Part shown: positions 1-64,000 of the stretch, one piece after another | How the letters are laid out: the number at the start of each line of letters is the position of its first letter | How positions within the stretch are numbered: the first letter of the stretch is position 1 | Origin: Halobellus litoreus | GTDB lineage: Archaea; Halobacteriota; Halobacteria; Halobacteriales; Haloferacaceae | Assembly: GCF_024464595.1 (NCBI RefSeq) | Contig: NZ_JANHAW010000002.1 | Span: forward strand, 1 to 64,000 | Direction of reading: 5' to 3' | Length of the DNA: 64,000 nucleotides | The notes under the pieces: generated by a model | Seen by the model: the letters and a program-made list of their open reading frames with translations, nothing else | What the model was told of the DNA's origin: nothing | The model's database searches: none | Made by a program: the position numbers and the translations under genes

Positions 1-147
1 CACTACAGTCCACTCGATGGACGGGTTCAGGCGGAAACTGGATTGCGCGCGTTTCAATGGTTACCGTACGTCACGGAAGCCGGAACCGACGACGGTCACT
101 CTCACGTTGAAAGACGGGGAGTGGGGGTTCGAGTCCCCCAGTCGGCG
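1..147 (+). other. 23S-5S rRNA spacer (possibly 23S 3' tail)
   Basis: This stretch lies directly before the 5S gene and has no coding character, so it is most likely the transcribed 23S-5S spacer, perhaps including the last bases of 23S. It contains a short complementary pair (52-59 with 104-111) and a strong hairpin at about 122-140 whose loop resembles a tRNA T-loop. These may be rRNA processing structures. The exact 23S end cannot be placed by eye. Confidence 0.5.
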
Positions 148-269
148 TTAAGGCGGCCAGAGCGGCAGGGTTCCACCCGTACCCATCCCGAACACGGAAG
201 TTAAGCCTGCCAGCGTGTCAGCAAGTACTGGAGTGAGCGATCCTCTGGGAACACTGGCTCGCCGCCTCC
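148..269 (+). rRNA. rrf: 5S ribosomal RNA
   Basis: The 122-base element starts TTAAGGCGGCC, contains the archaeal 5S core CCCGTACCCATCCCGAACAC and the later AGTACTGGAGTG, and ends GCCGCCTCC. The first and last helices pair (GGCGGC with GCCGCC). The length matches haloarchaeal 5S rRNA. It lies at the expected end of an rRNA operon whose 16S and 23S genes are outside the window. The tRNA-Cys gene that often follows 5S in haloarchaea is not seen here. Confidence 0.96.
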
Positions 270-287
270 CACTCATACCACACACTC

Positions 288-318
288 GCGCCCGCGAGAC
301 ACCGCGTCTCGTGGGCGC
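288..318 (+). terminator. Hairpin after 5S, probable rRNA operon end
   Basis: A 13-base arm (288-300) pairs with 306-318 across a 5-base loop with one G-T wobble, which makes a very stable GC-rich stem 19 bases after the 5S gene. Only a weak T-containing tail follows. It could act as a terminator or a processing signal. Confidence 0.55.
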
Positions 319-460
319 GCTTCATTTCGAACCGGGACCGATAGTTCCGACTCAGACACAAGAGCGCGCGCGAACGACAGTTCCGGCAACCCCCCGTTCT
401 GATCGCGGGCAGTCGCGACGAACCGTCTCAACTGGCGCTAACTCGGCGGGCCGGAGACAG

Positions 461-520
461 TTAATCCGATTAAATCGGGTTAATCGGGCGGAAGACGGCC
501 TGAGCGAGTTCCCTTTTTAT
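461..520 (+). promoter_or_regulatory. Palindrome plus TATA box for exported repeat protein
   Basis: An imperfect palindrome at 461-482 (TTAATCCGATT / AAATCGGGTTAA) is a plausible operator. It lies about 30 bases before a TATA-like TTTTTAT (514-520). The latter is about 30 bases from the ATG at 549, which also has an AAGGAG Shine-Dalgarno-like element at 535-540. The rest of 319-548 shows nothing further. Confidence 0.5.
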
Positions 521-548
521 GTAGCAACTGTCGCAAGGAGCGGACGCA

Positions 549-2309
549 ATGAACGGAAAGCGAACAGTCACGATCGCTCTGGTGATCGCAGTCGTCGGGA
601 TGGCCGCGTTCCCGATGGCCGCGAGCGCGGCGACCCTCTCGGTTGCCGTCGACCAGCAACCCGAGACGGGCGAGGCGGTCGTCACAGTCACGGACAACGA
701 AACGGCAGTCGAGAACGCCACGGTCGAAGTGACGTCCGAGTCGGCGTACGCCGGCAACGGCACGTACGAGACGGACGCGGACGGGGTCGTCACCCTGCCC
801 AACCCGAACGAGACGGTGACGGTGCAGGTGAACGCGACGGCCGACAACGCGACCGTCAGTAGCGACGTGGAACTGGTCTCCCACGATGAGTCCCTCGAAG
901 TGTCCGCGAGCCAGGCCGACGACGGCACGGCCGCGGTGACCGTCACGCAGTACGACGAGGCGGTCGAGAACGCCACGGTCGAGATCTCGTCGGAGGCGAA
1001 CTACAGCGGTATCGGAACGTACGAGACGGACGAAAGCGGCGTAGTCGACCTGCCTGAACCCAACGAGACGGTGACGGTGCAGGTGGACGCGACCGCCAAC
1101 GGCGTGAACGCGAGTAGCGAGGACGAACTCGTCCCGCTCGAAGAGTCTCTGGACCTCGCCGTGAGTCAGGCCGACGACGGCACGGTGACCGCGACGGTCA
1201 CCCAGTACGGCGATGCGGTCGAGAGCGCGACCGTCGAGGCCGAGGGTGAGAACAACTACTCGGCGACGGGGACGACCGACGAGAACGGAACCGCGACGCT
1301 CGAACAGCCCGAAGACGATCAGGACGTGACCGTGACCGCGCAGTTCGATAACCGGAGCGCGGAGACGACCGTCGAACTCGACGGCTCCGCCCAGCTCGAA
1401 GTCGACGCCGACCAGCGAGCGGACGGCGTCCTCGTGGCGGTGTCGCACGGTTCCGATGCGGTATCGAACGCGACGGTCGACGTCGAGGTCGAGGGTGACG
1501 GCGACTACTCGGGAACGGGAACCTACGCGACCGACGCCGACGGCGAGGTCGCCCTCCCGCTGCCCCAGGAGAACGTCACGATCGGCGTGACTGCGACGGC
1601 CGACAACGAGACGGCGACGACGACGGCTGACCTGACTGTCGAGTTCGTCGAGGAGGCGGGTCCCTTCGGTCAGGCCGTCTCGCAGTTCGTCAGCGCGCTG
1701 CAGTCAGCCGGTTTCGACGGGCCGCCGGGACAGGCGATCTCGGACTTCGTGACCGGAAACAACCCCGGTAACGCCGACGACGCGCCCGGGCAATCCGGCG
1801 AGTCGCCCGGTCAGTCGGGCGATGCTCCGGGCAGTGATGCCGACGAGGACGACGATCGCGACGACGACGAAGACGGTGAGGAGAGCGAAAACGAGACCGA
1901 CACCGAGAACGAGGACGACGCCCCTGGACGGTCCGGTGACGCGCCCGGACGGTCCGACGATGCACCGGGCCGGGACGACGCCGGTGACGAAGACGACGGT
2001 GACGAGGCCGAAGGCGAGGACGGTCCCGCCGCGAACGGCGGACCCGGCAACGGTAACGGGAACGCCCCGGCGAATCCCGGGGAGCGCGGCGGTCCTGACG
2101 ACGGTGACGACACCGACGAAGACGACGCGGCGGAGCGCGAGGAATCCGAGGAAGACGAGGCCGACGACGATTCGGAGGCGGAAGCGGACGAAAGCGAGGA
2201 AACCGAGACAGAGGACGACGATGACGAGAACGAAGCCGACGACGACGGCGACGAGGAGGAGTCGGACGGCGCGCCGGGTAACTCCGGGAACGCCCCCGGT
2301 CGCAACTAA
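549..2309 (+). CDS. Exported acidic repeat protein
   Basis: A 586-residue exported protein of unknown function. A Sec-type signal peptide (hydrophobic core residues 7-20, then AASA) is followed by four tandem beta-rich repeats of about 80 residues (roughly 30-113, 115-198, 200-280 and 281-366). Each has an ENATVEV-like strand, a YxGxGTY turn and a PNETVTV strand, resembling bacterial Ig-like or Cna-B-like folds. From about residue 385 the chain becomes low complexity: DAPGxSG motifs (APGQSG, APGRSG, APGRSD) alternating with long runs of Asp and Glu, ending in NAPGRN. No C-terminal membrane helix is seen, so it is probably secreted or loosely attached to the S-layer. Many N-x-T sequons are present. 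The ATG at 549 is supported by a TATA box and an AAGGAG element. The function cannot be assigned. Confidence 0.85.
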   Translation: MNGKRTVTIALVIAVVGMAAFPMAASAATLSVAVDQQPETGEAVVTVTDNETAVENATVEVTSESAYAGNGTYETDADGVVTLPNPNETVTVQVNATADNATVSSDVELVSHDESLEVSASQADDGTAAVTVTQYDEAVENATVEISSEANYSGIGTYETDESGVVDLPEPNETVTVQVDATANGVNASSEDELVPLEESLDLAVSQADDGTVTATVTQYGDAVESATVEAEGENNYSATGTTDENGTATLEQPEDDQDVTVTAQFDNRSAETTVELDGSAQLEVDADQRADGVLVAVSHGSDAVSNATVDVEVEGDGDYSGTGTYATDADGEVALPLPQENVTIGVTATADNETATTTADLTVEFVEEAGPFGQAVSQFVSALQSAGFDGPPGQAISDFVTGNNPGNADDAPGQSGESPGQSGDAPGSDADEDDDRDDDEDGEESENETDTENEDDAPGRSGDAPGRSDDAPGRDDAGDEDDGDEAEGEDGPAANGGPGNGNGNAPANPGERGGPDDGDDTDEDDAAEREESEEDEADDDSEAEADESEETETEDDDDENEADDDGDEEESDGAPGNSGNAPGRN

Positions 2310-2317
2310 CTGAGCAC

Positions 2318-2899
2318 CTATTCTCGCGGTTCGTTCGGCTTTTCGGCCTCGCTTCGGATCGATTCGTAACTGTTCTCGCCCGCGGTGCGAGAGTCGGCGA
2401 GTCGCTCGTGAGGGACGCCCGACCGCGACGCGACGGTCTCGACGTCGGTCTCGAACCGTCGGAGCGCGAGCCGTGCCCCGACTACGACGAGTTCCGACTG
2501 GGGATCGCCGCCCGGAACCCACGCGTTGGAGTCGATCGCCGCCGTACTGGTCGCTCCGAGCGCCCGCACGACGAGAGTGCTCACGAGCGCCGCGCCGAGG
2601 CGGTCGGCACCGACCGCCTCGGCCGGGTCCGACCCCGGTCGGGACGGCTCCGCTCCCGTACGGAGAGTCGACGACTCAGACTCGCCGCGGGCGTCGTCGC
2701 TGGTGATCGCGCTCCCGTCTCGGTGCGTGTCCCGATACGGCCCGTCCCCGCGCGTTCCGTCTCGATCCGCACCCGCGCTCTCGTCGACGCGAACACGTTC
2801 CAGCGCGCCGGCGAGCGCGAAGTAGCGACGGGCGTCGACGTCATCGACGAGAGCGCGTTCGGCCGCGGCGTCGACGACGGCTCGGAGTGCGTCAGTCAC
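2318..2899 (-). CDS. Haloarchaeal conserved hypothetical protein
   Basis: A soluble protein of 193 residues beginning MTDALRAVVDAAAERAL. I place the start at the GTG whose last bases overlap the TGA of the upstream gene (GTGA at 2896-2899), because the sequence further upstream in this frame is Arg/His-rich and looks non-coding. Helical N- and C-terminal parts (for example ALVSTLVVRALGATSTAAI) flank a charged, low-complexity middle (about residues 52-95). There is no recognisable domain or signal peptide. It is translationally coupled to the gene at 2896-3291, so the two probably act together. It converges on the exported repeat protein with an 8-base gap. Confidence 0.7.
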   Translation of the reverse strand: MTDALRAVVDAAAERALVDDVDARRYFALAGALERVRVDESAGADRDGTRGDGPYRDTHRDGSAITSDDARGESESSTLRTGAEPSRPGSDPAEAVGADRLGAALVSTLVVRALGATSTAAIDSNAWVPGGDPQSELVVVGARLALRRFETDVETVASRSGVPHERLADSRTAGENSYESIRSEAEKPNEPRE

Positions 2900-3291
2900 G
2901 ACTCGACAGCGGGCTCGCGGAACTCCGTCTCGACGACCGTTTCGTCGGGGTGAAGCGTGACGCGACCCAGCGTGACGGTGTCCCCGACGGATGCCTCCCG
3001 TGCGATGCCGCGGAGCGTCGCCTCCCGGTCTAAGCGATCCCAGACGGTGCGCTCGACGAGGCGCTGGAACGCGTCGGGGTCCGTCCATCCGGAGTCGATG
3101 TCGGCGGGAACGTGGACGACGAACTGGAACTCGGCTTCGGTGACGTGGATTCCGACGCCGAAGGTGTCGCCGTCGCGTGCGCTGTCCTCGCCATCGTGCA
3201 CCTCGTCTCCGCCGTCGATTTCGCCGCCTCCGCCGTCGGTACGGATCGATCCGTCCCCGTCGCCGCCGCGACGATTCTCGGTGTCGCCCAT
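2896..3291 (-). CDS. Haloarchaeal conserved hypothetical protein
   Basis: A small soluble protein of 131 residues. A Gly/Asp-rich disordered N-terminus (1-42) precedes a compact alpha/beta part (VTEAEFQFVVHVPADIDSGW, then a helix and VGDTVTLGRVTLHPDETVVE). A TATA-like element (minus strand, about 3314-3322) lies about 27 bases before the ATG at 3291, which supports a leaderless start. It forms a two-gene unit with 2318-2899 through a 4-base overlap. I do not recognise the family, and the function is unknown. Confidence 0.72.
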   Translation of the reverse strand: MGDTENRRGGDGDGSIRTDGGGGEIDGGDEVHDGEDSARDGDTFGVGIHVTEAEFQFVVHVPADIDSGWTDPDAFQRLVERTVWDRLDREATLRGIAREASVGDTVTLGRVTLHPDETVVETEFREPAVES

Positions 3292-3449
3292 ACGTGCTCG
3301 TTGGCCGCCGCGGTGAAATACCCTGTCGATGGCGTCGTGACCCGGCGACGTGAGATCCCGGCTATGCCGACGCGTTGTGCTATGTCACCACCTCACGACG
3401 AAGCGCCGGATAGGACGGTTTTTGGGCGACGACCGACTGCGAGAAATCA

Positions 3450-4640
3450 ATGAGCTACAAGATCGGACTCGTCGGCAAGCCCTCCGTCGGCAAGTCCTCC
3501 TTCTTCAACGCGGCGACGATGAACGACGTGCCCGAGGGCGCGTACCCGTTCACGACCATCGATCCCTCCGTCGGCGAGGCGTACGTCCGCGTCGACTGCG
3601 CCGCGCCCGAGTTCGACGAGACGTGTACCCCTTCCGTGGGCTTTTGCGACGACGGCACGCGGTTCGTCCCGGTGAAACTCGTCGACGTCGCCGGGCTCAT
3701 TCCCGGCGCGCACGAGGGCAAGGGGCTCGGAAACCAGTTTCTCACCGACCTCAACGAGGCGGACGTGCTCGTCCACGTCGTCGACTTCTCCGGCGAGACG
3801 GACCTCGAAGGCGAGCCGACCGAGGACCACGACCCCCGCGAGGACATCGACTTCCTCGAAAACGAACTCGATATGTGGTATCTCGACGTCTTAGAGAAGG
3901 GAATCGAGCGGTACCGCTCGGGGTACGAGGGCGAGGAGAAGAAGGTCGAAGCGGACCTCGCAGAGCAGATGTCCGCGTTCAAGACGAACAAGGACGAGAT
4001 CAAACAGATCCTGCTCGCGACCGACGCGGGACTCGACCCCGACGAGTGGGACGAAGAGACCAAAGCCCGCGTCGCCCGCGAGATCAGAAAGCGGACGAAG
4101 CCAATCGTGATCGCGGCGAACAAGATGGACAAGCCGGCAGCCCAGGAACACTACGACGCCGTGACCTCGGACCCCGACTACGACCATCTGACGTTCGTCC
4201 CCACGAGCGCGCACGCGGAGAAAGCACTGAAGCAGGCCGAAGAGGCAGGTGTCGTCGACTACCAGCCCGGGAGTGCGGAGTTCGATATCGTCGGCGAGCC
4301 CTCCGAGGAGCAGGCCGCAGGCCTCGAACAGATCCGCGAGTACGTCGAGGCGTTCGACGGAACGGGCGTTCAGGACGTCCTCGAATCCGCGCTGTTCGAC
4401 GTGATGGGTGCGATCGCGATCTTCCCGGGAAGCGCGAACGGTCGCAGCGATTCCCAGGGCGTCTTTCGCGACTGCTTTATCCTCCCGGCGGAGTCGACGA
4501 CCGAGGACTTCGCGTACCACCTCCACTCGGACATCGGCGACGGACTCCTGCACGGGATCGACTGCCGCTCGGAGCGTCAGGTCGGCTCCGATCACGAACT
4601 CGGCCATCGCGACGTCGTCGAGATCGTCACGACGAACTGA
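3450..4640 (+). CDS. ychF: YchF/OLA1-type GTPase/ATPase
   Basis: A cytoplasmic P-loop NTPase of the Obg/YchF family, 396 residues, the usual archaeal length. Visible motifs are the P-loop GKPSVGKSS (9-17), the switch II region DVAGLIPGAHEGKGLGNQFL (about 79-98), NKMD (224-227), and a C-terminal TGS-type domain (about 310-396, including the FRDCFILP and HSDIGDGLLHGID segments). Family members bind ribosomes and 50S subunits and have roles in translation and stress. OLA1-type proteins can prefer ATP, which cannot be decided from these motifs alone. A T-rich element at about 3417-3424 precedes the ATG by roughly 27 bases. The gene is single, and the next begins 133 bases downstream. Confidence 0.95.
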   Translation: MSYKIGLVGKPSVGKSSFFNAATMNDVPEGAYPFTTIDPSVGEAYVRVDCAAPEFDETCTPSVGFCDDGTRFVPVKLVDVAGLIPGAHEGKGLGNQFLTDLNEADVLVHVVDFSGETDLEGEPTEDHDPREDIDFLENELDMWYLDVLEKGIERYRSGYEGEEKKVEADLAEQMSAFKTNKDEIKQILLATDAGLDPDEWDEETKARVAREIRKRTKPIVIAANKMDKPAAQEHYDAVTSDPDYDHLTFVPTSAHAEKALKQAEEAGVVDYQPGSAEFDIVGEPSEEQAAGLEQIREYVEAFDGTGVQDVLESALFDVMGAIAIFPGSANGRSDSQGVFRDCFILPAESTTEDFAYHLHSDIGDGLLHGIDCRSERQVGSDHELGHRDVVEIVTTN

Positions 4641-4773
4641 TCGACGGCCGGGCCACCGACCTCGACAGCCGGTCAGCCCGCTGACCCCGACGACCGGCGG
4701 GTCCGCGGTTCCTGCGTGGAGGCGACGATCCGTTCGCCCGGACCTTCTTGACCGCCGAGACCCCAGCGTGGCT

Positions 4774-5373
4774 ATGAGCTACGACGACGTCCGGATCGGA
4801 AGGTTTCTCGACGACGTCGCCTCCGCGCGAGTCGCGCCGGCGGGCGGCACCGTCGTCGCCGTCGCCGGCGCGATGGGGGCGGCGCTGTGTGAGATGGCCT
4901 GCGTCCACACGATCAACGCGCGTGAGGCAGACGACGGAGATGAGGGCGCTGCGCCGGAGCGGTCGTTCGAGGACCTTCGCGAGGACTTCGCCCGGCAGCG
5001 ACGCAGGCTGTTGGCGCTCGCGGACCAGGACGCGACGCTCGTCGACGACCTGTTCGGCGGCGACGCGAGCGAACCGACCGAGCGGCTCGAAAAGCGCGCC
5101 ACGGGAATCCCGCTCGCGACCGCGGAGGCGTCCCTGATCGTCCTGGAAGAGGCGGCCGTCGTCGTCGATCGCGGGCGGTCCGGAGTCGTCGCCGACGCGA
5201 GGGCGGGAGCGTACCTCGCCGACGCCACGCTTCGGGCGTCGCTTTCGACCGTTCGAGTGAACGCGACCGCGCTCTCGGACCGTCCGTTCGCCGAGACGAT
5301 GACTGAACGTGCCGACACCCTCGCGAAGTCGGCCGCGGCGGTTCGTCGCGACGTCTTGCAGGACGGCCGTTAG
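4774..5373 (+). CDS. Cyclodeaminase/cyclohydrolase family protein
   Basis: A 199-residue helical protein of the formiminotransferase-cyclodeaminase / methenyl-THF cyclohydrolase family (FTCD_C type). The N-terminal VAPAGGTVVAVAGAMGAALCEM segment matches the Gly-rich helix start of that family, and the length is normal for the stand-alone form. Known members act on formimino- or methenyl-tetrahydrofolate, so a role in one-carbon metabolism is likely, but no folate gene lies next to it. I chose the ATG at 4774 (MSYDDVRIGRFLDDV), because the upstream extension in frame is Arg/Ser-rich and overlaps the GTPase gene. The start is slightly uncertain because no clear ribosome binding site is visible. 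Confidence 0.85.
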   Translation: MSYDDVRIGRFLDDVASARVAPAGGTVVAVAGAMGAALCEMACVHTINAREADDGDEGAAPERSFEDLREDFARQRRRLLALADQDATLVDDLFGGDASEPTERLEKRATGIPLATAEASLIVLEEAAVVVDRGRSGVVADARAGAYLADATLRASLSTVRVNATALSDRPFAETMTERADTLAKSAAAVRRDVLQDGR

Positions 5374-5528
5374 GGCGGGTGTGTGACGAAGCTGGTGGCG
5401 ACTTCCCTCGCTGGCGCTCCGGTCGGAGCTTCGAAATCTCCGCCCAGCGGACCGCACGACAGCGATTAACGAAGTTCGGCTGACACGATAGGAACGCCTA
5501 AGAGGGCCCCGACCGGTGAGAGTAGACA

Positions 5529-7394
5529 ATGGACGGTCTGATTCGCGTTCTCTACGTCGAATCCGATCCGCAGTTCCGAGCGCTGACGACCGAATCGCTA
5601 CAGCGGGCGAGCGATGCCATCGAAGTCGTGTCCGAACCGAGTCCCGACGACGGACTCGCGACGATCCGAAACGGCGAGATCGACTGCGTCGTCGCCGACC
5701 ACGAGTTCGCGGAGACGACCGGTCTCGAACTGCTCGACGCGGTTCGAGAGGAGTATCCGGACCTCCCGTTCATCCTCTTTACCGGAACCGGCTCGGAGGC
5801 GGTCGCGAGCAAAGCGATTTCGGCGGGCGTAACCGACTACCTCCAGAAGCGAGGCTCTGCAGAACAGTACGCCGTCCTCGCGAACCGGATCGAGAACGCC
5901 GTGGAACGACGGCGTGCGGATCGGCGGGCCGAACACCAGAAACGACGGCTCGAAACCCTCATCAGCAACCTCCCGGGCATCGTCTATCGGTGTCGAAACG
6001 AGCCCGGATGGCCGATGGAGTACGTCGCGGGCGAGAGCGAGGCTCTCGTCGGCTACCCCGCGGAGGCACTGGCAGACAACGAGGTGAACTGGGGCGAAGA
6101 GGTGCTGTACCCCGACGATCGGGAACGGGCGTGGGAGGAGGTCCAGGCGGCGATCGACCGGGGAGAGCCGTTCGAGTGCACGTACCGCGTCGTGACTCGC
6201 GACGGGGACGTCCGATGGATGTGGGAGCGCGGTCGTCCCGTAACCGACTCGGGTACCGATGTCGGCGTCGAACCGATCAACGGCGCCGACTCGGGCGACG
6301 GCGACGACTCGACTGCCGACGGTCGGACGGTGGCCCTCGAAGGCTTCATCACCGACGTTACCGACTCGAAACGTCGCGAACGGGCACTCGAGCGGAGCGA
6401 ACGGCGGTTCCGCGCGATCTTCGACGATCCGAACCTGTTGGTCGGGCTTCTCGACACCGACGGCCGGATCGAGGAGGTCAATCGAACCGCGGTCGAGTAC
6501 GCGGGTGTCGACCCTGCGGACGTGATCGGCGAGGACTTCTGGGAGACGCCCTGGTGGACTGCGGAGATGCGCGAGGACGTCAGAGAGTGGGTGCAACTCG
6601 CCGTCGACGGGGAGTACGTGAGCTACGAGGCCACGCACCCGAACCCTCGGGGCGACCCGATCACCGTTCAGGGGTTCTTCAGGCCGGTGACGGACGACGC
6701 CGGGTCCGTGACGGCGATCGTGGTGTCCGCGCGTGACGTCACCGCGCGACGGGAGCGAGAGGAGAAACTCGAGCGGCAGTACGAGCGACTCGACGAGTTC
6801 GCGAGTTTCGTCTCGCACGACTTTCAGAGCCCGATTGCGGCGGCTCGCGGCCGACTGGAACTGGCCCGGGAGACGGACGACGACACCCACGTCGAACGGG
6901 CGCTCGACGCCGTCGAACGGATCGACGAACTCCGGTCCGACCTCGTCGAAACCCTCCGGAGCGGGGAGATCGTCTCGGAGCCGGCGATCCTCACCGTCGA
7001 GGACGTTCTCGAAACGGTCTGGGAAACGGTGGACCCGCCGGCGGCGGCCTCGTTGCGGATCGACGGGACGATCGAGATCGCAGCCGACGGCGAGGCGCTC
7101 CAGCGACTCCTGGAGAACTTCGTCCGGAACTCCGTCGAGCACGGCGGGGACGACGTCGACGTTCGCGTCGGCGAGGCCGACGGCGGGTTCTATTACGAGG
7201 ACTCCGGTCCGGGGATCGATCCGGAGCGCCGCCCCCGAGTGTTCGCGCCGGGGTTCTCGACGAAACGCGACGACGACGGGACTGGGATGGGGCTCGCGAG
7301 CGTCAGGCAGATCGTGTCCGCACACGGCTGGGACATCGACATCGGGGACGCACAGCGGCTGGACGGCGTTCGATTCGAGATTCACACGGAGTGA
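5529..7394 (+). CDS. Receiver-PAS-PAS-histidine kinase
   Basis: A soluble 621-residue hybrid signalling protein. Domains in order: receiver (4-125) with phospho-acceptor Asp57; first PAS (about 140-285) containing a low-complexity Asp/Ser insert; second PAS (about 295-410); dimerisation and phospho-acceptor domain with H-box SHDFQSPI (His430); and a C-terminal HATPase with LLENFVRNSVEH (N box), DSGPGI (G1) and GTGMGLASV (G2). No membrane segments are present, so it senses a cytoplasmic signal. The receiver-first order is common in haloarchaea, and the output partner is not encoded nearby. The H-box has QSP where bacterial kinases usually have RNP or RTP. A weak TATA element around 5496-5505 fits a leaderless start. 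Confidence 0.93.
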   Translation: MDGLIRVLYVESDPQFRALTTESLQRASDAIEVVSEPSPDDGLATIRNGEIDCVVADHEFAETTGLELLDAVREEYPDLPFILFTGTGSEAVASKAISAGVTDYLQKRGSAEQYAVLANRIENAVERRRADRRAEHQKRRLETLISNLPGIVYRCRNEPGWPMEYVAGESEALVGYPAEALADNEVNWGEEVLYPDDRERAWEEVQAAIDRGEPFECTYRVVTRDGDVRWMWERGRPVTDSGTDVGVEPINGADSGDGDDSTADGRTVALEGFITDVTDSKRRERALERSERRFRAIFDDPNLLVGLLDTDGRIEEVNRTAVEYAGVDPADVIGEDFWETPWWTAEMREDVREWVQLAVDGEYVSYEATHPNPRGDPITVQGFFRPVTDDAGSVTAIVVSARDVTARREREEKLERQYERLDEFASFVSHDFQSPIAAARGRLELARETDDDTHVERALDAVERIDELRSDLVETLRSGEIVSEPAILTVEDVLETVWETVDPPAAASLRIDGTIEIAADGEALQRLLENFVRNSVEHGGDDVDVRVGEADGGFYYEDSGPGIDPERRPRVFAPGFSTKRDDDGTGMGLASVRQIVSAHGWDIDIGDAQRLDGVRFEIHTE

Positions 7395-7490
7395 GGTGAC
7401 GACGGCCGCTCCTCGTTCAGACTCCCTTTCTCGTCCGTCGTCGTTTCCGGCAGTCCTCGCCCCGACTGCCTGCCGTCCGGTCGTCGCCGT

Positions 7491-8507
7491 TCACTCCCGG
7501 AACTGGAGTCGGGCCTCGTAGTACCCGTCGTCGTACCGGATCAAGCGGGATTCGTCGGGGTCGACACCGGCGTCCTTTTCGACGTTCCCGTCCAGGTACG
7601 GCCGCCGGTGAATCGCGCGAAGGACGGCCTCGTAGGCGTCCGAGTAGGGGAACGACTCGCTGTAGCCGTCTCCCTCCGCGGCCCGGAGTATGTCGTTGGC
7701 CTCCTCGGAGAGAGCGGATCGCGAGACGCGCGCCTCGAGGTGGCCGGCGCGGAGCACTCGCTCCATCTCCTCGGGTGAGCTCGCGACCGGTTCGACGATC
7801 GCTCGATAGACGGCCTCGTGGAACCGCTCCCGCGACACGTCGATCCGGTACCGTCGGTCGCGGTAGCGGACGAACGAGGGGGCGTCGTCCGCCAGCAGTT
7901 CGCTCGTCTCGACGGCAGTTTCGTCGCGGTAGACGTATCCGCCGCGCTGCACCAGTCCCCACGGGGCGCCGCCGCTGTTCCCGCGGGCCCGGGCGGCGAG
8001 GTGCGCGACGTGGACCGCAGTCGCGTCACTTTCGGGAAGCCGATCGGCGTCGACGACGTCGTCGGGGCTATCGTCGTCATCGGAGCTATCGCCGTCGTCG
8101 GCGGTCCCCGCTCCCGCCGAGGACGCCGTCGGGTAGAGCCGCAGCACCGGTCGGGTCGTCTCGACTTCGTCGACGGCGACGGAGCCGAGCCGGTAATACG
8201 TCCCCTCGGACTCCGCGTACTTCGGGTCGTCGGGGGTCGAATAGAACGGTTTCCGGTACTGCGTGGTGTACGCCTCGCCGTCGAGCGTCGCCTCGAACGC
8301 CGCCTCGTCCCACCGGATCCGGGTTTCTTCGAGGTCGACCACGAAATCCTCCCGGAGAGTGCTTCCACGCCGGGTCAGCATCAGTTCGAGGACGCGGCTA
8401 TCGTCGTCTGCACCACCTCGGTCGAACACGCCGAGACAGCCGGCAGACGCGGCGAGAGCGGCCGTTGCTATCGAGCCGACGAACCGTCGTCTGGAGGGTT
8501 CTGACAT
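7491..8507 (-). CDS. Tat-exported lipoprotein, unknown function
   Basis: A 338-residue predicted lipoprotein. The start MSEPSRRRF at 8507 is preferred over an ATG 11 codons upstream because it places the twin-arginine motif SRRRFVGS at residues 5-12 and the lipobox SAGC at 21-24 (lipidated Cys24), and because a T-rich promoter element (minus strand, 8537-8545) lies about 30 bases before it. The mature protein is beta-rich at first, has an Asp/Ser run near residues 140-155, and then a helical region. I recognise no catalytic motif. It is probably surface-anchored. It converges with the sensor kinase and shares its orientation with the UspA gene upstream (8560-9009), 52 bases away. Confidence 0.8.
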   Translation of the reverse strand: MSEPSRRRFVGSIATAALAASAGCLGVFDRGGADDDSRVLELMLTRRGSTLREDFVVDLEETRIRWDEAAFEATLDGEAYTTQYRKPFYSTPDDPKYAESEGTYYRLGSVAVDEVETTRPVLRLYPTASSAGAGTADDGDSSDDDDSPDDVVDADRLPESDATAVHVAHLAARARGNSGGAPWGLVQRGGYVYRDETAVETSELLADDAPSFVRYRDRRYRIDVSRERFHEAVYRAIVEPVASSPEEMERVLRAGHLEARVSRSALSEEANDILRAAEGDGYSESFPYSDAYEAVLRAIHRRPYLDGNVEKDAGVDPDESRLIRYDDGYYEARLQFRE

Positions 8508-8559
8508 CGGGACCGTTCTCGCTTTCACGTCCAGACACAAAAACCGGACTGGTCGACGC

Positions 8560-9009
8560 TCAGGACGTGATGGGTGTCTTGACCACCGTTACCGGCATCT
8601 CCGCGAGACGGAGAACGCGGTCGGTGACGCTCCCGAGCAGGCTCCGGTACTCGTCGGGGCGCCGCCGGGTTCCGAGCACCACGAGGTCCACGCCGGCCTC
8701 GCGGGCGAACTCGACGATGGTTTCCGGGGGTTGCCCGTGCTCGATGTGGCCTTCGACGTCGACACCACGTTCGGCCGCTCGTTCGGACACCGACGCGATG
8801 GCCTCCTCGCCGACCTCCTCGAGGCCGTGCTCCGGCCCTTCCCGGCCGTCGACGTACTCGTCACCGCTGTAAGCGTCGTAGACGTCGCTGTCGACGACGT
8901 ACAGGACGTGCAGCGTGGCGTCGTGGTGTGCGGCCAGTTCGATCGCGTGTTCGGTCGCTCTGTCGGACGCGGTCTCTCCGCCTGTCGCGAGTAGTATGTT
9001 CTCGAACAT
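8560..9009 (-). CDS. Universal stress protein UspA family
   Basis: A 149-residue single-domain universal stress protein. It begins MFENILLATGG and ends with the nucleotide-binding signature GTRRRPDEYRSLLGSVTDRV followed by MPVTVVKTP, as in ATP-binding members. The start at 9009 is supported by a minus-strand T-rich element (9034-9040) about 27 bases upstream; the open frame extends 8 codons further but would overlap that element. Role: cytoplasmic stress or nutrient-state protein. Haloarchaea carry many paralogues, so nothing more specific can be said. Confidence 0.92.
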   Translation of the reverse strand: MFENILLATGGETASDRATEHAIELAAHHDATLHVLYVVDSDVYDAYSGDEYVDGREGPEHGLEEVGEEAIASVSERAAERGVDVEGHIEHGQPPETIVEFAREAGVDLVVLGTRRRPDEYRSLLGSVTDRVLRLAEMPVTVVKTPITS

Positions 9010-9441
9010 ACGAGTGCCTACGTCCCCCAACACGAAAAATGTCGGTGTGGGTGAAAATTTGGACGACGAGCGAATAAACTAAAACTTTGTTTTACTGCAC
9101 TAATAAAGTAGAACACTATTTTTGAAGCGTTCAATCCGGATATTATCACACTTTCAATTTGATATTCGAATTACTATAAAACTATATAGCTGTTTTATAT
9201 TCCTGAGGCGGTCTCTCTCGACTCTCGTTTCCGGTCGATGAGACGTCGCCGCGTAAGGAAGGCTTTTGTAGGATGGATGCTGTAACGGCATTATGTTACG
9301 TGGTACCAATAGCGGTCCACGGCGGCCGACCGCGATATCGACCCGGGAGTCACTGAAACTGGACGTCTCCGGTGGCTATCCCAGACCGGAGTTCAGGGTG
9401 TCACGGTATCAAGGAAACTGCGGCGACAGACGGAGATCTCA
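9010..9441. promoter_or_regulatory. AT-rich divergent intergenic region
   Basis: About 430 bases without a gene between the UspA gene and the ABC importer unit. 9051-9210 is strongly AT-rich against a GC-rich background. It holds an 8-base perfect inverted repeat (9175-9182 TATAAAAC with 9192-9199) and several TATA-like runs. Further on, GTAAC/GTTAC and CGTGG/CCACG inverted repeats cluster at about 9283-9325. These could be promoters and operators for the importer. No ORF or RNA gene is recognised. Confidence 0.5.
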
Positions 9442-9525
9442 ATGAGCACGCACGACAGCGGCGACGGCGGCGAACGGACAGCAGACCAGCACAGTCGATG
9501 CGCATCCGGAAGGGTGATCGGATGA
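9442..9525 (+). CDS. Possible 27-residue leader peptide
   Basis: A small open frame starting [18 protein letters not shown], a composition typical of haloarchaeal N-termini, and ending in a TGA that overlaps the importer ATPase start (ATGA at 9522-9525). It may be a translationally coupled leader peptide, or the remains of a longer N-terminus of the ATPase lost by a frameshift. Expression is not proven, and a chance frame is possible. Confidence 0.3.
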
Positions 9526-10307
9526 TGGACGGACGCGTCACGATATCCGAACTGGAGAAGGTGTACGGTGAGGGCCCAGAGCGGACCAAGGCGATCGAGA
9601 ACCTCTCCTTCGAGGTCGAGGGCGGCGAGTTCGTCAGCGTCGTCGGGCCGAGCGGGTGCGGCAAGAGTACGCTCTTGTACCTCATCGCGGGCTTTCTCGA
9701 CGTCACCTCGGGGACCATCGCCGTCGACGACGAACCGATCGACGGTCCCGGGACCGACCGCGGGGTCGTGTTCCAAGACTACGCGCTGTTCCCCTGGCGG
9801 ACCGTCTTCGAGAACGTCACGTACGGTCTCGAGGAGGACGGCGTTCCGAAGGAAGAACGACAGAGCATCGCGCAGAAGTACATCGACCTGGTCGACCTCG
9901 ACGGCTTCGAGGACAAGTACCCCAAAGAGCTCTCCGGCGGGATGAAACAGCGCGTCGGCATCGCCCGGACGCTCGCCTACGAGCCGAAGATCCTGCTGAT
10001 GGACGAGCCGTTCGGCGCGCTCGACCAGCCCCTTCGCGAGGCGCTCCAAGACCAACTGCGGGACATCTGGGACGACCTCGGGAAGACGATCGTGTTCATC
10101 ACCCACGACGTCGAGGAGGCCGTCTACCTCTCCGAGCGCGTGCTGATTATGACGCGACACCCCGGGACGAAGAAGACGGTCACGGAGGTCGGCCTGGACC
10201 GCTCGGGCACGCGGGAGGACATCGTCACCTCCGACGCCTTCGCCGATTACAAAAACTCCGTCTGGAAGTCCCTCCACGAAGAGACCCAAACGGAGGTGAA
10301 GTTGTAA
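9522..10307 (+). CDS. ABC importer ATPase (nitrate/taurine type)
   Basis: A 261-residue ATPase of the nitrate/sulfonate/taurine (SsuB/TauB) class. It has Walker [10 protein letters not shown], a Q-loop in [14 protein letters not shown], the signature LSGGMKQR, Walker [13 protein letters not shown] and the switch His in [10 protein letters not shown]. It energises import with the two permeases that follow (3-base gap, then a 10-base overlap). I chose the ATG at 9522, preceded by AAGGGTGA (9510-9517). An upstream in-frame extension would be Arg/Gln-rich and lacks family similarity. The receptor is probably the lipoprotein at 14896-15924. The substrate is unknown. Confidence 0.93.
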
Positions 10308-10309
10308 CC

Positions 10310-11101
10310 GTGCGACACGCGACTTCACGCCGTATCGAGGGGCTTCCGGCACCCGTCCAGGGCGTCGCCCAGACGCTCGTCGACTGGATCCCGCTCGGCA
10401 TCCTCGTCGTGCTCTGGGAGATCGCGAGCGGTACGGTCGTCGCGGAGGCGGTCCTTCCCCCACCGACCATCGTTGCGAGCCGCATCACGGATCTCGTCGT
10501 CACCGGCGAGGTGTTCTCTCACCTGTTCATCTCGCTGTTCCGAATCGGCGTCGGGCTGGGATTGAGCATCTCCATCGGGGTGCTCCTCGGGATCGGGATG
10601 GCCCGTTCGGACCCCGTCGAGAACTTCTTCGACATCTTCCTCTCGATGACCTACCCCATCCCGAAGACGGCGCTGGTTCCGCTCGCGATCCTGTGGCTCG
10701 GCGTCGGCACCGAAGCGGCGATCCTCATCGTGTTCCTCGCGTGCCTGCTTCCCATCGTGCTGAACTCCTACAACGCGGCCGTCGACGTCGATCAAAACCT
10801 CGTCTGGTCGGCGCAGATGATGGGGACGGGCGAACGCGAGATGCTGTACAAGGTGGTCTTTCCGGCGACGATCCCGGAGATTATGACGGGGATCAGACAG
10901 GCGGTCCCAATCGCGTTCATCGCGCTTGTGAGTGCCGAACTCATCGCGTCGAACCAGGGCATCGGCTACCTGATCCTCACGTCCGGACAGATCGGCAACT
11001 ACCCGACGATGTTCGCGAACATCGTCATCATCTCCGCGGTCGCGTTCGCCGCGGTCCGTGGCTTCGAGGAGACGCGTAACAGGGTGTTAGTATGGACGTA
11101 A
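10310..11101 (+). CDS. ABC importer permease 1
   Basis: A 263-residue integral membrane permease of the BPD_transp_1 family, with about six hydrophobic helices starting near residue 25. The cytoplasmic coupling loop (EAA-type) is seen around SAQMMGTGEREMLYKVVFPA. The start is a GTG at 10310, set by a perfect Shine-Dalgarno GGAGGTGA (10292-10299) inside the end of the ATPase gene. It overlaps the second permease by 10 bases. Two different permeases next to one ATPase suggest a heterodimeric channel. Confidence 0.92.
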   Translation: MRHATSRRIEGLPAPVQGVAQTLVDWIPLGILVVLWEIASGTVVAEAVLPPPTIVASRITDLVVTGEVFSHLFISLFRIGVGLGLSISIGVLLGIGMARSDPVENFFDIFLSMTYPIPKTALVPLAILWLGVGTEAAILIVFLACLLPIVLNSYNAAVDVDQNLVWSAQMMGTGEREMLYKVVFPATIPEIMTGIRQAVPIAFIALVSAELIASNQGIGYLILTSGQIGNYPTMFANIVIISAVAFAAVRGFEETRNRVLVWT

Positions 11102-11877
11102 CCGCAGACGCCGAGGGCGAATTCGACCTGTCGCGGTTCATCGACATCGGGAAGTCCATCTACTCGCTCGTGATCCTCCTCGTCCTCTGGGAGATCGTCG
11201 GCCAACTCGGACTGATCCACTACTACTTCCTGCCGCCGCTGTCGGCGATCATCGCGCGGTTCGTCGAACTGACGATGTCCGGTGAGATGCTGTACAACGC
11301 GTATCTGACCCTCTATCGGGCGCTCATCGGGCTCGCCATCGCATCGGTCTTCGGCGTGATCGTCGGCGTCCTCTCGGCGCGAAACGACCTCGTCGATTGG
11401 TTCTTCGATCCGATCATCAAGATCGGCTATCCCATCCCGATCATCTCGCTCATCCCGGTGTTTATGCTCTGGTTCGGGATCGGCGACCTCTCGAAGATCA
11501 TTATGGTCGCCGTCGGTACGTTCTGGCCCGTCGCCGTCAACGCGCGCGACAGCACGCGACAGGTCCAGACGAACCTCATCTGGTCGGCGCAGATGATGGG
11601 TACCGGCGACCGCCGACTCCTCTGGCGCGTGATTATGCCGGCGGCGCTGCCCGGTATCCTGACCGGCTTTCAGATCGCGATGCCGCTGTCGCTTATCATC
11701 ACGTTCGTCTTCGAGATGGTCGCCGGCGGTGGCGGACTCGGGGCCCTCGAGATTCAGGGCGTCCGGTCCTTCCAGTCCGAGCAGGTCTACGCCGCGATTA
11801 TCGCGATTATGTTCATCGGTATCGGCCTCGACAGACTGCTCCGGATCACCCGAAATCGGCTCCTCCACTGGACGTAG
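11092..11877 (+). CDS. ABC importer permease 2
   Basis: A 261-residue paralogue of the preceding permease with the same fold and coupling-loop motif (SAQMMGTGDRRLLWRVIMPA). Six helices are predicted between residues 20 and 250. It begins inside the end of permease 1, so translation is probably coupled. Both permeases belong to the family used for nitrate, sulfonates, thiamine precursors and similar small solutes. The sequence does not reveal the substrate. Confidence 0.92.
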   Translation: MDVTADAEGEFDLSRFIDIGKSIYSLVILLVLWEIVGQLGLIHYYFLPPLSAIIARFVELTMSGEMLYNAYLTLYRALIGLAIASVFGVIVGVLSARNDLVDWFFDPIIKIGYPIPIISLIPVFMLWFGIGDLSKIIMVAVGTFWPVAVNARDSTRQVQTNLIWSAQMMGTGDRRLLWRVIMPAALPGILTGFQIAMPLSLIITFVFEMVAGGGGLGALEIQGVRSFQSEQVYAAIIAIMFIGIGLDRLLRITRNRLLHWT

Positions 11878-12155
11878 GCGGCCGATCAGTTTCTGACTGA
11901 CTTCGATCGGGATCGCCAATTTCTCGCTCGCTCCGGCGACCGTCTCCGCGTTCGTGCCGCCGTCGCTTTCGGTCAGTATTCTCGGTTCCCGCCGCCGTCG
12001 TGCGGATCGATCGACCTTCGACCCCGATTTCTGCTATGGTCCGACGCGCGACACATTTCTGCCGCGGCCCGATGCTCGACGCCGCGCGTTTGCGGCTCGT
12101 CGAATCTCTCGACGGCACAAAAACCTAAATGGATGTACATCAAAGACTCCCTTGT
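11878..12155 (+). promoter_or_regulatory. Intergenic region with promoter for amidohydrolase unit
   Basis: No gene is seen in 11878-12155. A TATA-like CCTAAATG (12124-12131) lies about 28 bases before the ATG at 12156, the spacing of a leaderless haloarchaeal promoter, and about 110 bases before the amidohydrolase start. The GC-rich part contains no clear structure. Confidence 0.5.
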
Positions 12156-12242
12156 ATGCCAACGACTCTCAGTCACGGCTGGACGGTCTGTGAGAGCCCT
12201 CCGACGGCGGTAACTGACCCGACTGGAGGAGCGCGACGATGA
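12156..12242 (+). CDS. Possible 28-residue upstream small protein
   Basis: A small open frame beginning MPTTLSHGWTVCESPPT. Its ATG sits exactly where a leaderless transcript from the TATA element at 12124-12131 should begin, and its TGA overlaps the amidohydrolase ATG (ATGA, 12239-12242). It may be a leader peptide that couples translation, or a small protein. A GGAGG at 12225-12229 could also let the amidohydrolase start independently. Confidence 0.4.
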   Translation: MPTTLSHGWTVCESPPTAVTDPTGGARR

Positions 12243-13327
12243 TCGACGCGGCCGAGGAGCGGGTCGTCGACTGCGACTGGCACTATCAGGACTCGTTCAA
12301 GGAAGTCGCGGAGTACATGCCGGAACCGTGGAACACGAAGTACAAGAACAGCAACTGGGACGACGCCGGGGTGAAACAGAACCTCAGTTCGTTCTTCCCC
12401 ACGTCGACGGGCGACAGACAGAATTACGGCAAGGTGCTGCGGGAGCACTCGAACTACCCCGACGAACCCGAGGAGCCGGAACGCGTCCGCGAGGGGATGG
12501 ACTTCCTCGATATCGACATCTCCCTGCAGATCTCGCATCTCATCCTCGCGATGGGCGGGGTCAACGCCGACGACGAGCGCATCCAGGCGTTCACCGAAGC
12601 GTACGTCGAGTATATGTTGGCGGAGGTGCTGGACCCCGACGACGGCGTCTACGGTCTCGCGCCGGTCCCGTACGGCGACATCGACGCCTCACTTCGGATC
12701 CTCGATCGCGTCGAGGACGAGGAGGCGTTCGTGGGAGCGTGCTTCGTCACGGCGGGGGCGAGCCCGCCGCTCGGCAATCGGAAGTACGATCCGATCTACG
12801 AGCGCTGCGAAGATATGGACCTCCCGGTGGTCTATCACACGGGCGGGTCGGGACTCGACGAGTACGTCCGCGCCGGATACCAGGAAATGATCGAGACCCA
12901 CACGCTCGGATTCCTCGAATCGAATATGTCCCAGATCGTCAGCGTCGCCTGCCAGGGCGTCCCCGAGAAGTACCCCGACCTCGACATCGTCTTTATGGAG
13001 TCGGGCGTCACCTACATACCCGGCTTGGTGAGTCGTCTCGACGAGGAGTACCTCAAGCGCCCCGAAGAAGCGCCGCTGCTGGACACCCGCCCCAGCGAGT
13101 ACATCACGGACTTCTACTTCGGGACCCAACCGCTGGAGATCTCCGCCCGCAACGATCTGCTCGAACTCTGCTTCGATATGATCGGCACGGACAGACTCCT
13201 GTACGCTTCGGACTACCCGCACTGGGACTTCGACAGCCCCTCGGTCATCAACGACCTGCCGATGCTCGACGACGACGACCGCCGCGCGATTCTCGCCGGC
13301 AACGCGATGGAGGTGTTCGGGGTATGA
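12239..13327 (+). CDS. Amidohydrolase-2 family (ACMSD-like) enzyme
   Basis: A 362-residue cytoplasmic TIM-barrel metalloenzyme of the amidohydrolase-2 group, whose members include carboxymuconate-semialdehyde and resorcylate decarboxylases and some hydrolases. The N-terminal metal site is DCDWHYQ, a D-x-D-x-H form in place of the usual H-x-H. VVYHTGGSG (about 198-206) gives the middle His, and LLYASDYPHWDFD (about 320-332) the terminal Asp. The length is normal. The gene is coupled by an ATGA overlap to a Rieske protein and follows the ABC importer, which suggests it processes the imported compound. Whether it decarboxylates or hydrolyses cannot be told. Confidence 0.88.
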   Translation: MIDAAEERVVDCDWHYQDSFKEVAEYMPEPWNTKYKNSNWDDAGVKQNLSSFFPTSTGDRQNYGKVLREHSNYPDEPEEPERVREGMDFLDIDISLQISHLILAMGGVNADDERIQAFTEAYVEYMLAEVLDPDDGVYGLAPVPYGDIDASLRILDRVEDEEAFVGACFVTAGASPPLGNRKYDPIYERCEDMDLPVVYHTGGSGLDEYVRAGYQEMIETHTLGFLESNMSQIVSVACQGVPEKYPDLDIVFMESGVTYIPGLVSRLDEEYLKRPEEAPLLDTRPSEYITDFYFGTQPLEISARNDLLELCFDMIGTDRLLYASDYPHWDFDSPSVINDLPMLDDDDRRAILAGNAMEVFGV

Positions 13328-13701
13328 GCGCCGACGGTCTCGTCGAGGTCGGCCCTGCGAATGAGTTCGACGACGGCGACCACGCACTCGTCGAGGTCGG
13401 CCGCGCGGAGGTCGGCGTGATCAAGGCGGAGGGCGAGTTCTACGCGATGCGGAACCAGTGTCCGCACGACGGCGGCCCGGTCTGCAAGGGGAACGTCCAG
13501 CGCGAACTCGTCGGCGAGTTCACCGGGACGGGCGAGCGCATCGACCAGCACTACAGCGACAACTGCATCGTCTCCTGCCCGTGGCACGGGTGGTCCTTCG
13601 AGTTGGAGACGGGCAAGCACATCGGAGACGATCGGATCAGGGTTCCGACGTACGACGTCGTCGTCGAGGACGGCGTGGTGTACGTCGACAGCGGCGACTA
13701 A
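13324..13701 (+). CDS. Rieske [2Fe-2S] protein
   Basis: A 125-residue stand-alone Rieske protein. The cluster ligands are C46-P-H48 (NQCPHDGG) and C85-P-W-H88 (SCPWHGWSF), followed by the usual beta-rich end (RVPTYDVVVEDGVVYV). The two ligand pairs are separated by 36 residues, where ferredoxin-type Rieske proteins commonly have about 15-17. The insert (about 54-82) contains GEFTGTGERI. It is probably an electron carrier for an oxygenase or reductase, but no Rieske oxygenase subunit lies in the window. The ATG overlaps the amidohydrolase stop, so the two proteins are made together. Confidence 0.92.
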   Translation: MSADGLVEVGPANEFDDGDHALVEVGRAEVGVIKAEGEFYAMRNQCPHDGGPVCKGNVQRELVGEFTGTGERIDQHYSDNCIVSCPWHGWSFELETGKHIGDDRIRVPTYDVVVEDGVVYVDSGD

Positions 13702-13828
13702 CCCCGGCCGATCTGGGGCCGGAGCGTCGCTCGGCGGTGCGGTTCCCCGATCGTCGGAGTTCCTCCCGAGCCGCCGACGGTCGACTCCCCGGGACAATCT
13801 ACTTGTGTGCGAACGGTGAGCTATCGGT

Positions 13829-14839
13829 ATGCACGTCGCGATCATCGGCGGCGCGAGCACCATCGGTTCGACCGTCGCCTACACGCTCGCCGGATTGGCA
13901 CCGACCGTCGACGTCTCGCTCGTCGACATCAACGAGGGTGCCGCGTGGGCGCACGCGAAAGACGTCTCCCACGCGAGTTACCACTTCTCGAACGCGCCCG
14001 GAGAGACGGTTTCCGGCGACGATATCGGGACTGTGCAATCCGCGACCCCCGACGACCTGGCGGACCTGGACCCGGATCTCATCGTGTTCAACGCCGCAGC
14101 GCCGCAACCGGAGGACGCGACCGACCGCGGCGCGCGGGATGCCGAACTCGACCGGAACCTCTCGATCGTCGAAGACGTCGCCGAGGACCTCCGCCCGCTG
14201 GATCCGACGCCCCTGCTCGTCGTGACGAACCCGATCGACCGCCTCGTCTATCAGTTCTACTCGCTTCTGGAGTGGCCGCGCCGCTGCTTCCTGGGGTACT
14301 CGCTCTCGGAGACGGCCCGCGTCGCCGACGCGCTCGGGTCGGAACTGGGCGTGCACCCCAACGACGTCTACTGTCCGATGATGGGCGAGCACGGCGAACA
14401 CGTCGTCCCGATCCTCTCGCGGGCGCGCGTCGGCGGCGACGCGGTAGCGACCGACGACCTCGACCGCGACGAGATCCGGGAGTACGTCCTCGACATCCCC
14501 TTCGACATCGCGAAGGAGCGCGGCGTCGACGAGACCTCCCGATGGGTGACGAGCGCCGGCGTCACGCGGGTGATCCGGTCGGTTATGGCCGGGTCGACCG
14601 CCGGCGGCGACGACCCGCGCGGGCGGCTCGGCGAGCCGTTCTGCCTCTCGACGCCCCTGGATGGCGAGTACGGGTTCGAGGATCTCGCGCTCAGCGTGCC
14701 GGTGGACCTCGACGAGGGCGGCGTCGACGAGATTCACGAGTGGGACCTCGCCGCCGAGGAAGCCGACGAACTCGCGGTCGCGGCCGATGCGGTTCGGACG
14801 GACCTCGAACGGATCGGCGCGAAGGGATACGACAGCTGA
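13829..14839 (+). CDS. Divergent malate/lactate dehydrogenase family protein
   Basis: A 336-residue NAD-dependent 2-hydroxyacid dehydrogenase of the L-lactate/malate fold. The Rossmann motif is VAIIGGASTIGS, with Asp at the end of strand 2 (SLVDIN, NAD rather than NADP). VTNPIDRLVY and the catalytic His in MGEHGE are present. It departs from haloarchaeal malate dehydrogenases in two places: the substrate loop IPRQPGQTR is replaced by APQPEDATDR, losing the malate-specific Arg, and the LDSAR segment reads SETAR, so the Asp partner of the catalytic His is Glu. It probably oxidises a different hydroxyacid. The location near an importer and a 2-oxoacid dehydrogenase fits supply of a 2-oxoacid. 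Confidence 0.85.
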   Translation: MHVAIIGGASTIGSTVAYTLAGLAPTVDVSLVDINEGAAWAHAKDVSHASYHFSNAPGETVSGDDIGTVQSATPDDLADLDPDLIVFNAAAPQPEDATDRGARDAELDRNLSIVEDVAEDLRPLDPTPLLVVTNPIDRLVYQFYSLLEWPRRCFLGYSLSETARVADALGSELGVHPNDVYCPMMGEHGEHVVPILSRARVGGDAVATDDLDRDEIREYVLDIPFDIAKERGVDETSRWVTSAGVTRVIRSVMAGSTAGGDDPRGRLGEPFCLSTPLDGEYGFEDLALSVPVDLDEGGVDEIHEWDLAAEEADELAVAADAVRTDLERIGAKGYDS

Positions 14840-14895
14840 TCTCGACGACGTCTGCGGAGCCAGCCGGTTCGAACGGGGCCGAGCCGCCAGTGCGA

Positions 14896-15924
14896 TCAGT
14901 TCGACGGGACGTACTCGTTCGTCGCGTACTCGCCGACGTCGAAGCTCTCCTCGACGAACCCGAGTTCGACGAGTTCGTCGATAGCGAACTGGAGGCGCTC
15001 GATGTCGATGGTGATGTCCTGGCGGTAGTAGTCGTTGTTCGTGAGGAAGAAGCCGTCGACGACTTGTTCGGGGAGCTCGAAGTGCTCCGCGGCCAGGGAG
15101 ACGACCTCGCTGCGGTTCTCATAACAGTACTCGACGAGTTCGTCGAGGTCCTCCCCGAACGCGGCGATGGCGTCGCCGTTCTCGTCGAGCGAATTGTTCG
15201 ACGCGACGGTGTAGGCGAAGGGGTACGCCTCGTCCCAGAGGTCCTGGCTTTTGTACACCTCGGTGAATCCCTCCGCTCGCGCCGCGACGGCGAACAGCGC
15301 GGGGAAGATCCCGGCGTCGATCCGTCCGTCGTTGATCGCGGAGACGAACGTCGGGAACGGCAGTTCGACGATTTCGGCGTCAGTCCCGAATTCGAGGTCC
15401 GCCTGTCGGATTCCCTTTTCGAGGACGGCGTGCGTCCCCGTTCCGCGGGCGTTGACACCGACGTTCGCGCCCTCCAGATCGGCGATTTCGGTGATGTCCG
15501 AGTCGGCCCCCGAGAAAATCGTAAACCCGTACCACTCCGGATGGGCGTCCCAGAAGTCCGTTGCGATCATCGAGATGTTCCCCGGGACTGCCTCCTGGCG
15601 GACTGCCGAGGCGTAACTCACGGTGGTGAGAAGCGCCATATCGACCTCTCCGGCGGCCATCGCGTTGAGCGAGTCGGGCGTGCTCTCGTTTCGCGACACG
15701 CTGAGTTCGTACGCCGACCCGAGGTTCGAGACCTCATCCTGTAACTCCTCGATCGCGAACAGCGATCCGAAATTCTCGACCGGGACCGTAAAGGCGAGTC
15801 CGAGTTCCGGCGTTCCGCTGCCGGTGATACTGGAACAGCCCGCGAGTCCCGTCAGTCCGATGGTACTTGCCGCCGCACCGGTCTTCAAAAACGACCGACG
15901 CCGGATGCTATCAAATGACATCAT
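14896..15924 (-). CDS. ABC importer receptor lipoprotein (NMT1-like)
   Basis: A 342-residue substrate-binding lipoprotein. Tat motif RRRSFLK (8-14) and lipobox LAGC (27-30, lipidated Cys30) are followed by a periplasmic-type two-lobe domain of the NMT1/SsuA-like family, with the typical MAAGEVDMALL, DLEGANVGVNARGTGTHAVL and DGRIDAGIFPALF segments. It is very probably the receptor of the ATPase/permease set at 9522-11877, although it lies 3 kb away on the opposite strand. The ATG at 15924 (or 15921) is about 26 bases from a strong TATA element. Similar receptors bind nitrate, taurine, thiamine precursors or aromatic acids. Confidence 0.9.
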   Translation of the reverse strand: MMSFDSIRRRSFLKTGAAASTIGLTGLAGCSSITGSGTPELGLAFTVPVENFGSLFAIEELQDEVSNLGSAYELSVSRNESTPDSLNAMAAGEVDMALLTTVSYASAVRQEAVPGNISMIATDFWDAHPEWYGFTIFSGADSDITEIADLEGANVGVNARGTGTHAVLEKGIRQADLEFGTDAEIVELPFPTFVSAINDGRIDAGIFPALFAVAARAEGFTEVYKSQDLWDEAYPFAYTVASNNSLDENGDAIAAFGEDLDELVEYCYENRSEVVSLAAEHFELPEQVVDGFFLTNNDYYRQDITIDIERLQFAIDELVELGFVEESFDVGEYATNEYVPSN

Positions 15925-15945
15925 CGAATAGGATACATTCGGTAG

Positions 15946-15954
15946 TATATAAAA
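15946..15954 (-). promoter_or_regulatory. TATA box of receptor gene
   Basis: TTTTATATA on the minus strand is centred about 26 bases before the ATG at 15924, supporting a leaderless, separately promoted receptor gene. Confidence 0.6.
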
Positions 15955-16046
15955 TCACCTGTCGTCCGGGGCCCTCGGTATCGACGTCGCCAGTTCGTCC
16001 TGGCGTGTTGTGACCAAAAATTATATATGCGATAAATTGGTGGCCG

Positions 16047-16553
16047 TCAGTCTTCGGACATCACGGTCACGACGGGGAGATCCGCCGTGAGCAGGATGGA
16101 CTGGGTTTTGCTCCCGAAGAGGGCTTTGCCGGTCGGCGAGCGCTTTCGCCCGCCGATAACCAGATACTGTGCGCCGCGCCGGTCGGCTTCGGCTAGGATC
16201 TCCTCGACGGGTTCGCCGACGCGACCCTTGAGAATCGTGTCCTCGGGATCGTCTAGTGTCCCCTGCACCACGTCCCGGGCGACGCCCGTGGCGTGCCGCT
16301 CGCCGTCCTCGACGGTGTACTCCTCGCCGGATCCCTGTCGGTGCGCGCTCCCCTCGGCACTGCCGTAGGATGCCGGCGTCGTGACGGATCTGCCCGACGA
16401 CCCGCTCGCGGCCGACCGGAACTTCTCGAACACGTCCTGCGGCATTACGTGCAGAACGACGTGGTCGACGTCGAACGCCGTCGCCAGTTCCTCGCCTCGC
16501 GCCACGGCGTCGCTCGGGATCCGCTCGCCGTCGACTGCTGTCAGTATCGTCAT
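16047..16553 (-). CDS. Universal stress protein UspA family
   Basis: A 168-residue UspA protein starting MTILTAVDGERIPSDAV. It ends with the nucleotide-loop region GGRKRSPTGKALFGSKTQSI and LPVVTVMSED. Compared with the UspA at 8560-9009 it has a longer, Ser/Gly-rich loop at about residues 46-80. GATTTATTAC on the minus strand (16575-16584) lies about 27 bases before the ATG and forms half of a divergent promoter pair with the E1-alpha gene. Placement beside metabolic genes suggests co-response to nutrient state, which is inference. Confidence 0.9.
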   Translation of the reverse strand: MTILTAVDGERIPSDAVARGEELATAFDVDHVVLHVMPQDVFEKFRSAASGSSGRSVTTPASYGSAEGSAHRQGSGEEYTVEDGERHATGVARDVVQGTLDDPEDTILKGRVGEPVEEILAEADRRGAQYLVIGGRKRSPTGKALFGSKTQSILLTADLPVVTVMSED

Positions 16554-16574
16554 ACGCGATACTCCGACCGATGC

Positions 16575-16651
16575 GTAATAAATCGTGGTGGCAATTGTCG
16601 GTCTCGTCGCCGCGGCGAACCGGAACTCGCGTCCGACCCGCGATTTTATTA
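16575..16651. promoter_or_regulatory. Divergent promoters (UspA / 2-oxoacid dehydrogenase)
   Basis: A minus-strand TATA element at 16575-16584 and a plus-strand TTTTATTA at 16644-16651 are placed about 27-33 bases before the ATGs at 16553 and 16680. A shared regulator could act in the roughly 60 bases between them. Confidence 0.6.
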
Positions 16652-16679
16652 CCGGGCCCGCTCAAGAACGCGTCGTCGA

Positions 16680-17849
16680 ATGAGCGATAGAGAGTCAGAC
16701 ATACGAGCACCTCCGGCTACCGGCGACGACGGCGGTGGCGACGTGCGGTACCTCTCGCAGTCGGACCTGTCGGTGCCCACGCACCAGATCGTCGCGCCCG
16801 ACGGATCGTACGACGAGCGTGCGATCCCGGACCTCGACGACGAGGAGCTCTTGGACCTGTATCGGTGGATGGTGACCGATCGGGTGTTCTCCCGGCGGAT
16901 GGTGAACATCCAGCGGCGGGGCGAACTGGGCACGTTCGGCTCCACCCGCGGTCAGGAGGCGAGCATCATCGGGAGCGCGTTCACGCTCCGACCAGACGAC
17001 TGGCTGTACGTCGGCCGCGCGTGGACGCCGATGTTTATGCGCGGCGCGTCGATGAAAGACATGATCCTGTTCTGGCGGGGAATCGAGGAGGGACAGGAGG
17101 CCTTCGCGAAGCACAACTCCCAGATCGCGATCTCGATCGGCTCGCACCTCCCGCTGGTCGCGGGCCTGGCCTGGGGAATGCATCTGGACGACGCCGACGC
17201 AGTCGCGACGGCCTACCTCGGCGACGGCGCGACGAGCACCGGCGCGGCCCACGAAGGGATCAACCTCGCGGGGTCGCTCGGCCTGCCGGCCCTCTTCTTC
17301 TGTCAGAACAACCAGTACGCCATCTCGATGCCGTACGAGAAACAGAGCGGCGCGAACACGATCGCCCAGAAGGCGCTGGCCTACGGGATCGACGCGATCC
17401 GGGTCGACGGCCAGGACGTCCTCGCAGTGTACGACGCCGTCGAGACCGCCCGCGAGCGAGTGCGTGACGGTGAACCGGTGTTCGTCGAATCGGTCACGTA
17501 CCGTCTCGACGCGCACACGACGAGCGACGATCCCACGCGCTACCGCTCCGAGGAGGAGGTCGAGCACTGGGAAGCCCACGACCCGATCGAGCGCTACCGG
17601 GAGTTCCTGAAATCGGAGGGGCTGTGGTCCGAGATCGACCACGACGCCGTCGTCGAGGAGATCGACGCCGAGTTCGACGAGGCGCTCGCGGCCGCCAACG
17701 AGATGGAAGAGCGCGCCGTCTCGGAGATGTTCACGTACCTCTACGACGAACTGCCGCCGGAACTCGCCCGCCAACTGGCCGAGTTCGAGAACCTTCTCGA
17801 ACGGCGGCCCGAGATGTACGATTACATCGAGCAGCGACCAAAGGGATGA
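16680..17849 (+). CDS. 2-oxoacid dehydrogenase E1 alpha subunit
   Basis: A 389-residue thiamine-diphosphate-dependent E1 alpha subunit. The cofactor motif runs from GDGATSTGAAHEG to FFCQNNQYAIS (GDG ... NN). The phosphorylation-loop-like region YRLDAHTTSDDPTRYR follows, and the length is normal. With E1 beta it decarboxylates a 2-oxoacid and passes the acyl group to lipoyl-E2. The ATG at 16680 is set by the TATA box at 16644-16651, and it overlaps E1 beta by ATGA. Haloarchaea oxidise pyruvate mainly by ferredoxin oxidoreductases, so the substrate here is more likely a branched-chain or other 2-oxoacid, which is inference. Confidence 0.93.
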   Translation: MSDRESDIRAPPATGDDGGGDVRYLSQSDLSVPTHQIVAPDGSYDERAIPDLDDEELLDLYRWMVTDRVFSRRMVNIQRRGELGTFGSTRGQEASIIGSAFTLRPDDWLYVGRAWTPMFMRGASMKDMILFWRGIEEGQEAFAKHNSQIAISIGSHLPLVAGLAWGMHLDDADAVATAYLGDGATSTGAAHEGINLAGSLGLPALFFCQNNQYAISMPYEKQSGANTIAQKALAYGIDAIRVDGQDVLAVYDAVETARERVRDGEPVFVESVTYRLDAHTTSDDPTRYRSEEEVEHWEAHDPIERYREFLKSEGLWSEIDHDAVVEEIDAEFDEALAAANEMEERAVSEMFTYLYDELPPELARQLAEFENLLERRPEMYDYIEQRPKG

Positions 17850-18817
17850 CTATGCAGGCCACTATCGTACAGGCGGTCAACGACGCACTGCACACGGAGA
17901 TGGAACGCGACGACCGAGTCGTCGTCTTCGGCGAGGACGTCGCCGAGAGCGGCGGGGTCTTCCGCGCCACCGACGAACTGCTCGAAGCGTTCGGGAGCAA
18001 ACGCGTGGTCGACACGCCGCTGTCGGAGATCGCGATCGTGGGCGGCGCGGCCGGGATGGCGATGTACGGCTACCGCCCGGTCGCCGAGATCCAGTTCTCG
18101 GGGTTCCTGCCGCCCGCGTTCGACCAGCTCGTCACGAACGCGAGTCGGATCCGCTGGCGCACCCGCGGCGAGTTGAGCGCCCCGATGGTCGTCCGGATGC
18201 CCTACGGTGCGGGCGTCCGAGCGCTCGAACACCACTCGGAGAGCCTGGAGGGCGCGTACGGCCACATTCCCGGCCTCCAGGTCGTGATCCCGAGCACGCC
18301 CGCAGACACCAAGGGACTGCTGACCGCGGCGATCCGCGACCCCGATCCCGTCCTGTTTATGGAACCGAAGCGGATCTATCGCTCCATCCGCGAGGACGTC
18401 CCCGAGGGCGAACACGAGGTCCCGATCGGCGAGGCGGCCGTCCGCCGGGAGGGCGACGACGTCACAGTCGTCGCGTGGGGCGCGATGATGCCGCCGACGC
18501 TCGATGCGGTCGAGGACGGGGGCGTCGACGCCGAGGTGATCGACCTCCGCTCGATCTCGCCGATGGACACCGAGACGATCGTCGAGTCGGTGAAGAAGAC
18601 CGGCCGTTGCGTCGTCGTCCACGAGGGGCCGCGAACCCTGGGCGTCGGGAGCGAGATCGTCGCCCGCATCAACGACGAGGCGCTGATGTACCTCGAAGCG
18701 CCGATCGAGCGCGTGACCGGCTTCGACACGCCCGTCCCGCTGCTGTCGATGGAGGACTTCTACTTCCCGCATCCGCCGCGGATCCTCGACGGTATCGAGA
18801 CGGCGCTCGCAGACTGA
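17846..18817 (+). CDS. 2-oxoacid dehydrogenase E1 beta subunit
   Basis: A 323-residue transketolase-like E1 beta subunit. It starts MTMQATIVQAVNDAL, with family blocks VVFGEDVAESGGVFRAT, VVDTPLSEIAIVG, the catalytic EHHSES region (PYGAGVRALEHHSES) and a C-terminal transketolase domain (ISPMDTETIVES, VVVHEGP). Translation is probably coupled to E1 alpha (ATGA overlap at 17846-17849); an alternative ATG lies two codons later. It forms the alpha2-beta2 heterotetramer. Confidence 0.94.
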   Translation: MTMQATIVQAVNDALHTEMERDDRVVVFGEDVAESGGVFRATDELLEAFGSKRVVDTPLSEIAIVGGAAGMAMYGYRPVAEIQFSGFLPPAFDQLVTNASRIRWRTRGELSAPMVVRMPYGAGVRALEHHSESLEGAYGHIPGLQVVIPSTPADTKGLLTAAIRDPDPVLFMEPKRIYRSIREDVPEGEHEVPIGEAAVRREGDDVTVVAWGAMMPPTLDAVEDGGVDAEVIDLRSISPMDTETIVESVKKTGRCVVVHEGPRTLGVGSEIVARINDEALMYLEAPIERVTGFDTPVPLLSMEDFYFPHPPRILDGIETALAD

Positions 18818-18906
18818 TTCGGTCCCCGTGTTGTAGCTGTTTTTCGACGCCTCTGGACGGGAACGCGCAGGGAAATACTGAAAGGGTTGTGCGTCGACCG
18901 ACTGGT

Positions 18907-20610
18907 ATGGTAGAACGAACCTTCGAGTTGCCGGACCTCGGGGAGGGCATCGCCGAGGGCGAACTCGTCTCGTGGCTCGTCGACGAAGGAGAGTCCGTCG
19001 TCGAGGACCAGGTCATCGCCGAGGTCGAAACCGACAAAGCGCTCGTCGAGATCCCGAGCCCACAGGAGGGGACCGTCGCGAAACTGCACTACGACGAGAG
19101 CGAGATCGTCCCGGTCGACGCGGTCTTCGTGACGTTCGACGTCGCGGGCGACGCGGAGGACGCCGGCGGGAGCGAGCCTGCTGGAACCGCCGATTCGACG
19201 GCTTCGGAAGCCGATGCGGAACCGACCGAGCCGAGTGCGACGACCGAGGCCGAGTCGAGTGCAGGGAGCGAGGTCCGGCCGGGGGAATCAGACGACGCTC
19301 CCGTTCCGTCGGGCCGCGTGTTCGCCGCGCCGAGCACCCGCTCGCTCGCGCGTGAACTCGGCGTCGATCTCGCTGCCGTCGAGGGGTCTGGCCCGGGAGG
19401 GCGAGTGACCGGTGCCGACGTCAGAGCGCACGCCGGCGACGGGGGCTCCCCGGAAGCGGCGGTCGCGACCGACGCCGTCGCGGCGACCGGAGCGACGGCC
19501 GACGGCACCGAACCGGCAGCCACCGCCGCGCCGGCGGACGCTGCCGCGGCGGAATCGACGCGGAGCGACGAGGACTCCGGGGCCGAACCTGCGGCCGCGG
19601 CGGCCGTCGCTCCGACCGCGACCGACCGCGACCGCACGCTCGCGATGCCGGCGACGCGACGGCTCGCCGAGGAACTCGGCGTCGACCTCGATACGGTGCC
19701 GGCCAGCGAGGAACGCGAGGGAGAACCGTTCGTGACGCCCGAGGACGTCGAGCGATTCGCGGCCGGCGACTCGGCGGGGGCTGCCGTGACTTCCTCCGAA
19801 GCGGCGGCCGCCCAGTCGGACGCGTCGACGGCCGCCCCGAGCGGAGAGGCGGGGGCCGCCGGAGCGACTGCCGACGCTGGCGGCGAACCGGCCGTCGGCG
19901 ACGCCGAAGCCCGCTCGGGCGAGCGCGTCCCCTACCGCGGCGTTCGGCGGACGATCGGCGAACAGATGGCCGAATCGAAGTACACCGCCCCGCACGTGTC
20001 TCATCACGACGAGTTCGACGCGACCGAACTCGTGGAGTTGCGGACGGAACTCGCCGCCATCGCCGAGGACGAGGGCGTGAAGCTCACGTACCTGCCGCTC
20101 GTCGTGAAGGCGGTCACGACGGCGCTGCAGGAGCACCCGTACCTCAACTCCAGTCTCGACGAGGAGCACGAGGAGATCGTCCTCCACGACGAGTACAACG
20201 TCGGCATCGCGGTCTCGACGGATGCGGGCCTGATGGTCCCGGTGATCGACAACGCCGACGAGAAGGGACTCAAACAGCTGGCCGACGAGATCCAGGACCT
20301 CGCCGAGCGAGCGCGCAACCGCAAGATCAAACCCGAGGAGATGCGGGGCGGAACGTTCACGATCACGAACATCGGCGTGATCGGGGGCGAGTTCTCCTCG
20401 CCGATCATCAACCACCCCGAGGCGGCCATCTTCGCGATGGGGCCGATCAAGGAGCGCCCGTGGGTCGTCGACGGTGACGTCGTCGCCCGCGAGACGATGC
20501 GGTTCTCGATGTCCGTCGATCACCGCCTCGTCGACGGCGCGGACGCCGCCCAGTTCTCGAACCGCGTGAAGGAACTGCTCGTCGAGCCGTCGCGGCTGTT
20601 GCTGGAGTAG
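18907..20610 (+). CDS. Dihydrolipoyl acyltransferase (E2)
   Basis: A 567-residue E2 core protein. Residues 1-80 are a lipoyl domain with the lipoylated Lys44 in ETDKALVEI. There follow two peripheral-subunit-binding domains, about 138-175 (APSTRSLARELGVDL ... GPGGRVTGADV) and about 247-285 (MPATRRLAEELGVDL ... FVTPEDVERF). Ala/Glu/Thr/Gly-rich flexible linkers separate these parts. The catalytic acyltransferase domain (340-567) has the active site DHRLVDGADAA (His539, Asp543). Most E2 proteins have one subunit-binding domain, so the duplication is unusual. A TATA-like GAAATACT (18872-18879) suggests a promoter of its own in addition to read-through from E1. Confidence 0.94.
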   Translation: MVERTFELPDLGEGIAEGELVSWLVDEGESVVEDQVIAEVETDKALVEIPSPQEGTVAKLHYDESEIVPVDAVFVTFDVAGDAEDAGGSEPAGTADSTASEADAEPTEPSATTEAESSAGSEVRPGESDDAPVPSGRVFAAPSTRSLARELGVDLAAVEGSGPGGRVTGADVRAHAGDGGSPEAAVATDAVAATGATADGTEPAATAAPADAAAAESTRSDEDSGAEPAAAAAVAPTATDRDRTLAMPATRRLAEELGVDLDTVPASEEREGEPFVTPEDVERFAAGDSAGAAVTSSEAAAAQSDASTAAPSGEAGAAGATADAGGEPAVGDAEARSGERVPYRGVRRTIGEQMAESKYTAPHVSHHDEFDATELVELRTELAAIAEDEGVKLTYLPLVVKAVTTALQEHPYLNSSLDEEHEEIVLHDEYNVGIAVSTDAGLMVPVIDNADEKGLKQLADEIQDLAERARNRKIKPEEMRGGTFTITNIGVIGGEFSSPIINHPEAAIFAMGPIKERPWVVDGDVVARETMRFSMSVDHRLVDGADAAQFSNRVKELLVEPSRLLLE

Positions 20611-20713
20611 GTCCGCGGAAGGAGATCCGCGGGAGTCGCCCGCGACCGGCGGACCCGACCCCGTGCAGACGCAGACGGGTGACTTTTTGACCCGGGAGCG
20701 AGTGGGAGACCGT

Positions 20714-22138
20714 ATGGTAATGGGCGACATCGCCACGGCGACGGACCTGCTCGTGATCGGCGCGGGCCCCGGCGGCTACGTGGCTGCGATTCGCGGCGCA
20801 CAGAAGGGACTCGACACGACGCTCGTCGAGAAAGACGCCTACGGCGGGGCCTGTCTGAACCGGGGCTGCATCCCCTCGAAGGCGTTCATCCACGGCGCGG
20901 ACGTCGTCCACGACGCGGCCACCGCCGAGGATCTCGGAATTCACGCCGATCCGGCAGTCGATATGAGTCGGATGCAGGCGTGGAAATCGGGCGTCGTCGA
21001 TCAGTTGACGAGCGGCGTCGAGAAGCTCTGTAAGGCCAACGGCGTCTCGCTCCTGGAGGGGACGGCCTCGTTCGAGGACGAGCACACGGCGCGCATCGCC
21101 CACGGGGGCGAGGGGCAGGGGATGGAGACCGTCGAGTTCGAGCACGCGGTGGTCGCGACGGGGTCGCGACCGATCCAGGTCCCCGGCTTCGAATTCGCCG
21201 ACGAGCCCGTGCTGTCCTCGGAGGACCTCCTCCAGATGGAATCGCTGCCGGACCGACTCGTGGTCGTCGGCGCGGGCTACATCGGGATGGAACTGTCGAC
21301 GATGCTCACGAAACTCGGGACGGACGTGACGGTCGTGGAGATGCTCGACGACGTCCTGCCGGGGTACGAGTCGGACGTCCAGCGGACGATCCGCTCGCGC
21401 GCCGAAAGTCTCGGCATCGAGTTCCACTTCGGCGAGGGAGCGAGCGGCTGGGAGGAAACCGGCGACGGCGTCGTCGTCACGACGGAGACCGAAGACGGAG
21501 AGACGTCGGAGTATCTCGGCGACGCCGTGCTCGTCGCCGTCGGTCGGCAGCCCGTCACCGACACGCTCGAACTCGAAAGCATCGGCCTGGAACCGGACGA
21601 GAACGGGTTCCTCGCCACCGACGACCGCGCGCGCACCGACGTCGAGAACGTCTTCGCCGTCGGGGACGTCGCGGGCGAGCCGATGCTCGCCCACAAGGCG
21701 AGCGCCGAAGGGATCGTCGCCGCGGAGGTCGCCGCGGGCGAACCAGCGGCGCTCGACCAGCAGGCGATTCCCGCGGCGGTGTTCACCGATCCCGAGATCG
21801 CGACGGTCGGGATGACCGAGGCAGAGGCTGACGAGGCGGGATTCGACCCGGTCGTCGGCGAGATGCCGCTGCGGGCCAGCGGCCGCGCGCTCTCGATGGG
21901 CGAGTCAGAGGGGTTCGTTCGGATCGTCGCCGACGAGGAGAGCGAAATCGTTCTCGGCGGGCAACTGGTCGGTCCGAACGCGTCGGAACTCGTCGCGGAA
22001 GTCGCGCTCGCCGTCGAGATGAGTGCCACGCTGGAAGACGTCGCCGGGACCGTTCACACCCACCCGACCCTCGCGGAGGCCGTGATGGAGGCCGCCGAGA
22101 ACGCGCAGGGGCAGGCGATCCACACGCTGAACCGCTGA
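20714..22138 (+). CDS. lpdA: Dihydrolipoyl dehydrogenase (E3)
   Basis: A 474-residue flavoprotein disulfide reductase that reoxidises E2 lipoyl groups with NAD. It has the FAD site VIGAGPGGYVAA, redox disulfide C47-LNRG-C52, NAD site VVGAGYIGMELS, second FAD motif NVFAVGDVA and the catalytic His-Pro of HTHPTLAEAV near the C-terminus. The ATG at 20714 lies 27 bases after a T-rich TATA element CTTTTTGA (20683-20690), so E3 can be made independently of the rest of the complex. The open frame extends 17 codons upstream but would include the promoter element. Confidence 0.95.
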   Translation: MVMGDIATATDLLVIGAGPGGYVAAIRGAQKGLDTTLVEKDAYGGACLNRGCIPSKAFIHGADVVHDAATAEDLGIHADPAVDMSRMQAWKSGVVDQLTSGVEKLCKANGVSLLEGTASFEDEHTARIAHGGEGQGMETVEFEHAVVATGSRPIQVPGFEFADEPVLSSEDLLQMESLPDRLVVVGAGYIGMELSTMLTKLGTDVTVVEMLDDVLPGYESDVQRTIRSRAESLGIEFHFGEGASGWEETGDGVVVTTETEDGETSEYLGDAVLVAVGRQPVTDTLELESIGLEPDENGFLATDDRARTDVENVFAVGDVAGEPMLAHKASAEGIVAAEVAAGEPAALDQQAIPAAVFTDPEIATVGMTEAEADEAGFDPVVGEMPLRASGRALSMGESEGFVRIVADEESEIVLGGQLVGPNASELVAEVALAVEMSATLEDVAGTVHTHPTLAEAVMEAAENAQGQAIHTLNR

Positions 22139-22265
22139 CTACGGCGTTCTGATCGGACACTCGTCGCGGCCCTCCGCTTTCGCCGTCGCTCTCGACATCC
22201 CTCCCGTCTGCCCGTCCCGCGGCGGCGACCCGAGGAACTATTTTCCGTCCTCCAGTGGTGACACT

Positions 22266-23213
22266 ATGACCCGAGAACGCGCCATCGACCGCGTCGGTAT
22301 CCACGACTGGGGAACGCATCCGTGTCCGCCCGAGCACCTTCGAACGTTGCTCGCCGAGGCGGAAGAGATCGACTGCGGATTCGAGGTGTGTGAGACCGAC
22401 GAGGCGGCTGACTTTGACGGCGTCGTCACGCTGTTTCACCACGACGAGTTCCTCGACGGCGTCGAGTGGGTCCACAACATCCGTTCGGGGTACGAGGACT
22501 TCCCGCTCGACGCCTACCGCGAGCGCGGCGTGACGATGACCAACAGCACCGGCGTCGCCGGCGACCTCGTCGGCGAAACCGTCACCGGCCTGGTGCTGAC
22601 GCTCGCGAAGGGGCTCCACCGGTTCCGAGACCAGCAGCGCGACGAAGCGTGGGAGCGACTCCACTGGCGACGCCCGTTCGAGGTGAGCGGATCGACGGCC
22701 TGCGTCGTCGGTCTCGGCGAACTCGGTGGGAGTGCCGCGAGCAGACTCGGCGTCCTCGGGATGGACGTCGGGGGCGTCGACATCCGACCGGTCTCCGGCC
22801 TCGGTCTCGATCGGGTGTACGATCCCGCACGGATCGAAACCGCCGTCGCCGACGCGAGATTCGTCGTGCTCACGACCCCGTTGACGGACGCGACCCGGGG
22901 CCTCGTCGATCAGTCGGTGTTCGAGGCGATGCGCGACGACGCCTACCTCGTCAACGTCAGCCGCGGGGAGATCGTGGTCGAGGAAGACCTCGTCACTGCG
23001 CTGGAGACCGACGAGATCGCCGGTGCCGCGCTGGATGTCTTCTACGACGAACCGCTCCCGGCGGACGCGCCGTTCTGGGAGATGGAGAACGTCGTCGTCA
23101 CCCCCCACGCCGCGGCGCAGGCGGCCACCTACGGCGACCGGATCGCCGACCTGGTCGCGACGAACGTCGGCCGCCTCAATGACGGGGGGACGCCGTGGAA
23201 TCAGGTCGTCTGA
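22266..23213 (+). CDS. D-2-hydroxyacid dehydrogenase family protein
   Basis: A 315-residue member of the D-isomer-specific 2-hydroxyacid dehydrogenases. The Rossmann motif is VVGLGELGGSAASRL. Catalytic Arg, Glu and His are in NVSRGEI, DVFYDEPLP and VTPHAAAQA. It interconverts a 2-oxoacid and a D-2-hydroxyacid with NAD(P). An Asp follows strand 2 (GVDIRPV), which favours NAD. It stands 128 bases after E3 in the same direction, and a 2-hydroxyacid oxidised here would feed the 2-oxoacid dehydrogenase complex. The substrate is unknown. Confidence 0.9.
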   Translation: MTRERAIDRVGIHDWGTHPCPPEHLRTLLAEAEEIDCGFEVCETDEAADFDGVVTLFHHDEFLDGVEWVHNIRSGYEDFPLDAYRERGVTMTNSTGVAGDLVGETVTGLVLTLAKGLHRFRDQQRDEAWERLHWRRPFEVSGSTACVVGLGELGGSAASRLGVLGMDVGGVDIRPVSGLGLDRVYDPARIETAVADARFVVLTTPLTDATRGLVDQSVFEAMRDDAYLVNVSRGEIVVEEDLVTALETDEIAGAALDVFYDEPLPADAPFWEMENVVVTPHAAAQAATYGDRIADLVATNVGRLNDGGTPWNQVV

Positions 23214-23527
23214 CCGAGCGAACCGCTCGAATTCCGGTCGCCACGGCTTGTCGCTGTTCTCCCGACTCGTAGACGGCGGGACCGCACTACTGAGTCCTTC
23301 GATACTCGCGAACGTCTGCCGGAGGAACCCGGTGGAAGGCCCAGTAAGTTCGACATTCCTGAATATATATTCGAATATAATGAACGCTGGAGGACCTATC
23401 GTGTTTGGAATCAGTAGGGGTCGGTTATTAGAAACGTAAATGATTATTTATTCGTGATCGCCAACCTCGATTTTCGTAACAGATGAACGAGTGTTCCCCT
23501 CTCACATCGTGAAGTTCAGTTAGAGCG
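23214..23527. other. Convergent intergenic region, AT-rich, no gene seen
   Basis: About 310 bases between convergent genes. The middle is AT-rich and contains a perfect palindrome GAATATATATTC (23361-23372). No protein or RNA gene is recognised; a 19-codon frame at 23380 is not supported by promoter spacing. It may hold terminators or decayed DNA. Confidence 0.4.
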
Positions 23528-24298
23528 TCACGAGTGTGCCTGGTTCAGTTCGATGATGTTGGCCGCCCGACGGAGTTCCGGCAGAATCTCTTCGTCGATC
23601 CGTTCTTGGTCCATCCGACTCACCGGTCCCGAAACGCTCAGCGCCCCGGCGATGTCGTCGTCGTTCAAAATCGGGACGGCGACGCAATTGAGACCCTTGA
23701 TCCGCTCCTGCCTGTCGTAGGCGCACTCCTGCTGTCGGATCTCTTCGAGCGCGTCGAACAGTTCTGTCCGGTCCGTGATCGTCCGGTCGGTCATCGCTGG
23801 AAGGCCGTGACGGTCGACGATCGATTCGACCCGCTCGCGGGAGAGATACGCGAGCACGGTTTTCCCGAGGGCCGTCGTGTGCAGCCGTACCGACTGTCCC
23901 GTGTAGGAGTCGAGACTGACGGCGCTTTCACCGCGCTCGCGCGCGAGGAACACGCCGACCCCGTGCTCTTCGACCAGCAGATTGGCGTACTCGCCCGTGG
24001 ATTCCGCGAGCCGTTCCATTTCGGGGGTGGCGATGCTGTAGAGGCGTTCGCGGGAGCGCGCGTACCCCCCGAGGTCGAGGAAGCGTAGCCCGACCTCGTA
24101 GGTCCCGTCAGTCTCGACGACGTACCCCTCGTGGTCGAGCGTCTGGAGGTAGTTGTGAGCGCTGCTCTTCGCGATGTCGAGGTGGTTTGCGAGCTGGGTG
24201 ACCGTCGCGCCGTCGAGGGCTTTGAGCGTCTCCACGATCCGAAACGTCGTCTGGGCCGTCTTCACCGGCGTGTTCGGCTCCGTCTCATTTCGTTCCAT
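23528..24298 (-). CDS. IclR family transcription regulator
   Basis: A 256-residue DNA-binding regulator. An N-terminal winged helix (about 14-75, with TVTQLANHLDIAKSSAHNYL as the recognition region) is followed by the IclR effector-binding GAF-like domain (about 95-250, with HTTALGKTVLAYLS and GLNCVAVPIL). The start at 24298 (MERNETEP) is fixed by a minus-strand TTATAAG element (24323-24329) 27 bases before it; the frame continues upstream but runs through this promoter. IclR proteins usually control nearby catabolic genes, so it may regulate the importer, dehydrogenase or DUF3237 genes. No shared operator was proven. Confidence 0.93.
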   Translation of the reverse strand: MERNETEPNTPVKTAQTTFRIVETLKALDGATVTQLANHLDIAKSSAHNYLQTLDHEGYVVETDGTYEVGLRFLDLGGYARSRERLYSIATPEMERLAESTGEYANLLVEEHGVGVFLARERGESAVSLDSYTGQSVRLHTTALGKTVLAYLSRERVESIVDRHGLPAMTDRTITDRTELFDALEEIRQQECAYDRQERIKGLNCVAVPILNDDDIAGALSVSGPVSRMDQERIDEEILPELRRAANIIELNQAHS

Positions 24299-24489
24299 AA
24301 TCGACGAGAGTGCATTCTTTATCTTATAACTACCGTTCAAATATAGCGAATTTCTGTTCTCTGAAGAAGACGTACGTGTCGACCCTCGACTACGCGCTGC
24401 ACGTCTGCAACCGGTAGCCAGCCAGACTGCACGACTCCGTCTGATCGTCTATGCAGCGTCGCGTGAACGCCCGGACGTAGCCGCTCGGG

Positions 24490-24978
24490 TTAGGAGACTT
24501 GATAGACGGCCAGACGGACGCCGTTCGGTTGGCGGGTGCCGGCCGCGACGAAGACGCGCTCGGTCAACCACTCCAACTCCGGCGCGGCCGTCTCGAACTC
24601 CGGCACCGAACAGAAGTAGACGTCCTCCGGGTCGACCGGTTTCCCCTCTCGGAGCCGTTCTTTGATCGCCGGGTCGGCGACGCGCATCCCTCGATTCTCG
24701 ACGTAGACGCGGTCGCCGTCGGTCGTCTCGAACGCGTACTTGGCGACGAGTTCGGTCGGTCGTCGGTCACGGTAGAGCTGGTAGTCCGCGCCGGCTTCGA
24801 GGACGGTCCCCTCGATCCGGCCCGTGACCGTGCCGCCGAGAATCGGGATGATGCGCCGCTGCCCGTCGCCGGTTTGCCCGATCTCGATCGGTGATTCGAC
24901 GTCGATTTCGAGTTCCATCACGCGCTGGAGGCCCAGTTCGAGGTTCGGATCGTCCGTCTGCCAGCTGTCGTCTGCCAT
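24490..24978 (-). CDS. DUF3237 family protein
   Basis: A 162-residue protein resembling the DUF3237 (UPF0311) beta-barrel family. Visible blocks are GTVTGRIEGTVLEAGADYQL, YAFETTDGDRVYVENRGMR and the ending TRQPNGVRLAVYQV. Family members have no firm function but often sit in aromatic or terpenoid catabolism loci. It follows the IclR gene on the same strand, 190 bases away, which fits the catabolic theme of this region. Confidence 0.82.
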   Translation of the reverse strand: MADDSWQTDDPNLELGLQRVMELEIDVESPIEIGQTGDGQRRIIPILGGTVTGRIEGTVLEAGADYQLYRDRRPTELVAKYAFETTDGDRVYVENRGMRVADPAIKERLREGKPVDPEDVYFCSVPEFETAAPELEWLTERVFVAAGTRQPNGVRLAVYQVS

Positions 24979-25426
24979 ACCCCCGCTGCGGTCCGGAAGT
25001 ACATAATCGTTGGGCGGAGAACGGGGTCGGGCGAGGCTTCAGTCGGAGCCCGCTCCTTTCATTTCGACTTGGGGGAAGACTCCCCGCGCGGTTCGTGCGT
25101 TCACGGTCGTGAAGACGCGCGCAGGGACGATAGCGGCGCTACAAAAATAACATATGTACTGATGTTATTTATCCCGATGCTGGCCGGACAGCCGATGCCA
25201 AAATCATAAGGTTGATTAGATACATATTTTATTGGTAGTAATTACGAGGAGATATTATTACGCGCTGGCGAATTCTAGAAATTAAAATTCAGAACAACCT
25301 GTAACCACTACAGTCTTCAGACGCCACTAATAGATAATATATAATATATCCGGTATAATATATCTCGAACTATTCAAATGACTATAGTAGTAGGCCGACT
25401 CAGTCCCGGTAGGGGAAACGGAACGC
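24979..25426. other. Gene-free, strongly AT-rich region with repeats
   Basis: About 450 bases upstream of the DUF3237 gene and downstream of the mevalonate decarboxylase gene. From 25141 to 25380 it is markedly AT-rich. It contains a perfect 9-base inverted repeat (25145-25153 AAATAACAT with 25162-25170, 8-base loop) and a direct repeat TATAATATATC (25340-25350 and 25354-25364). No ORF or RNA gene is recognised. Confidence 0.5.
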
Positions 25427-26401
25427 TCAGAACAGCGCGTCCGATTCGGGAAGGATCTGTGCGGGGCCGCCGACCCCCCAGACGTCGGTGTCGACGCCGA
25501 CGTCCGCTATCGCGGACTCCACCGTCTCGACGTGCTCGGCGGTCGTGTTCACGTACACGCTCGCTCCCGTGTCGGTCGAGAAATAGACCGGTATCTCCGA
25601 TTCTTCCCGGAGTTCGCGGACAGCGTTGAACACGGCGATGGTGTCCGGTTGCCAGTAGACCCACCCCGCCGGCCCGGTCATCGTCGTCGCCGTCAGCGAC
25701 AGCGAATCGTGCTCGGCCAACTCGAACGCGCGGTGGAAGTCGGCGTCGAAGAGCGCGTCGCGCATCGCGTCGATCTGGTGGTGGACGTGCGCCATCCGCG
25801 CCTGGAACATATGGCTCTCCGCGGCCTCGCGGTGTGCCTCTTCCGTCTCTTTGTACGCAGGGACGTGCGCGGCGACGACGCGGAGGTCGTCTTCGAGGTC
25901 GGTCTCGATCCGCTTCGAGCGACAGTCCTCGTCGTTCATCCCCGAGTACAGGTGTGAGAACGCGCCCGTGACGGCGCGGGCGGCCGACGAAGAGCCGCGT
26001 CGGGCGATCGTCGAGATTTCGGGACGAGTCAGGTCTAGGCCGGCCGCCTCCGAGAGCGCCATCGCCGCGGCCGCGAATCCCGACGACGAGGACCCGAAGC
26101 CGATGTTCGACGGGAAGGAGTTCGCCGATTCGAGCCGGACCGCGTGATCGACCCCCGTGAGCTCGCGCACGTACTCGACCACGGCGTCGATACGTTCGGC
26201 CCCGCGGCCCTCGACTCGCTCCCCGCCGATCCGGTAGATGTCCTCGTCGCCGTCGGGCAGAAACTCGACGGTCGTCTTCGTGTGACTCGGCGCAGTGCAG
26301 ACGCTGATGCTGTCGTGGTACGGGAGTCGGAGCTTCTCGTCCCGCATCCCGTGATACTTGATCAGTCCCTGAATTGGGTGGGCCTTCGCTGTCGCTTTCA
26401 T
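25427..26401 (-). CDS. mvaD: Phosphomevalonate decarboxylase (mevalonate pathway)
   Basis: A 324-residue GHMP-superfamily decarboxylase for isoprenoid, hence archaeal lipid, synthesis. Motifs include AHPIQGLIKYHG at the N-terminus, NSFPSNIGFGSSSSGFAAAA (the phosphate-binding loop), RGSSSAARA with the catalytic region, and TMTGPAGWVYW. Haloarchaeal homologues decarboxylate mevalonate 5-phosphate, and isopentenyl phosphate kinase completes the pathway, so this is the likely activity although the family is often labelled diphosphomevalonate decarboxylase. The kinase is not in the window. Confidence 0.93.
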   Translation of the reverse strand: MKATAKAHPIQGLIKYHGMRDEKLRLPYHDSISVCTAPSHTKTTVEFLPDGDEDIYRIGGERVEGRGAERIDAVVEYVRELTGVDHAVRLESANSFPSNIGFGSSSSGFAAAAMALSEAAGLDLTRPEISTIARRGSSSAARAVTGAFSHLYSGMNDEDCRSKRIETDLEDDLRVVAAHVPAYKETEEAHREAAESHMFQARMAHVHHQIDAMRDALFDADFHRAFELAEHDSLSLTATTMTGPAGWVYWQPDTIAVFNAVRELREESEIPVYFSTDTGASVYVNTTAEHVETVESAIADVGVDTDVWGVGGPAQILPESDALF

Positions 26402-26495
26402 ATCCCTATGCGGGAGAGACGATGGGTTAAACGTCCCGAAAATTCAGGGGCACAGTCGGGCGTCGCCTACGCGACACGGGTGACCGGCCGGTTTC

Positions 26496-26939
26496 TTAGA
26501 GCCCGATCCCGACCGCGTAGGGCCACGCGTTTCCCGAAAGCGCGAGAAACACGAGTGCGCCGCCGAGCAGGGCGACGTTCTTGAGGAAGTTCGTCATTTC
26601 GGCCTGTTGCTGTTCCTCGGGGACGGCCCAGAAGTCGTGCATCGTCGGCGTCGAGACGAGCAGGAACAGCGCAATCGCCCCCGCGGCCAGCGCCGGATAC
26701 GCGCCGACGGCGACACCCAGACCGCCGAACAGCAACATTCCGCCGCTGAACACGACCGCGAGCCGCGGCGCGGGAAGCCCCTTCGCGTCGGCGTACCCCG
26801 TCATTCCGTCGACGTTCAGAAAGTGGTTCACACCCATAAACGCCAGGACCGCTCCGAAGAGAACGCGTCCCAGGAGGAACGCGATTCCGTTCGCTCCGGC
26901 GTCCAGTTGCAGTACCGTCGTGGAGATATCAGGTATCAT
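26496..26939 (-). CDS. DoxX family membrane protein
   Basis: A 147-residue protein with four hydrophobic helices (about 18-38, 60-80, 82-100 and 122-143) and the GRVLFGAVLAFMGVNHFLN start typical of the DoxX/DoxD-like family. The family is linked with redox or quinone functions, but the exact activity is unknown. A minus-strand TATA-like element (26966-26972) lies about 29 bases before the ATG at 26939. It stands alone downstream of an empty spacer. Confidence 0.85.
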   Translation of the reverse strand: MIPDISTTVLQLDAGANGIAFLLGRVLFGAVLAFMGVNHFLNVDGMTGYADAKGLPAPRLAVVFSGGMLLFGGLGVAVGAYPALAAGAIALFLLVSTPTMHDFWAVPEEQQQAEMTNFLKNVALLGGALVFLALSGNAWPYAVGIGL

Positions 26940-27307
26940 CTCGTTAGTTGGTTACGAGAGGAACTGATATATCGTTTCCCGGACAGCGATGATATCGGGT
27001 GACAGCGGTGTAACGTGTCGACGAACGTCGATACGTGGAGCCAGATTGCTCCCGCTTCCGGTGCCACCGTACGACCAAAGGAGCGGACAGGAGCGAACGT
27101 CGCGGTCGGTGTGCTCGTCCGTGATGGGACGCGGTCCCGACCGCGGTGGGAGAGAACCCTATCGAAGTCTGGCCGGGGCGAAACGCGCTGACTCCGCGGC
27201 GCTGGGACGTTCACCGAGGTTCTCGTCGGGCGCTGGCAGTCCTCGGAGAAGCCCTGCCGCCGGTCGCCCTCGACAGCGCGTGCCGTCGGTCGTTCCGGCA
27301 CAACGGT
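26940..27307. other. Intergenic, no gene recognised
   Basis: About 370 bases. Apart from the DoxX promoter at the left edge I see no convincing gene, RNA or repeat. Overlapping Arg-rich frames here look like GC-rich non-coding sequence. Confidence 0.45.
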
Positions 27308-27592
27308 TCACCAGCGGATCCGAAAGCCAGACTCGCCCTCTGGTTCCTCGTACGTCACGTCTACGTCCTCCACGGAGGCGGCCGCACTCCCCGTATGGCA
27401 CCACTCGACCATCTCCTCGACGTCCGATTCGGGTCCCTCGAAGACCGCCTCGACGCGGCCGTCGTCGAGGTTCCGGACCCAGCCGTCCACGTCGCGGTCG
27501 CGGGCCGCATCGCGCGTCGAGGCCCGATAGTAGACGCCTTGGACGGTTCCGCTGACGAACACGTGTGCTCTGCTTCGGTCGTCGCTCATCAC
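27308..27592 (-). CDS. acyP: Acylphosphatase
   Basis: A 94-residue acylphosphatase, the normal length. It has the phosphate-binding loop and Arg in VSGTVQGVYYRASTRDAA and the catalytic Asn in GWVRNLDDGRVEA. The family is usually VSGxVQGVGFR; here the third Gly is Tyr, a substitution also tolerated elsewhere. It hydrolyses carboxyl-phosphate bonds such as acetyl phosphate in the cytoplasm. Start at 27592, or at the second Met 3 bases later. Confidence 0.92.
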   Translation of the reverse strand: MMSDDRSRAHVFVSGTVQGVYYRASTRDAARDRDVDGWVRNLDDGRVEAVFEGPESDVEEMVEWCHTGSAAASVEDVDVTYEEPEGESGFRIRW

Positions 27593-27745
27593 GGACGGGG
27601 CTACGACGGTGACCCGAAAGAGCGTGTCGGCTCCGTGGGGCGGCGACGTGTGTCATCTGGTCGTTTTCGGGGACGGTTAGCCGCCGACTTCTTTCATTTA
27701 GATTGACAATTACAACCTCCGTTACCGCTGTCTGGTAGAGCCGAG

Positions 27746-28285
27746 ATGGATCCTGGTGAGCTCAGAGGGCCGGTCCGCGAACGAGCCGAACAGTCGGTCC
27801 CCGCTGACACGCTCTTCGAGGTGCTGAGCAACCGTCGTCGACGACTCGCCATTCAGGTACTGCGGGAGGCGGACTCCCCGATGGACATCGGCACACTCGC
27901 GACGCAGATCGCTGCTCGCGAGAACGACATCGACCCGGCCGCGGTCACACACCGCCAGCGGAAGAGCGTCTACACCGCTCTTCACCAGAATCATCTCCCG
28001 AAACTCACTGAGGCCGGGTTCGTCACTGCGGATCGCGAATGGGTGCGGTTACGACTGACGGACCGGGCAAGTCTTCTCGAGTCGCACCTCCACCGAGACG
28101 AATCGAGACGGAGCAGGCCACTCTGGCAGGTCGCTCTCGCGACCGGGCTCTCGACGACGGCCGTCGTCGCATTCGTTCCGGGGTCGAATCTTCCAACCGT
28201 CGGAGTGACGTTGACGGTTACGGTCTGCGCCACGCTCGTCTGCTACTGGCTGTTCGGCGAACGCCCACCATCGACCGCTGCCTGA
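27746..28285 (+). CDS. DUF7344-type HTH regulator with membrane tail
   Basis: A 179-residue haloarchaeal regulator. An N-terminal winged helix (about 20-105: LFEVLSNRRRRLAIQVL, DIGTLATQIAARE, then VYTALHQNHLPKLTEAGFVT) resembles the DUF7344 family. Two C-terminal hydrophobic segments (about 128-146 and 149-168) would anchor it in the membrane. It ends 172 bases before the giant surface-protein gene in the same orientation, so it may regulate that locus, which is inference from position only. AT-rich elements at 27695-27713 are its likely promoter. Confidence 0.83.
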   Translation: MDPGELRGPVRERAEQSVPADTLFEVLSNRRRRLAIQVLREADSPMDIGTLATQIAARENDIDPAAVTHRQRKSVYTALHQNHLPKLTEAGFVTADREWVRLRLTDRASLLESHLHRDESRRSRPLWQVALATGLSTTAVVAFVPGSNLPTVGVTLTVTVCATLVCYWLFGERPPSTAA

Positions 28286-28416
28286 AGATCCGTTAAACAG
28301 CCGCTATAAGTCCTTATTCGTCCGTTTTTTCGCAGTATCGCGCCAATACTCACGGTACATATCGGTCAACAACCGGGCAACCCCGGCTGATCGTACCTGC
28401 CACCGGGGAGACACGT

Positions 28417-28461
28417 ATGTACGATTCAGACAGACGCCCCTACGACAGAGCATCGATATGA
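28417..28461 (+). CDS. Possible 14-residue leader peptide
   Basis: A mini-frame MYDSDRRPYDRASI whose TGA overlaps the ATG of the giant gene (ATGA, 28458-28461). No TATA element stands at leaderless distance, so the support is only the overlap. No clear promoter for the giant gene was found in 28286-28457; a weak GC hairpin lies near 28371-28385. Confidence 0.2.
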   Translation: MYDSDRRPYDRASI

Positions 28462-31400
28462 CGAACAAGACACGAACACGACTGTTAGCGGTCCTCGCGG
28501 CGATATTTATGATTACGTCGCCGATGGCCGGCGTCGCCGGCGCGTCGGTCGTCGATGACGCCGGGACGTCGCACGCGCCCGAATCGAGCCAACAGCTCGA
28601 ACCGCCAGCCTCGGGTGGTAACGCAGACCGTGTGTCCCAGACGGAAAGCCAACAGCGGGCCAGCCAACCCGTAGGAGAACAGGCCGCCATTCAAACCGGT
28701 GGAGCGGTGGCCGAGATCCAACCACCAGGATTCGACACGGAGACGGTGCTCTCCGGATTGAACCAACCCACTGCAACCACGTTCCTGCCTGACGGTCGAA
28801 TGCTCCTCTTACAGAAGGGCGGCGAGGTGCTGATCGTCAATCCGGAGACTGGGGCGACGTCGACGTATATGACGATCACGGACCTCGACACCGCCGGTGA
28901 GGAGGGACTGATCGACCTCACGCTCGATCCGAACTTCCAACAGAACAACTACGTTTACCTCTATTACACGCCCGAATCCAGTGGAAAGAATCGGATCGCC
29001 CGGTTCACTCACCAGGAGAACGGGGGCGGGCTCCAGAGCACCGCGGATCCGTCGAGCGAGTTCGTGGTCTGGGAGGACAACAGCGAACGAAAAAGTAACT
29101 ACCACCACGGTGGTGGGCTCGACTTCGGCCCCGACGGGAAGCTCTACTTGACGATCGGAGAAGAAGTCGATGGAAACCAGGCTCAGGACCTGACCGAGGC
29201 CGGCGGCTCGGTGATCCGCGTCAACAAGGACGGCACGATTCCGCAGGACAACCCGTTCGTCGACGGATCGGGTGGAAACGTCGACGCGATCTGGGCGTAC
29301 GGCCTGCGCAACCCCTTCCGTGCGGAGTGGGACCTCCAGGCGGAGAATCCGCGCTACTACATCGCGGAAGTCGGCGGGAATCAGCAGTCCGTCGCACAGG
29401 AGGACCTCCACATCGGCGAGAAGGGTGCCAACTACGGCTGGCCCAACTGCGAGGGCGAGTGCAGCAACTCGGAGTACACCGACGCGCTGTACACCTACCC
29501 GCACGAGGGGTCCGGCGCCTCGATCACCGGGGGCGTGGTCTACCACGGTAACCAGTTCCCCAGCGAGTACGAGGGCGCCTACTTCTTCGCCGACTACGTC
29601 CGTGGTTGGATGAAGTACCTCACCTTCGACAGCTCCGGCGAGGTGCAGAGCGTCAACACGTTCGACGATAACGTCGGACCGGTCGTCGAGATCGATCAAG
29701 GACCGGACGGGTCGCTGTACTACCTCGACATCGGTTCCGGAACGCTTCAGAAGGTCACCTACGACGACACGACCGACGCCGAACCGACGCTCGACGCGCC
29801 CGCGAACGTCTTCGTGGACGCAGACGGGAGCAAACAGATTGACATCACCGCCTCGGACGCTGACGGCGATCCGCTGACGCTGACCGTCGAGAATCTCCCG
29901 GGCTTCGCCTCGTTCACCGACGACGGTGACGGGACAGCTACGCTGTCGCTGTCGCCTTCCTCCGCTGACACCGGGCAGTATCAGACGACTGTAACCGTCA
30001 GTGACGGGGACGACACCACCAGCCAGACGGTTACGATTTCGGTGATCGAACCGGGCGCCGAGCAGATCCTCTACAGGCTGAATGGTGGCGACTCGAGCGT
30101 ACAGGCTGTCGACGACGGTCCCAACTGGGAGTCGGACAGCCTGTACGAGCAGGGGAGCGTCGACCAGTCCGACTGGTCGGGAACGACCTACTCGGTCGGC
30201 CAGGCGGTGCCGGCGACGACCCCGGACGCCATCTTCGAGAGCGAGCGGTGGCCGGCCGACGACAACACGCTCGAGTACGACCTGCCAGTCTCTTCCGGTG
30301 ACACCTACGAGGTCCGGCTGTACTTCATCGAGCAGTACAGCTCCGCCCAGAACCCCGGTGATCGGGTGATGGACGTCTCGATGGAAGGGCAGACCGTCCT
30401 GAACGACTACGACGTCGTCGCCGACGTCGGCTACAAGAACGCGACGATGAAGTCCTTCGAGGTGACCGCCGACGACGGCACTCTCGATCTCTCGATCGCG
30501 CAGGACGGCGGCAGCAACAACGCCCTCGTCTACGGCATCGAGGTACTGAAGCCGAGTGATGACACCAGCAACCAACCGCCGAGCGCTTCGTTCACCGCTT
30601 CGCCGTCCGATCCGACGACGGGCGAGTCGGTCACGTTCGACGCGTTCGGATCGAGCGATTCCGACGGCTCGATTCAGAGCTACGAGTGGGACTTCGACGG
30701 CGACGGAACCACCGACGCGATGGGCGAGAGCGTCTCGCAGGCGTTTACTTCGAGCGGTGACCAGACGGTCGAACTCACCGTCACCGACGACGACGGCGCG
30801 ACCGCGACGACGACCCAGACGGTGAGCGTCTCCTCGACCCAACAGGGCCAGCAGGTGCTCTACCGCGTGAGCGCCGGCGGACCGGAGATCCAGGTCCAAG
30901 ACGGCCCCGACTGGGAGAGCGACACCGGCACCTCGCCCAGCCAATACCGCGTGGGCGGCGGTGACGGTACCACGGACTGGAACTCGTTCACCCCCAATCC
31001 CCCGCTGCAGTACGACGTCGGGTCCGCGGTGCCGGCGGGCACGCCCGATGCCGTCTTCGAGTACGAACGATACGCCAACGACGGGTCCGTCGATTGGGAG
31101 TTCCCGGTCACGCAGGGCGAGACCTACGAGGTCCGGCTCTACCACATCGAGCAGTACAGCGAAGCCAACGGCGCCGGCGAGCGAGTGATGGACGTCTCGA
31201 TGGAAGGCCAGACGGTCCTGAACGACTACGACGTGGTCGCTGACGTCGGCTACAAGAACGCCACGATGGAGTCTTTCGAGGTGACCGCCGACGACGACAC
31301 CCTCGATATCTCCGTCGCTCAGGACGGTGGGGAACACAACCCCAACGTCTTCGGCGTCGAGGTGGTCCAACCCGGAACTGACGGCGCGAACCAAGCGCCA

Positions 31401-34400
31401 GAGGCGACGATCGACGCGCCCGCCGACGGGTCGTTCTTCCAAGCCGGCGACACCATCGACTTCTCCGGGTCGGCGACCGATCCGGAGGACGGCTCACTCT
31501 CGGGCACGGACCTCGAGTGGACGGTTCGGTTCCTCCACAACGAGCACTGGCACCCGTACCTGGATTCGGTGTCCGGTTCCAGCGGGAGTTTCACCGCTCC
31601 GACGAGCGGCCACGACTTCCACGACGACACGGCGTACCAGATCAACCTCACGGCGACTGACTCCGAGGGCGCCACCGACACTGCGACGGTGGTCGTCGAA
31701 CCGGACAAGGTCAATCTGACCTTCGACACCCAGCCGAGCGGACTGGAGATCGACCTCGACAGCATCCCGCACACCACTCCTTACGTCCACGACTCGCTCA
31801 TCGGCTTCGAGCACACTGTCTCCGCGCCGCAGACGCAGTGTATGGACGGAACGGAGTACCAGTTCGAGGGCTGGTCCGACGGCGGCGCGACCCAGCACAC
31901 GATCACGGTTCCGGACTCGGATACGACGTACACGGCGAATTACACCGCTGTCGGTCCGTGTGACGGCGCAGACAGTACGGTCGCTCAGGCCGTGGCGAGC
32001 CAGAACGCGCCGACCGATCAGATCGGCCTCCAAGAGATCCAACTCGCGATCAACTGGTGGTCGACGAGCGCGGACGTGCCCAACACGGGCGGGGAGACGA
32101 TCTCCCTGCAGCAGATTCAACAGCTCATCAACGCGTGGTCGACCGGCGCGACCGTCGGCGACGGGAATCAGTCCCCGAGTGCCGCGTTCACCGCTTCGCC
32201 GTCCGATCCCGCGACGGGCGAGCAGGTGAGCTTCGACGCGAGCGGGTCGACGGACTCCGACGGCTCGATCGCGAGCTACGAGTGGAACTTCGGCGACGGG
32301 ACCACCGCCTCAGGCGCGTCTCCATCGCACACCTACGAGAGCGCGGGCACCTACACGGTGACGCTCACCGTCACCGACGACGACGGCGCGACCGCGACGG
32401 CGACCCAGCAGGTGACAGTCTCGGCGCCGCAGACCCAACAAGTGGTCTACCGGCTGAACGCGGGTGACTCCTCGATCACCGCCGTCGACGACGGGCCGGA
32501 CTGGGAGAACGATACCGAGTATCTCCAGGCGGCCGGTCAGCAATCGACGCCCGAAACGTGGGGTGCGAACTACTCGATTGGGGAGGAGGTTCCTGACTCC
32601 ACACCCGATGCCATCTTCGAGAGCGAGCGGTGGACGGAAGCTGGACCGATCGACTACGACATCCCGGTGACTGCCGGGGAGACCTACGAGGTCCGGCTGT
32701 ACTTCATCGAACAGTACGACCCGGCCCAGACCCCCGGTGACCGGGTGTTCGACGTCACGATGGAGGGGCAGACGGTCCTGAACGACTACGACACTGTCGC
32801 CGAGGTCGGCTACAAGAACGCCACGATGGAAACCATCGAGGTGACTCCCCAGGACGGAACTCTCGACCTCACGTTCACGCAGGACGGCGGCTCCGAGAAA
32901 CCGTTCGTCTACGGCATCGAGATCCTGACCGAGGACGGCCAGCAGGCGAATCAGCCGCCGACCGCCGGCTTCCACGTCCACGATCCGGTGGCCGGCCAGT
33001 CGGCCACGTACCACTCAGAGTCGACCGATTCGGACGGGCAGATAGCCAGTTACGAGTGGGACTTCGACGGTGACGGCACCTTCGAGGAGTCGACGACGAA
33101 CGCCCAGATCCAGCACACGTTCGACTCGGGCGGCGACTACGACGTGACGCTGAAGGTCACCGACGACGACGGCGCGACCGACACGGCAACCAAGACTGTG
33201 ACCGTCGCCAGTCAGCCCTCTGAGCAGGTCGTGTACCGCGTGAACGCTGGCGGTCCGGAACTGCAGGCGACGGATGGCGGCCCGAACTGGGCGGTCGACA
33301 ACGCGACAGACGGAAGTCAGAGTCCATACCTCGTCGGCGACGGTGACGTGACGGTCCACGATACGCAGTTCACCGTCACGGACAGCGTGCCCCAGTCGAC
33401 TCGCGACCAGATCTTCGTGACAGAGCGCTACGTCGACCAACAGATGTCGTGGGACTTCCCGGCGACGCAGGGCGAGACCTACGAGGTCCGGCTGTACTAC
33501 GTCGAACAGTGGGATCCCAACGCGCAGGAAGGCGCCCGCATCTTCGACGTGGCTGCCGAGGGTCAGACGGTCCAGAACGACTACGACGTGATGGCCGACG
33601 TCGGCTTCGACAACGCGACGATGAAGAGCTTCACCGTCACGGCCGACGATGGAACCCTCGACATCGACTTCTCGCAGGACGGCGGGGGCGCGTACCCGCT
33701 GATCTACGGCATCGAGATCATCCAGCAGGGAGAGGGCGGGAACCTTCCGCCGACGGCCTCGCTCTCGACGTCGACCACGTCGGGTACCACTGGCCAGTCG
33801 ATATCCTTCGAGGCGAGCGGATCGAACGACCCCGACGGCTCGATCGCGAGCTACGAGTGGGATTTTGACGGCGACGGGGTGACTGACGCGACCGGACCGA
33901 GTGTCTCGCATACCTTCCAGAGTGCGGGCACCTACACGGTCGAACTCGCGGTCACAGACGACGGCGGCGCGACCGCGACAGCCACCGAACAGATATCCGT
34001 CACCGATCCCTCGGCCGGAACCTTCACCACCGAACAGATGGCTGGCGGTCTCGACCAGCCCGTCGCGATGGAGGTCCTGCCGGACGACAGAATACTCATC
34101 GTTGAACGTGGCGGCGACGTCCTGATCGCCGAGGAACAGGGGAACTCCCTCTCGACTTCTGAGTACCTCTCGTTGTCGAGCGTCAGTACGAACGGCGAGC
34201 AGGGCCTTCTAGGCGTGACAATCGACCCCAACTTCGAGTCGAACGGGTACGTCTACCTCTACTACACGAACGAGAACACGGACACGAATCAGATCTCACG
34301 GTTCGTTCACCAGGAGAACGGCGGCGGCCTGCAGAGTACGGCCGATCCCACGACCGAGACGAAAATATGGAACAGCTCGATCCAGGGCGACGCCACGTAC

Positions 34401-37400
34401 CACCACGGAGGTGGGCTCGACTTCGGACCTGACGGGAAACTGTACCTTTCGACCGGCGAGCAGTTCACGGCTTCCCGAGCACAGGATCTGAGTTCGACCG
34501 GAGGCAAGATCATCCGGATCAACAAGGACGGCTCGATCCCGTCCGATAATCCGTACGTCAACGACGGCGATCCGAACACCCGCGGTGACGTCTGGGCCTC
34601 CGGGCTGCGCAACCCCTTCCGTGCGGAGTGGGACCATCAGACGAACCGCTTCTTCGTCGCCGAAGTCGGGCTGGACACCGCCGAGGACATCCACCTCGGT
34701 AAAGCGGGAGCCAACTACGGCTGGCCCGACTGCGAAGGCGAGTGTAGCGATCCGGCCTACGACGATCCGGTCTACACGTACGGTCACGACGTCGGTGAAT
34801 CGATCACCGGCGGTGACTTCTACCGCGGATCGCAGTTCCCCAGCGAGTACGAGGGTGCGTACTTCTACGGTGACTACGTCTCCGGATGGATCAAGTACCT
34901 GACCTTCGACTCGGACGGGGACGTCACCGGCAGCCACGACTTCAAGAGCGACGCGAACAACGTCGTCGAGATCGACCAGGGCCCCGACGGATCGCTCTAC
35001 TACATCGACATCAGCGGTTCGGTCCACCGCGTCTCCTTCCAGCCAGCCGAGGAGGGAAGTGCAACCGTTTCGCTCAACGAGGGGAACAGCAACATCGACA
35101 CGAGCACCTGGAAGAGCGGAGCCGTCGAAATCGAAAACACCGGCGACAAGCAGATCGAATCGGTGACGTTCGACCTCTCGACCGCCGCAATGCCCGATGT
35201 CGTCTTCGGACCACTCACGGACAGTGGGACGCCGGGCAACGCGGTCAAGGACGCCTCGGGCGCAGGAGCGTTCCAGACGTCCTACAGCCAGCCGCACGAG
35301 GGTAACCCCGACGACGGTTACGATCAGCTGACGTTCACCTACGACGACTTCCAACCCGGCGAGACGTTCACGGTATCGCTGGACACCGACGCCCTGAGCG
35401 TCAAGGGCGCGACGCCGATCCAGCAGGGGCTCGAGATCTCCGGTCTCGAAACGACGGGAGCCACCGTCACGATCGAGTACGCCGATGGAACGACGCAGAC
35501 GACGTCGCCGTTCAGCGACGGGAGCGCGGCCGGCGCCGTCGCAACGGCCAAGTCGGACGTGCCGGCAGCACCGAATCTCGACGTCCAAGGAGTGACGCTG
35601 GACGGGGGAGCGCTCGACGCACGACACAGCGCGGCGACCGTCTCCTCGGCCCAGCAGACCGTCGAGATCAGTGGAGAGCCCGGTTCGACGGTTCGAGTGC
35701 TGCGCTTCGAGGGCGAACTCAATCTCGAAGGCGTGAGCGGCTACGACCTCGAACCCTACGAGGCGAATCGGATCCTGAACTTCGACGAACAGACGATCAC
35801 TCTCGACAACAACGGTGAGGCGACCGTCGACGTGACGCTCACGAACGGCAGCGCGGCCGGCGGTCTCAACTACATCGTCGCGGTCACCGAGGACGCGCAG
35901 GGCGACACCGGTCTCACGTCGGACCCGATCGTCCTCGACTACGACCCCGGCGCCGCCCAACCGTCGGGCGGCGAGGCGACCGTCGCCATCACGACGACCG
36001 AGGCGGCCTTCCCCGAGGGGAAGGTCACGCTGCAGGACGCGACCACCTACTTCGAGGACTCGGTCCAGATCACCAACACCGGCGATCAGCAGATCGAGTC
36101 GCTCACCATCGACAAGAGTACGTCGCTGATCGAGAATATGGTCTACGATCCGACGGGGTGTGCCGGTGACGGCGGCTGTAACCCCGGCGCTACCGACATC
36201 CGGATCGTGAACGAGGACGGCGCCGTTCTGACCAGCCACGAGTTCCAGAAGCCGGTCAACGGCGTCGACGGCACTGACGGGTACAAGGCGCTGCATATGG
36301 AGTTCGACGACTTCGACCCCGGCGAGACGATCACCTACGCGTCAGACGGCGACCCGAACACCATCAAGGGCGGCGGCGGCCAGCAGTCCGTCCTCGCCGG
36401 CCCCGAGTCCGGCATCGATCTCACGGGCACGACTGTCACCGCGTCGTTCGCCGACGGCACGACTGCATCCTCGGGCACCTTCAACGAGGGCAGTCTCGCC
36501 GGCTCGACCGGCGTCGCGAGAGCGAACGCCCCCGACGCACCCAGCATCGACGCGCAGGACGTGACCCTCCAGGCGACCACGCTCTCGGACAGACACACCG
36601 CCGCGACCGTCGCCGACGCAGATCAGACCATCGAGATCAGCGGCCCGCCCGGCGAGACGGTGCGGCTGATGCACGCGGAGGCGACGCTCCTGCTGGAGGA
36701 CGTTCCGACGTACGACGGCACGCCGGGCTACGACATCGAACCCTACGAGGCGAACAACGTCGAGAACTACACGATCACGGACGTCCAACTCGACCAGAAC
36801 GGTGAGGCCACCGTCGACGCGACGCTCACCAACCTGACCGGTGAGCTGACCTCGCCCGCGGACGAGAGCGGGTTCAACTACTTCGTCGCCACCGTCCAGG
36901 GCGACGACGGACACGCCGGGACGGCTTCGAACGTGATCGTTCTGAAGCTAGAGGAAGGTTCGCAAACGCCCAGCATCCAGTCGGTCGACGACCAGTTCCT
37001 CACCGAGGGCGACTCGACGACCGTCACGGTCGAGGCGACCGACCCCAACGGTGACGCGCTGACGCTGTCGGCGTCGAACCTCCCGGGCTTCGCGAGCTTC
37101 ACCGACAACGGCGACGGCACGGGCACGCTGACGGCATCGCCGCAGACCGACGACGCGGGGGACTACGATATCACGCTGTCGGCCTCCGACGGCGAATACA
37201 CGACGACCCAGCAGGTGTCGATCAGCGTGGCCGAACCCGGCGGCGACCAGGTCGTCCACCGTCTGCACGCGGGAAGCGGTACGATCAGCGCGATCGATGG
37301 CGGTCCTGACTGGGGATCGGATTCCCAGTATATGACGACGGCGGGAGATACGTCAGACTGGTCGGGGACGACCTACACGGTCGGACCCTCGGTCCCGGCG

Positions 37401-39332
37401 AGCACTCCCGACGCCGTGTTCGAGACGGAACGCTACCCCACCAGCGGGAGCACGATCGACTACGACTTGCCGGTCACCCAAGGTGAGACCTACGAGGTTC
37501 GCCTGTACTTCATCGAACAGTACAGCGATACGCAGGATCCCGGCGATCGGGTGTTCGACGTCACGATCGACGGCCAGACCGTTCTGAACGACTACGACGT
37601 GGTCGCCGATGTCGGGTTCAAGAACGCGACGGTGAAGTCCTTCGAGGTGACCGCCGACGACGGGACGTTGGATCTCTCGTTCTCGCAGGCGAGTGGCGCA
37701 TCTCCGTTTATGTACGGAGTCGAAGTCGTGAAGCCGGGAGCCAGTAACCAGGCCCCGAACGCCTCGGTAACTGCGTCTGCGACTAACGTCGAAACCGGCC
37801 AGACCATCGACTTCGACGCGTCCGGATCGAACGATTCCGACGGGTCGATCGCGAGCTACGAGTGGGACTTCGACGACGGGACCACGGCCACGGGTCCGAC
37901 CCCCTCACACAGCTACGACAGCGCGGGTACCTACACGGTCGAGTTGACCGTCACCGACGACGACGGCGCGACCGACACCGCCACCACGACGGTCACGGTC
38001 GCCGAGCCGACGACGTCGTCGATTCTCTACCGTCTGAACGCCGGCGGTCCGGAGATCACGGCGACCGACGGCGGCCCGGACTGGATGGCCGATAACGACT
38101 CCGCAACGAGCCAGTACCTGGTCGACGACAACAATGTGGGAACGACCAACTGGCTGACGTTCCAGGACGGACCGCTGAACTACGAGGTCGGGGCGGCCGT
38201 CCCCGCGAGCACGCCGGACGCCGTCTTCGAGTACGAACGGTACGCTACCGACGACGACCTGGCGTACTCGTTCCCGGCCACGCAGGGCGAGGCTTACGAA
38301 GTCCGCCTGTATTACATCGAACAGTACGATTCGGCGGACGGATCGGCCGACCGCGTGATGGACGTGACGGTGGAGGGGCAGACGGTCCTGAGCGGCTACG
38401 ACACCTCCAGCGAGGTCGGGTTCAAGAACGGGACGATGGAGAGCGCAGAGGTCACCGCCGACGACGGCACGCTCGACCTCACGATCACCGACGTCAGCGA
38501 CGACAACAGCGCGAACCTCTTCGCCATCGAAGTGCTGGAAGCGACCGGCGGTGCGGCGAATCAGGCACCGAACGCGTCGGTCACCGCGTCGGCGACGGAC
38601 GTCGAGACCGGCCAGAGCATCGACTTCGACGCCTCTGGGTCGAACGATCCCGACGGCTCGATCGCGAGCTACGAGTGGGACTTCGACGGCGACGGCACGA
38701 CCGACGCCACTGGTGCGCAAGCGTCGCACGCCTTCCAGAGCGCGGGCACCTATCAGGTGAACCTCACGGTCACCGACGACGACGGTGCGATCGCCTCGAC
38801 CCAGCAGACCGTCTCGGTCAGCGAACCGACGTCGTCGAACGTCGTCTACCGAGTCAACACCGCGGGATCGGAGATCTCGGTCTCTGACGAACCGAACTGG
38901 GAGACCGACTCGAGCTACCTCCTCACCAACGGGGGAGTGACCACGCACGACAACCAATTCAACGTCACCGACAGCGTCCCGGCGGGGACACCGGAGCAGA
39001 TTTTCGTCACCGAGCGGTGGCCGTCTTCCGGTTCCACCCTCGACTACGAGTTCTCGGTGACGTCGGGCGAGACCTACGAAATCCGGCTGTACTTCATCGA
39101 GCAGTGGAGCCCCAACGACGAGGAGGGGACCCGGATCTTCGACGTGACCGCCGAGGGCCAGACGGTCCTGAACGACTACGACATTATGACCGACGTGGGC
39201 TTCGACAACGCGACGACGAAGTCCTTCGAGGTGACCGCCGACGACGGCACCCTCGATATCTCGCTCAGCAAGGACGGTGGCAGCGCCAATCCGTTCGTGT
39301 ACGGCATCGAGATCGTCGAGAAAGGGAGCTGA
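28458..39332 (+). CDS. Giant exported sugar-dehydrogenase/malectin/PKD protein
   Basis: A 3,624-residue exported protein. Order: signal peptide (1-29); aldose/sorbosone (PQQ-type) dehydrogenase propeller 1 (89-436, with HHGGGLDFGPDGKLY, GLRNPFR, GANYGWP); cadherin-like domain (442-533); malectin-like 1 (535-698); PKD (705-793); malectin-like 2 (795-971); a domain with HWHPYL and FEGWSDGG (979-1165); duplicated-helix dockerin-like module (1168-1236); PKD; malectin-like 3 (1328-1491); PKD; malectin-like 4 (1588-1760); PKD; propeller 2 (1855-2192); two related 310-330-residue domains (2196-2501, 2503-2834); cadherin-like (2835-2927); malectin-like 5, PKD, malectin-like 6, PKD, malectin-like 7 (2929-3624). 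There is no membrane anchor. It probably binds and oxidises sugars at the cell surface. PQQ dependence is a family property, not shown here. It lies 4 bases before the next gene. Confidence 0.92.
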   Translation: MTNKTRTRLLAVLAAIFMITSPMAGVAGASVVDDAGTSHAPESSQQLEPPASGGNADRVSQTESQQRASQPVGEQAAIQTGGAVAEIQPPGFDTETVLSGLNQPTATTFLPDGRMLLLQKGGEVLIVNPETGATSTYMTITDLDTAGEEGLIDLTLDPNFQQNNYVYLYYTPESSGKNRIARFTHQENGGGLQSTADPSSEFVVWEDNSERKSNYHHGGGLDFGPDGKLYLTIGEEVDGNQAQDLTEAGGSVIRVNKDGTIPQDNPFVDGSGGNVDAIWAYGLRNPFRAEWDLQAENPRYYIAEVGGNQQSVAQEDLHIGEKGANYGWPNCEGECSNSEYTDALYTYPHEGSGASITGGVVYHGNQFPSEYEGAYFFADYVRGWMKYLTFDSSGEVQSVNTFDDNVGPVVEIDQGPDGSLYYLDIGSGTLQKVTYDDTTDAEPTLDAPANVFVDADGSKQIDITASDADGDPLTLTVENLPGFASFTDDGDGTATLSLSPSSADTGQYQTTVTVSDGDDTTSQTVTISVIEPGAEQILYRLNGGDSSVQAVDDGPNWESDSLYEQGSVDQSDWSGTTYSVGQAVPATTPDAIFESERWPADDNTLEYDLPVSSGDTYEVRLYFIEQYSSAQNPGDRVMDVSMEGQTVLNDYDVVADVGYKNATMKSFEVTADDGTLDLSIAQDGGSNNALVYGIEVLKPSDDTSNQPPSASFTASPSDPTTGESVTFDAFGSSDSDGSIQSYEWDFDGDGTTDAMGESVSQAFTSSGDQTVELTVTDDDGATATTTQTVSVSSTQQGQQVLYRVSAGGPEIQVQDGPDWESDTGTSPSQYRVGGGDGTTDWNSFTPNPPLQYDVGSAVPAGTPDAVFEYERYANDGSVDWEFPVTQGETYEVRLYHIEQYSEANGAGERVMDVSMEGQTVLNDYDVVADVGYKNATMESFEVTADDDTLDISVAQDGGEHNPNVFGVEVVQPGTDGANQAPEATIDAPADGSFFQAGDTIDFSGSATDPEDGSLSGTDLEWTVRFLHNEHWHPYLDSVSGSSGSFTAPTSGHDFHDDTAYQINLTATDSEGATDTATVVVEPDKVNLTFDTQPSGLEIDLDSIPHTTPYVHDSLIGFEHTVSAPQTQCMDGTEYQFEGWSDGGATQHTITVPDSDTTYTANYTAVGPCDGADSTVAQAVASQNAPTDQIGLQEIQLAINWWSTSADVPNTGGETISLQQIQQLINAWSTGATVGDGNQSPSAAFTASPSDPATGEQVSFDASGSTDSDGSIASYEWNFGDGTTASGASPSHTYESAGTYTVTLTVTDDDGATATATQQVTVSAPQTQQVVYRLNAGDSSITAVDDGPDWENDTEYLQAAGQQSTPETWGANYSIGEEVPDSTPDAIFESERWTEAGPIDYDIPVTAGETYEVRLYFIEQYDPAQTPGDRVFDVTMEGQTVLNDYDTVAEVGYKNATMETIEVTPQDGTLDLTFTQDGGSEKPFVYGIEILTEDGQQANQPPTAGFHVHDPVAGQSATYHSESTDSDGQIASYEWDFDGDGTFEESTTNAQIQHTFDSGGDYDVTLKVTDDDGATDTATKTVTVASQPSEQVVYRVNAGGPELQATDGGPNWAVDNATDGSQSPYLVGDGDVTVHDTQFTVTDSVPQSTRDQIFVTERYVDQQMSWDFPATQGETYEVRLYYVEQWDPNAQEGARIFDVAAEGQTVQNDYDVMADVGFDNATMKSFTVTADDGTLDIDFSQDGGGAYPLIYGIEIIQQGEGGNLPPTASLSTSTTSGTTGQSISFEASGSNDPDGSIASYEWDFDGDGVTDATGPSVSHTFQSAGTYTVELAVTDDGGATATATEQISVTDPSAGTFTTEQMAGGLDQPVAMEVLPDDRILIVERGGDVLIAEEQGNSLSTSEYLSLSSVSTNGEQGLLGVTIDPNFESNGYVYLYYTNENTDTNQISRFVHQENGGGLQSTADPTTETKIWNSSIQGDATYHHGGGLDFGPDGKLYLSTGEQFTASRAQDLSSTGGKIIRINKDGSIPSDNPYVNDGDPNTRGDVWASGLRNPFRAEWDHQTNRFFVAEVGLDTAEDIHLGKAGANYGWPDCEGECSDPAYDDPVYTYGHDVGESITGGDFYRGSQFPSEYEGAYFYGDYVSGWIKYLTFDSDGDVTGSHDFKSDANNVVEIDQGPDGSLYYIDISGSVHRVSFQPAEEGSATVSLNEGNSNIDTSTWKSGAVEIENTGDKQIESVTFDLSTAAMPDVVFGPLTDSGTPGNAVKDASGAGAFQTSYSQPHEGNPDDGYDQLTFTYDDFQPGETFTVSLDTDALSVKGATPIQQGLEISGLETTGATVTIEYADGTTQTTSPFSDGSAAGAVATAKSDVPAAPNLDVQGVTLDGGALDARHSAATVSSAQQTVEISGEPGSTVRVLRFEGELNLEGVSGYDLEPYEANRILNFDEQTITLDNNGEATVDVTLTNGSAAGGLNYIVAVTEDAQGDTGLTSDPIVLDYDPGAAQPSGGEATVAITTTEAAFPEGKVTLQDATTYFEDSVQITNTGDQQIESLTIDKSTSLIENMVYDPTGCAGDGGCNPGATDIRIVNEDGAVLTSHEFQKPVNGVDGTDGYKALHMEFDDFDPGETITYASDGDPNTIKGGGGQQSVLAGPESGIDLTGTTVTASFADGTTASSGTFNEGSLAGSTGVARANAPDAPSIDAQDVTLQATTLSDRHTAATVADADQTIEISGPPGETVRLMHAEATLLLEDVPTYDGTPGYDIEPYEANNVENYTITDVQLDQNGEATVDATLTNLTGELTSPADESGFNYFVATVQGDDGHAGTASNVIVLKLEEGSQTPSIQSVDDQFLTEGDSTTVTVEATDPNGDALTLSASNLPGFASFTDNGDGTGTLTASPQTDDAGDYDITLSASDGEYTTTQQVSISVAEPGGDQVVHRLHAGSGTISAIDGGPDWGSDSQYMTTAGDTSDWSGTTYTVGPSVPASTPDAVFETERYPTSGSTIDYDLPVTQGETYEVRLYFIEQYSDTQDPGDRVFDVTIDGQTVLNDYDVVADVGFKNATVKSFEVTADDGTLDLSFSQASGASPFMYGVEVVKPGASNQAPNASVTASATNVETGQTIDFDASGSNDSDGSIASYEWDFDDGTTATGPTPSHSYDSAGTYTVELTVTDDDGATDTATTTVTVAEPTTSSILYRLNAGGPEITATDGGPDWMADNDSATSQYLVDDNNVGTTNWLTFQDGPLNYEVGAAVPASTPDAVFEYERYATDDDLAYSFPATQGEAYEVRLYYIEQYDSADGSADRVMDVTVEGQTVLSGYDTSSEVGFKNGTMESAEVTADDGTLDLTITDVSDDNSANLFAIEVLEATGGAANQAPNASVTASATDVETGQSIDFDASGSNDPDGSIASYEWDFDGDGTTDATGAQASHAFQSAGTYQVNLTVTDDDGAIASTQQTVSVSEPTSSNVVYRVNTAGSEISVSDEPNWETDSSYLLTNGGVTTHDNQFNVTDSVPAGTPEQIFVTERWPSSGSTLDYEFSVTSGETYEIRLYFIEQWSPNDEEGTRIFDVTAEGQTVLNDYDIMTDVGFDNATTKSFEVTADDGTLDISLSKDGGSANPFVYGIEIVEKGS
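30061..39330 (+). repeat. Long internal repeats (malectin/PKD units)
   Basis: Seven malectin-like units and the PKD units between them are related at the DNA level. Near-identical stretches of about 20-25 bases recur, such as TCGAGGTGACCGCCGACGAC (about 30456, 31278, 37637, 39225), CAGACGGTCCTGAACGACTA (about 31210, 32771, 39159) and GATCGCGAGCTACGAGTGG (about 32269, 33841, 37849, 38659, and 42919 in a later gene). They show unit duplication and could support recombination that changes repeat number. Confidence 0.8.
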
Positions 39333-39336
39333 TACG

Positions 39337-41820
39337 ATGAGGAAACGAACCACCGCGAACGGCTCTTCGGAGGAATCGACGCGGAACGAGCATAGCATCA
39401 GTCGGAGAGACGTGCTTCGCGGCACGTCGGCACTCGGCGTCGCCGGAATGGCGTCGAGTCTGACCGTGGGACGGGCCCAGGCGGCGCCCGACGAGACGAC
39501 CTTCGTGAGCGTCCCGGATATGTACAACTGGGACATCGCCAACCCCCAGTCCGGCTGGGAGGACGCGGTCGACTGGTTCTTCGACCAGCTCACGTCGGTG
39601 GAGGGTGCCGAGTTCGCCCTCTCCGCTGGAGACATTATGGACGCCCGCTGGTGGTCCGATAAACAGCAGGTCAAGACGCGGGCAGACGAATACTGGCGTG
39701 GCTACAAACAGCGGTTCGAGAACAGCAATCTCCCGGTGTACGTCGCTCCTGGCGACCACGAGCGGGGCGACAACGACTGGCCCGACTGGAAACTGGACCT
39801 GGTCCCCACGTTCGAACAGAAGTTCGTGGAGATCTTCGATCACCCTACGAACGGTCCGACGGGAAAAGAGGAACTGGCCTACTACTTCGTTACGGACAAC
39901 GCCCTGTTCGTCACGGTCGATACGTGGGAGCTGAAGAACGGAGAGGTGCACCTGAGCGTTACCGGCGACCAGCTCACCTGGTTCGAAAACACCCTCTCGA
40001 ACCACCAGGACAAGGACTTCATCGTCGTTCAGGGCCACGTCCCGGTCATATCCGGCGTCAACACCCGGAATTCGAGCGGGCTATACCTGGAAGGTGGGCG
40101 GTCGTCCGGGTTCTGGCAGGCGATGAAGCGGTACGGAGTCGACGCCTACCTGTGTGGCGAACACCACGCCATCACCACCGACAAGGTCGACGGTATCTGG
40201 CAGATCGTTCACGGCTCCCTCTGGGGGACGCACACGAACCTGAACTACCTCGTGGGAACCGTGGGATCGGACACGCTCGAACTCGAACTCAAGGAGTTCG
40301 ACGTGAGTTACGGCGGGGGGTACATCGACCACATCAATCGAGGTGATACGAATGCGCCCCGCGAGGAGATCACGATCTCCGACAGTGCCAAACAGAACGG
40401 TCCCGCCACAATCGAGTCAATCACGATCGACAGCGCTGCGTCCGACAACCCAGACAGCGGGGGTTGTCCGGTCACCGAAATCGTGCCCGACCTGACCGAT
40501 AACGGCAACGACGGCACGATCGAAGGAACCGTCTCGCAGGTCTCCGCCTACGACAGCAACGGATTGCAGTTCGACGGCGGGTACGTTACCATCCCGGAGA
40601 GTCCCGGTATCGACGTGACAGATCCACCGCTCACGGTGGAGTGTTGGGTCAAGCCCACCGACCCGAAAGCCGGTGGGAACGGGTACGAGCCGTACGTTAC
40701 GAAGGTTGGAGAAACGGGCCAGTACTCGCTCCACCGGACTTCTCTGGCGAACGACGCGAACGGTCAACTCGAGTTCGCGGTCAGCTCCGAGGGAGAATTC
40801 TATACGCCCCACTCGCCCGTGCCCGACGACTGGCAAGGAACCTGGCATCACCTCGCCGGTGTGTACGACGGCAGCGCGGTCAAACTCTACGTCGACGGGG
40901 AAGAGAAAGACAGCGTCTCGCTATCCAGTCCACTCGCGGATACGACGAGTCCGGTCGAAATCGGTCGTAACTTCGGGAACCCCACGCGAAAACTCACGGA
41001 CGGGACGATCGTCGACCGGGTGCGAATCCACCGGGCAGGACTCGCGGCGAGCGAACTCGACCAGTCGGACCCCACCGAGAGTGAAAATCCCGTTCTGTGG
41101 TTCGACTTCGAGTCGATCGAAACCGACGCGACCGGTGCACCGACGGGTGACACGTACCTGAGTGATCTCGAGGCGATCGACTTCACTGTCGGCTACACCT
41201 TCGAGGATTTCGGCAGAGACGAGGCCGTCACAGGCAATCCGCTGCAAGTCGACGGCCAGACGTACGACAAAGGCATCGGGACGCACGCGACCTCGGAGAT
41301 ACGATACTGCCTGGATCGGAACGCCGCCCGATTCAAGGCGAAAGTCGGTATGGACGAGAAAGGCGGCGAGTTCACCGGCGGAACTGCAGGCGGGGACGGC
41401 GTCGTGTTCCGGGTGCTCGGTGACGGGCAGATTCTCACCGAGCAGGGCCCGGTGACCCATCCGGAAGGGGCCGTCTCCATCGACGTCGACGTTTCCGACG
41501 TCAGCGTGCTCACGCTCGTCGCCGACGGCGGTGGCGATACTTCCTACGACCACGCTGACTGGTTACAAGCGCGCGTCACGACCCAGACCGTTCTCGAGGC
41601 GGTCGCAGGGCCCGACGGAACGGTGGGCTTCCAGGAAGTCCAGGAAGCCATCAATATGTGGGCGAGAGCGGAGCCCGTACCGGGAACCGGCGGCGAGACG
41701 ATCGACTTCCAGCAGATCCAAAAGATCGTCAATCAGTGGGCGACCGGTGCGACCGTCGGCGACGGCAGTGAAGCCACGTCGGAATCGTTGACGTCGATAA
41801 TCGACGCGGGGGGTGACTGA
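39337..41820 (+). CDS. Tat-exported metallophosphoesterase with carbohydrate-binding modules
   Basis: An 827-residue exported protein. The Tat signal SRRDVLRG (22-29) ends near AQA/A. Calcineurin-like phosphoesterase domain (about 53-330) has GDIMDARWW, APGDHE, QGHVPV and CGEHHAI. The first metal motif (normally D-x-H) reads PDMYNWD, and GNHE is GDHE, so activity may differ from typical members. A LamG/concanavalin-like module (about 390-580, GYVTIPESP ... VRIHRAGLAASE) and an NPCBM-like module (about 607-747, GYTFEDFG ... YDKGIGTHATSEI) should bind sugars. A duplicated-helix dockerin-like module (about 748-811, VGFQEVQEAINMW / IDFQQIQKIVNQW) follows. The gene starts 4 bases after the giant gene, so they are co-transcribed. 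Confidence 0.9.
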   Translation: MRKRTTANGSSEESTRNEHSISRRDVLRGTSALGVAGMASSLTVGRAQAAPDETTFVSVPDMYNWDIANPQSGWEDAVDWFFDQLTSVEGAEFALSAGDIMDARWWSDKQQVKTRADEYWRGYKQRFENSNLPVYVAPGDHERGDNDWPDWKLDLVPTFEQKFVEIFDHPTNGPTGKEELAYYFVTDNALFVTVDTWELKNGEVHLSVTGDQLTWFENTLSNHQDKDFIVVQGHVPVISGVNTRNSSGLYLEGGRSSGFWQAMKRYGVDAYLCGEHHAITTDKVDGIWQIVHGSLWGTHTNLNYLVGTVGSDTLELELKEFDVSYGGGYIDHINRGDTNAPREEITISDSAKQNGPATIESITIDSAASDNPDSGGCPVTEIVPDLTDNGNDGTIEGTVSQVSAYDSNGLQFDGGYVTIPESPGIDVTDPPLTVECWVKPTDPKAGGNGYEPYVTKVGETGQYSLHRTSLANDANGQLEFAVSSEGEFYTPHSPVPDDWQGTWHHLAGVYDGSAVKLYVDGEEKDSVSLSSPLADTTSPVEIGRNFGNPTRKLTDGTIVDRVRIHRAGLAASELDQSDPTESENPVLWFDFESIETDATGAPTGDTYLSDLEAIDFTVGYTFEDFGRDEAVTGNPLQVDGQTYDKGIGTHATSEIRYCLDRNAARFKAKVGMDEKGGEFTGGTAGGDGVVFRVLGDGQILTEQGPVTHPEGAVSIDVDVSDVSVLTLVADGGGDTSYDHADWLQARVTTQTVLEAVAGPDGTVGFQEVQEAINMWARAEPVPGTGGETIDFQQIQKIVNQWATGATVGDGSEATSESLTSIIDAGGD

Positions 41821-42030
41821 GGGATGACAGAAGCGTCGGCCGTGCCGATGACGGCAGGATCGCACTCCGCTCTCGCTCGAGGACAGCCGACGCTTCTCCC
41901 CGCCAGTCTCCGCGCACGAGGGCTGACGGCTGTCTCCGGCTCTACTACCGTCCCCAGTCCGGGAGGACCGCAGAGTAGACGCAGACGGCCGGAGCGGGAC
42001 TGCCAAAAGGAGCGCTTCACGCGGCGAGAC

Positions 42031-42080
42031 GGATTAACTATCAAATTAGTATGGTAAACAACAGAACAAAACCACAATGA
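42031..42080 (+). promoter_or_regulatory. AT-rich promoter and mini-frame before PKD protein
   Basis: An AT-rich stretch (42031-42050) with TTAACTAT and CAAATTAG elements lies 27-43 bases before the ATG at 42077, suggesting a separate promoter for the last three genes of the locus. A 9-codon frame (42051-42080, MVNNRTKPQ) ends in an ATGA overlap with that start. The rest of 41821-42030 shows no gene. Confidence 0.45.
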
Positions 42081-45000
42081 ATCACATCGCTCCACGCACC
42101 GGTCGGATCACCGCTGTGCTCGTAGCGCTGCTACTCGTCACATCGGTCTTCGGCCCGATCGGGACGGTGGCAGCAGAACCAGGCGTATCGATCTCCCAGA
42201 CGGCCACGTCGGGAACGACGGTGGCCCCCGGAGAAACGATCACGATAGAAGCGACCATCGACTATACAGACGTCAACGGGCCCGGGATCAACGCCACAGT
42301 TCCCGACGGCTGGTCCGTCATCAGCCACAGCGACGACGGCGGCACGTACGGACCCCCACAGCCCGCGTGGATCTGGCTGGCTGGCGGCGAGACCGGTGCG
42401 AACGGGAATCACACTGTCTCGTACACGGTGCAGGTCCCCACTGACGCCTCGTCAGGTGACTACACGTTCTCTGCCGCCGGATCGGCCGGCAACCCCGCCG
42501 GCGGACCGCTTCTGGAGAGCACCGACGAACTGACCGTCACGGTCCAGGAGAACCAGCAGCCGAGTGCCTCGTTCTCGGTGACCCCGTCTGATCCGGGGGC
42601 CGGTCAGACAGTGAGTTTCGACGCCGCGGGATCGAGCGACCCTGACGGCTCGATCGACTCTTACAGTTGGGACTTCGGCGACGGGACGGCCGCGACTGGA
42701 GCCACGCCCTCGCACACCTACGATAGTAGCGGCAGCTACACCGCGACGCTCACCGTCACCGACGACGACGGTGCGACTGCGACGTCCCAACAGACGGTCT
42801 CGGTGTCCCAGGCGAATCAAGGACCCACAGCGTCGGTCACCCTATCGCCGACCGACCCAGAAGTCGGTCAGACGGTGAGCTTCGACGCCTCGGGATCGAG
42901 CGATCCAGACGGCTCGATCGCGAGCTACGAGTGGAACTTCGGCGACGGAACGGCCGCGACCGGGGCCACGCCCTCGCACGCCTACGACAGCACGGGCACC
43001 TACCAGGTGAACCTCACTGTCACTGACGACGACGGCGCGACCGCGACCGACACGACCGAGGTGACCGTCGAAGAGACCGAACCGACTCTGGATCCGAGCG
43101 TGTCGATCACCCAGACGGCGAGTTCGTCGACGTCGGTCCAGCCCGGCGACACGGTTTCCGTCGAGACAACAATCGACTACGCCGACGTCAACGGTCCCGC
43201 CATCGACGTCACGCTCCCCGACGGTTGGTCCGTCACGAGCCACACTGACGACGGCGGGGCGTACGGACCGCCAGAGCCCGCGTGGGTCTGGAGTCCAGAG
43301 GGCGGTGCGACCGGTGCGACCGGGAGTCACACCGTCTCCTACACAGTTCAAGTGCCCGCTGACACCTCCCCCGACGACTATACGTTCGCCGCCGAGGCCT
43401 CCGGCGTCGCCCCCGGCGATCAGTCGTTCGTGAACGACACGACCGACCTCACCGTCACGGTCCAGGCGCCGCCGAACCAGTCGCCGACGGCCGACGCCGG
43501 TAGCGACCAGACGGTCGAGGAGGAAACGGCAGTCACTCTCGACGCCTCGGGATCGAGCGATCCCGACGGCTCGATCGATTCTTACGCTTGGAGTCAGTCC
43601 GGTGGCCCGGCGGTCAGTCTCTCGGACACCGCCGCGGCCCAGGCGACGTTCACGGCTCCGAACGTCGACACCGAAACCACGCTCACGTTCACGGTCGAGG
43701 TGACTGACGAGGACGGTGAGACCGCGACCGACACGATCGAGGTGACTGTCGAACCGACCGCGCCGACTCTGAACCCGAGCGTCTCGGTCGCTCAGACGGC
43801 GACCTCGCCGACGTCGGTCCAGCCCGGTGACACGGTTTCCGTTGAGGCGACTATCAACTACGCCGACGTCAACGCCCCCGCTATCGACGTCACGCTCCCC
43901 GACGGCTGGTCCGTCGCCAGCCACAGTGACGACGGTGGCACCTACGGTCCCCCACAGCCCGCGTGGGTCTGGGGCCAACAGGGCTCGGAGACCGGTCTCA
44001 CCGGCATCAACACCGTTACGTACACAGTGCAGGTGCCCGCTGACACCTCCCCCGGCGATTACACGTTCGCCGCCGAGGCATCTGGCGTCGACCCCAGCGA
44101 CGATTCGTTCACGACTGATACGACCGACCTGACCGTTACCGTCCAGGCACCCGTCAATCAGGATCCGGTAGCGTCGGTCTCGGCGACACCGTCCGATCCC
44201 GAAGTCGGTCAGACGGTGAGCTTCGACGCCTCGGAGTCGAGCGACTCTGACGGGTCGATCGCTTCGTACTCGTGGGACTTCGGGGAGGGAACCACCGCGA
44301 CCGGGGCCAACCCCTCGCACACCTACGACAGCGCAGGCACCTACACGGTGACGCTCACCGTCACCGACGACGACGGCGCGACCGCGACGGCGACCCAGCA
44401 GGTCACCGTCAGTCCAGCGCCTAACCAGGCCCCCTCGGCCGGGTTCACGTCGTCGCCGTCTGCTCCCACTGTCGGTCAACAAGTGACTCTCGACGCGTCC
44501 GGCTCGAACGATGCTGACGGCAGCATTGAGAGCTACCAGTGGACGATCGAGACGCCCGGCACGACGGGCGAGACCACCCTCCTCGACACCGACTTCGAGG
44601 CGGACTCGCTGGCGGCCGCTGGCTGGACTCACGGACCGGCCGACGGAACGGCGTCGGCCGGCGTAAGCGACGCCACGTCGAACTCGGGCAGTCAGTCGGC
44701 CTTCCACCAGGGCGGCGCCGGCGCGTTGGTTTCCCCATCGGTCGACGCCACGGGATCCCAGTCGATCGAAATCGACTACTGGGTCCAGAAGGGCCACGAC
44801 GACTTCAGCGAGAACCCCGACGCGAACGACGAGGAAGACCTCGTCGTGGAGTTCCTGGCGTCCAGCGGCAACTGGGTCGAGATCGGGAGAATCGAATCGA
44901 CGGCATCGCCCGGTGCGATCGTCGACGAGAGTGTCGTACTCTCGGACGCCGCTGCACTTCACGACGGCTTGCAGGTTCGCTTCCGCCAGCAAGGTGCTGA

Positions 45001-45430
45001 CGCTACGAACGGCGACTACTGGCACGTTGACGACGTCGCGATCACCACGACTACCGAGCAAAATCAGGACATAACGATGACAGGAAATACGGCGACGTTC
45101 ACTCCGTCGACGACTGGTGACTACGAGGTCACGCTCTCCGTCACCGACGACGACGGAGCGACGGATTCGACGTCGCAGACGATAACCGTTGACGAATCGA
45201 CACCGGACGATCAATCGATCTCGCAGGCCGTTGCGAGTCTGAACGACGCCGGTGACGACTCCGTGATCGGTACCCAGGAGATCCAACAGGCGATCGATCT
45301 CTGGGTTGGGAACGATCCCGTCCCAGGTACCGGCGGCGAGACCATCTCGACTCCGCAGATTCAACAACTCATCGACAGTTGGGTCGGGGACGAGACTGTC
45401 GACTCCGCCAACGGAGGTGAAAACGAATGA
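42077..45430 (+). CDS. Exported PKD-rich surface protein with dockerin-like module
   Basis: A 1,117-residue exported protein. Signal peptide (1-33). Three copies of a roughly 120-residue beta domain (34-157, 340-465, 567-690), each with VTLPDGWSV-type, YGPPQPAWVW and TVQVPADTSPGDYTF segments. Several PKD domains (158-245, 247-333, 694-780) and a REJ/PKD-like domain (468-561). From 784 a PKD domain is interrupted by about 155 residues of a jelly-roll-like module (LLDTDFEADSLAAAGW ... YWHVDDVAITT) and resumes at TATFTPSTTGDYEVTLSVTD. A duplicated-helix dockerin-like module (1046-1112) ends the protein. No enzyme domain or membrane anchor is seen, so it is probably a structural or binding component. 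It overlaps the next gene by ATGA. Confidence 0.9.
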   Translation: MNHIAPRTGRITAVLVALLLVTSVFGPIGTVAAEPGVSISQTATSGTTVAPGETITIEATIDYTDVNGPGINATVPDGWSVISHSDDGGTYGPPQPAWIWLAGGETGANGNHTVSYTVQVPTDASSGDYTFSAAGSAGNPAGGPLLESTDELTVTVQENQQPSASFSVTPSDPGAGQTVSFDAAGSSDPDGSIDSYSWDFGDGTAATGATPSHTYDSSGSYTATLTVTDDDGATATSQQTVSVSQANQGPTASVTLSPTDPEVGQTVSFDASGSSDPDGSIASYEWNFGDGTAATGATPSHAYDSTGTYQVNLTVTDDDGATATDTTEVTVEETEPTLDPSVSITQTASSSTSVQPGDTVSVETTIDYADVNGPAIDVTLPDGWSVTSHTDDGGAYGPPEPAWVWSPEGGATGATGSHTVSYTVQVPADTSPDDYTFAAEASGVAPGDQSFVNDTTDLTVTVQAPPNQSPTADAGSDQTVEEETAVTLDASGSSDPDGSIDSYAWSQSGGPAVSLSDTAAAQATFTAPNVDTETTLTFTVEVTDEDGETATDTIEVTVEPTAPTLNPSVSVAQTATSPTSVQPGDTVSVEATINYADVNAPAIDVTLPDGWSVASHSDDGGTYGPPQPAWVWGQQGSETGLTGINTVTYTVQVPADTSPGDYTFAAEASGVDPSDDSFTTDTTDLTVTVQAPVNQDPVASVSATPSDPEVGQTVSFDASESSDSDGSIASYSWDFGEGTTATGANPSHTYDSAGTYTVTLTVTDDDGATATATQQVTVSPAPNQAPSAGFTSSPSAPTVGQQVTLDASGSNDADGSIESYQWTIETPGTTGETTLLDTDFEADSLAAAGWTHGPADGTASAGVSDATSNSGSQSAFHQGGAGALVSPSVDATGSQSIEIDYWVQKGHDDFSENPDANDEEDLVVEFLASSGNWVEIGRIESTASPGAIVDESVVLSDAAALHDGLQVRFRQQGADATNGDYWHVDDVAITTTTEQNQDITMTGNTATFTPSTTGDYEVTLSVTDDDGATDSTSQTITVDESTPDDQSISQAVASLNDAGDDSVIGTQEIQQAIDLWVGNDPVPGTGGETISTPQIQQLIDSWVGDETVDSANGGENE

Positions 45431-47472
45431 TCGACGGAACGCCACGCAGCAGGCGCTTCGCAGCGGTCGTGTTCGCGCTGGTGGTCGGACTGTCGGTTCT
45501 CTCACCGGCAGCCGCTATCCCACAGCCAGCCGACGCCGTCGGTATCGAGCAGACCGCGGGCCAGTCGGTGGTTTCACCGGATCAGACGGTCACGATCGAA
45601 ACGACGATCAACGCCAGCGGCTACAACGCACCGGCGCTGGCGGTCGAACTCCCCGACGGGTGGTCGATCCAGAGTCAGTCGGCGCAGGGGCCAGCTACTT
45701 TCAAGCCCTCGACCAACGAGTGGGTCTGGCTGACTAGTGGCGAGTACACCGTCACCTACTCCGTAGCGGTCCCGTCCGACGAGGCCGACGGTGACTACAG
45801 CATCACCGCCGACGGCTCGGCGATCGACCCGTCCGACGACAGCTTCGTCGACAACGGTGCGTCGACGACGATCACCGTCCAAGCGCAACCGACCAACCAG
45901 CCGCCGAACGCAGACGCGGGCGACGACCAGACGGTCGACGAAGGGTCGACCGTGACGCTCGACGCCTCCGGATCCGACGATCCGGACGGCGACAGCCTGA
46001 GTTACTCCTGGAGCGTGACCGACGACGCGAATACGGGCGTGACGCTCTCCGACGACTCCTCGGAGACGCCCTCGTTCACCGCCCCCGACGTCGACGGCGA
46101 CCAGACGCTCTCGTTCCAGGTCCAGGTCTCCGACGGCGAGACCACCGACACCGACACCGTCGAGGTTACAGTCCAGGATACCGACGACGGAGACCAACCG
46201 CCAGCGGCCGGCGTGACCGTTTCGCAGTCGGCTCAAGCGGCGTCGGTCGCGCCCGGTGAGACGGTGACGTTCGACGCGTCGATATCCACGACGGCCGCGA
46301 ACGCGCCGGCGCTCGACGTGACGCTACCGTCGGGCTGGTCGATACAGAGCCAGTCCGCCGACGGTCCCGCCACGTTCAAGCCGGCTACCAACGAGTGGGT
46401 CTGGCTTTCGGGCGGTGACTACACTGTCACTTACACCGTGAGCGTGCCTTCCGGTGCGACCGGCGGGCAATACGACGTCACCGCCGACGCGTCGGCTGTA
46501 GACCAAGCCACCGACGAATTCGTCAGCGACTCGACGACGACGTCGGTCACCGTCCAGGCGCAGCCAACGAACCAGCCGCCGTCCGCCGATTTCACCGTGT
46601 CTCCGACCGAACCCGAAGTCGGCCAGACGGTGACGTTCGACGCGTCCGCTTCCACGGACGACGGTTCCATCACGTCCTACAACTGGGACTTCGCTGACGG
46701 TGAGACCGCCTCTGGCGAATCCGTCACCCACACGTACGACGACGCGGACGCCTACCCCGTAACCCTCACCGTCGTCGACGATGACGGTGCGATGGATATG
46801 AACGTCCAGACCGTCTCCGTCAGCGAACCGACGGAGCCCGAACCCGACCAGTCGACCGCGGTGTCGCTGTCGCCCAGCGACGACCTCGTCGCCGTGAACG
46901 GCACGACCACGTACGACGTGGTGGTCGAGAACGCCGACGGCGGCGTCGGCGCGTACAGTCTCGCCCTCTCCGTCGACGACGGCGAGATCGCCACCATCAC
47001 GGACGTCTCGGCCGACGAGGACGCGATGTCTGACGTCCAGGTCTCCGCCGACGGCAGTTCGGCATCGGCCGACGTGGCGCTGCTCGACACCGAACAGACC
47101 GGTTCCGTCACCGTCGCGACCGTGACGGTCGCGGGCGAGGCGGACGGCGAGGCCGAGATCGGCCTCGAGATGTCCAGCCTCGGGACCGAGTCGGGTGACG
47201 CGTACGACGTCACGGCCGAGAACGGCGCGACGCTCACCGTCTCCGAGCTCGTCGTCGGCGGCGCCGAGCAGCCCGCGCAGGACCCCGACGACGACGGCGT
47301 CTACGAGGACGTGAACGGTGACGGCTCCGTCGACGTGCTCGACGTCCAACTGCTGTTCGCCGAGCGCAACAGCGACGTCGTCCAGAACTCGCCCGTCGCC
47401 TTCGACTTCAACGGCGACGGCGAGTTCGACATCCTGGACGTCCAGAGTCTCTACTACGGGGAGGTCGCCTGA
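45427..47472 (+). CDS. Adaptor-like scaffold: cohesin-like domain plus dockerin
   Basis: A 681-residue exported protein. Signal peptide (about 10-30); two copies (38-153, 258-378) of the beta domain found in the preceding protein; REJ/PKD-like (158-256) and PKD (382-470) domains; a cohesin-like domain (about 475-615: LVAVNGTTTYDVVVENADGG, GAYSLALSVDD, GSVTVATVTVAGEADGEAEI); and a canonical type-I dockerin (621-681) with two calcium loops, DVNGDGSVDVLDVQLLF and DFNGDGEFDILDVQSLY. One protein carrying both partners is the layout of adaptor scaffoldins in bacterial cellulosomes. It overlaps the upstream gene by ATGA and is 6 bases from the next. Binding partners are inferred, not shown. Confidence 0.9.
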   Translation: MIDGTPRSRRFAAVVFALVVGLSVLSPAAAIPQPADAVGIEQTAGQSVVSPDQTVTIETTINASGYNAPALAVELPDGWSIQSQSAQGPATFKPSTNEWVWLTSGEYTVTYSVAVPSDEADGDYSITADGSAIDPSDDSFVDNGASTTITVQAQPTNQPPNADAGDDQTVDEGSTVTLDASGSDDPDGDSLSYSWSVTDDANTGVTLSDDSSETPSFTAPDVDGDQTLSFQVQVSDGETTDTDTVEVTVQDTDDGDQPPAAGVTVSQSAQAASVAPGETVTFDASISTTAANAPALDVTLPSGWSIQSQSADGPATFKPATNEWVWLSGGDYTVTYTVSVPSGATGGQYDVTADASAVDQATDEFVSDSTTTSVTVQAQPTNQPPSADFTVSPTEPEVGQTVTFDASASTDDGSITSYNWDFADGETASGESVTHTYDDADAYPVTLTVVDDDGAMDMNVQTVSVSEPTEPEPDQSTAVSLSPSDDLVAVNGTTTYDVVVENADGGVGAYSLALSVDDGEIATITDVSADEDAMSDVQVSADGSSASADVALLDTEQTGSVTVATVTVAGEADGEAEIGLEMSSLGTESGDAYDVTAENGATLTVSELVVGGAEQPAQDPDDDGVYEDVNGDGSVDVLDVQLLFAERNSDVVQNSPVAFDFNGDGEFDILDVQSLYYGEVA

Positions 47473-47478
47473 AGGACG

Positions 47479-48333
47479 ATGACCGCGATAACAGACCGAC
47501 GCTACGCTCGGTACGGCGCCTGCGCGCTCGCTCTCGTCGTGCTTCTCGGCGGGGCAGTCAGCGTTGCGGCCGCCGCGAGCACCACGAACGTCGACGCGAC
47601 TGCGGAGACTGACCGCCTCTCCCCAGGCGACACCACGGCCATCGACGTCGTGGTCGAGAACGCCGACGGCGGCGTCGGTGCGTTCGAGGCGACGGTGACG
47701 CTGTCGGATCCGGGCGCTGCGTCCGTCGCGGACGTGACTCTCTACGGTGATCCGAGTCTCAGCAACGTGACCGAACGAGCCGACGGCGTCGAAGTGAGTT
47801 CGGCGCTCGCGGACACCGAAGACACCGGACGCGTCACGATCGCGACGGTCGTCGTCAGCGCGGACGAACCGGGAGAGACGGACGTCGACGTGACGATCGA
47901 CGTTCTCGGCGACGAGGACGGCGAAGCGTACGCCGTCGAGACGGTCGACCGTCCGACGCTCTCGGTCGTGGCCGACGACTCGGATGAGGACGATTCGAGC
48001 GACGAGGACGACGAGACGACCGTCACTAGCGTCAGCGAGGCGGTCGACGACAGCGACGACACGGAAGACGTCGCGAACGACCAGGGCGGCGACTCGATTG
48101 ACTCCGACGAAGCGGAAGGCGACAGCACCGGCGGTGATGGTGCTGACGGGACCGCGAGTTCGTCCGACGGCGAGCAGGCCGAGGGCGGACTCGCAGCGGA
48201 CCAATCGGCCGAGGATCGGGGAACCGTCGAGCGGTTCGCGACGTCGCTCCCCCAGCGGCCGTCCCTCCTAGGCACGCTCGGTCTCCTCATCGCCGTCGCT
48301 CTCGGTACCCTCTATCGACGTCTGCGGGTCTAA
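47479..48333 (+). CDS. Membrane-anchored cohesin-like surface protein
   Basis: A 284-residue protein. Signal peptide (about 10-36, ending AAAA); a cohesin-like domain (about 38-168) clearly related to that of the upstream protein (TTAIDVVVENADGGVGAFEATVTLSD; GRVTIATVVVSADEPGETDV); an acidic Ser/Asp/Glu/Gly stalk (about 170-255); then a single membrane helix (LLGTLGLLIAVALGTLY) followed by RRLRV inside. This is the only member of the five-gene set with a C-terminal anchor, which fits an anchoring scaffoldin that holds the others at the cell surface. No PGF-type sorting motif is seen. Confidence 0.9.
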   Translation: MTAITDRRYARYGACALALVVLLGGAVSVAAAASTTNVDATAETDRLSPGDTTAIDVVVENADGGVGAFEATVTLSDPGAASVADVTLYGDPSLSNVTERADGVEVSSALADTEDTGRVTIATVVVSADEPGETDVDVTIDVLGDEDGEAYAVETVDRPTLSVVADDSDEDDSSDEDDETTVTSVSEAVDDSDDTEDVANDQGGDSIDSDEAEGDSTGGDGADGTASSSDGEQAEGGLAADQSAEDRGTVERFATSLPQRPSLLGTLGLLIAVALGTLYRRLRV

Positions 48334-48489
48334 GCGCCCTCTTCTCGGCCTCCTTTTCGACGTGCGACGTATAATCCAGTCGAGATGACTGGAGCGCGAT
48401 CGGAGAGATCGACATACTGCGGTGAGGACCGTCAGCACCGGTCGTCGCGCAAGCGTGAGTTTATAGGCAATCGCGGAGCCAGGTGAGGT

Positions 48490-49878
48490 ATGGAACTCTT
48501 CGGGACCGCTGGAATCCGCGGGTCGGCGCGAGAACGGGTGACGCCGGAACTCGCGCTCGCCGTCGGGCGTGCGGTCGGCGCCGACGCGGTCGAGTCGGCC
48601 GAGACGGGAGAGAACGCCTCGCGGCGCCCGGTGGTGGTCGTCGGACGCGACGGACGAACCACGGGGCCGGCGCTCGCGGCGGCCGTGGAAGCCGGTCTCG
48701 AATCCGCCGGCGCGGACGTCCGCCGGATCGGCGTCGTGCCCACGCCGGCGCTCGCGTACGCCTCTCGGGGGCGTTACGGGGTGATGCTCACCGCCTCGCA
48801 CAACCCGCCGACGGACAACGGAATCAAGGTCTTCGTCGACGGCGAGGAGTACGACCGGGGGCGCGAGCGGGGCGTCGAAGCCCACGTCGCGGCCGAGGGT
48901 TCGCCAGTCGCGTGGGACGAGTGGGGGATCGCGGAGACGAGCGACGTCCTCCCCGCCTACCGCGCGGCGGTCCTCGAGTACGCGAAGACGCACGGCGCGG
49001 ACGCGACGGGGCTCGACGTCGCGGTCGACCTCGGCAACGGGATGGGGGCGCTCGGGACGCCGCAGGTCCTCCGCGAACTGGGCGCGCGGGTCGTCACCCT
49101 CAACGGACAGATCGACGGCCACTTCCCCGGCCGCGAGTCGAAGCCGACGCCCGAGACGCTGGCCGACCTCCGGGAGTTCGTCAGCGAGGGCGACTTCGCC
49201 TTCGGTATCGGTCACGACGGCGACGCGGACCGGATCGTGATCGTCGACGACGAGGGCGACGTCGTCCACGAGGACACCGTCGTCGCGATCCTGGCCGCCC
49301 ACTTCGTCCGCGCGTCGGACGCGGCCGACCCGGTCGTCGTGACGACCCCGAACGCGTCCGGTCGGATCGACGAGCGAGTCCGCGATGCCGGCGGGCGCGT
49401 CGAGCGGGTGCGTCTCGGCGCGCTCCACGAGGGGATCGCCGCGGCGCGTCGCGACGGTGGCGACGTCGTCTTCGCCGCCGAACCGTGGAAGCACATCCAC
49501 CCGGCCCACGGCGGGTGGATCGACGGGGTCGCCTCGGCGGCCGTCCTGACCCGACTCGTCGCGAGCGAGGGCCTCGACGGCCTCCGCGCGCCCGTCACCG
49601 AGCGACCGTACCGGAAGGTGAGCCTCGACTGCCCCGACGGCCGCAAGGCCGACGCGATGACACAGTTGGAGACGGCGTTGCCGGAGGCGTTCCCCGATGC
49701 CAGCGTCGAGACGGAGTACGGGGTCCGACTGGAGTTCGACGACGGGTCGTGGACGCTGGTCCGCCCCTCCGGAACGGAACCGTACGTCCGCGTGTACGCC
49801 GAGGCCGACGACGTCGATGCGTTCGTGGCGTCGGTCACCGAGGTCGTCGCCGCCGCAGTCGAGGGAGACGGCCACTGA
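48490..49878 (+). CDS. Phosphohexomutase (phosphoglucosamine/phosphomannomutase family)
   Basis: A 462-residue cytoplasmic sugar-phosphate mutase. The phosphoserine loop is MLTASHNPPTDNGIK, the magnesium site FGIGHDGDADR, the sugar-binding loop AEPWKHIHP (a variant of the usual GEQSGH/GEESG type) and the phosphate-binding end RPSGTEPYVRVY. It interconverts a hexose 6- and 1-phosphate for surface polymer or nucleotide-sugar synthesis; which hexose cannot be told. A TATA element TTTATAGG (48460-48467) lies about 27 bases before the ATG at 48490, so it is transcribed separately from the surface-protein locus. Confidence 0.93.
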   Translation: MELFGTAGIRGSARERVTPELALAVGRAVGADAVESAETGENASRRPVVVVGRDGRTTGPALAAAVEAGLESAGADVRRIGVVPTPALAYASRGRYGVMLTASHNPPTDNGIKVFVDGEEYDRGRERGVEAHVAAEGSPVAWDEWGIAETSDVLPAYRAAVLEYAKTHGADATGLDVAVDLGNGMGALGTPQVLRELGARVVTLNGQIDGHFPGRESKPTPETLADLREFVSEGDFAFGIGHDGDADRIVIVDDEGDVVHEDTVVAILAAHFVRASDAADPVVVTTPNASGRIDERVRDAGGRVERVRLGALHEGIAAARRDGGDVVFAAEPWKHIHPAHGGWIDGVASAAVLTRLVASEGLDGLRAPVTERPYRKVSLDCPDGRKADAMTQLETALPEAFPDASVETEYGVRLEFDDGSWTLVRPSGTEPYVRVYAEADDVDAFVASVTEVVAAAVEGDGH

Positions 49879-50028
49879 GTTTCCGGCCCTCGATCCGCGG
49901 TGTCCGTTCGATCGACGGCTCCCGTCGGATACTCGTCCACTTTTCGAGCGGCAGACTGCGGGTGCAGAGACAGAAGCGACGAATTTATGCACATCTCTCT
50001 GCCCATTGTTCTATAGGAGTACACAGCT

Positions 50029-51174
50029 ATGGATAGACGTACATTCGTGAAGGCGACGGGCGTCGCGGGTATCGCGGGACTGGCAGGGTGTAGCGGCGGT
50101 CCGACCGGCGGCACCGACACCGCGACGGACGCCCCGGAAACCGGCGACGGTGACAGCGGCGGCGACTCAAGCGGCGAGGAGACGACGACCGCGGAACCGA
50201 CCGACGACGGCCCGGCGGCCAACATCGGGATGGTCTACGCGACGGGTGGTCTCGGCGACGGGTCGTTCAACGACCAGGCCCAGCAGGGGGCGCTCCAGGC
50301 AGAGGAGGAACTGGGCATCTCGTTCAACGAGGCGCAGCCGGACGAGGTCTCACAGTTCAGCACGTTCCAGCAGCAGTTCGCGGGGTCGACGGACCCGAAC
50401 TACGACCTGGTCTGTTGTATCGGGTTCCTTCAGGCCGACGCGCTTTCCGATTCCGCCGAGTCGTACCCCGAGCAGAACTTCATGCTCGTCGACTCGGCAG
50501 TCGACGCGCCGAACGTCAACAACTACGTGTTCGCCGAGCACGAGGGATCGTATCTCGCGGGTCTGATGGCGAGCCTCCTCACGACCCAGGAGTTCTCCGC
50601 CGGTGCGGGCTCGACCGCGGGCGATTCGACGAACGTCGGCTTCGTCGGCGGCGTCGAGTCGGACCTGATCCAGAAGTTCGAGGCCGGCTTCGTCGCGGGC
50701 GTCCAGGCCGGCAGCGACGACGTCGACGTCAGCACGAACTACACGGGGAGTTTCAACGACCCCGCGGCCGGGAAGGAGGCCGCGACGGCGATGTACAACA
50801 GCGGTGCCGACATCGTCTACCACGCCGCCGGGAACACCGGGACGGGCGTCTTCCAGGCCGCCCAGGAGCAGGAGAAGTTCGCGATCGGCGTCGACCGCGA
50901 CCAGTCGATCACGAAGCCCTCCTACTCGGACGTCATCCTCGGCAGTATGGTCAAGCGCGTGGACACGGCCGTCTACACCTCGATCCAGTCCGTCGTCGAG
51001 GGCAACTTCGAGGGCGGCAACACCAGCGAACTCGGCCTCGACCAGGAGGGCGTCGCGCTGGTCTACGGCGACCAGCTCGGTTCCGAGATCCCGCAGGACG
51101 TCGCCGACCAGGTCGCGACCGCGCGAGAGGACATCATCGCGGGCGACATCGACGTGCCGTCGTCGCCGCAGTAA
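50029..51174 (+). CDS. BMP-type ABC receptor lipoprotein
   Basis: A 381-residue lipoprotein receptor of the basic membrane protein (BMP/PnrA) family, which commonly binds nucleosides. Tat-type RRTFVK (3-8), lipobox LAGC (lipidated Cys21), a Thr/Ser/Asp-rich linker (22-63), then the binding domain with GMVYATGGLGDGSFND, FAEHEGSYLAGLMASLL, FVGGVESDLIQKFEAGF and FAIGVDRDQS. It starts an importer set with the ATPase and two permeases that follow. A TATA-like AATTTATG (49982-49989) is 27 bases before the probable start of transcription, and TAGGAG (50012-50017) is a weak ribosome site. Confidence 0.94.
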   Translation: MDRRTFVKATGVAGIAGLAGCSGGPTGGTDTATDAPETGDGDSGGDSSGEETTTAEPTDDGPAANIGMVYATGGLGDGSFNDQAQQGALQAEEELGISFNEAQPDEVSQFSTFQQQFAGSTDPNYDLVCCIGFLQADALSDSAESYPEQNFMLVDSAVDAPNVNNYVFAEHEGSYLAGLMASLLTTQEFSAGAGSTAGDSTNVGFVGGVESDLIQKFEAGFVAGVQAGSDDVDVSTNYTGSFNDPAAGKEAATAMYNSGADIVYHAAGNTGTGVFQAAQEQEKFAIGVDRDQSITKPSYSDVILGSMVKRVDTAVYTSIQSVVEGNFEGGNTSELGLDQEGVALVYGDQLGSEIPQDVADQVATAREDIIAGDIDVPSSPQ

Positions 51175-51391
51175 GCGCGAACCGGGCTCGGACCGCGTCG
51201 CTCGGACGGGCGGACCGAGTTTCCGTTCGGACCCGCGGACCGACATCTCGTTCGGACCGGCGCCGTTCGGTAACGACTCGTTTGTTCCGCGGCGACCGCA
51301 GCCGCGACCGGTCGATCCGAGCGTTCGCCCGCATACCCGGTCGAATATCCAAACCTATTCGTTCGTCCCCCGTACAAGGGCAGACAGATCT

Positions 51392-52987
51392 ATGGATACA
51401 GCCGTCCACCTCGACGGGATTACCAAACGGTTCCCGGGTGTCGTAGCGAACGACGACGTGGACCTCGCCGTCGAGCGCGGGACTGTGCACGCTCTCCTCG
51501 GAGAGAACGGGGCGGGGAAGACGACGCTGATGAACGTGCTCTACGGCCTCTACGAGCCGACTTCGGGGCAGGTCTTCGTCGACGACGCCGAACGACGGTT
51601 CGACTCGCCGCGCGACGCTATCGACGCCGGGATCGGGATGATTCACCAGCACTTTATGCTGGTCGACCCGATGACCGTCACCGAGAACATCACGCTCGGC
51701 AACGAGCCGAAAAAGTGGGGCGGACTCGCCGTCGATCGGGCGGCCGCACGCGAGGCCGTCGTCGAACTCTCCGAACGCTACGGGTTCGACGTCGACCCCG
51801 ACGCCCGGATCGAGGACGTCTCAGTCGGCGAACAGCAGCGCGTCGAGATTCTCAAGGCCCTCTACCGCGGCGCGGACGTGTTGATCCTCGACGAGCCGAC
51901 GGCGGTGCTGACGCCGCAGGAGGTCGAGGAACTGTTCGAGGTGCTCGAAGAACTCACCGCCCAGGGGAAGACGATCATCTTCATCACGCACAAACTGGGC
52001 GAGGCGATGCGGGCGGCCGACGAGATCACGGTCCTCAGAGACGGCCGCAACGTCGGCACCGTCGACGCCGAGGGGACGACCCGCGAGAACCTCGCGGAAC
52101 TGATGGTCGGGCGGGAGGTGCTGCTCGACGTCGACCGCCCGCCGGCGGAGACCGGCGACGTGGTCGCGTCGGTCTCGGACATCGTCGTCGAGGACGACCG
52201 CGGAGTCCGCGCGGTCGACGAGGTCTCGCTGGAAGTCCGGGAGGGCGAGGTGTTCGGCATCGCGGGCGTCGACGGGAACGGCCAGTCCGAACTCATCGAA
52301 GCCCTGACTGGCCTGGCCGCGCCCGAGGCCGGGCGGATCGAGTTCCTGAACGAGGACGTCACCGACGCCTCCCGCCGCCAGCGCATCGAGTCGGGGATGG
52401 CGTACATCCCCGAGGACAGACAGGAGCGCGGACTGGTGATGGACTTCGACCTCGTCGAGAACGGGCTCTTGGGGAGCCAGCACAGCCCCGAATTCGGACC
52501 GAACGGCCGGATCGACTGGCCGGCCACCAGAGAACACGCCGAGTCCATTATCGAGGAGTACGACGTGCGGCCGCCGAACCCCGATTCGATCTCGGAGTCG
52601 CTCTCCGGCGGGAACCAGCAGAAGTTCATCGTCGGCCGGGAGTTCTCCCGCGACCCCGAACTCGTGGTCGCCGCGCACCCGACCCGCGGGGTCGACGTCG
52701 GATCGATCGAGTTCATTCACGAGCGGTTGCTGGAACTCCGCAAGGAGGGCGTCGCGATCGTGCTGATCTCCTCGAAGTTGGAGGAGGTCCAGGGACTCTC
52801 GGACCGCCTCGCCGTGATGTACGAGGGCGAGTTCATCGACGTCGTCGACCCCGCCGAGACGACCGAAGAGGAACTGGGCCTGCTGATGGCGGGCGAGCGC
52901 CCGGACGCGGACGCCGCACAGCGCAGTGAGCAGTCGGTGCCGCAGGGCGACGGTGCGGACGCTGCCACGGGCGGTGAGCACGCGTGA
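51392..52987 (+). CDS. ABC importer ATPase, duplicated (nucleoside/sugar type)
   Basis: A 531-residue ATPase with two fused nucleotide-binding domains, as in RbsA and nucleoside importers. Domain 1 has Walker A GENGAGKTT, signature VSVGEQQR and Walker B LILDEPTA. Domain 2 has GVDGNGQSE in place of Walker A, signature LSGGNQQK and a weakened Walker B VVAAHPTRG in place of the Asp-Glu form, so catalysis is likely confined to one site as is common in this family. A Gln/Gly/Asp-rich tail ends the protein. It overlaps the next gene by GTGA. The start at 51392 follows 217 bases of spacer holding a possible promoter near 51350. Confidence 0.94.
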   Translation: MDTAVHLDGITKRFPGVVANDDVDLAVERGTVHALLGENGAGKTTLMNVLYGLYEPTSGQVFVDDAERRFDSPRDAIDAGIGMIHQHFMLVDPMTVTENITLGNEPKKWGGLAVDRAAAREAVVELSERYGFDVDPDARIEDVSVGEQQRVEILKALYRGADVLILDEPTAVLTPQEVEELFEVLEELTAQGKTIIFITHKLGEAMRAADEITVLRDGRNVGTVDAEGTTRENLAELMVGREVLLDVDRPPAETGDVVASVSDIVVEDDRGVRAVDEVSLEVREGEVFGIAGVDGNGQSELIEALTGLAAPEAGRIEFLNEDVTDASRRQRIESGMAYIPEDRQERGLVMDFDLVENGLLGSQHSPEFGPNGRIDWPATREHAESIIEEYDVRPPNPDSISESLSGGNQQKFIVGREFSRDPELVVAAHPTRGVDVGSIEFIHERLLELRKEGVAIVLISSKLEEVQGLSDRLAVMYEGEFIDVVDPAETTEEELGLLMAGERPDADAAQRSEQSVPQGDGADAATGGEHA

Positions 52988-54216
52988 ACGTGCCCGACCG
53001 GGTCCGTGCCGTCCTGAAACGACTGGCCGGGGCCTCGGCGACCGAGCGGATCCTGATCAGCACCGCTGCACTCGTGCTCTCGATTCTCGTCGGCGCCGTG
53101 CTCGTCCTCATCGCGGGCCGGATGACGACGTGTACGGCCAGCGAGGCGGTGTACTACTTCGGTACCGGCTTCTGCTACGACCCCGTTGTCGTCTTCGATC
53201 GGCTGTTCCTCGGGGCGCTGGGCGACCCCCTCAGCGGCGGGTGGTCGCCCGACGGGCAGTTCTCGGTGACGCTCCGGGAGACGACGCTGCTCCTCTTTAC
53301 GGGGCTCTCGGTAGCGCTGGCGTTCCGAGCGGGCATCTTCAACATCGGCACGCAGGGCCAGATGGTCGTCGGCGCCCTGGCGACCGCGCTCGGCGTCCTC
53401 TGGGTCTCGCCGCTGGTCTCGGGCGTCGTCGGCACGGTGCTTCTGGTCCCGTTCGGCGTGCTCGTCGGAGCCGTCTTCGGCGGCCTCTACGGCGCGATTC
53501 CCGGACTCCTGAAGGCGTACGCCGACGCCAACGAGGTCATCACGACGATTATGCTCAACTTCATCGCCACCGGGGTCACGCTGTATCTCGTCAGCGGGGC
53601 GTTCAAAGACCCCGAGAGCGCGGCGAACCAGACGGTCCCGCTGCCTGAGTACGCGCAGTTTCCAACGCTCTTCTTCGGCGGTCGGCAGGACTTCTCGCTC
53701 GTCGCCCTCGCCTTCGGCGTCGTCGCGGTCGGCGGGCTGTACTACCTGCTCGAACACACGGCCTTCGGCTACGACGTCCGGACGAGCGGGATCCAACCCG
53801 ACGCTGCGGAGTACGGCGGCGTCGACGCCGCTCGAACCATCGTCGCCAGTCTCACGCTCTCCGGGGCGCTGGGCGGGATCGCGGGGGCGATGTACGTGAT
53901 GATGATCCTCGGGACGTTCCAGACGGGGCTCCCCGACTACGGCTTCGACGGCATCACGGTCTCGATCCTCGCCGGCAACAACCCCCTCGGCGTCGGGATC
54001 GCGGCGCTGCTCTTCGGCGTGCTCAAGAGCGGGACGACGGTCGTCCAGTTCGCGACGGACGTCCCGCCGCAACTCGTCGGCGTCCTCCGCGGGCTCATCA
54101 TTCTCTTCGTGGCGATGCCGGAGTTCTTCAGGCTCGTCGGCAAGCGGGTGACGGACACGGGATCGAAGGTCGTCGCCACCGACGGCGGCCGTCCGGACGG
54201 TGATTCCGATGAGTGA
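52984..54216 (+). CDS. ABC importer permease (BPD_transp_2)
   Basis: A 410-residue membrane permease with about nine helices and the motifs FRAGIFNIGTQGQMVVGAL and ANEVITTIMLNFIATGV typical of nucleoside-type permeases. It starts with GTG overlapping the ATPase stop (52984-52987). It pairs with the following permease. Confidence 0.93.
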   Translation: MNVPDRVRAVLKRLAGASATERILISTAALVLSILVGAVLVLIAGRMTTCTASEAVYYFGTGFCYDPVVVFDRLFLGALGDPLSGGWSPDGQFSVTLRETTLLLFTGLSVALAFRAGIFNIGTQGQMVVGALATALGVLWVSPLVSGVVGTVLLVPFGVLVGAVFGGLYGAIPGLLKAYADANEVITTIMLNFIATGVTLYLVSGAFKDPESAANQTVPLPEYAQFPTLFFGGRQDFSLVALAFGVVAVGGLYYLLEHTAFGYDVRTSGIQPDAAEYGGVDAARTIVASLTLSGALGGIAGAMYVMMILGTFQTGLPDYGFDGITVSILAGNNPLGVGIAALLFGVLKSGTTVVQFATDVPPQLVGVLRGLIILFVAMPEFFRLVGKRVTDTGSKVVATDGGRPDGDSDE

Positions 54217-55309
54217 GGCCCCCGAGAGGTCGGACGCGGCGTCCGAGCCCGAATCCGCGCCCGAGAGCGGCTTTTTCGAGCAGTACTCGGCGCGCGCGCT
54301 GACGGCGGGGGTCACGGTCGCGGCGATCGTCGCGCTGCTTCTCGGCGGCTGGCTCTTTCCGGACTCGATCGTCGGCACCTTCGCGGACGTCCTCACGAGC
54401 GAGAACACGCTCTCGGCGGCGCTTCGACTCTCCGTTCCGATCGCCTTCGCGGCGCTCGGCGGGATCTTCTCGGAGAAGTCCGGCGTGATCAACATCGGGC
54501 TCGAAGGACTGCTCATCATCTCGGCGTTCACCGCGATCTACGTCACCGACGTCACGGGCGGGGTCTGGATCGGTTTCGGCGGCGGCATCCTCGCGAGCAC
54601 GCTGCTCGCGCTGCTCTTCGCCGTGGTCACGATCGAGTTCCGCGCGGACCAGATCATCGCGGGGCTTGCGGTCTGGCTCATCGCGCTCGGCCTCGCGCCC
54701 TTCGCCTCGCAGGTCATCTACGGCGGTCCCAACACGCCGACGGTCCCGACGCCCGGAGCCATCTCGGTGCCGGTGCTCGCCGAAATCCCGTTCTTCGGCG
54801 CCCTCTTCTCCGCGTCGCCCTCGGTCTACCTGCTCTTCCTGGCGGTCGGTCTCTCGTGGTACGTCTTCGAGCGGACGACGTTCGGTCGCTGGGTCCGCGC
54901 CAGCGGCGAGAACCCGAAGGCGCTCGACACCGCGGGCGTGAGCGTCGCTCGCGTCAGGTACGCGGCGGTGCTCCTCTCGGGCGTCCTGGCCGGGATGGGC
55001 GGCTCGGCCCTGTCGCTCGACCTCGGGCAGTTCACCGGCAACGGCCCGACGATGGTCAACGGGAAGGGGTTCATCGCCATCGTGGCGTACCTGTTCGGCA
55101 ACTACAACCCGATCGGCGCGTTCCTCTCGACGATGCTGTTCGCCGGCCTCGACGCGATGCAGACCGTTCTTCAGTTGCAGGGAATCGGCATCCCCCGACA
55201 GCTCATCCGGATCACGCCGTTCGTGGTCGTGATCGTCGTCCTCGCGCTCGTCGGGCGGACGCGGATCCCCGAGGCCGCGGGCGAGCACTACGAGTCCGGT
55301 GAGGAGTGA
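54209..55309 (+). CDS. ABC importer permease (BPD_transp_2)
   Basis: A 366-residue membrane permease with the family motif GVINIGLEGLLIIS and about nine helices; the second half of a heterodimeric nucleoside-type channel. I chose the ATG at 54209 (MSEAPERSDAA), preceded by GGTGAT (54199-54204). A GTG 9 bases upstream is possible. It overlaps the first permease by 8 bases. Confidence 0.92.
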   Translation: MSEAPERSDAASEPESAPESGFFEQYSARALTAGVTVAAIVALLLGGWLFPDSIVGTFADVLTSENTLSAALRLSVPIAFAALGGIFSEKSGVINIGLEGLLIISAFTAIYVTDVTGGVWIGFGGGILASTLLALLFAVVTIEFRADQIIAGLAVWLIALGLAPFASQVIYGGPNTPTVPTPGAISVPVLAEIPFFGALFSASPSVYLLFLAVGLSWYVFERTTFGRWVRASGENPKALDTAGVSVARVRYAAVLLSGVLAGMGGSALSLDLGQFTGNGPTMVNGKGFIAIVAYLFGNYNPIGAFLSTMLFAGLDAMQTVLQLQGIGIPRQLIRITPFVVVIVVLALVGRTRIPEAAGEHYESGEE

Positions 55310-55400
55310 CCTCAGGTGGTTCGGGTCGCCTTTCGATCCGATTCCGGCGGCGGCGGCCGAGGGATAAAGAGTTTTCCGCTCGCACGCGAGAGACGGAACG

Positions 55401-56774
55401 ATGAGTACCTCCCACGAGTACGACGTCGTCGTCGTCGGTGCGGGGACGGCCGGCTGCTACGCGGCGGCCACCGTCGCCCGCGAGGGCCTCGACGTCGCGA
55501 TCGTCGAGCGGAAATCCGCCGAGGAAGCCGGACACATCGCCTGCGGCGACGCGTTGAAGGGCGCGGACGCGTTCCCCGAATCGATCCCGAAGTCGCAGAT
55601 CGAAGCGTCCTTCACGAACACGGGCGTCGATCACGGCCGCTTCGAGATCCCCCAAGAGGACACCGTTCTCGACATCCCCGTCCCCGGCGAACTCGCCGTC
55701 ATCGACCGCTGGGAGTACGGTCGGCTGATCATCGAGGGCGCGGAGCGCGCCGGCACCGACTTCTACTACGACACGGTCGTCCAGGACGTCCGCCAGGACG
55801 ACGACGGCACCGTAACGGGCGTCCGCGGCAGGCGGAACGGCGACGTCGTCGAGTTCAGCGCGGACGTCGTCGTCGACGGCGCGGGGTCGCTGTCGATTCT
55901 TCAAGATAAGACCGACTTCTCGAACTCCCGCTTCGACACGAACGTCTCCTACTCGCAGTTCTGTTCGGCCTACAGAGAGATCGTCGAAGTGCCCGAACCC
56001 GTCGAGTGGGACGACGCGCTCGTGTTCAAACCGACCGAACGCGCGGCGGGGTACCTCTGGTACTTCCCCCGGACGGAGACGACGATCAACGCCGGCCTCG
56101 GCTTCCAGATGAACGAGGAACCGATGAAACTCGTCGAAGACCTGAAACGGGACCTCACGACCCGCCCGGAGTTCGAGGGCGCGGAGGTGAAAGACAAGCT
56201 CGGCGCCGCGCTGCCGACGCGTCGACCGTACGACTCGGCGGTCGCGGACGGCTTCGTCGCCGTCGGCGACGCCGCCGGTCACGTCAACCCCACGACGGGA
56301 GGCGGCATCGCCGGCGCTGCCTACGCCGGCACGTACGCCGGCGAACAGGCCGTTCGCGCCATTTCCGAGGGCGACGTCAGCGAGGCGTCGCTGTGGCACT
56401 ACAACGAGCGCGTGATGGATCACTTCGGCGCGCGCTACGCCGGTCTCGACGTCTACAACGTGCTCTCGACCGCCGTCGACGTCGACGACCTGATGGGTCT
56501 CTTGGCCTCGCTGCCGGGCGAGAAACTCGCCGAGGCCCTGTACTCGGGGACGACCTCCTTCGGTCCGACGCTGCTGGCGAAGACGGCGAAGGAGTCCTTC
56601 GGCTACTGGGGACAGATCCTGAACTTCTATAGAACGAAGAACCTCGCGGACGACCTGATGGAACACTACGCGCGCTACCCGCGCCGTCCAGAGGCGCTCG
56701 GCGTCTGGCAGGCGCAGCGCGACGCCCTGATGGACGACATCTACGAGGTCACCGGCGCGGAACCGAAGTACTGA
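55401..56774 (+). CDS. Geranylgeranyl reductase family flavoprotein
   Basis: A 457-residue FAD protein related to digeranylgeranylglycerophospholipid reductase, which saturates archaeal isoprenoid lipid chains. Motifs include VVVGAGTAGCYAAATVA (FAD), ACGDALKG (the substrate-region Cys/Gly block), YLWYFPR and the second FAD site VAVGDAAGHVNPTTGGGIAGA. Several paralogues exist in haloarchaea, so a role on lipids, quinone tails or carotenoids is possible. The TATA-like GGGATAAAGA (55361-55370) is 27 bases from the probable start of transcription. Confidence 0.92.
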   Translation: MSTSHEYDVVVVGAGTAGCYAAATVAREGLDVAIVERKSAEEAGHIACGDALKGADAFPESIPKSQIEASFTNTGVDHGRFEIPQEDTVLDIPVPGELAVIDRWEYGRLIIEGAERAGTDFYYDTVVQDVRQDDDGTVTGVRGRRNGDVVEFSADVVVDGAGSLSILQDKTDFSNSRFDTNVSYSQFCSAYREIVEVPEPVEWDDALVFKPTERAAGYLWYFPRTETTINAGLGFQMNEEPMKLVEDLKRDLTTRPEFEGAEVKDKLGAALPTRRPYDSAVADGFVAVGDAAGHVNPTTGGGIAGAAYAGTYAGEQAVRAISEGDVSEASLWHYNERVMDHFGARYAGLDVYNVLSTAVDVDDLMGLLASLPGEKLAEALYSGTTSFGPTLLAKTAKESFGYWGQILNFYRTKNLADDLMEHYARYPRRPEALGVWQAQRDALMDDIYEVTGAEPKY

Positions 56775-56959
56775 CCCGGCCGCGTTTCGGCTGTTTCGTT
56801 GCAGGCGCGAATGGACACCCTCAGCGCCCCGTGAGACCCACGGCGTCGACCCGCAGTTCGTGAGCGGGGAGCGTGTCCTCGTGACCGGTGGCCTGCTGGA
56901 TCCTCACTTCGTCGGTATCGCTCTTTCCGGACGTAGTTGGGTGAGGCCGAAGCAGTAGA

Positions 56960-57373
56960 CTAGCCGACGCGCCGTTTGAGGGCGAACAGGTACTTCGAAT
57001 CGGCGATCCAGTCGTCGAGGGTCCCTTCCGTGATGTTCCCGGAGGAGTACACGCGCCCGTCCTCGAAGGCGATGACGTGCGTCGGCCACGGGCGGGACGG
57101 TTCCCAGCAGAACGCGATGCCCGTGCCCTCGCGCCCCTGTGCGACCATCCAAGACGCCGCGACGAGCGAGTAGTCCTCGCAGTCGCCGGTGCCCCGGGAG
57201 ACGGTTTCCGCTGGCCGCTGGGCGAAGTCGCGAAAGCCGTTCCAGGGGTCCTCCGTCCACTCGTAGGTCGACTCTGACCACTGCTCGAAGTCGAACTCCG
57301 CCCAGAACGGATCGCGGTCCACGTAGCGGTTCGGAAACAGATACGTGAGGGGCGTCCATCGGCGTAGACGCAT
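56960..57373 (-). CDS. Transglutaminase-like domain protein
   Basis: A 137-residue protein with a cysteine-protease/transglutaminase-like core: the nucleophile Cys in RGTGDCEDYSLVAASW and the His in WPTHVIAFEDGRVY, followed by an Asn/Asp-containing strand. It has no signal peptide. Haloarchaeal short versions of this fold have no defined substrate. The start at 57373 gives MRLRRWTPLTYLFPNR. It is divergent from the next gene. Confidence 0.75.
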   Translation of the reverse strand: MRLRRWTPLTYLFPNRYVDRDPFWAEFDFEQWSESTYEWTEDPWNGFRDFAQRPAETVSRGTGDCEDYSLVAASWMVAQGREGTGIAFCWEPSRPWPTHVIAFEDGRVYSSGNITEGTLDDWIADSKYLFALKRRVG

Positions 57374-57500
57374 ATGGCTAGGTCACTCCCCGAACGAATA
57401 GCTATGTCGCTGCGAGCGACGGCCCGTTTCCGGAGAGCGTTCCAATGCCTCCAGAAACCGCCGGCGTAGTTTATGATAACCGGGCGCAAACGTCTTCGCA

Positions 57501-58475
57501 ATGGTCACGGTCACGGACACGCCGCCGCCGCCGATTCAGCGCGACGAGGACGCACTCTCTACGGCCCTCGACGAAGCGATTCCGCCCCGAATATACGACC
57601 GGAACCTCCTGATCGCGACGTGGAACGTCCGCGCGTTCGGCGGCCTCACCCGAAAGTGGGTGTCCGATGCCGACGATACCCCGAAGCGAGATTTACAGTC
57701 GATTCGTGTCATCGGCGAGATCCTCCGGCGTTTCGACGTCGTGGCCCTGCAGGAAGTCCGGGGCAACCTCGAGGCGCTCCGCGAGACGCTCGCATTTCTC
57801 GGCTCGGACTGGGGACTCATTCTGACCGACGTCACACGGGGCGCGCCCGGTAACGACGAGCGCCTCGGGTTCCTCTTCGACCAGCGAAAGGTCCAGATCA
57901 GCGGTCTCGCTGCCGAACTGGTGGTGCCCCGCGAGGAACTGGACGATATCGGTCCCGACGCCCTCCAGCGGCAGTTCGCCCGCACGCCGTATGCAGTGAG
58001 TTTCCGCTGTGGCGACGAGAGCTTCGTGCTCGTGACGCTCCACGTGCTCTACGGCGACTCCGCGACTGAACGGACCGGAGAGCTCCGAGCCATCGCAGCG
58101 TGGCTCGACCGATGGGCCCGCGACAGCGACGCGTGGGACCACAACTTCATCGCGCTGGGGGATTTCAATATCGACCGGATGGGCGACGAGCGCTACGACG
58201 CGTTCACCTCCACCGGCCTGCACGTTCCGGCGGACCTCCATCGGGTCCCGCGAACGCTGTTCAGCGACCCGGACAACCCGAACAAGCAGAAGTTCTACGA
58301 CCAGATCGCGTGGTTCACGGAGGCTGACAGTCGCCCCGCACTCTCGCTCGCGCACGAGCGGAGTGGCTACTTCGATTTCAGGGACGCTGCGCTCCCGCGT
58401 CGCGATCTGAGCGACTTTCAGCTCTCCTGGCGAATCTCCGACCATTACCCGCTCTGGTCGGAGTTCAGCCTCTGA
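57501..58475 (+). CDS. Endonuclease/exonuclease/phosphatase family protein
   Basis: A 324-residue soluble DNase I-like hydrolase. Motifs: ATWNVRAFGG (Asn), VALQEVRGN (Glu), VTLHVLYGD (His), ALGDFNIDRMGD (Asp, Asn) and ISDHYPLWSEF (Asp, His). These give the full metal-dependent catalytic set; the substrate may be DNA, a phosphoinositide-like lipid or another phosphodiester. A TATA element GTTTATGATA (57469-57478) lies 27 bases before the ATG at 57501. Confidence 0.92.
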   Translation: MVTVTDTPPPPIQRDEDALSTALDEAIPPRIYDRNLLIATWNVRAFGGLTRKWVSDADDTPKRDLQSIRVIGEILRRFDVVALQEVRGNLEALRETLAFLGSDWGLILTDVTRGAPGNDERLGFLFDQRKVQISGLAAELVVPREELDDIGPDALQRQFARTPYAVSFRCGDESFVLVTLHVLYGDSATERTGELRAIAAWLDRWARDSDAWDHNFIALGDFNIDRMGDERYDAFTSTGLHVPADLHRVPRTLFSDPDNPNKQKFYDQIAWFTEADSRPALSLAHERSGYFDFRDAALPRRDLSDFQLSWRISDHYPLWSEFSL

Positions 58476-58572
58476 CCGTCGAGGGTGAGCGCGGGCCGTC
58501 CCCCCCATCGAGAGAACTGCTTGTAATACAGTTCTATCGAGAATTCCGGTGACGACCGTGCCAGCACCCCGG

Positions 58573-60282
58573 TCAGAAGTATCGCTCGAGGATCCTGTCG
58601 GCCGTTCGAGCAGCGAGCGCCTGGCCCGTGTTCGTCGGGTTCGCACCGCCGACGCCGTTGGACAGTGCGGAGTGGTCGGCGACGAACAGCCGTTCGACGT
58701 CGTACGCCTCGCAGGTCTCGTCGACCACCTTCCCCATCCGCATCGTGCTGTGAACGTGGAGTGCCGTGGGCGGGGAATCGGAACGATGAACGTGGGCGGC
58801 ACCCGCCTCGCGCAGGATTTCGGCGGCGATTTCGGCGAGTTCGTCGCGGCGCTGCCGGTCGCCCCGACTGGGCTCGTAGTTCACGAGCGGGATCGGGCCG
58901 TGTTCGTCCGGAAGCGCCTCCGAGACGGTCACGCCGTTGCGCTTGTGCGGCCGGTCGTCGCTCACGACGAGGATCTGGAGCATCCGTCGGTAATCGGAAA
59001 GGAGGCGCTTGAGTTCCGCTCCCGCGAGTCGGCCCATCGTATCCCAGGGGGCGTCGTCGGGGTCGTTCTGGAAGGCGAACCCGGACGCGCTGGCACCGAA
59101 TCCCAGGATTGCACCGATGCCGGGACCGGTTCCAACCGTCTGGAGCATACCGAGGCCGGGGTAATCGAAGCGGGCGGCGATGTCTTGTCCCTGATGCTGG
59201 TCGACCGTCCGCTTGCCGAGGATTCCCTCGAGGTCGGCGGCGTCCCACAGCCCCATCACGTTGTCACCGAAGTGGATGGTCAGCCCGCGACCCACCCACT
59301 CGTTCCGCGGGAGATCCGTGTTCAGCCACAGCCGCGGCGTCTCGATGGCTCCCGCAGCGAGGATGACAACCTCCGCCTCGACGGACTCCGTGCGTCCAGT
59401 CCACGTGTCGCGGAAGGCGACGCCAGTCGCCGTGGGTGAATCGTCCAGGGCAGTCTCGGTCCGAACGTCCGTGACGAAGGCGTTCGGCCGAATCGTCACG
59501 TTGCCCGTGCGCAGCGCCGCGGGCACGAAACTGACGTTGCTCGCGCGCTTCGCCTTCTCTTCGTAGGGTGCCCCTCGCGGGTGGGGATTCCCGGCGATGT
59601 TCCCCAGCGCCAGGGTGTCGCCCCGGACCTCCGGGTAAGTGAAGCCCCCATCGTGCCCGGCGTCCACGTGGAGTTTCGCATCCGGCGGTCTGATGGCGTT
59701 CGGCTGGGGGCGGTAGCCCGGACCGGTGACGTTGTAGTCGTCGATGAACTCCCACCCGGCTCGGGCGGCACCGCGGAAGAACAGTTCCTCCTTGGCGGTG
59801 ATCGGCGCGGGCGTCACCTCGCACAGCTCCTCGACCTCCCGGTAGTAGGGGAGCAGGTCGGCGTAATCGATCGGCCAGTGGCCCTGCTCGTCGATGGACG
59901 CGGGATAGGCCCGCGGATGACAGCCGGTGTAGTGGAGGGTCGTCCCGCCGACGCCCGCACACTGGAGGATAGCGCCGTCTCCCGGGAACTTCCGAAACCA
60001 GAAGCCCCGCTCGTGGTCCGCCGGGCCGAAGAGCAGTTTGTTTATCATCTCGAACTCACGGGTGGTGAACTGCTCATCCAGAAGATCACCACTCAAATCG
60101 GCTGTACTCGAAGAGGCTTCGCCGCCGGGTTCCTCGTTGGGTTTGGGCCACTGCTCGTTACCGTAGAACGGCCCCGCTTCGAGCAGGAGCACGGACAGGC
60201 CGGCCTCTCCGAGTTTCCAGGCCGCGACCGGACCGTCACCACCTGCGCCGACAACGACCGCATCGTAGCTCTCGGCGACCAT
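58573..60282 (-). CDS. GMC-type oxidoreductase
   Basis: A 569-residue FAD-dependent glucose-methanol-choline-family oxidoreductase. It has VVVGAGGDGPVAAWKL (dinucleotide fold), LLLEAGPF, the FAD-binding CAGVGGTTLHYTG, ILAAGAIETPRL, and the C-terminal STMRMG and ADHSALSNGVGGANPTNT. It probably oxidises an alcohol or sugar and passes electrons to the membrane. The start at 60282 lies 2 bases after the stop of the gene at 60285-61190, which encodes its probable small subunit. No signal peptide is seen on either protein. Confidence 0.92.
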   Translation of the reverse strand: MVAESYDAVVVGAGGDGPVAAWKLGEAGLSVLLLEAGPFYGNEQWPKPNEEPGGEASSSTADLSGDLLDEQFTTREFEMINKLLFGPADHERGFWFRKFPGDGAILQCAGVGGTTLHYTGCHPRAYPASIDEQGHWPIDYADLLPYYREVEELCEVTPAPITAKEELFFRGAARAGWEFIDDYNVTGPGYRPQPNAIRPPDAKLHVDAGHDGGFTYPEVRGDTLALGNIAGNPHPRGAPYEEKAKRASNVSFVPAALRTGNVTIRPNAFVTDVRTETALDDSPTATGVAFRDTWTGRTESVEAEVVILAAGAIETPRLWLNTDLPRNEWVGRGLTIHFGDNVMGLWDAADLEGILGKRTVDQHQGQDIAARFDYPGLGMLQTVGTGPGIGAILGFGASASGFAFQNDPDDAPWDTMGRLAGAELKRLLSDYRRMLQILVVSDDRPHKRNGVTVSEALPDEHGPIPLVNYEPSRGDRQRRDELAEIAAEILREAGAAHVHRSDSPPTALHVHSTMRMGKVVDETCEAYDVERLFVADHSALSNGVGGANPTNTGQALAARTADRILERYF

Positions 60283-60284
60283 CG

Positions 60285-61190
60285 TCACTCGGGATAGGGT
60301 TCCGTGTAGTCGCTCGTGTCGTACTCGTTCTCCCGGAACGATCCGGGCTGACGGGTTATGCGAACCGGTGAGGCGGCGTCCGAGTCGATGGTCGTCCACG
60401 TTTCGCCGTCCCCGAGCGTCCCGTCGTCGGTCCCGATGTATCCGCGGAGCGCGGCGTATCCGTCCGCGAAGCCGGGAAACCCGGTCTGCCGCCAGCTCTG
60501 GACGGCGGCCGGATCGTTGGGGTGAACGCGCTCGCTCGGGGGCTGTGTGAACTCGTCGTAGCCCTGCCACTCGCTGTAGTAAATCATCTCCGTGAACCCG
60601 ACGACGAGCTGGCCGACGAGGCCGGCATCGAACTCGAACAGGTCGTCGACGCCGGGCGTGACCGAGAGTTCGAACTCATCGAGAATAGAGATGGCTCGCA
60701 GCCGGTCCTTGGAGGACAGCTTCGAGAACGTCCCGGCCGCGTCCCGGACCGCTTCCGGCGACGCCTCGCCCGGGTCGAGGAGCGACACTGGCCGGTCCGG
60801 GCTCGGCTCAGACTCGTTCTCGCTGCGGTCACATAGCGCTAGCGCCGCAAAGTCGAGCGCGTGTGCGATCGGGTCGGCCAGCTGGATATTGCCGTGCGGG
60901 CCGACGTGCGGGAGGCCTAACTGGAACCCGTCGTCGACGTACGTGACGACGAACTCGTCGAGGGCGATCGCCAGCCCACCCGGGACGTGTTCGTCACCGA
61001 TCTCTGAGCCGAGCGCCGGCGTCTCGGGCAGGACCGCGTCCGTAACGGCCCGGAACGTCACCTCTGTGTGGTGGTCGACGTCCGACCCGAGGCCGATCGT
61101 CTCGAGAGCCACCTCACGAAGTGAACTCACGGCACGCCAGAGGGCGTCTATCCACCGGACGAGTTGACCGAGTTTGCCGCGTGTTCCCAT
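60285..61190 (-). CDS. Probable GMC oxidoreductase partner (gluconate-dehydrogenase subunit-3-like)
   Basis: A 301-residue protein preceding the GMC gene with a 2-base gap. The FRAVTDAVLPETPAL segment and the later EMIYYSEWQGYDE and PGFADGYAALRGY regions resemble the gluconate 2-dehydrogenase subunit-3 family, which partners GMC enzymes. A usual Tat signal is absent; instead there is an amphipathic N-terminus. The start at 61190 is 27 bases from an AT-rich TATA element (minus strand, 61211-61222). The match is by pattern and neighbour, so moderate confidence. Confidence 0.75.
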   Translation of the reverse strand: MGTRGKLGQLVRWIDALWRAVSSLREVALETIGLGSDVDHHTEVTFRAVTDAVLPETPALGSEIGDEHVPGGLAIALDEFVVTYVDDGFQLGLPHVGPHGNIQLADPIAHALDFAALALCDRSENESEPSPDRPVSLLDPGEASPEAVRDAAGTFSKLSSKDRLRAISILDEFELSVTPGVDDLFEFDAGLVGQLVVGFTEMIYYSEWQGYDEFTQPPSERVHPNDPAAVQSWRQTGFPGFADGYAALRGYIGTDDGTLGDGETWTTIDSDAASPVRITRQPGSFRENEYDTSDYTEPYPE

Positions 61191-61287
61191 ACGACGCTAT
61201 GGGGGACAAAAGTAATAATTTTTGCTGATAGATAGGGAGAGACGATCGTCCGGTGTCGAGACCGGATCGAGAACGGCTCATTCACGA

Positions 61288-61542
61288 TCAGTCGTGCCGC
61301 CCCGACTCGGACGTCAGTTGAGTCGCTCGACGGAACCCGAGAGTCAGTAGCACCCAGCCCGTCACGCCGGTCGCGAGAAAGTCGAGGGGCCAGTGCCAGG
61401 GATACGGCGACGGCGGGTCTCGAACGTGCTTGAGCGGAGCCCTGAGAACGGGAATATACCAGAATAGATACGCGAGAAGGTAGAACCCGCCGATGATCAT
61501 CCAGAGCCAGTCGGTGCGCCGGAGCCAGGTTTGAACGGACAT
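61288..61542 (-). CDS. Small membrane protein
   Basis: An 84-residue protein with two hydrophobic helices (about 12-32 and 53-68) and an HWPLDFLATG motif between them. I chose the ATG at 61542 (MSVQTWLRRTDWLW), because the upstream frame is Arg-rich and overlaps the next gene. A minus-strand GCTTAGG (61565-61571) lies at promoter distance. The function is unknown. Confidence 0.7.
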   Translation of the reverse strand: MSVQTWLRRTDWLWMIIGGFYLLAYLFWYIPVLRAPLKHVRDPPSPYPWHWPLDFLATGVTGWVLLTLGFRRATQLTSESGRHD

Positions 61543-61565
61543 ATTCGATCCATCGCACCGCGTCC

Positions 61566-62231
61566 CTAAGCCTCTTTGCCGGAACGAGCGACCCGACCGC
61601 GCCGTGAGCAGAACCGCCAGACGGCGTAGCCCGCGGCGACCAGCGCGAGCGCGAGAAGCGCGAACCGGACGGATCGCTGTCCGTCCTCGCCAGACTGGCG
61701 GCCTATGGACGCGGTGGCCCGCCACGCGAGCGGGCGGGCGGCGACGTACTCCTCGACGGTGGCACCCTCGACGACCTCGAAGGTGGTCGATCCGAGCGAG
61801 TCGAAGGGAGCGAGAAGCGACTCCATTACGTCAACGAACCGCTCTGCGTCGGCAGTGGAGTCCCACTCGTAGAGTTCGAGATACGCTCCCGATTGCTCCC
61901 CCGCGAGCCAGAGCTTCCGTCTGAAGCCGGGCAGACCCAAAAAGAACGGTGTCGCGACGTTCGCGACCGGCGCGAACAATACCTCACGGAGCCCCGCTGC
62001 CGCCTCGCGTTGTGTCACGTCGATCCGAAAGACGAGGACGGCTGGCTCCTCGACCGCGTCCGCCCGAGCCGCCCGGAGTGTAGTCTCTCGATAGACCGAG
62101 AATCGATCGCCGTCCTGCAGTTCGAGGACGTACCCCAGTCGGTCGTGAGGGAACCGAACGTCGCCGGCGAGAAAATATCGGATAGAGTGGACGGCCGCCC
62201 CTGCGAGCGTGAACGCGTGTTGGATCTTCAT
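61566..62231 (-). CDS. Hypothetical protein with C-terminal membrane helix
   Basis: A 221-residue protein. The body (about 20-170) alternates strands and helices and could be a dimeric alpha-beta barrel; KLWLAGEQSGAYLELYEWDS is a distinctive segment. It ends in a membrane helix (about 189-207, VRFALLALALVAAGYAVW) and a basic tail. I do not recognise the family. It is on the same strand as the genes at 60285-61542 and could be part of that group. Confidence 0.72.
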   Translation of the reverse strand: MKIQHAFTLAGAAVHSIRYFLAGDVRFPHDRLGYVLELQDGDRFSVYRETTLRAARADAVEEPAVLVFRIDVTQREAAAGLREVLFAPVANVATPFFLGLPGFRRKLWLAGEQSGAYLELYEWDSTADAERFVDVMESLLAPFDSLGSTTFEVVEGATVEEYVAARPLAWRATASIGRQSGEDGQRSVRFALLALALVAAGYAVWRFCSRRGRVARSGKEA

Positions 62232-62626
62232 AGCGGACCTTCCGGCCGGCGGCCCGACCGGAGTCGACCGATTGATTCGGGCTACAGCTACAAATAATCG
62301 CGCACACCAGATGTCGATAGTCTAACTAGACAGATAGTTGAACGATACGGCGTTCCTCATCTCGCCGAAACGATGCTCGTCTCCCTTCGAAGGAGTGACC
62401 GAACGACCGCGAACCCGACTTCAGGGACAAGGCCGGTCATCGAGCCGCGACATCGATTGAGAACCGGCGAACGGCGACACGAGGGCCAGTCGCACCTACA
62501 CGAGCGCCGGCGGCCTTCTCGCGAATCGTCCCGGAGTACCCATCGTACTTCTCACATTCTTTCCACTCACAAACACGTGACTGATCGGAAAGTTTTATGC
62601 TATGCGGTAACATACTTATAAGGGTT
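62232..62626. promoter_or_regulatory. Divergent intergenic region
   Basis: About 395 bases without a gene. It holds a short palindrome GTCTAACTAGAC (62320-62331), AT-rich elements for the leftward gene near 62291-62298, and at the right a TATA-like TTTTATG (62593-62599) about 30 bases before the ATG at 62627. Nothing else was recognised. Confidence 0.5.
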
Positions 62627-63793
62627 ATGGGGGCTGCCGAGCAGCCGTCGACCGGCGAAAACAAACCGGTTCCTGCTCCGCAGACGGAGACGACGCGTGA
62701 GGCGACAGACAGATCGCTTGTGGGAAGGTTCATCGCGAGACGGGCCGTGAACAAAGGGGCGTATATCCAGCTCCGCGCGGAACTCACCGCGGCGCGCCCG
62801 GAGTTTGAGCAGTTGGTCGAACAGACTGACGCGGAGGGCGCATCGTGGGTGAAACACGGCCGCGACCTATTCGAGAGGGCAGAGACGAATCTTAGACGGG
62901 GTGAGATCGAGGAAGCCTGGCGGGCCCTTCACACCGCAAGGCGGTTCGAGGTCTACGGGCTCGAAGCTCTCGCCGGCCAGACGGCGACCGCGGGCGAACG
63001 ATCGGAACTCCAGATTCGGGCGGGAATCGTCCACGAGGAGGCGCTCGACGAACTCGTCGGCTGGCGACGGCGGGCAGTCGTCGACATCCTTTGCGACGAG
63101 CACGAACAGCTCCGGGCGGGGATCACAGGTCCGGAACTTCGGGCGGCGAGTCGACTCCTGCACGAGCAGTACGAGCGGGTCTATCTGCGCCGCAGTGAAC
63201 GCCAGCGCGAGTTCAATCAGTTGGTCCTGATGGGGACGCTTTCCGGGCTGGCGCTGCTCGTGCTCACCCTGGCTGACTGGTCTCTGGATGCGACGTCGAC
63301 TGCGGGGCTTGCGAGTCTCCTCGGGGAGTTTCTGGCGACGCCGTTCGACGCGAGCGCCGGTGACGTCGCTACCCCCGGGTTCGCCGTGTTTATGACCGTC
63401 GTCGGTGTCATAGGCGCGTCGCTGTTCGGGATTCGAACCCTCCGAAACCAGTCGCTCTCGACGAAGATCCCTCAGCAGATAAACCAACTCACAGTGACTA
63501 GCGCCCGAGGCGTCATCGGCGCGATCTCCGCGCTGCTGTTCTACTTCGTCCTGCAGACCCCACTGCTGACGGACGGGGCAATTCTGGCCGACGGCGTGGT
63601 CTCGGCGCCGATGATGGTCGTCGTCGCGTTCGCCGCGGGATACACCGAGCGTATGGCTCCGAGCGTGGTCGCCAAGGTCGCGTCGATTACCGATACGGAC
63701 GACAGTGACGCCTCGCCACCGAACCCGGACTCGAACCCCGCCACGGCTCCGACGCCGGGATCGAACGAAGAGCAGACTGGAACTGGTCCCTGA
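62627..63793 (+). CDS. Multi-helix membrane protein, unknown function
   Basis: A 388-residue protein. The soluble, helical N-terminal part (about 30-195, rich in charged residues and possibly coiled coil: RARLLHEQ-type heptads, WRALHTARRFEVYGLEAL) is followed by about four membrane helices (about 198-216, 245-265, 290-312, 325-345) and a Pro/Ser/Asp-rich tail. The ATG at 62627 is preferred: an upstream ATG at 62597 would overlap the TATA element TTTTATG. I do not recognise the family. Confidence 0.75.
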   Translation: MGAAEQPSTGENKPVPAPQTETTREATDRSLVGRFIARRAVNKGAYIQLRAELTAARPEFEQLVEQTDAEGASWVKHGRDLFERAETNLRRGEIEEAWRALHTARRFEVYGLEALAGQTATAGERSELQIRAGIVHEEALDELVGWRRRAVVDILCDEHEQLRAGITGPELRAASRLLHEQYERVYLRRSERQREFNQLVLMGTLSGLALLVLTLADWSLDATSTAGLASLLGEFLATPFDASAGDVATPGFAVFMTVVGVIGASLFGIRTLRNQSLSTKIPQQINQLTVTSARGVIGAISALLFYFVLQTPLLTDGAILADGVVSAPMMVVVAFAAGYTERMAPSVVAKVASITDTDDSDASPPNPDSNPATAPTPGSNEEQTGTGP

Positions 63794-64000
63794 CCGATGG
63801 CGTCCTCCGACCTAAACACCAATATGTTTATAATTTCTCCTGCCTGGTGCTGGGCTTCGTCAGTCTCAAGACTACTGTGTACGCCGCCGACCTCGATGAG
63901 GACCTGAATGAGTTTGAGACGTCGACCTGGAGTTTCATCGTCAGCGGCTGTCGCTCTCGACGCTGTACTTTATGTACGTCGTCTGGATGGCACTCGTGAC
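63794..64000 (+). other. Window end, possible partial or frameshifted gene
   Basis: GTTTATAATT (63829-63838) could be a TATA element. An open frame from a GTG at 63847 (VLGFVSLKTTVYAADLDE) reads to a stop at 63997-63999, while near the end another frame reads LYFMYVVWMALV, which looks like a membrane helix. This suggests a frameshift or a decayed membrane-protein gene, or chance. It cannot be judged without the following sequence. Confidence 0.25.

Follow-up and report, generated by a model that had tools for sequence, protein, structure and literature searches.

The window, by which we mean the whole stretch of 64,000 nucleotides that was analysed, is the start of a contig in the 3.86 Mb genome (99.9% complete) of Halobellus litoreus. 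The ORF list of the window has five + strand genes arranged head to tail, here called G1 to G5, and the features of these genes given below by coordinates are all on this strand. G1 and G2 are separated by 4 bases and G4 and G5 by 6 bases, G3 and G4 overlap by 4 bases, and the start of G2 was taken as an ATG within a longer ORF. There is a single N-terminal hydrophobic signal-like segment in each of G1, G3 and G4, both an N-terminal and a C-terminal segment in G5, and a weak TAT signal in G2. This agrees with the preliminary description, which had reported five same-strand genes in a row for exported proteins. In the whole genome there were two cohesins (A2 type), one dockerin and three copies of a dockerin-like module, and every copy was located in the G1-G5 locus.

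The first three genes encode the cargo proteins. G1 (28458..39332) encodes a secreted protein of 3624 aa, in which Pfam found two glucose/sorbosone dehydrogenase (GSDH) domains, seven malectin stretches and PKD repeats. The first GSDH propeller (28728..29723) aligned with solved sugar dehydrogenases (2ism, E 2.4e-37) and has kept the HHGG and RNP motifs; the second, also found by Pfam, is at 34050..35006 (residues 1865-2183). The dockerin-like modules of all three proteins were located by the module search; that of G1 (31989..32165) is internal. G2 (39337..41820) has a TAT-type signal, a metallophosphoesterase-like domain at the N-terminus, LamG and NPCBM domains by Pfam, and a C-terminal module (41590..41766). 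A phosphoesterase had been claimed for this locus: a weak likeness of the N-terminal domain of G2 to purple acid phosphatase was found (E 0.0017), but Pfam Metallophos did not match G2. G3 (42077..45430) encodes a secreted PKD-repeat protein with a C-terminal module (45227..45406). None of the three cargo proteins has an anchor of its own, and Pfam showed no catalytic domain of a glycoside hydrolase or polysaccharide lyase in any of G1-G5. An independent parallel to G2 is present in another haloarchaeal genome (G202, L079:5785-7887), where a metallophosphoesterase is combined with CBM96 and a C-terminal module.

G4 (45427..47472), the adaptor, encodes a secreted PKD protein with one cohesin (46849..47247, residues 475-607) and one C-terminal dockerin (47302..47451), and has no membrane segment of its own. 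The dockerin is of canonical type I. Dockerin_1 gave 34 bits against the Pfam cut-off of 22.9, the only match of PF00404 in the whole genome, and the duplicated F-hand carries two complete EF-type calcium loops of the form D-x-N-x-D...D (DVNGDGSVDVLD and DFNGDGEFDILD). G5 (47479..48333), the anchor, has a signal peptide, a cohesin (47578..47973, residues 34-165), an acidic stalk (Asp+Glu 35% across residues 170-258), a C-terminal hydrophobic membrane segment (48259..48315, residues 261-279) and an Arg-rich tail; it had no Pfam match. Its cohesin-like domain shares 43% identity with that of G4. Both layouts read earlier from the sequence were borne out, a cohesin-like domain with a canonical dockerin in G4 by the modelled fold and the Dockerin_1 match, and a cohesin-like domain with acidic stalk and membrane anchor in G5 by homology to the G4 cohesin, the stalk and the second hydrophobic segment.

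A DUF7344 gene (window 27746-28285) adjoins G1 upstream and is a possible regulator. On the 3' side of G5 (window 48490-54216) there are a phosphoglucomutase/phosphomannomutase and, further on, the binding protein of a BMP-type ABC transporter and a permease. Long - strand ORFs at 28809-31442, 42842-45505 and 46324-48204 lie opposite G1, G3, G4 and G5; they are probably not genes and the by-product expected from high G+C codon usage.

Cohesins of the adaptor and the anchor

Residues 470-681 of G4 were modelled with AlphaFold2 (pLDDT 90), and PDB structures similar to the model were sought. Foldseek ranked 2xdh, a cohesin of Archaeoglobus fulgidus, first (E 5e-9); the best 50 matches that it listed were all cohesins or cohesin-like modules, of various types, and VIA-align gave Z up to 14.5 (126 residues, 2.2 A). 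As modelled, the G4 domain is a true cohesin fold. An unrelated Ig-like fold, the outcome that the preliminary description had set against its own reading, did not occur for this model. By its homology to G4, the G5 domain is probably a cohesin as well.

The Pfam cohesin model PF00963 had no match in the whole genome, and at E 0.01 or better it recognized 1 of 31 related cohesin domains. A PDB sequence search with the cohesin alignment also gave no relevant match. From the Pfam result in the genome one could conclude that the domains are not cohesins, which was overturned by the structural comparison of G4. Because the PDB structural matches are cohesins and only one of the 31 relatives is seen by PF00963, we assign G4, and with it G5, to what appears to be a sequence-divergent branch of the cohesin fold that Pfam misses. 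The Pfam profile searches proposed earlier had a divided outcome in this genome, with Dockerin_1 matching in G4 and Cohesin matching nowhere. In 293 genomes of the order, the G4/G5 cohesin branch was present in 101, Pfam-type cohesins in 95 and dockerins in 121, and therefore cohesin-dockerin equipment is common in haloarchaea. Two dense clusters in haloarchaea of family f7 (G264:C1 ~77600-110300 and G087:C1 ~470300-487400), with 13-14 Pfam cohesins and many dockerins, are candidates for larger cellulosome-like systems.

The dockerin-like module

The duplicated-helix module that had been noticed in the first three proteins was confirmed by the genome-wide search: it is a duplicated unit of ~59 residues, present in one copy each in G1, G2 and G3 (E 8e-31 or better) and nowhere else in the genome. 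Pfam has no family for it. The AlphaFold2 model of the G2 module (pLDDT 92) consists of two halves, each with a beta part followed by a helix, and the two helices are in the same register. Internal duplication was similar in the modules and in the dockerins of the same loci (half-to-half mean z of 9.5 vs 9.4). Dockerins head the structural match lists of the module, with weak scores (Foldseek E 0.6-3, Z ~3.2). On the side of sequence, the Pfam dockerin model did not match the modules, hhalign of the module against the local dockerins gave a nonsignificant E of 0.19, and a position-specific (PSSM) helix-register test of the module against dockerins was ~2-7 SD over shuffles, a test in which individual modules do not differ from random windows.

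The first loop of the module is degenerate (AGPDGTVGFQE in G2, APTDQIGLQE in G1), the second loop (GGETI) has no calcium ligands, and the canonical pair of calcium loops was not found in the modules of G1-G3. Because homology is not proven by sequence and the calcium ligands are degenerate or missing, we call the module dockerin-like rather than a dockerin. Its first loop is similar to EF-hand 1 of penta-EF-hand proteins (E 0.02). Calcium binding of the penta-EF-hand type was considered and rejected: loop 1 fits in G2 and some relatives and not in G1, and because of this misfit in G1 calcium binding by the module is not claimed. The module may be calcium-independent.

Pfam DUF3717 matched weakly in 9 of 29 module sequences (alignment A4, best E 2.3e-5), a possible family link. 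A weaker, diverged module-like C-terminus was also found in haloarchaeal proteins of ~335 aa without evident signal peptide. This family (L048, L050, L052, L054, L055, L063) has a helical N-terminal half and a beta-type domain.

Recurrence and plug exchange in other haloarchaea

The combination of parts in the locus had looked new; it is not unique to the Halobellus litoreus genome, and the cassette recurs in many haloarchaea. A search of the genome collection with the module alignment gave nine loci. In the loci that were mapped, the recurring order is cargo with module, adaptor with cohesin and C-terminal dockerin, and anchor with cohesin. The typical cargo has 2000-2700 aa, malectin/PKD domains and an internal module, and in some loci there is a second cargo with a C-terminal module. 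Among complete cohesin-only proteins of these loci, 10 of 15 have a C-terminal membrane segment; it is absent from the last cohesin gene of L067, L070, L080, L085 and L089. No hydrophobic segment past the N-terminal signal was found in module- or dockerin-bearing proteins of the loci. In Haloarcula amylovorans the row G1-G2-G3-G4 is conserved (identity over aligned parts 65-70% for G1, 82% for G2, 48-56% for G3 and 37-53% for G4), with no G5 neighbour. The search for the same gene order thus found the cargo-adaptor-anchor row repeated, but not the complete five-gene row in this species.

Strong modules, defined by E below 1e-14, were present in 13 of the 293 genomes, and 10 of these 13 have a cohesin within ~10 kb. 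By random placement this proximity has a probability of ~2e-16, a value that ignores shared descent, and the neighbours were possibly inherited as a block. Two secreted proteins of one genome (G247, 99% complete) carry a module, and neither a cohesin (by A3 or Pfam) nor a dockerin was detected in that genome. In both proteins the module is at the C-terminus; one is a trypsin-like secreted protease (L074:6024-7892) and the other a PKD protein (L075:6707-7729).

The strongest evidence for an assembly comes from comparative anatomy. Two cargo orthologues, in L078 (1812 aa) and L080 (1772 aa), have a canonical dockerin at the end and no module, and are 45-54% identical to module-bearing cargo over >1200 residues. 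In L070 (genome G202) the cargo is split: two neighbouring genes each encode a part of it, and the intact cargo of L073 was used as reference for both. The N-half is 66% identical to L073 residues 86-1292 and ends in malectin and a dockerin, while the C-half is 68% identical to L073 residues 1370-2336 and begins with a signal peptide, a cohesin and a module. Each of the ends created by the split thus carries one member of a cohesin-dockerin pair, as would be expected if the pair rejoins the halves. The swap of module and dockerin in orthologues and the split cargo both support docking.

Proposed assembly and known systems

For the binding pairs, the wiring order and the physiological role, what we infer is as follows. 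The locus would encode a secreted, self-assembling surface complex, in which G5 would be the membrane anchor and show one cohesin on its acidic stalk. The C-terminal dockerin of G4, having no second in the genome, most likely has the G5 cohesin as its partner, and the G4 cohesin most likely takes the dockerin-like modules of G1, G2 and G3. The cargo domains suggest binding and oxidation of sugar or polysaccharide at the cell surface, and from these domains alone it may be proposed that the complex captures or oxidizes sugars. That the G4 dockerin docks on one of the cohesins of the locus is predicted with good confidence, and we consider the whole predicted anchor-adaptor-cargo assembly moderately probable; the predicted docking of the modules on a cohesin is somewhat favoured. 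The locus is real and recurrent, and most likely encodes a surface assembly that is built on cohesins and has a plug of an unusual kind.

Of the cohesin/dockerin assembly proposed in the preliminary description, the cohesin fold, the canonical dockerin, a recurrent cassette and the module/dockerin swap in cargo orthologues speak in favour; on the other side, there is no cellulosome-type degradative enzyme, the module is no standard calcium-binding dockerin, and G247 has modules without cohesin. In a more tentative form, which we hold possible with some doubt, there would be a second, calcium-independent cohesin-docking code. An unannotated, dockerin-derived module suited to molar salt and a Pfam-invisible cohesin branch would form two-level surface complexes that capture and oxidize sugars; module and dockerin would be swapped in evolution, and cargo would be split and rejoined by cohesin-dockerin pairs.

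It is also conceivable, if unlikely, that the G4 dockerin alone has a cohesin as partner (that of G5 or of another G4), and that the module is an EF-hand-like domain of another kind. It would bind a glycan, calcium, itself or the S-layer, and would be found next to the other genes because all of them encode surface proteins of one function. The G247 module proteins without detectable cohesin, the module-like tails in the ~335-aa proteins, the nonsignificant sequence homology to dockerins and the penta-EF-hand likeness of the first loop would all be at home with such a domain. Its exchange with a dockerin in orthologous cargo would not, nor would its tight linkage to adaptor and anchor and its dockerin-like fold and duplication.

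The docking principle of our preferred explanation is shared by a different wiring, in which G4 self-polymerises or the modules dock straight on the G5 cohesin, so that chains or a one-level scaffold would form. We regard this wiring as rather unlikely. The 43% identity between adaptor and anchor cohesins is consistent with it, and so is L089, where the adaptor has no cohesin and the last gene has two. In the cohesin tree, however, adaptor and anchor labels cluster beyond chance (7 changes vs a shuffled mean of 14.1), and adaptor cohesins from several module loci form one group with a weak support of 84/75. The deep branches of this tree are weakly supported, and two strict clades of adaptor and anchor cohesins were not recovered. 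It is very improbable that no assembly exists and that the cohesin- and dockerin-like domains represent vestigial or structural beta-sandwich/EF-hand parts of large adhesins, for although PKD/Ig-like adhesive repeats dominate the proteins and the Pfam cohesin model sees a single relative, the cohesin fold match is far above other folds, both G4 dockerin loops are intact, the split cargo of L070 has gained a dockerin and a cohesin at its new termini, and archaeal cohesin-dockerin binding is cited as verified for others in PMC9012536.

The predicted layout is like that of bacterial cellulosomes, with a surface-attached cohesin anchor, an adaptor with cohesin and dockerin, and cargo with a duplicated docking module. 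Bacterial cellulosomes, such as those of Clostridium thermocellum, Ruminococcus flavefaciens and Acetivibrio, have an anchoring scaffoldin, an adaptor scaffoldin and dockerin-bearing enzymes. The modelled G4 cohesin has the same fold as their cohesins. Unlike them, however, the Halobellus litoreus locus has one cohesin per scaffold protein and no multi-cohesin primary scaffoldin, its cargo plug is no canonical calcium dockerin, and the membrane segment of G5 replaces an SLH domain or sortase signal. A cohesin scaffold, a dockerin adaptor and a surface anchor occur together in G4 and G5, but plant-cell-wall-degrading enzymes on dockerins were not found in G1-G5. Because no glycoside hydrolase was found, the locus is cellulosome-like in layout only, and the earlier comparison holds to that extent, without the degradative enzymes.

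The closest solved structure to the G4 cohesin is archaeal, the noncellulosomal Archaeoglobus fulgidus cohesin 2xdh, beyond which we found here a conserved multi-gene cargo/adaptor/anchor cassette and an added dockerin-like module. For ANME archaea, PMC9012536 reports scaffoldin-like proteins with a dockerin and up to five cohesins in a non-cellulose role, and ABC-transporter binding proteins as the common dockerin proteins; such a module or a GSDH/malectin cassette is not described in the passages considered. Haloarchaeal type I dockerins are known on secreted proteins, namely glycosidases of Natronoglomus mannanivorans (PMC10963439) and a GAG lyase (PMC13260240), and the glycosidase dockerins were assigned to substrate binding (PMC10963439, PMC13260240). 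The text on Natronoglomus mannanivorans does not contain the word cohesin (PMC10963439), whereas in Halobellus litoreus a cohesin is in the same gene row as the dockerin. We found no description of the G1-G5 cassette or the module in open-access papers.

L070, with its split cargo gene, offers a direct test of the docking hypothesis. If it is true, the haloarchaeal dockerins, so far described as substrate-binding, would have partners, and a salt-tolerant, possibly calcium-independent docking pair would be available for protein engineering. It would also mean that the cohesin anchor-adaptor-cargo assembly is a general surface technology of archaea, and not a cellulose-specific one of bacteria.
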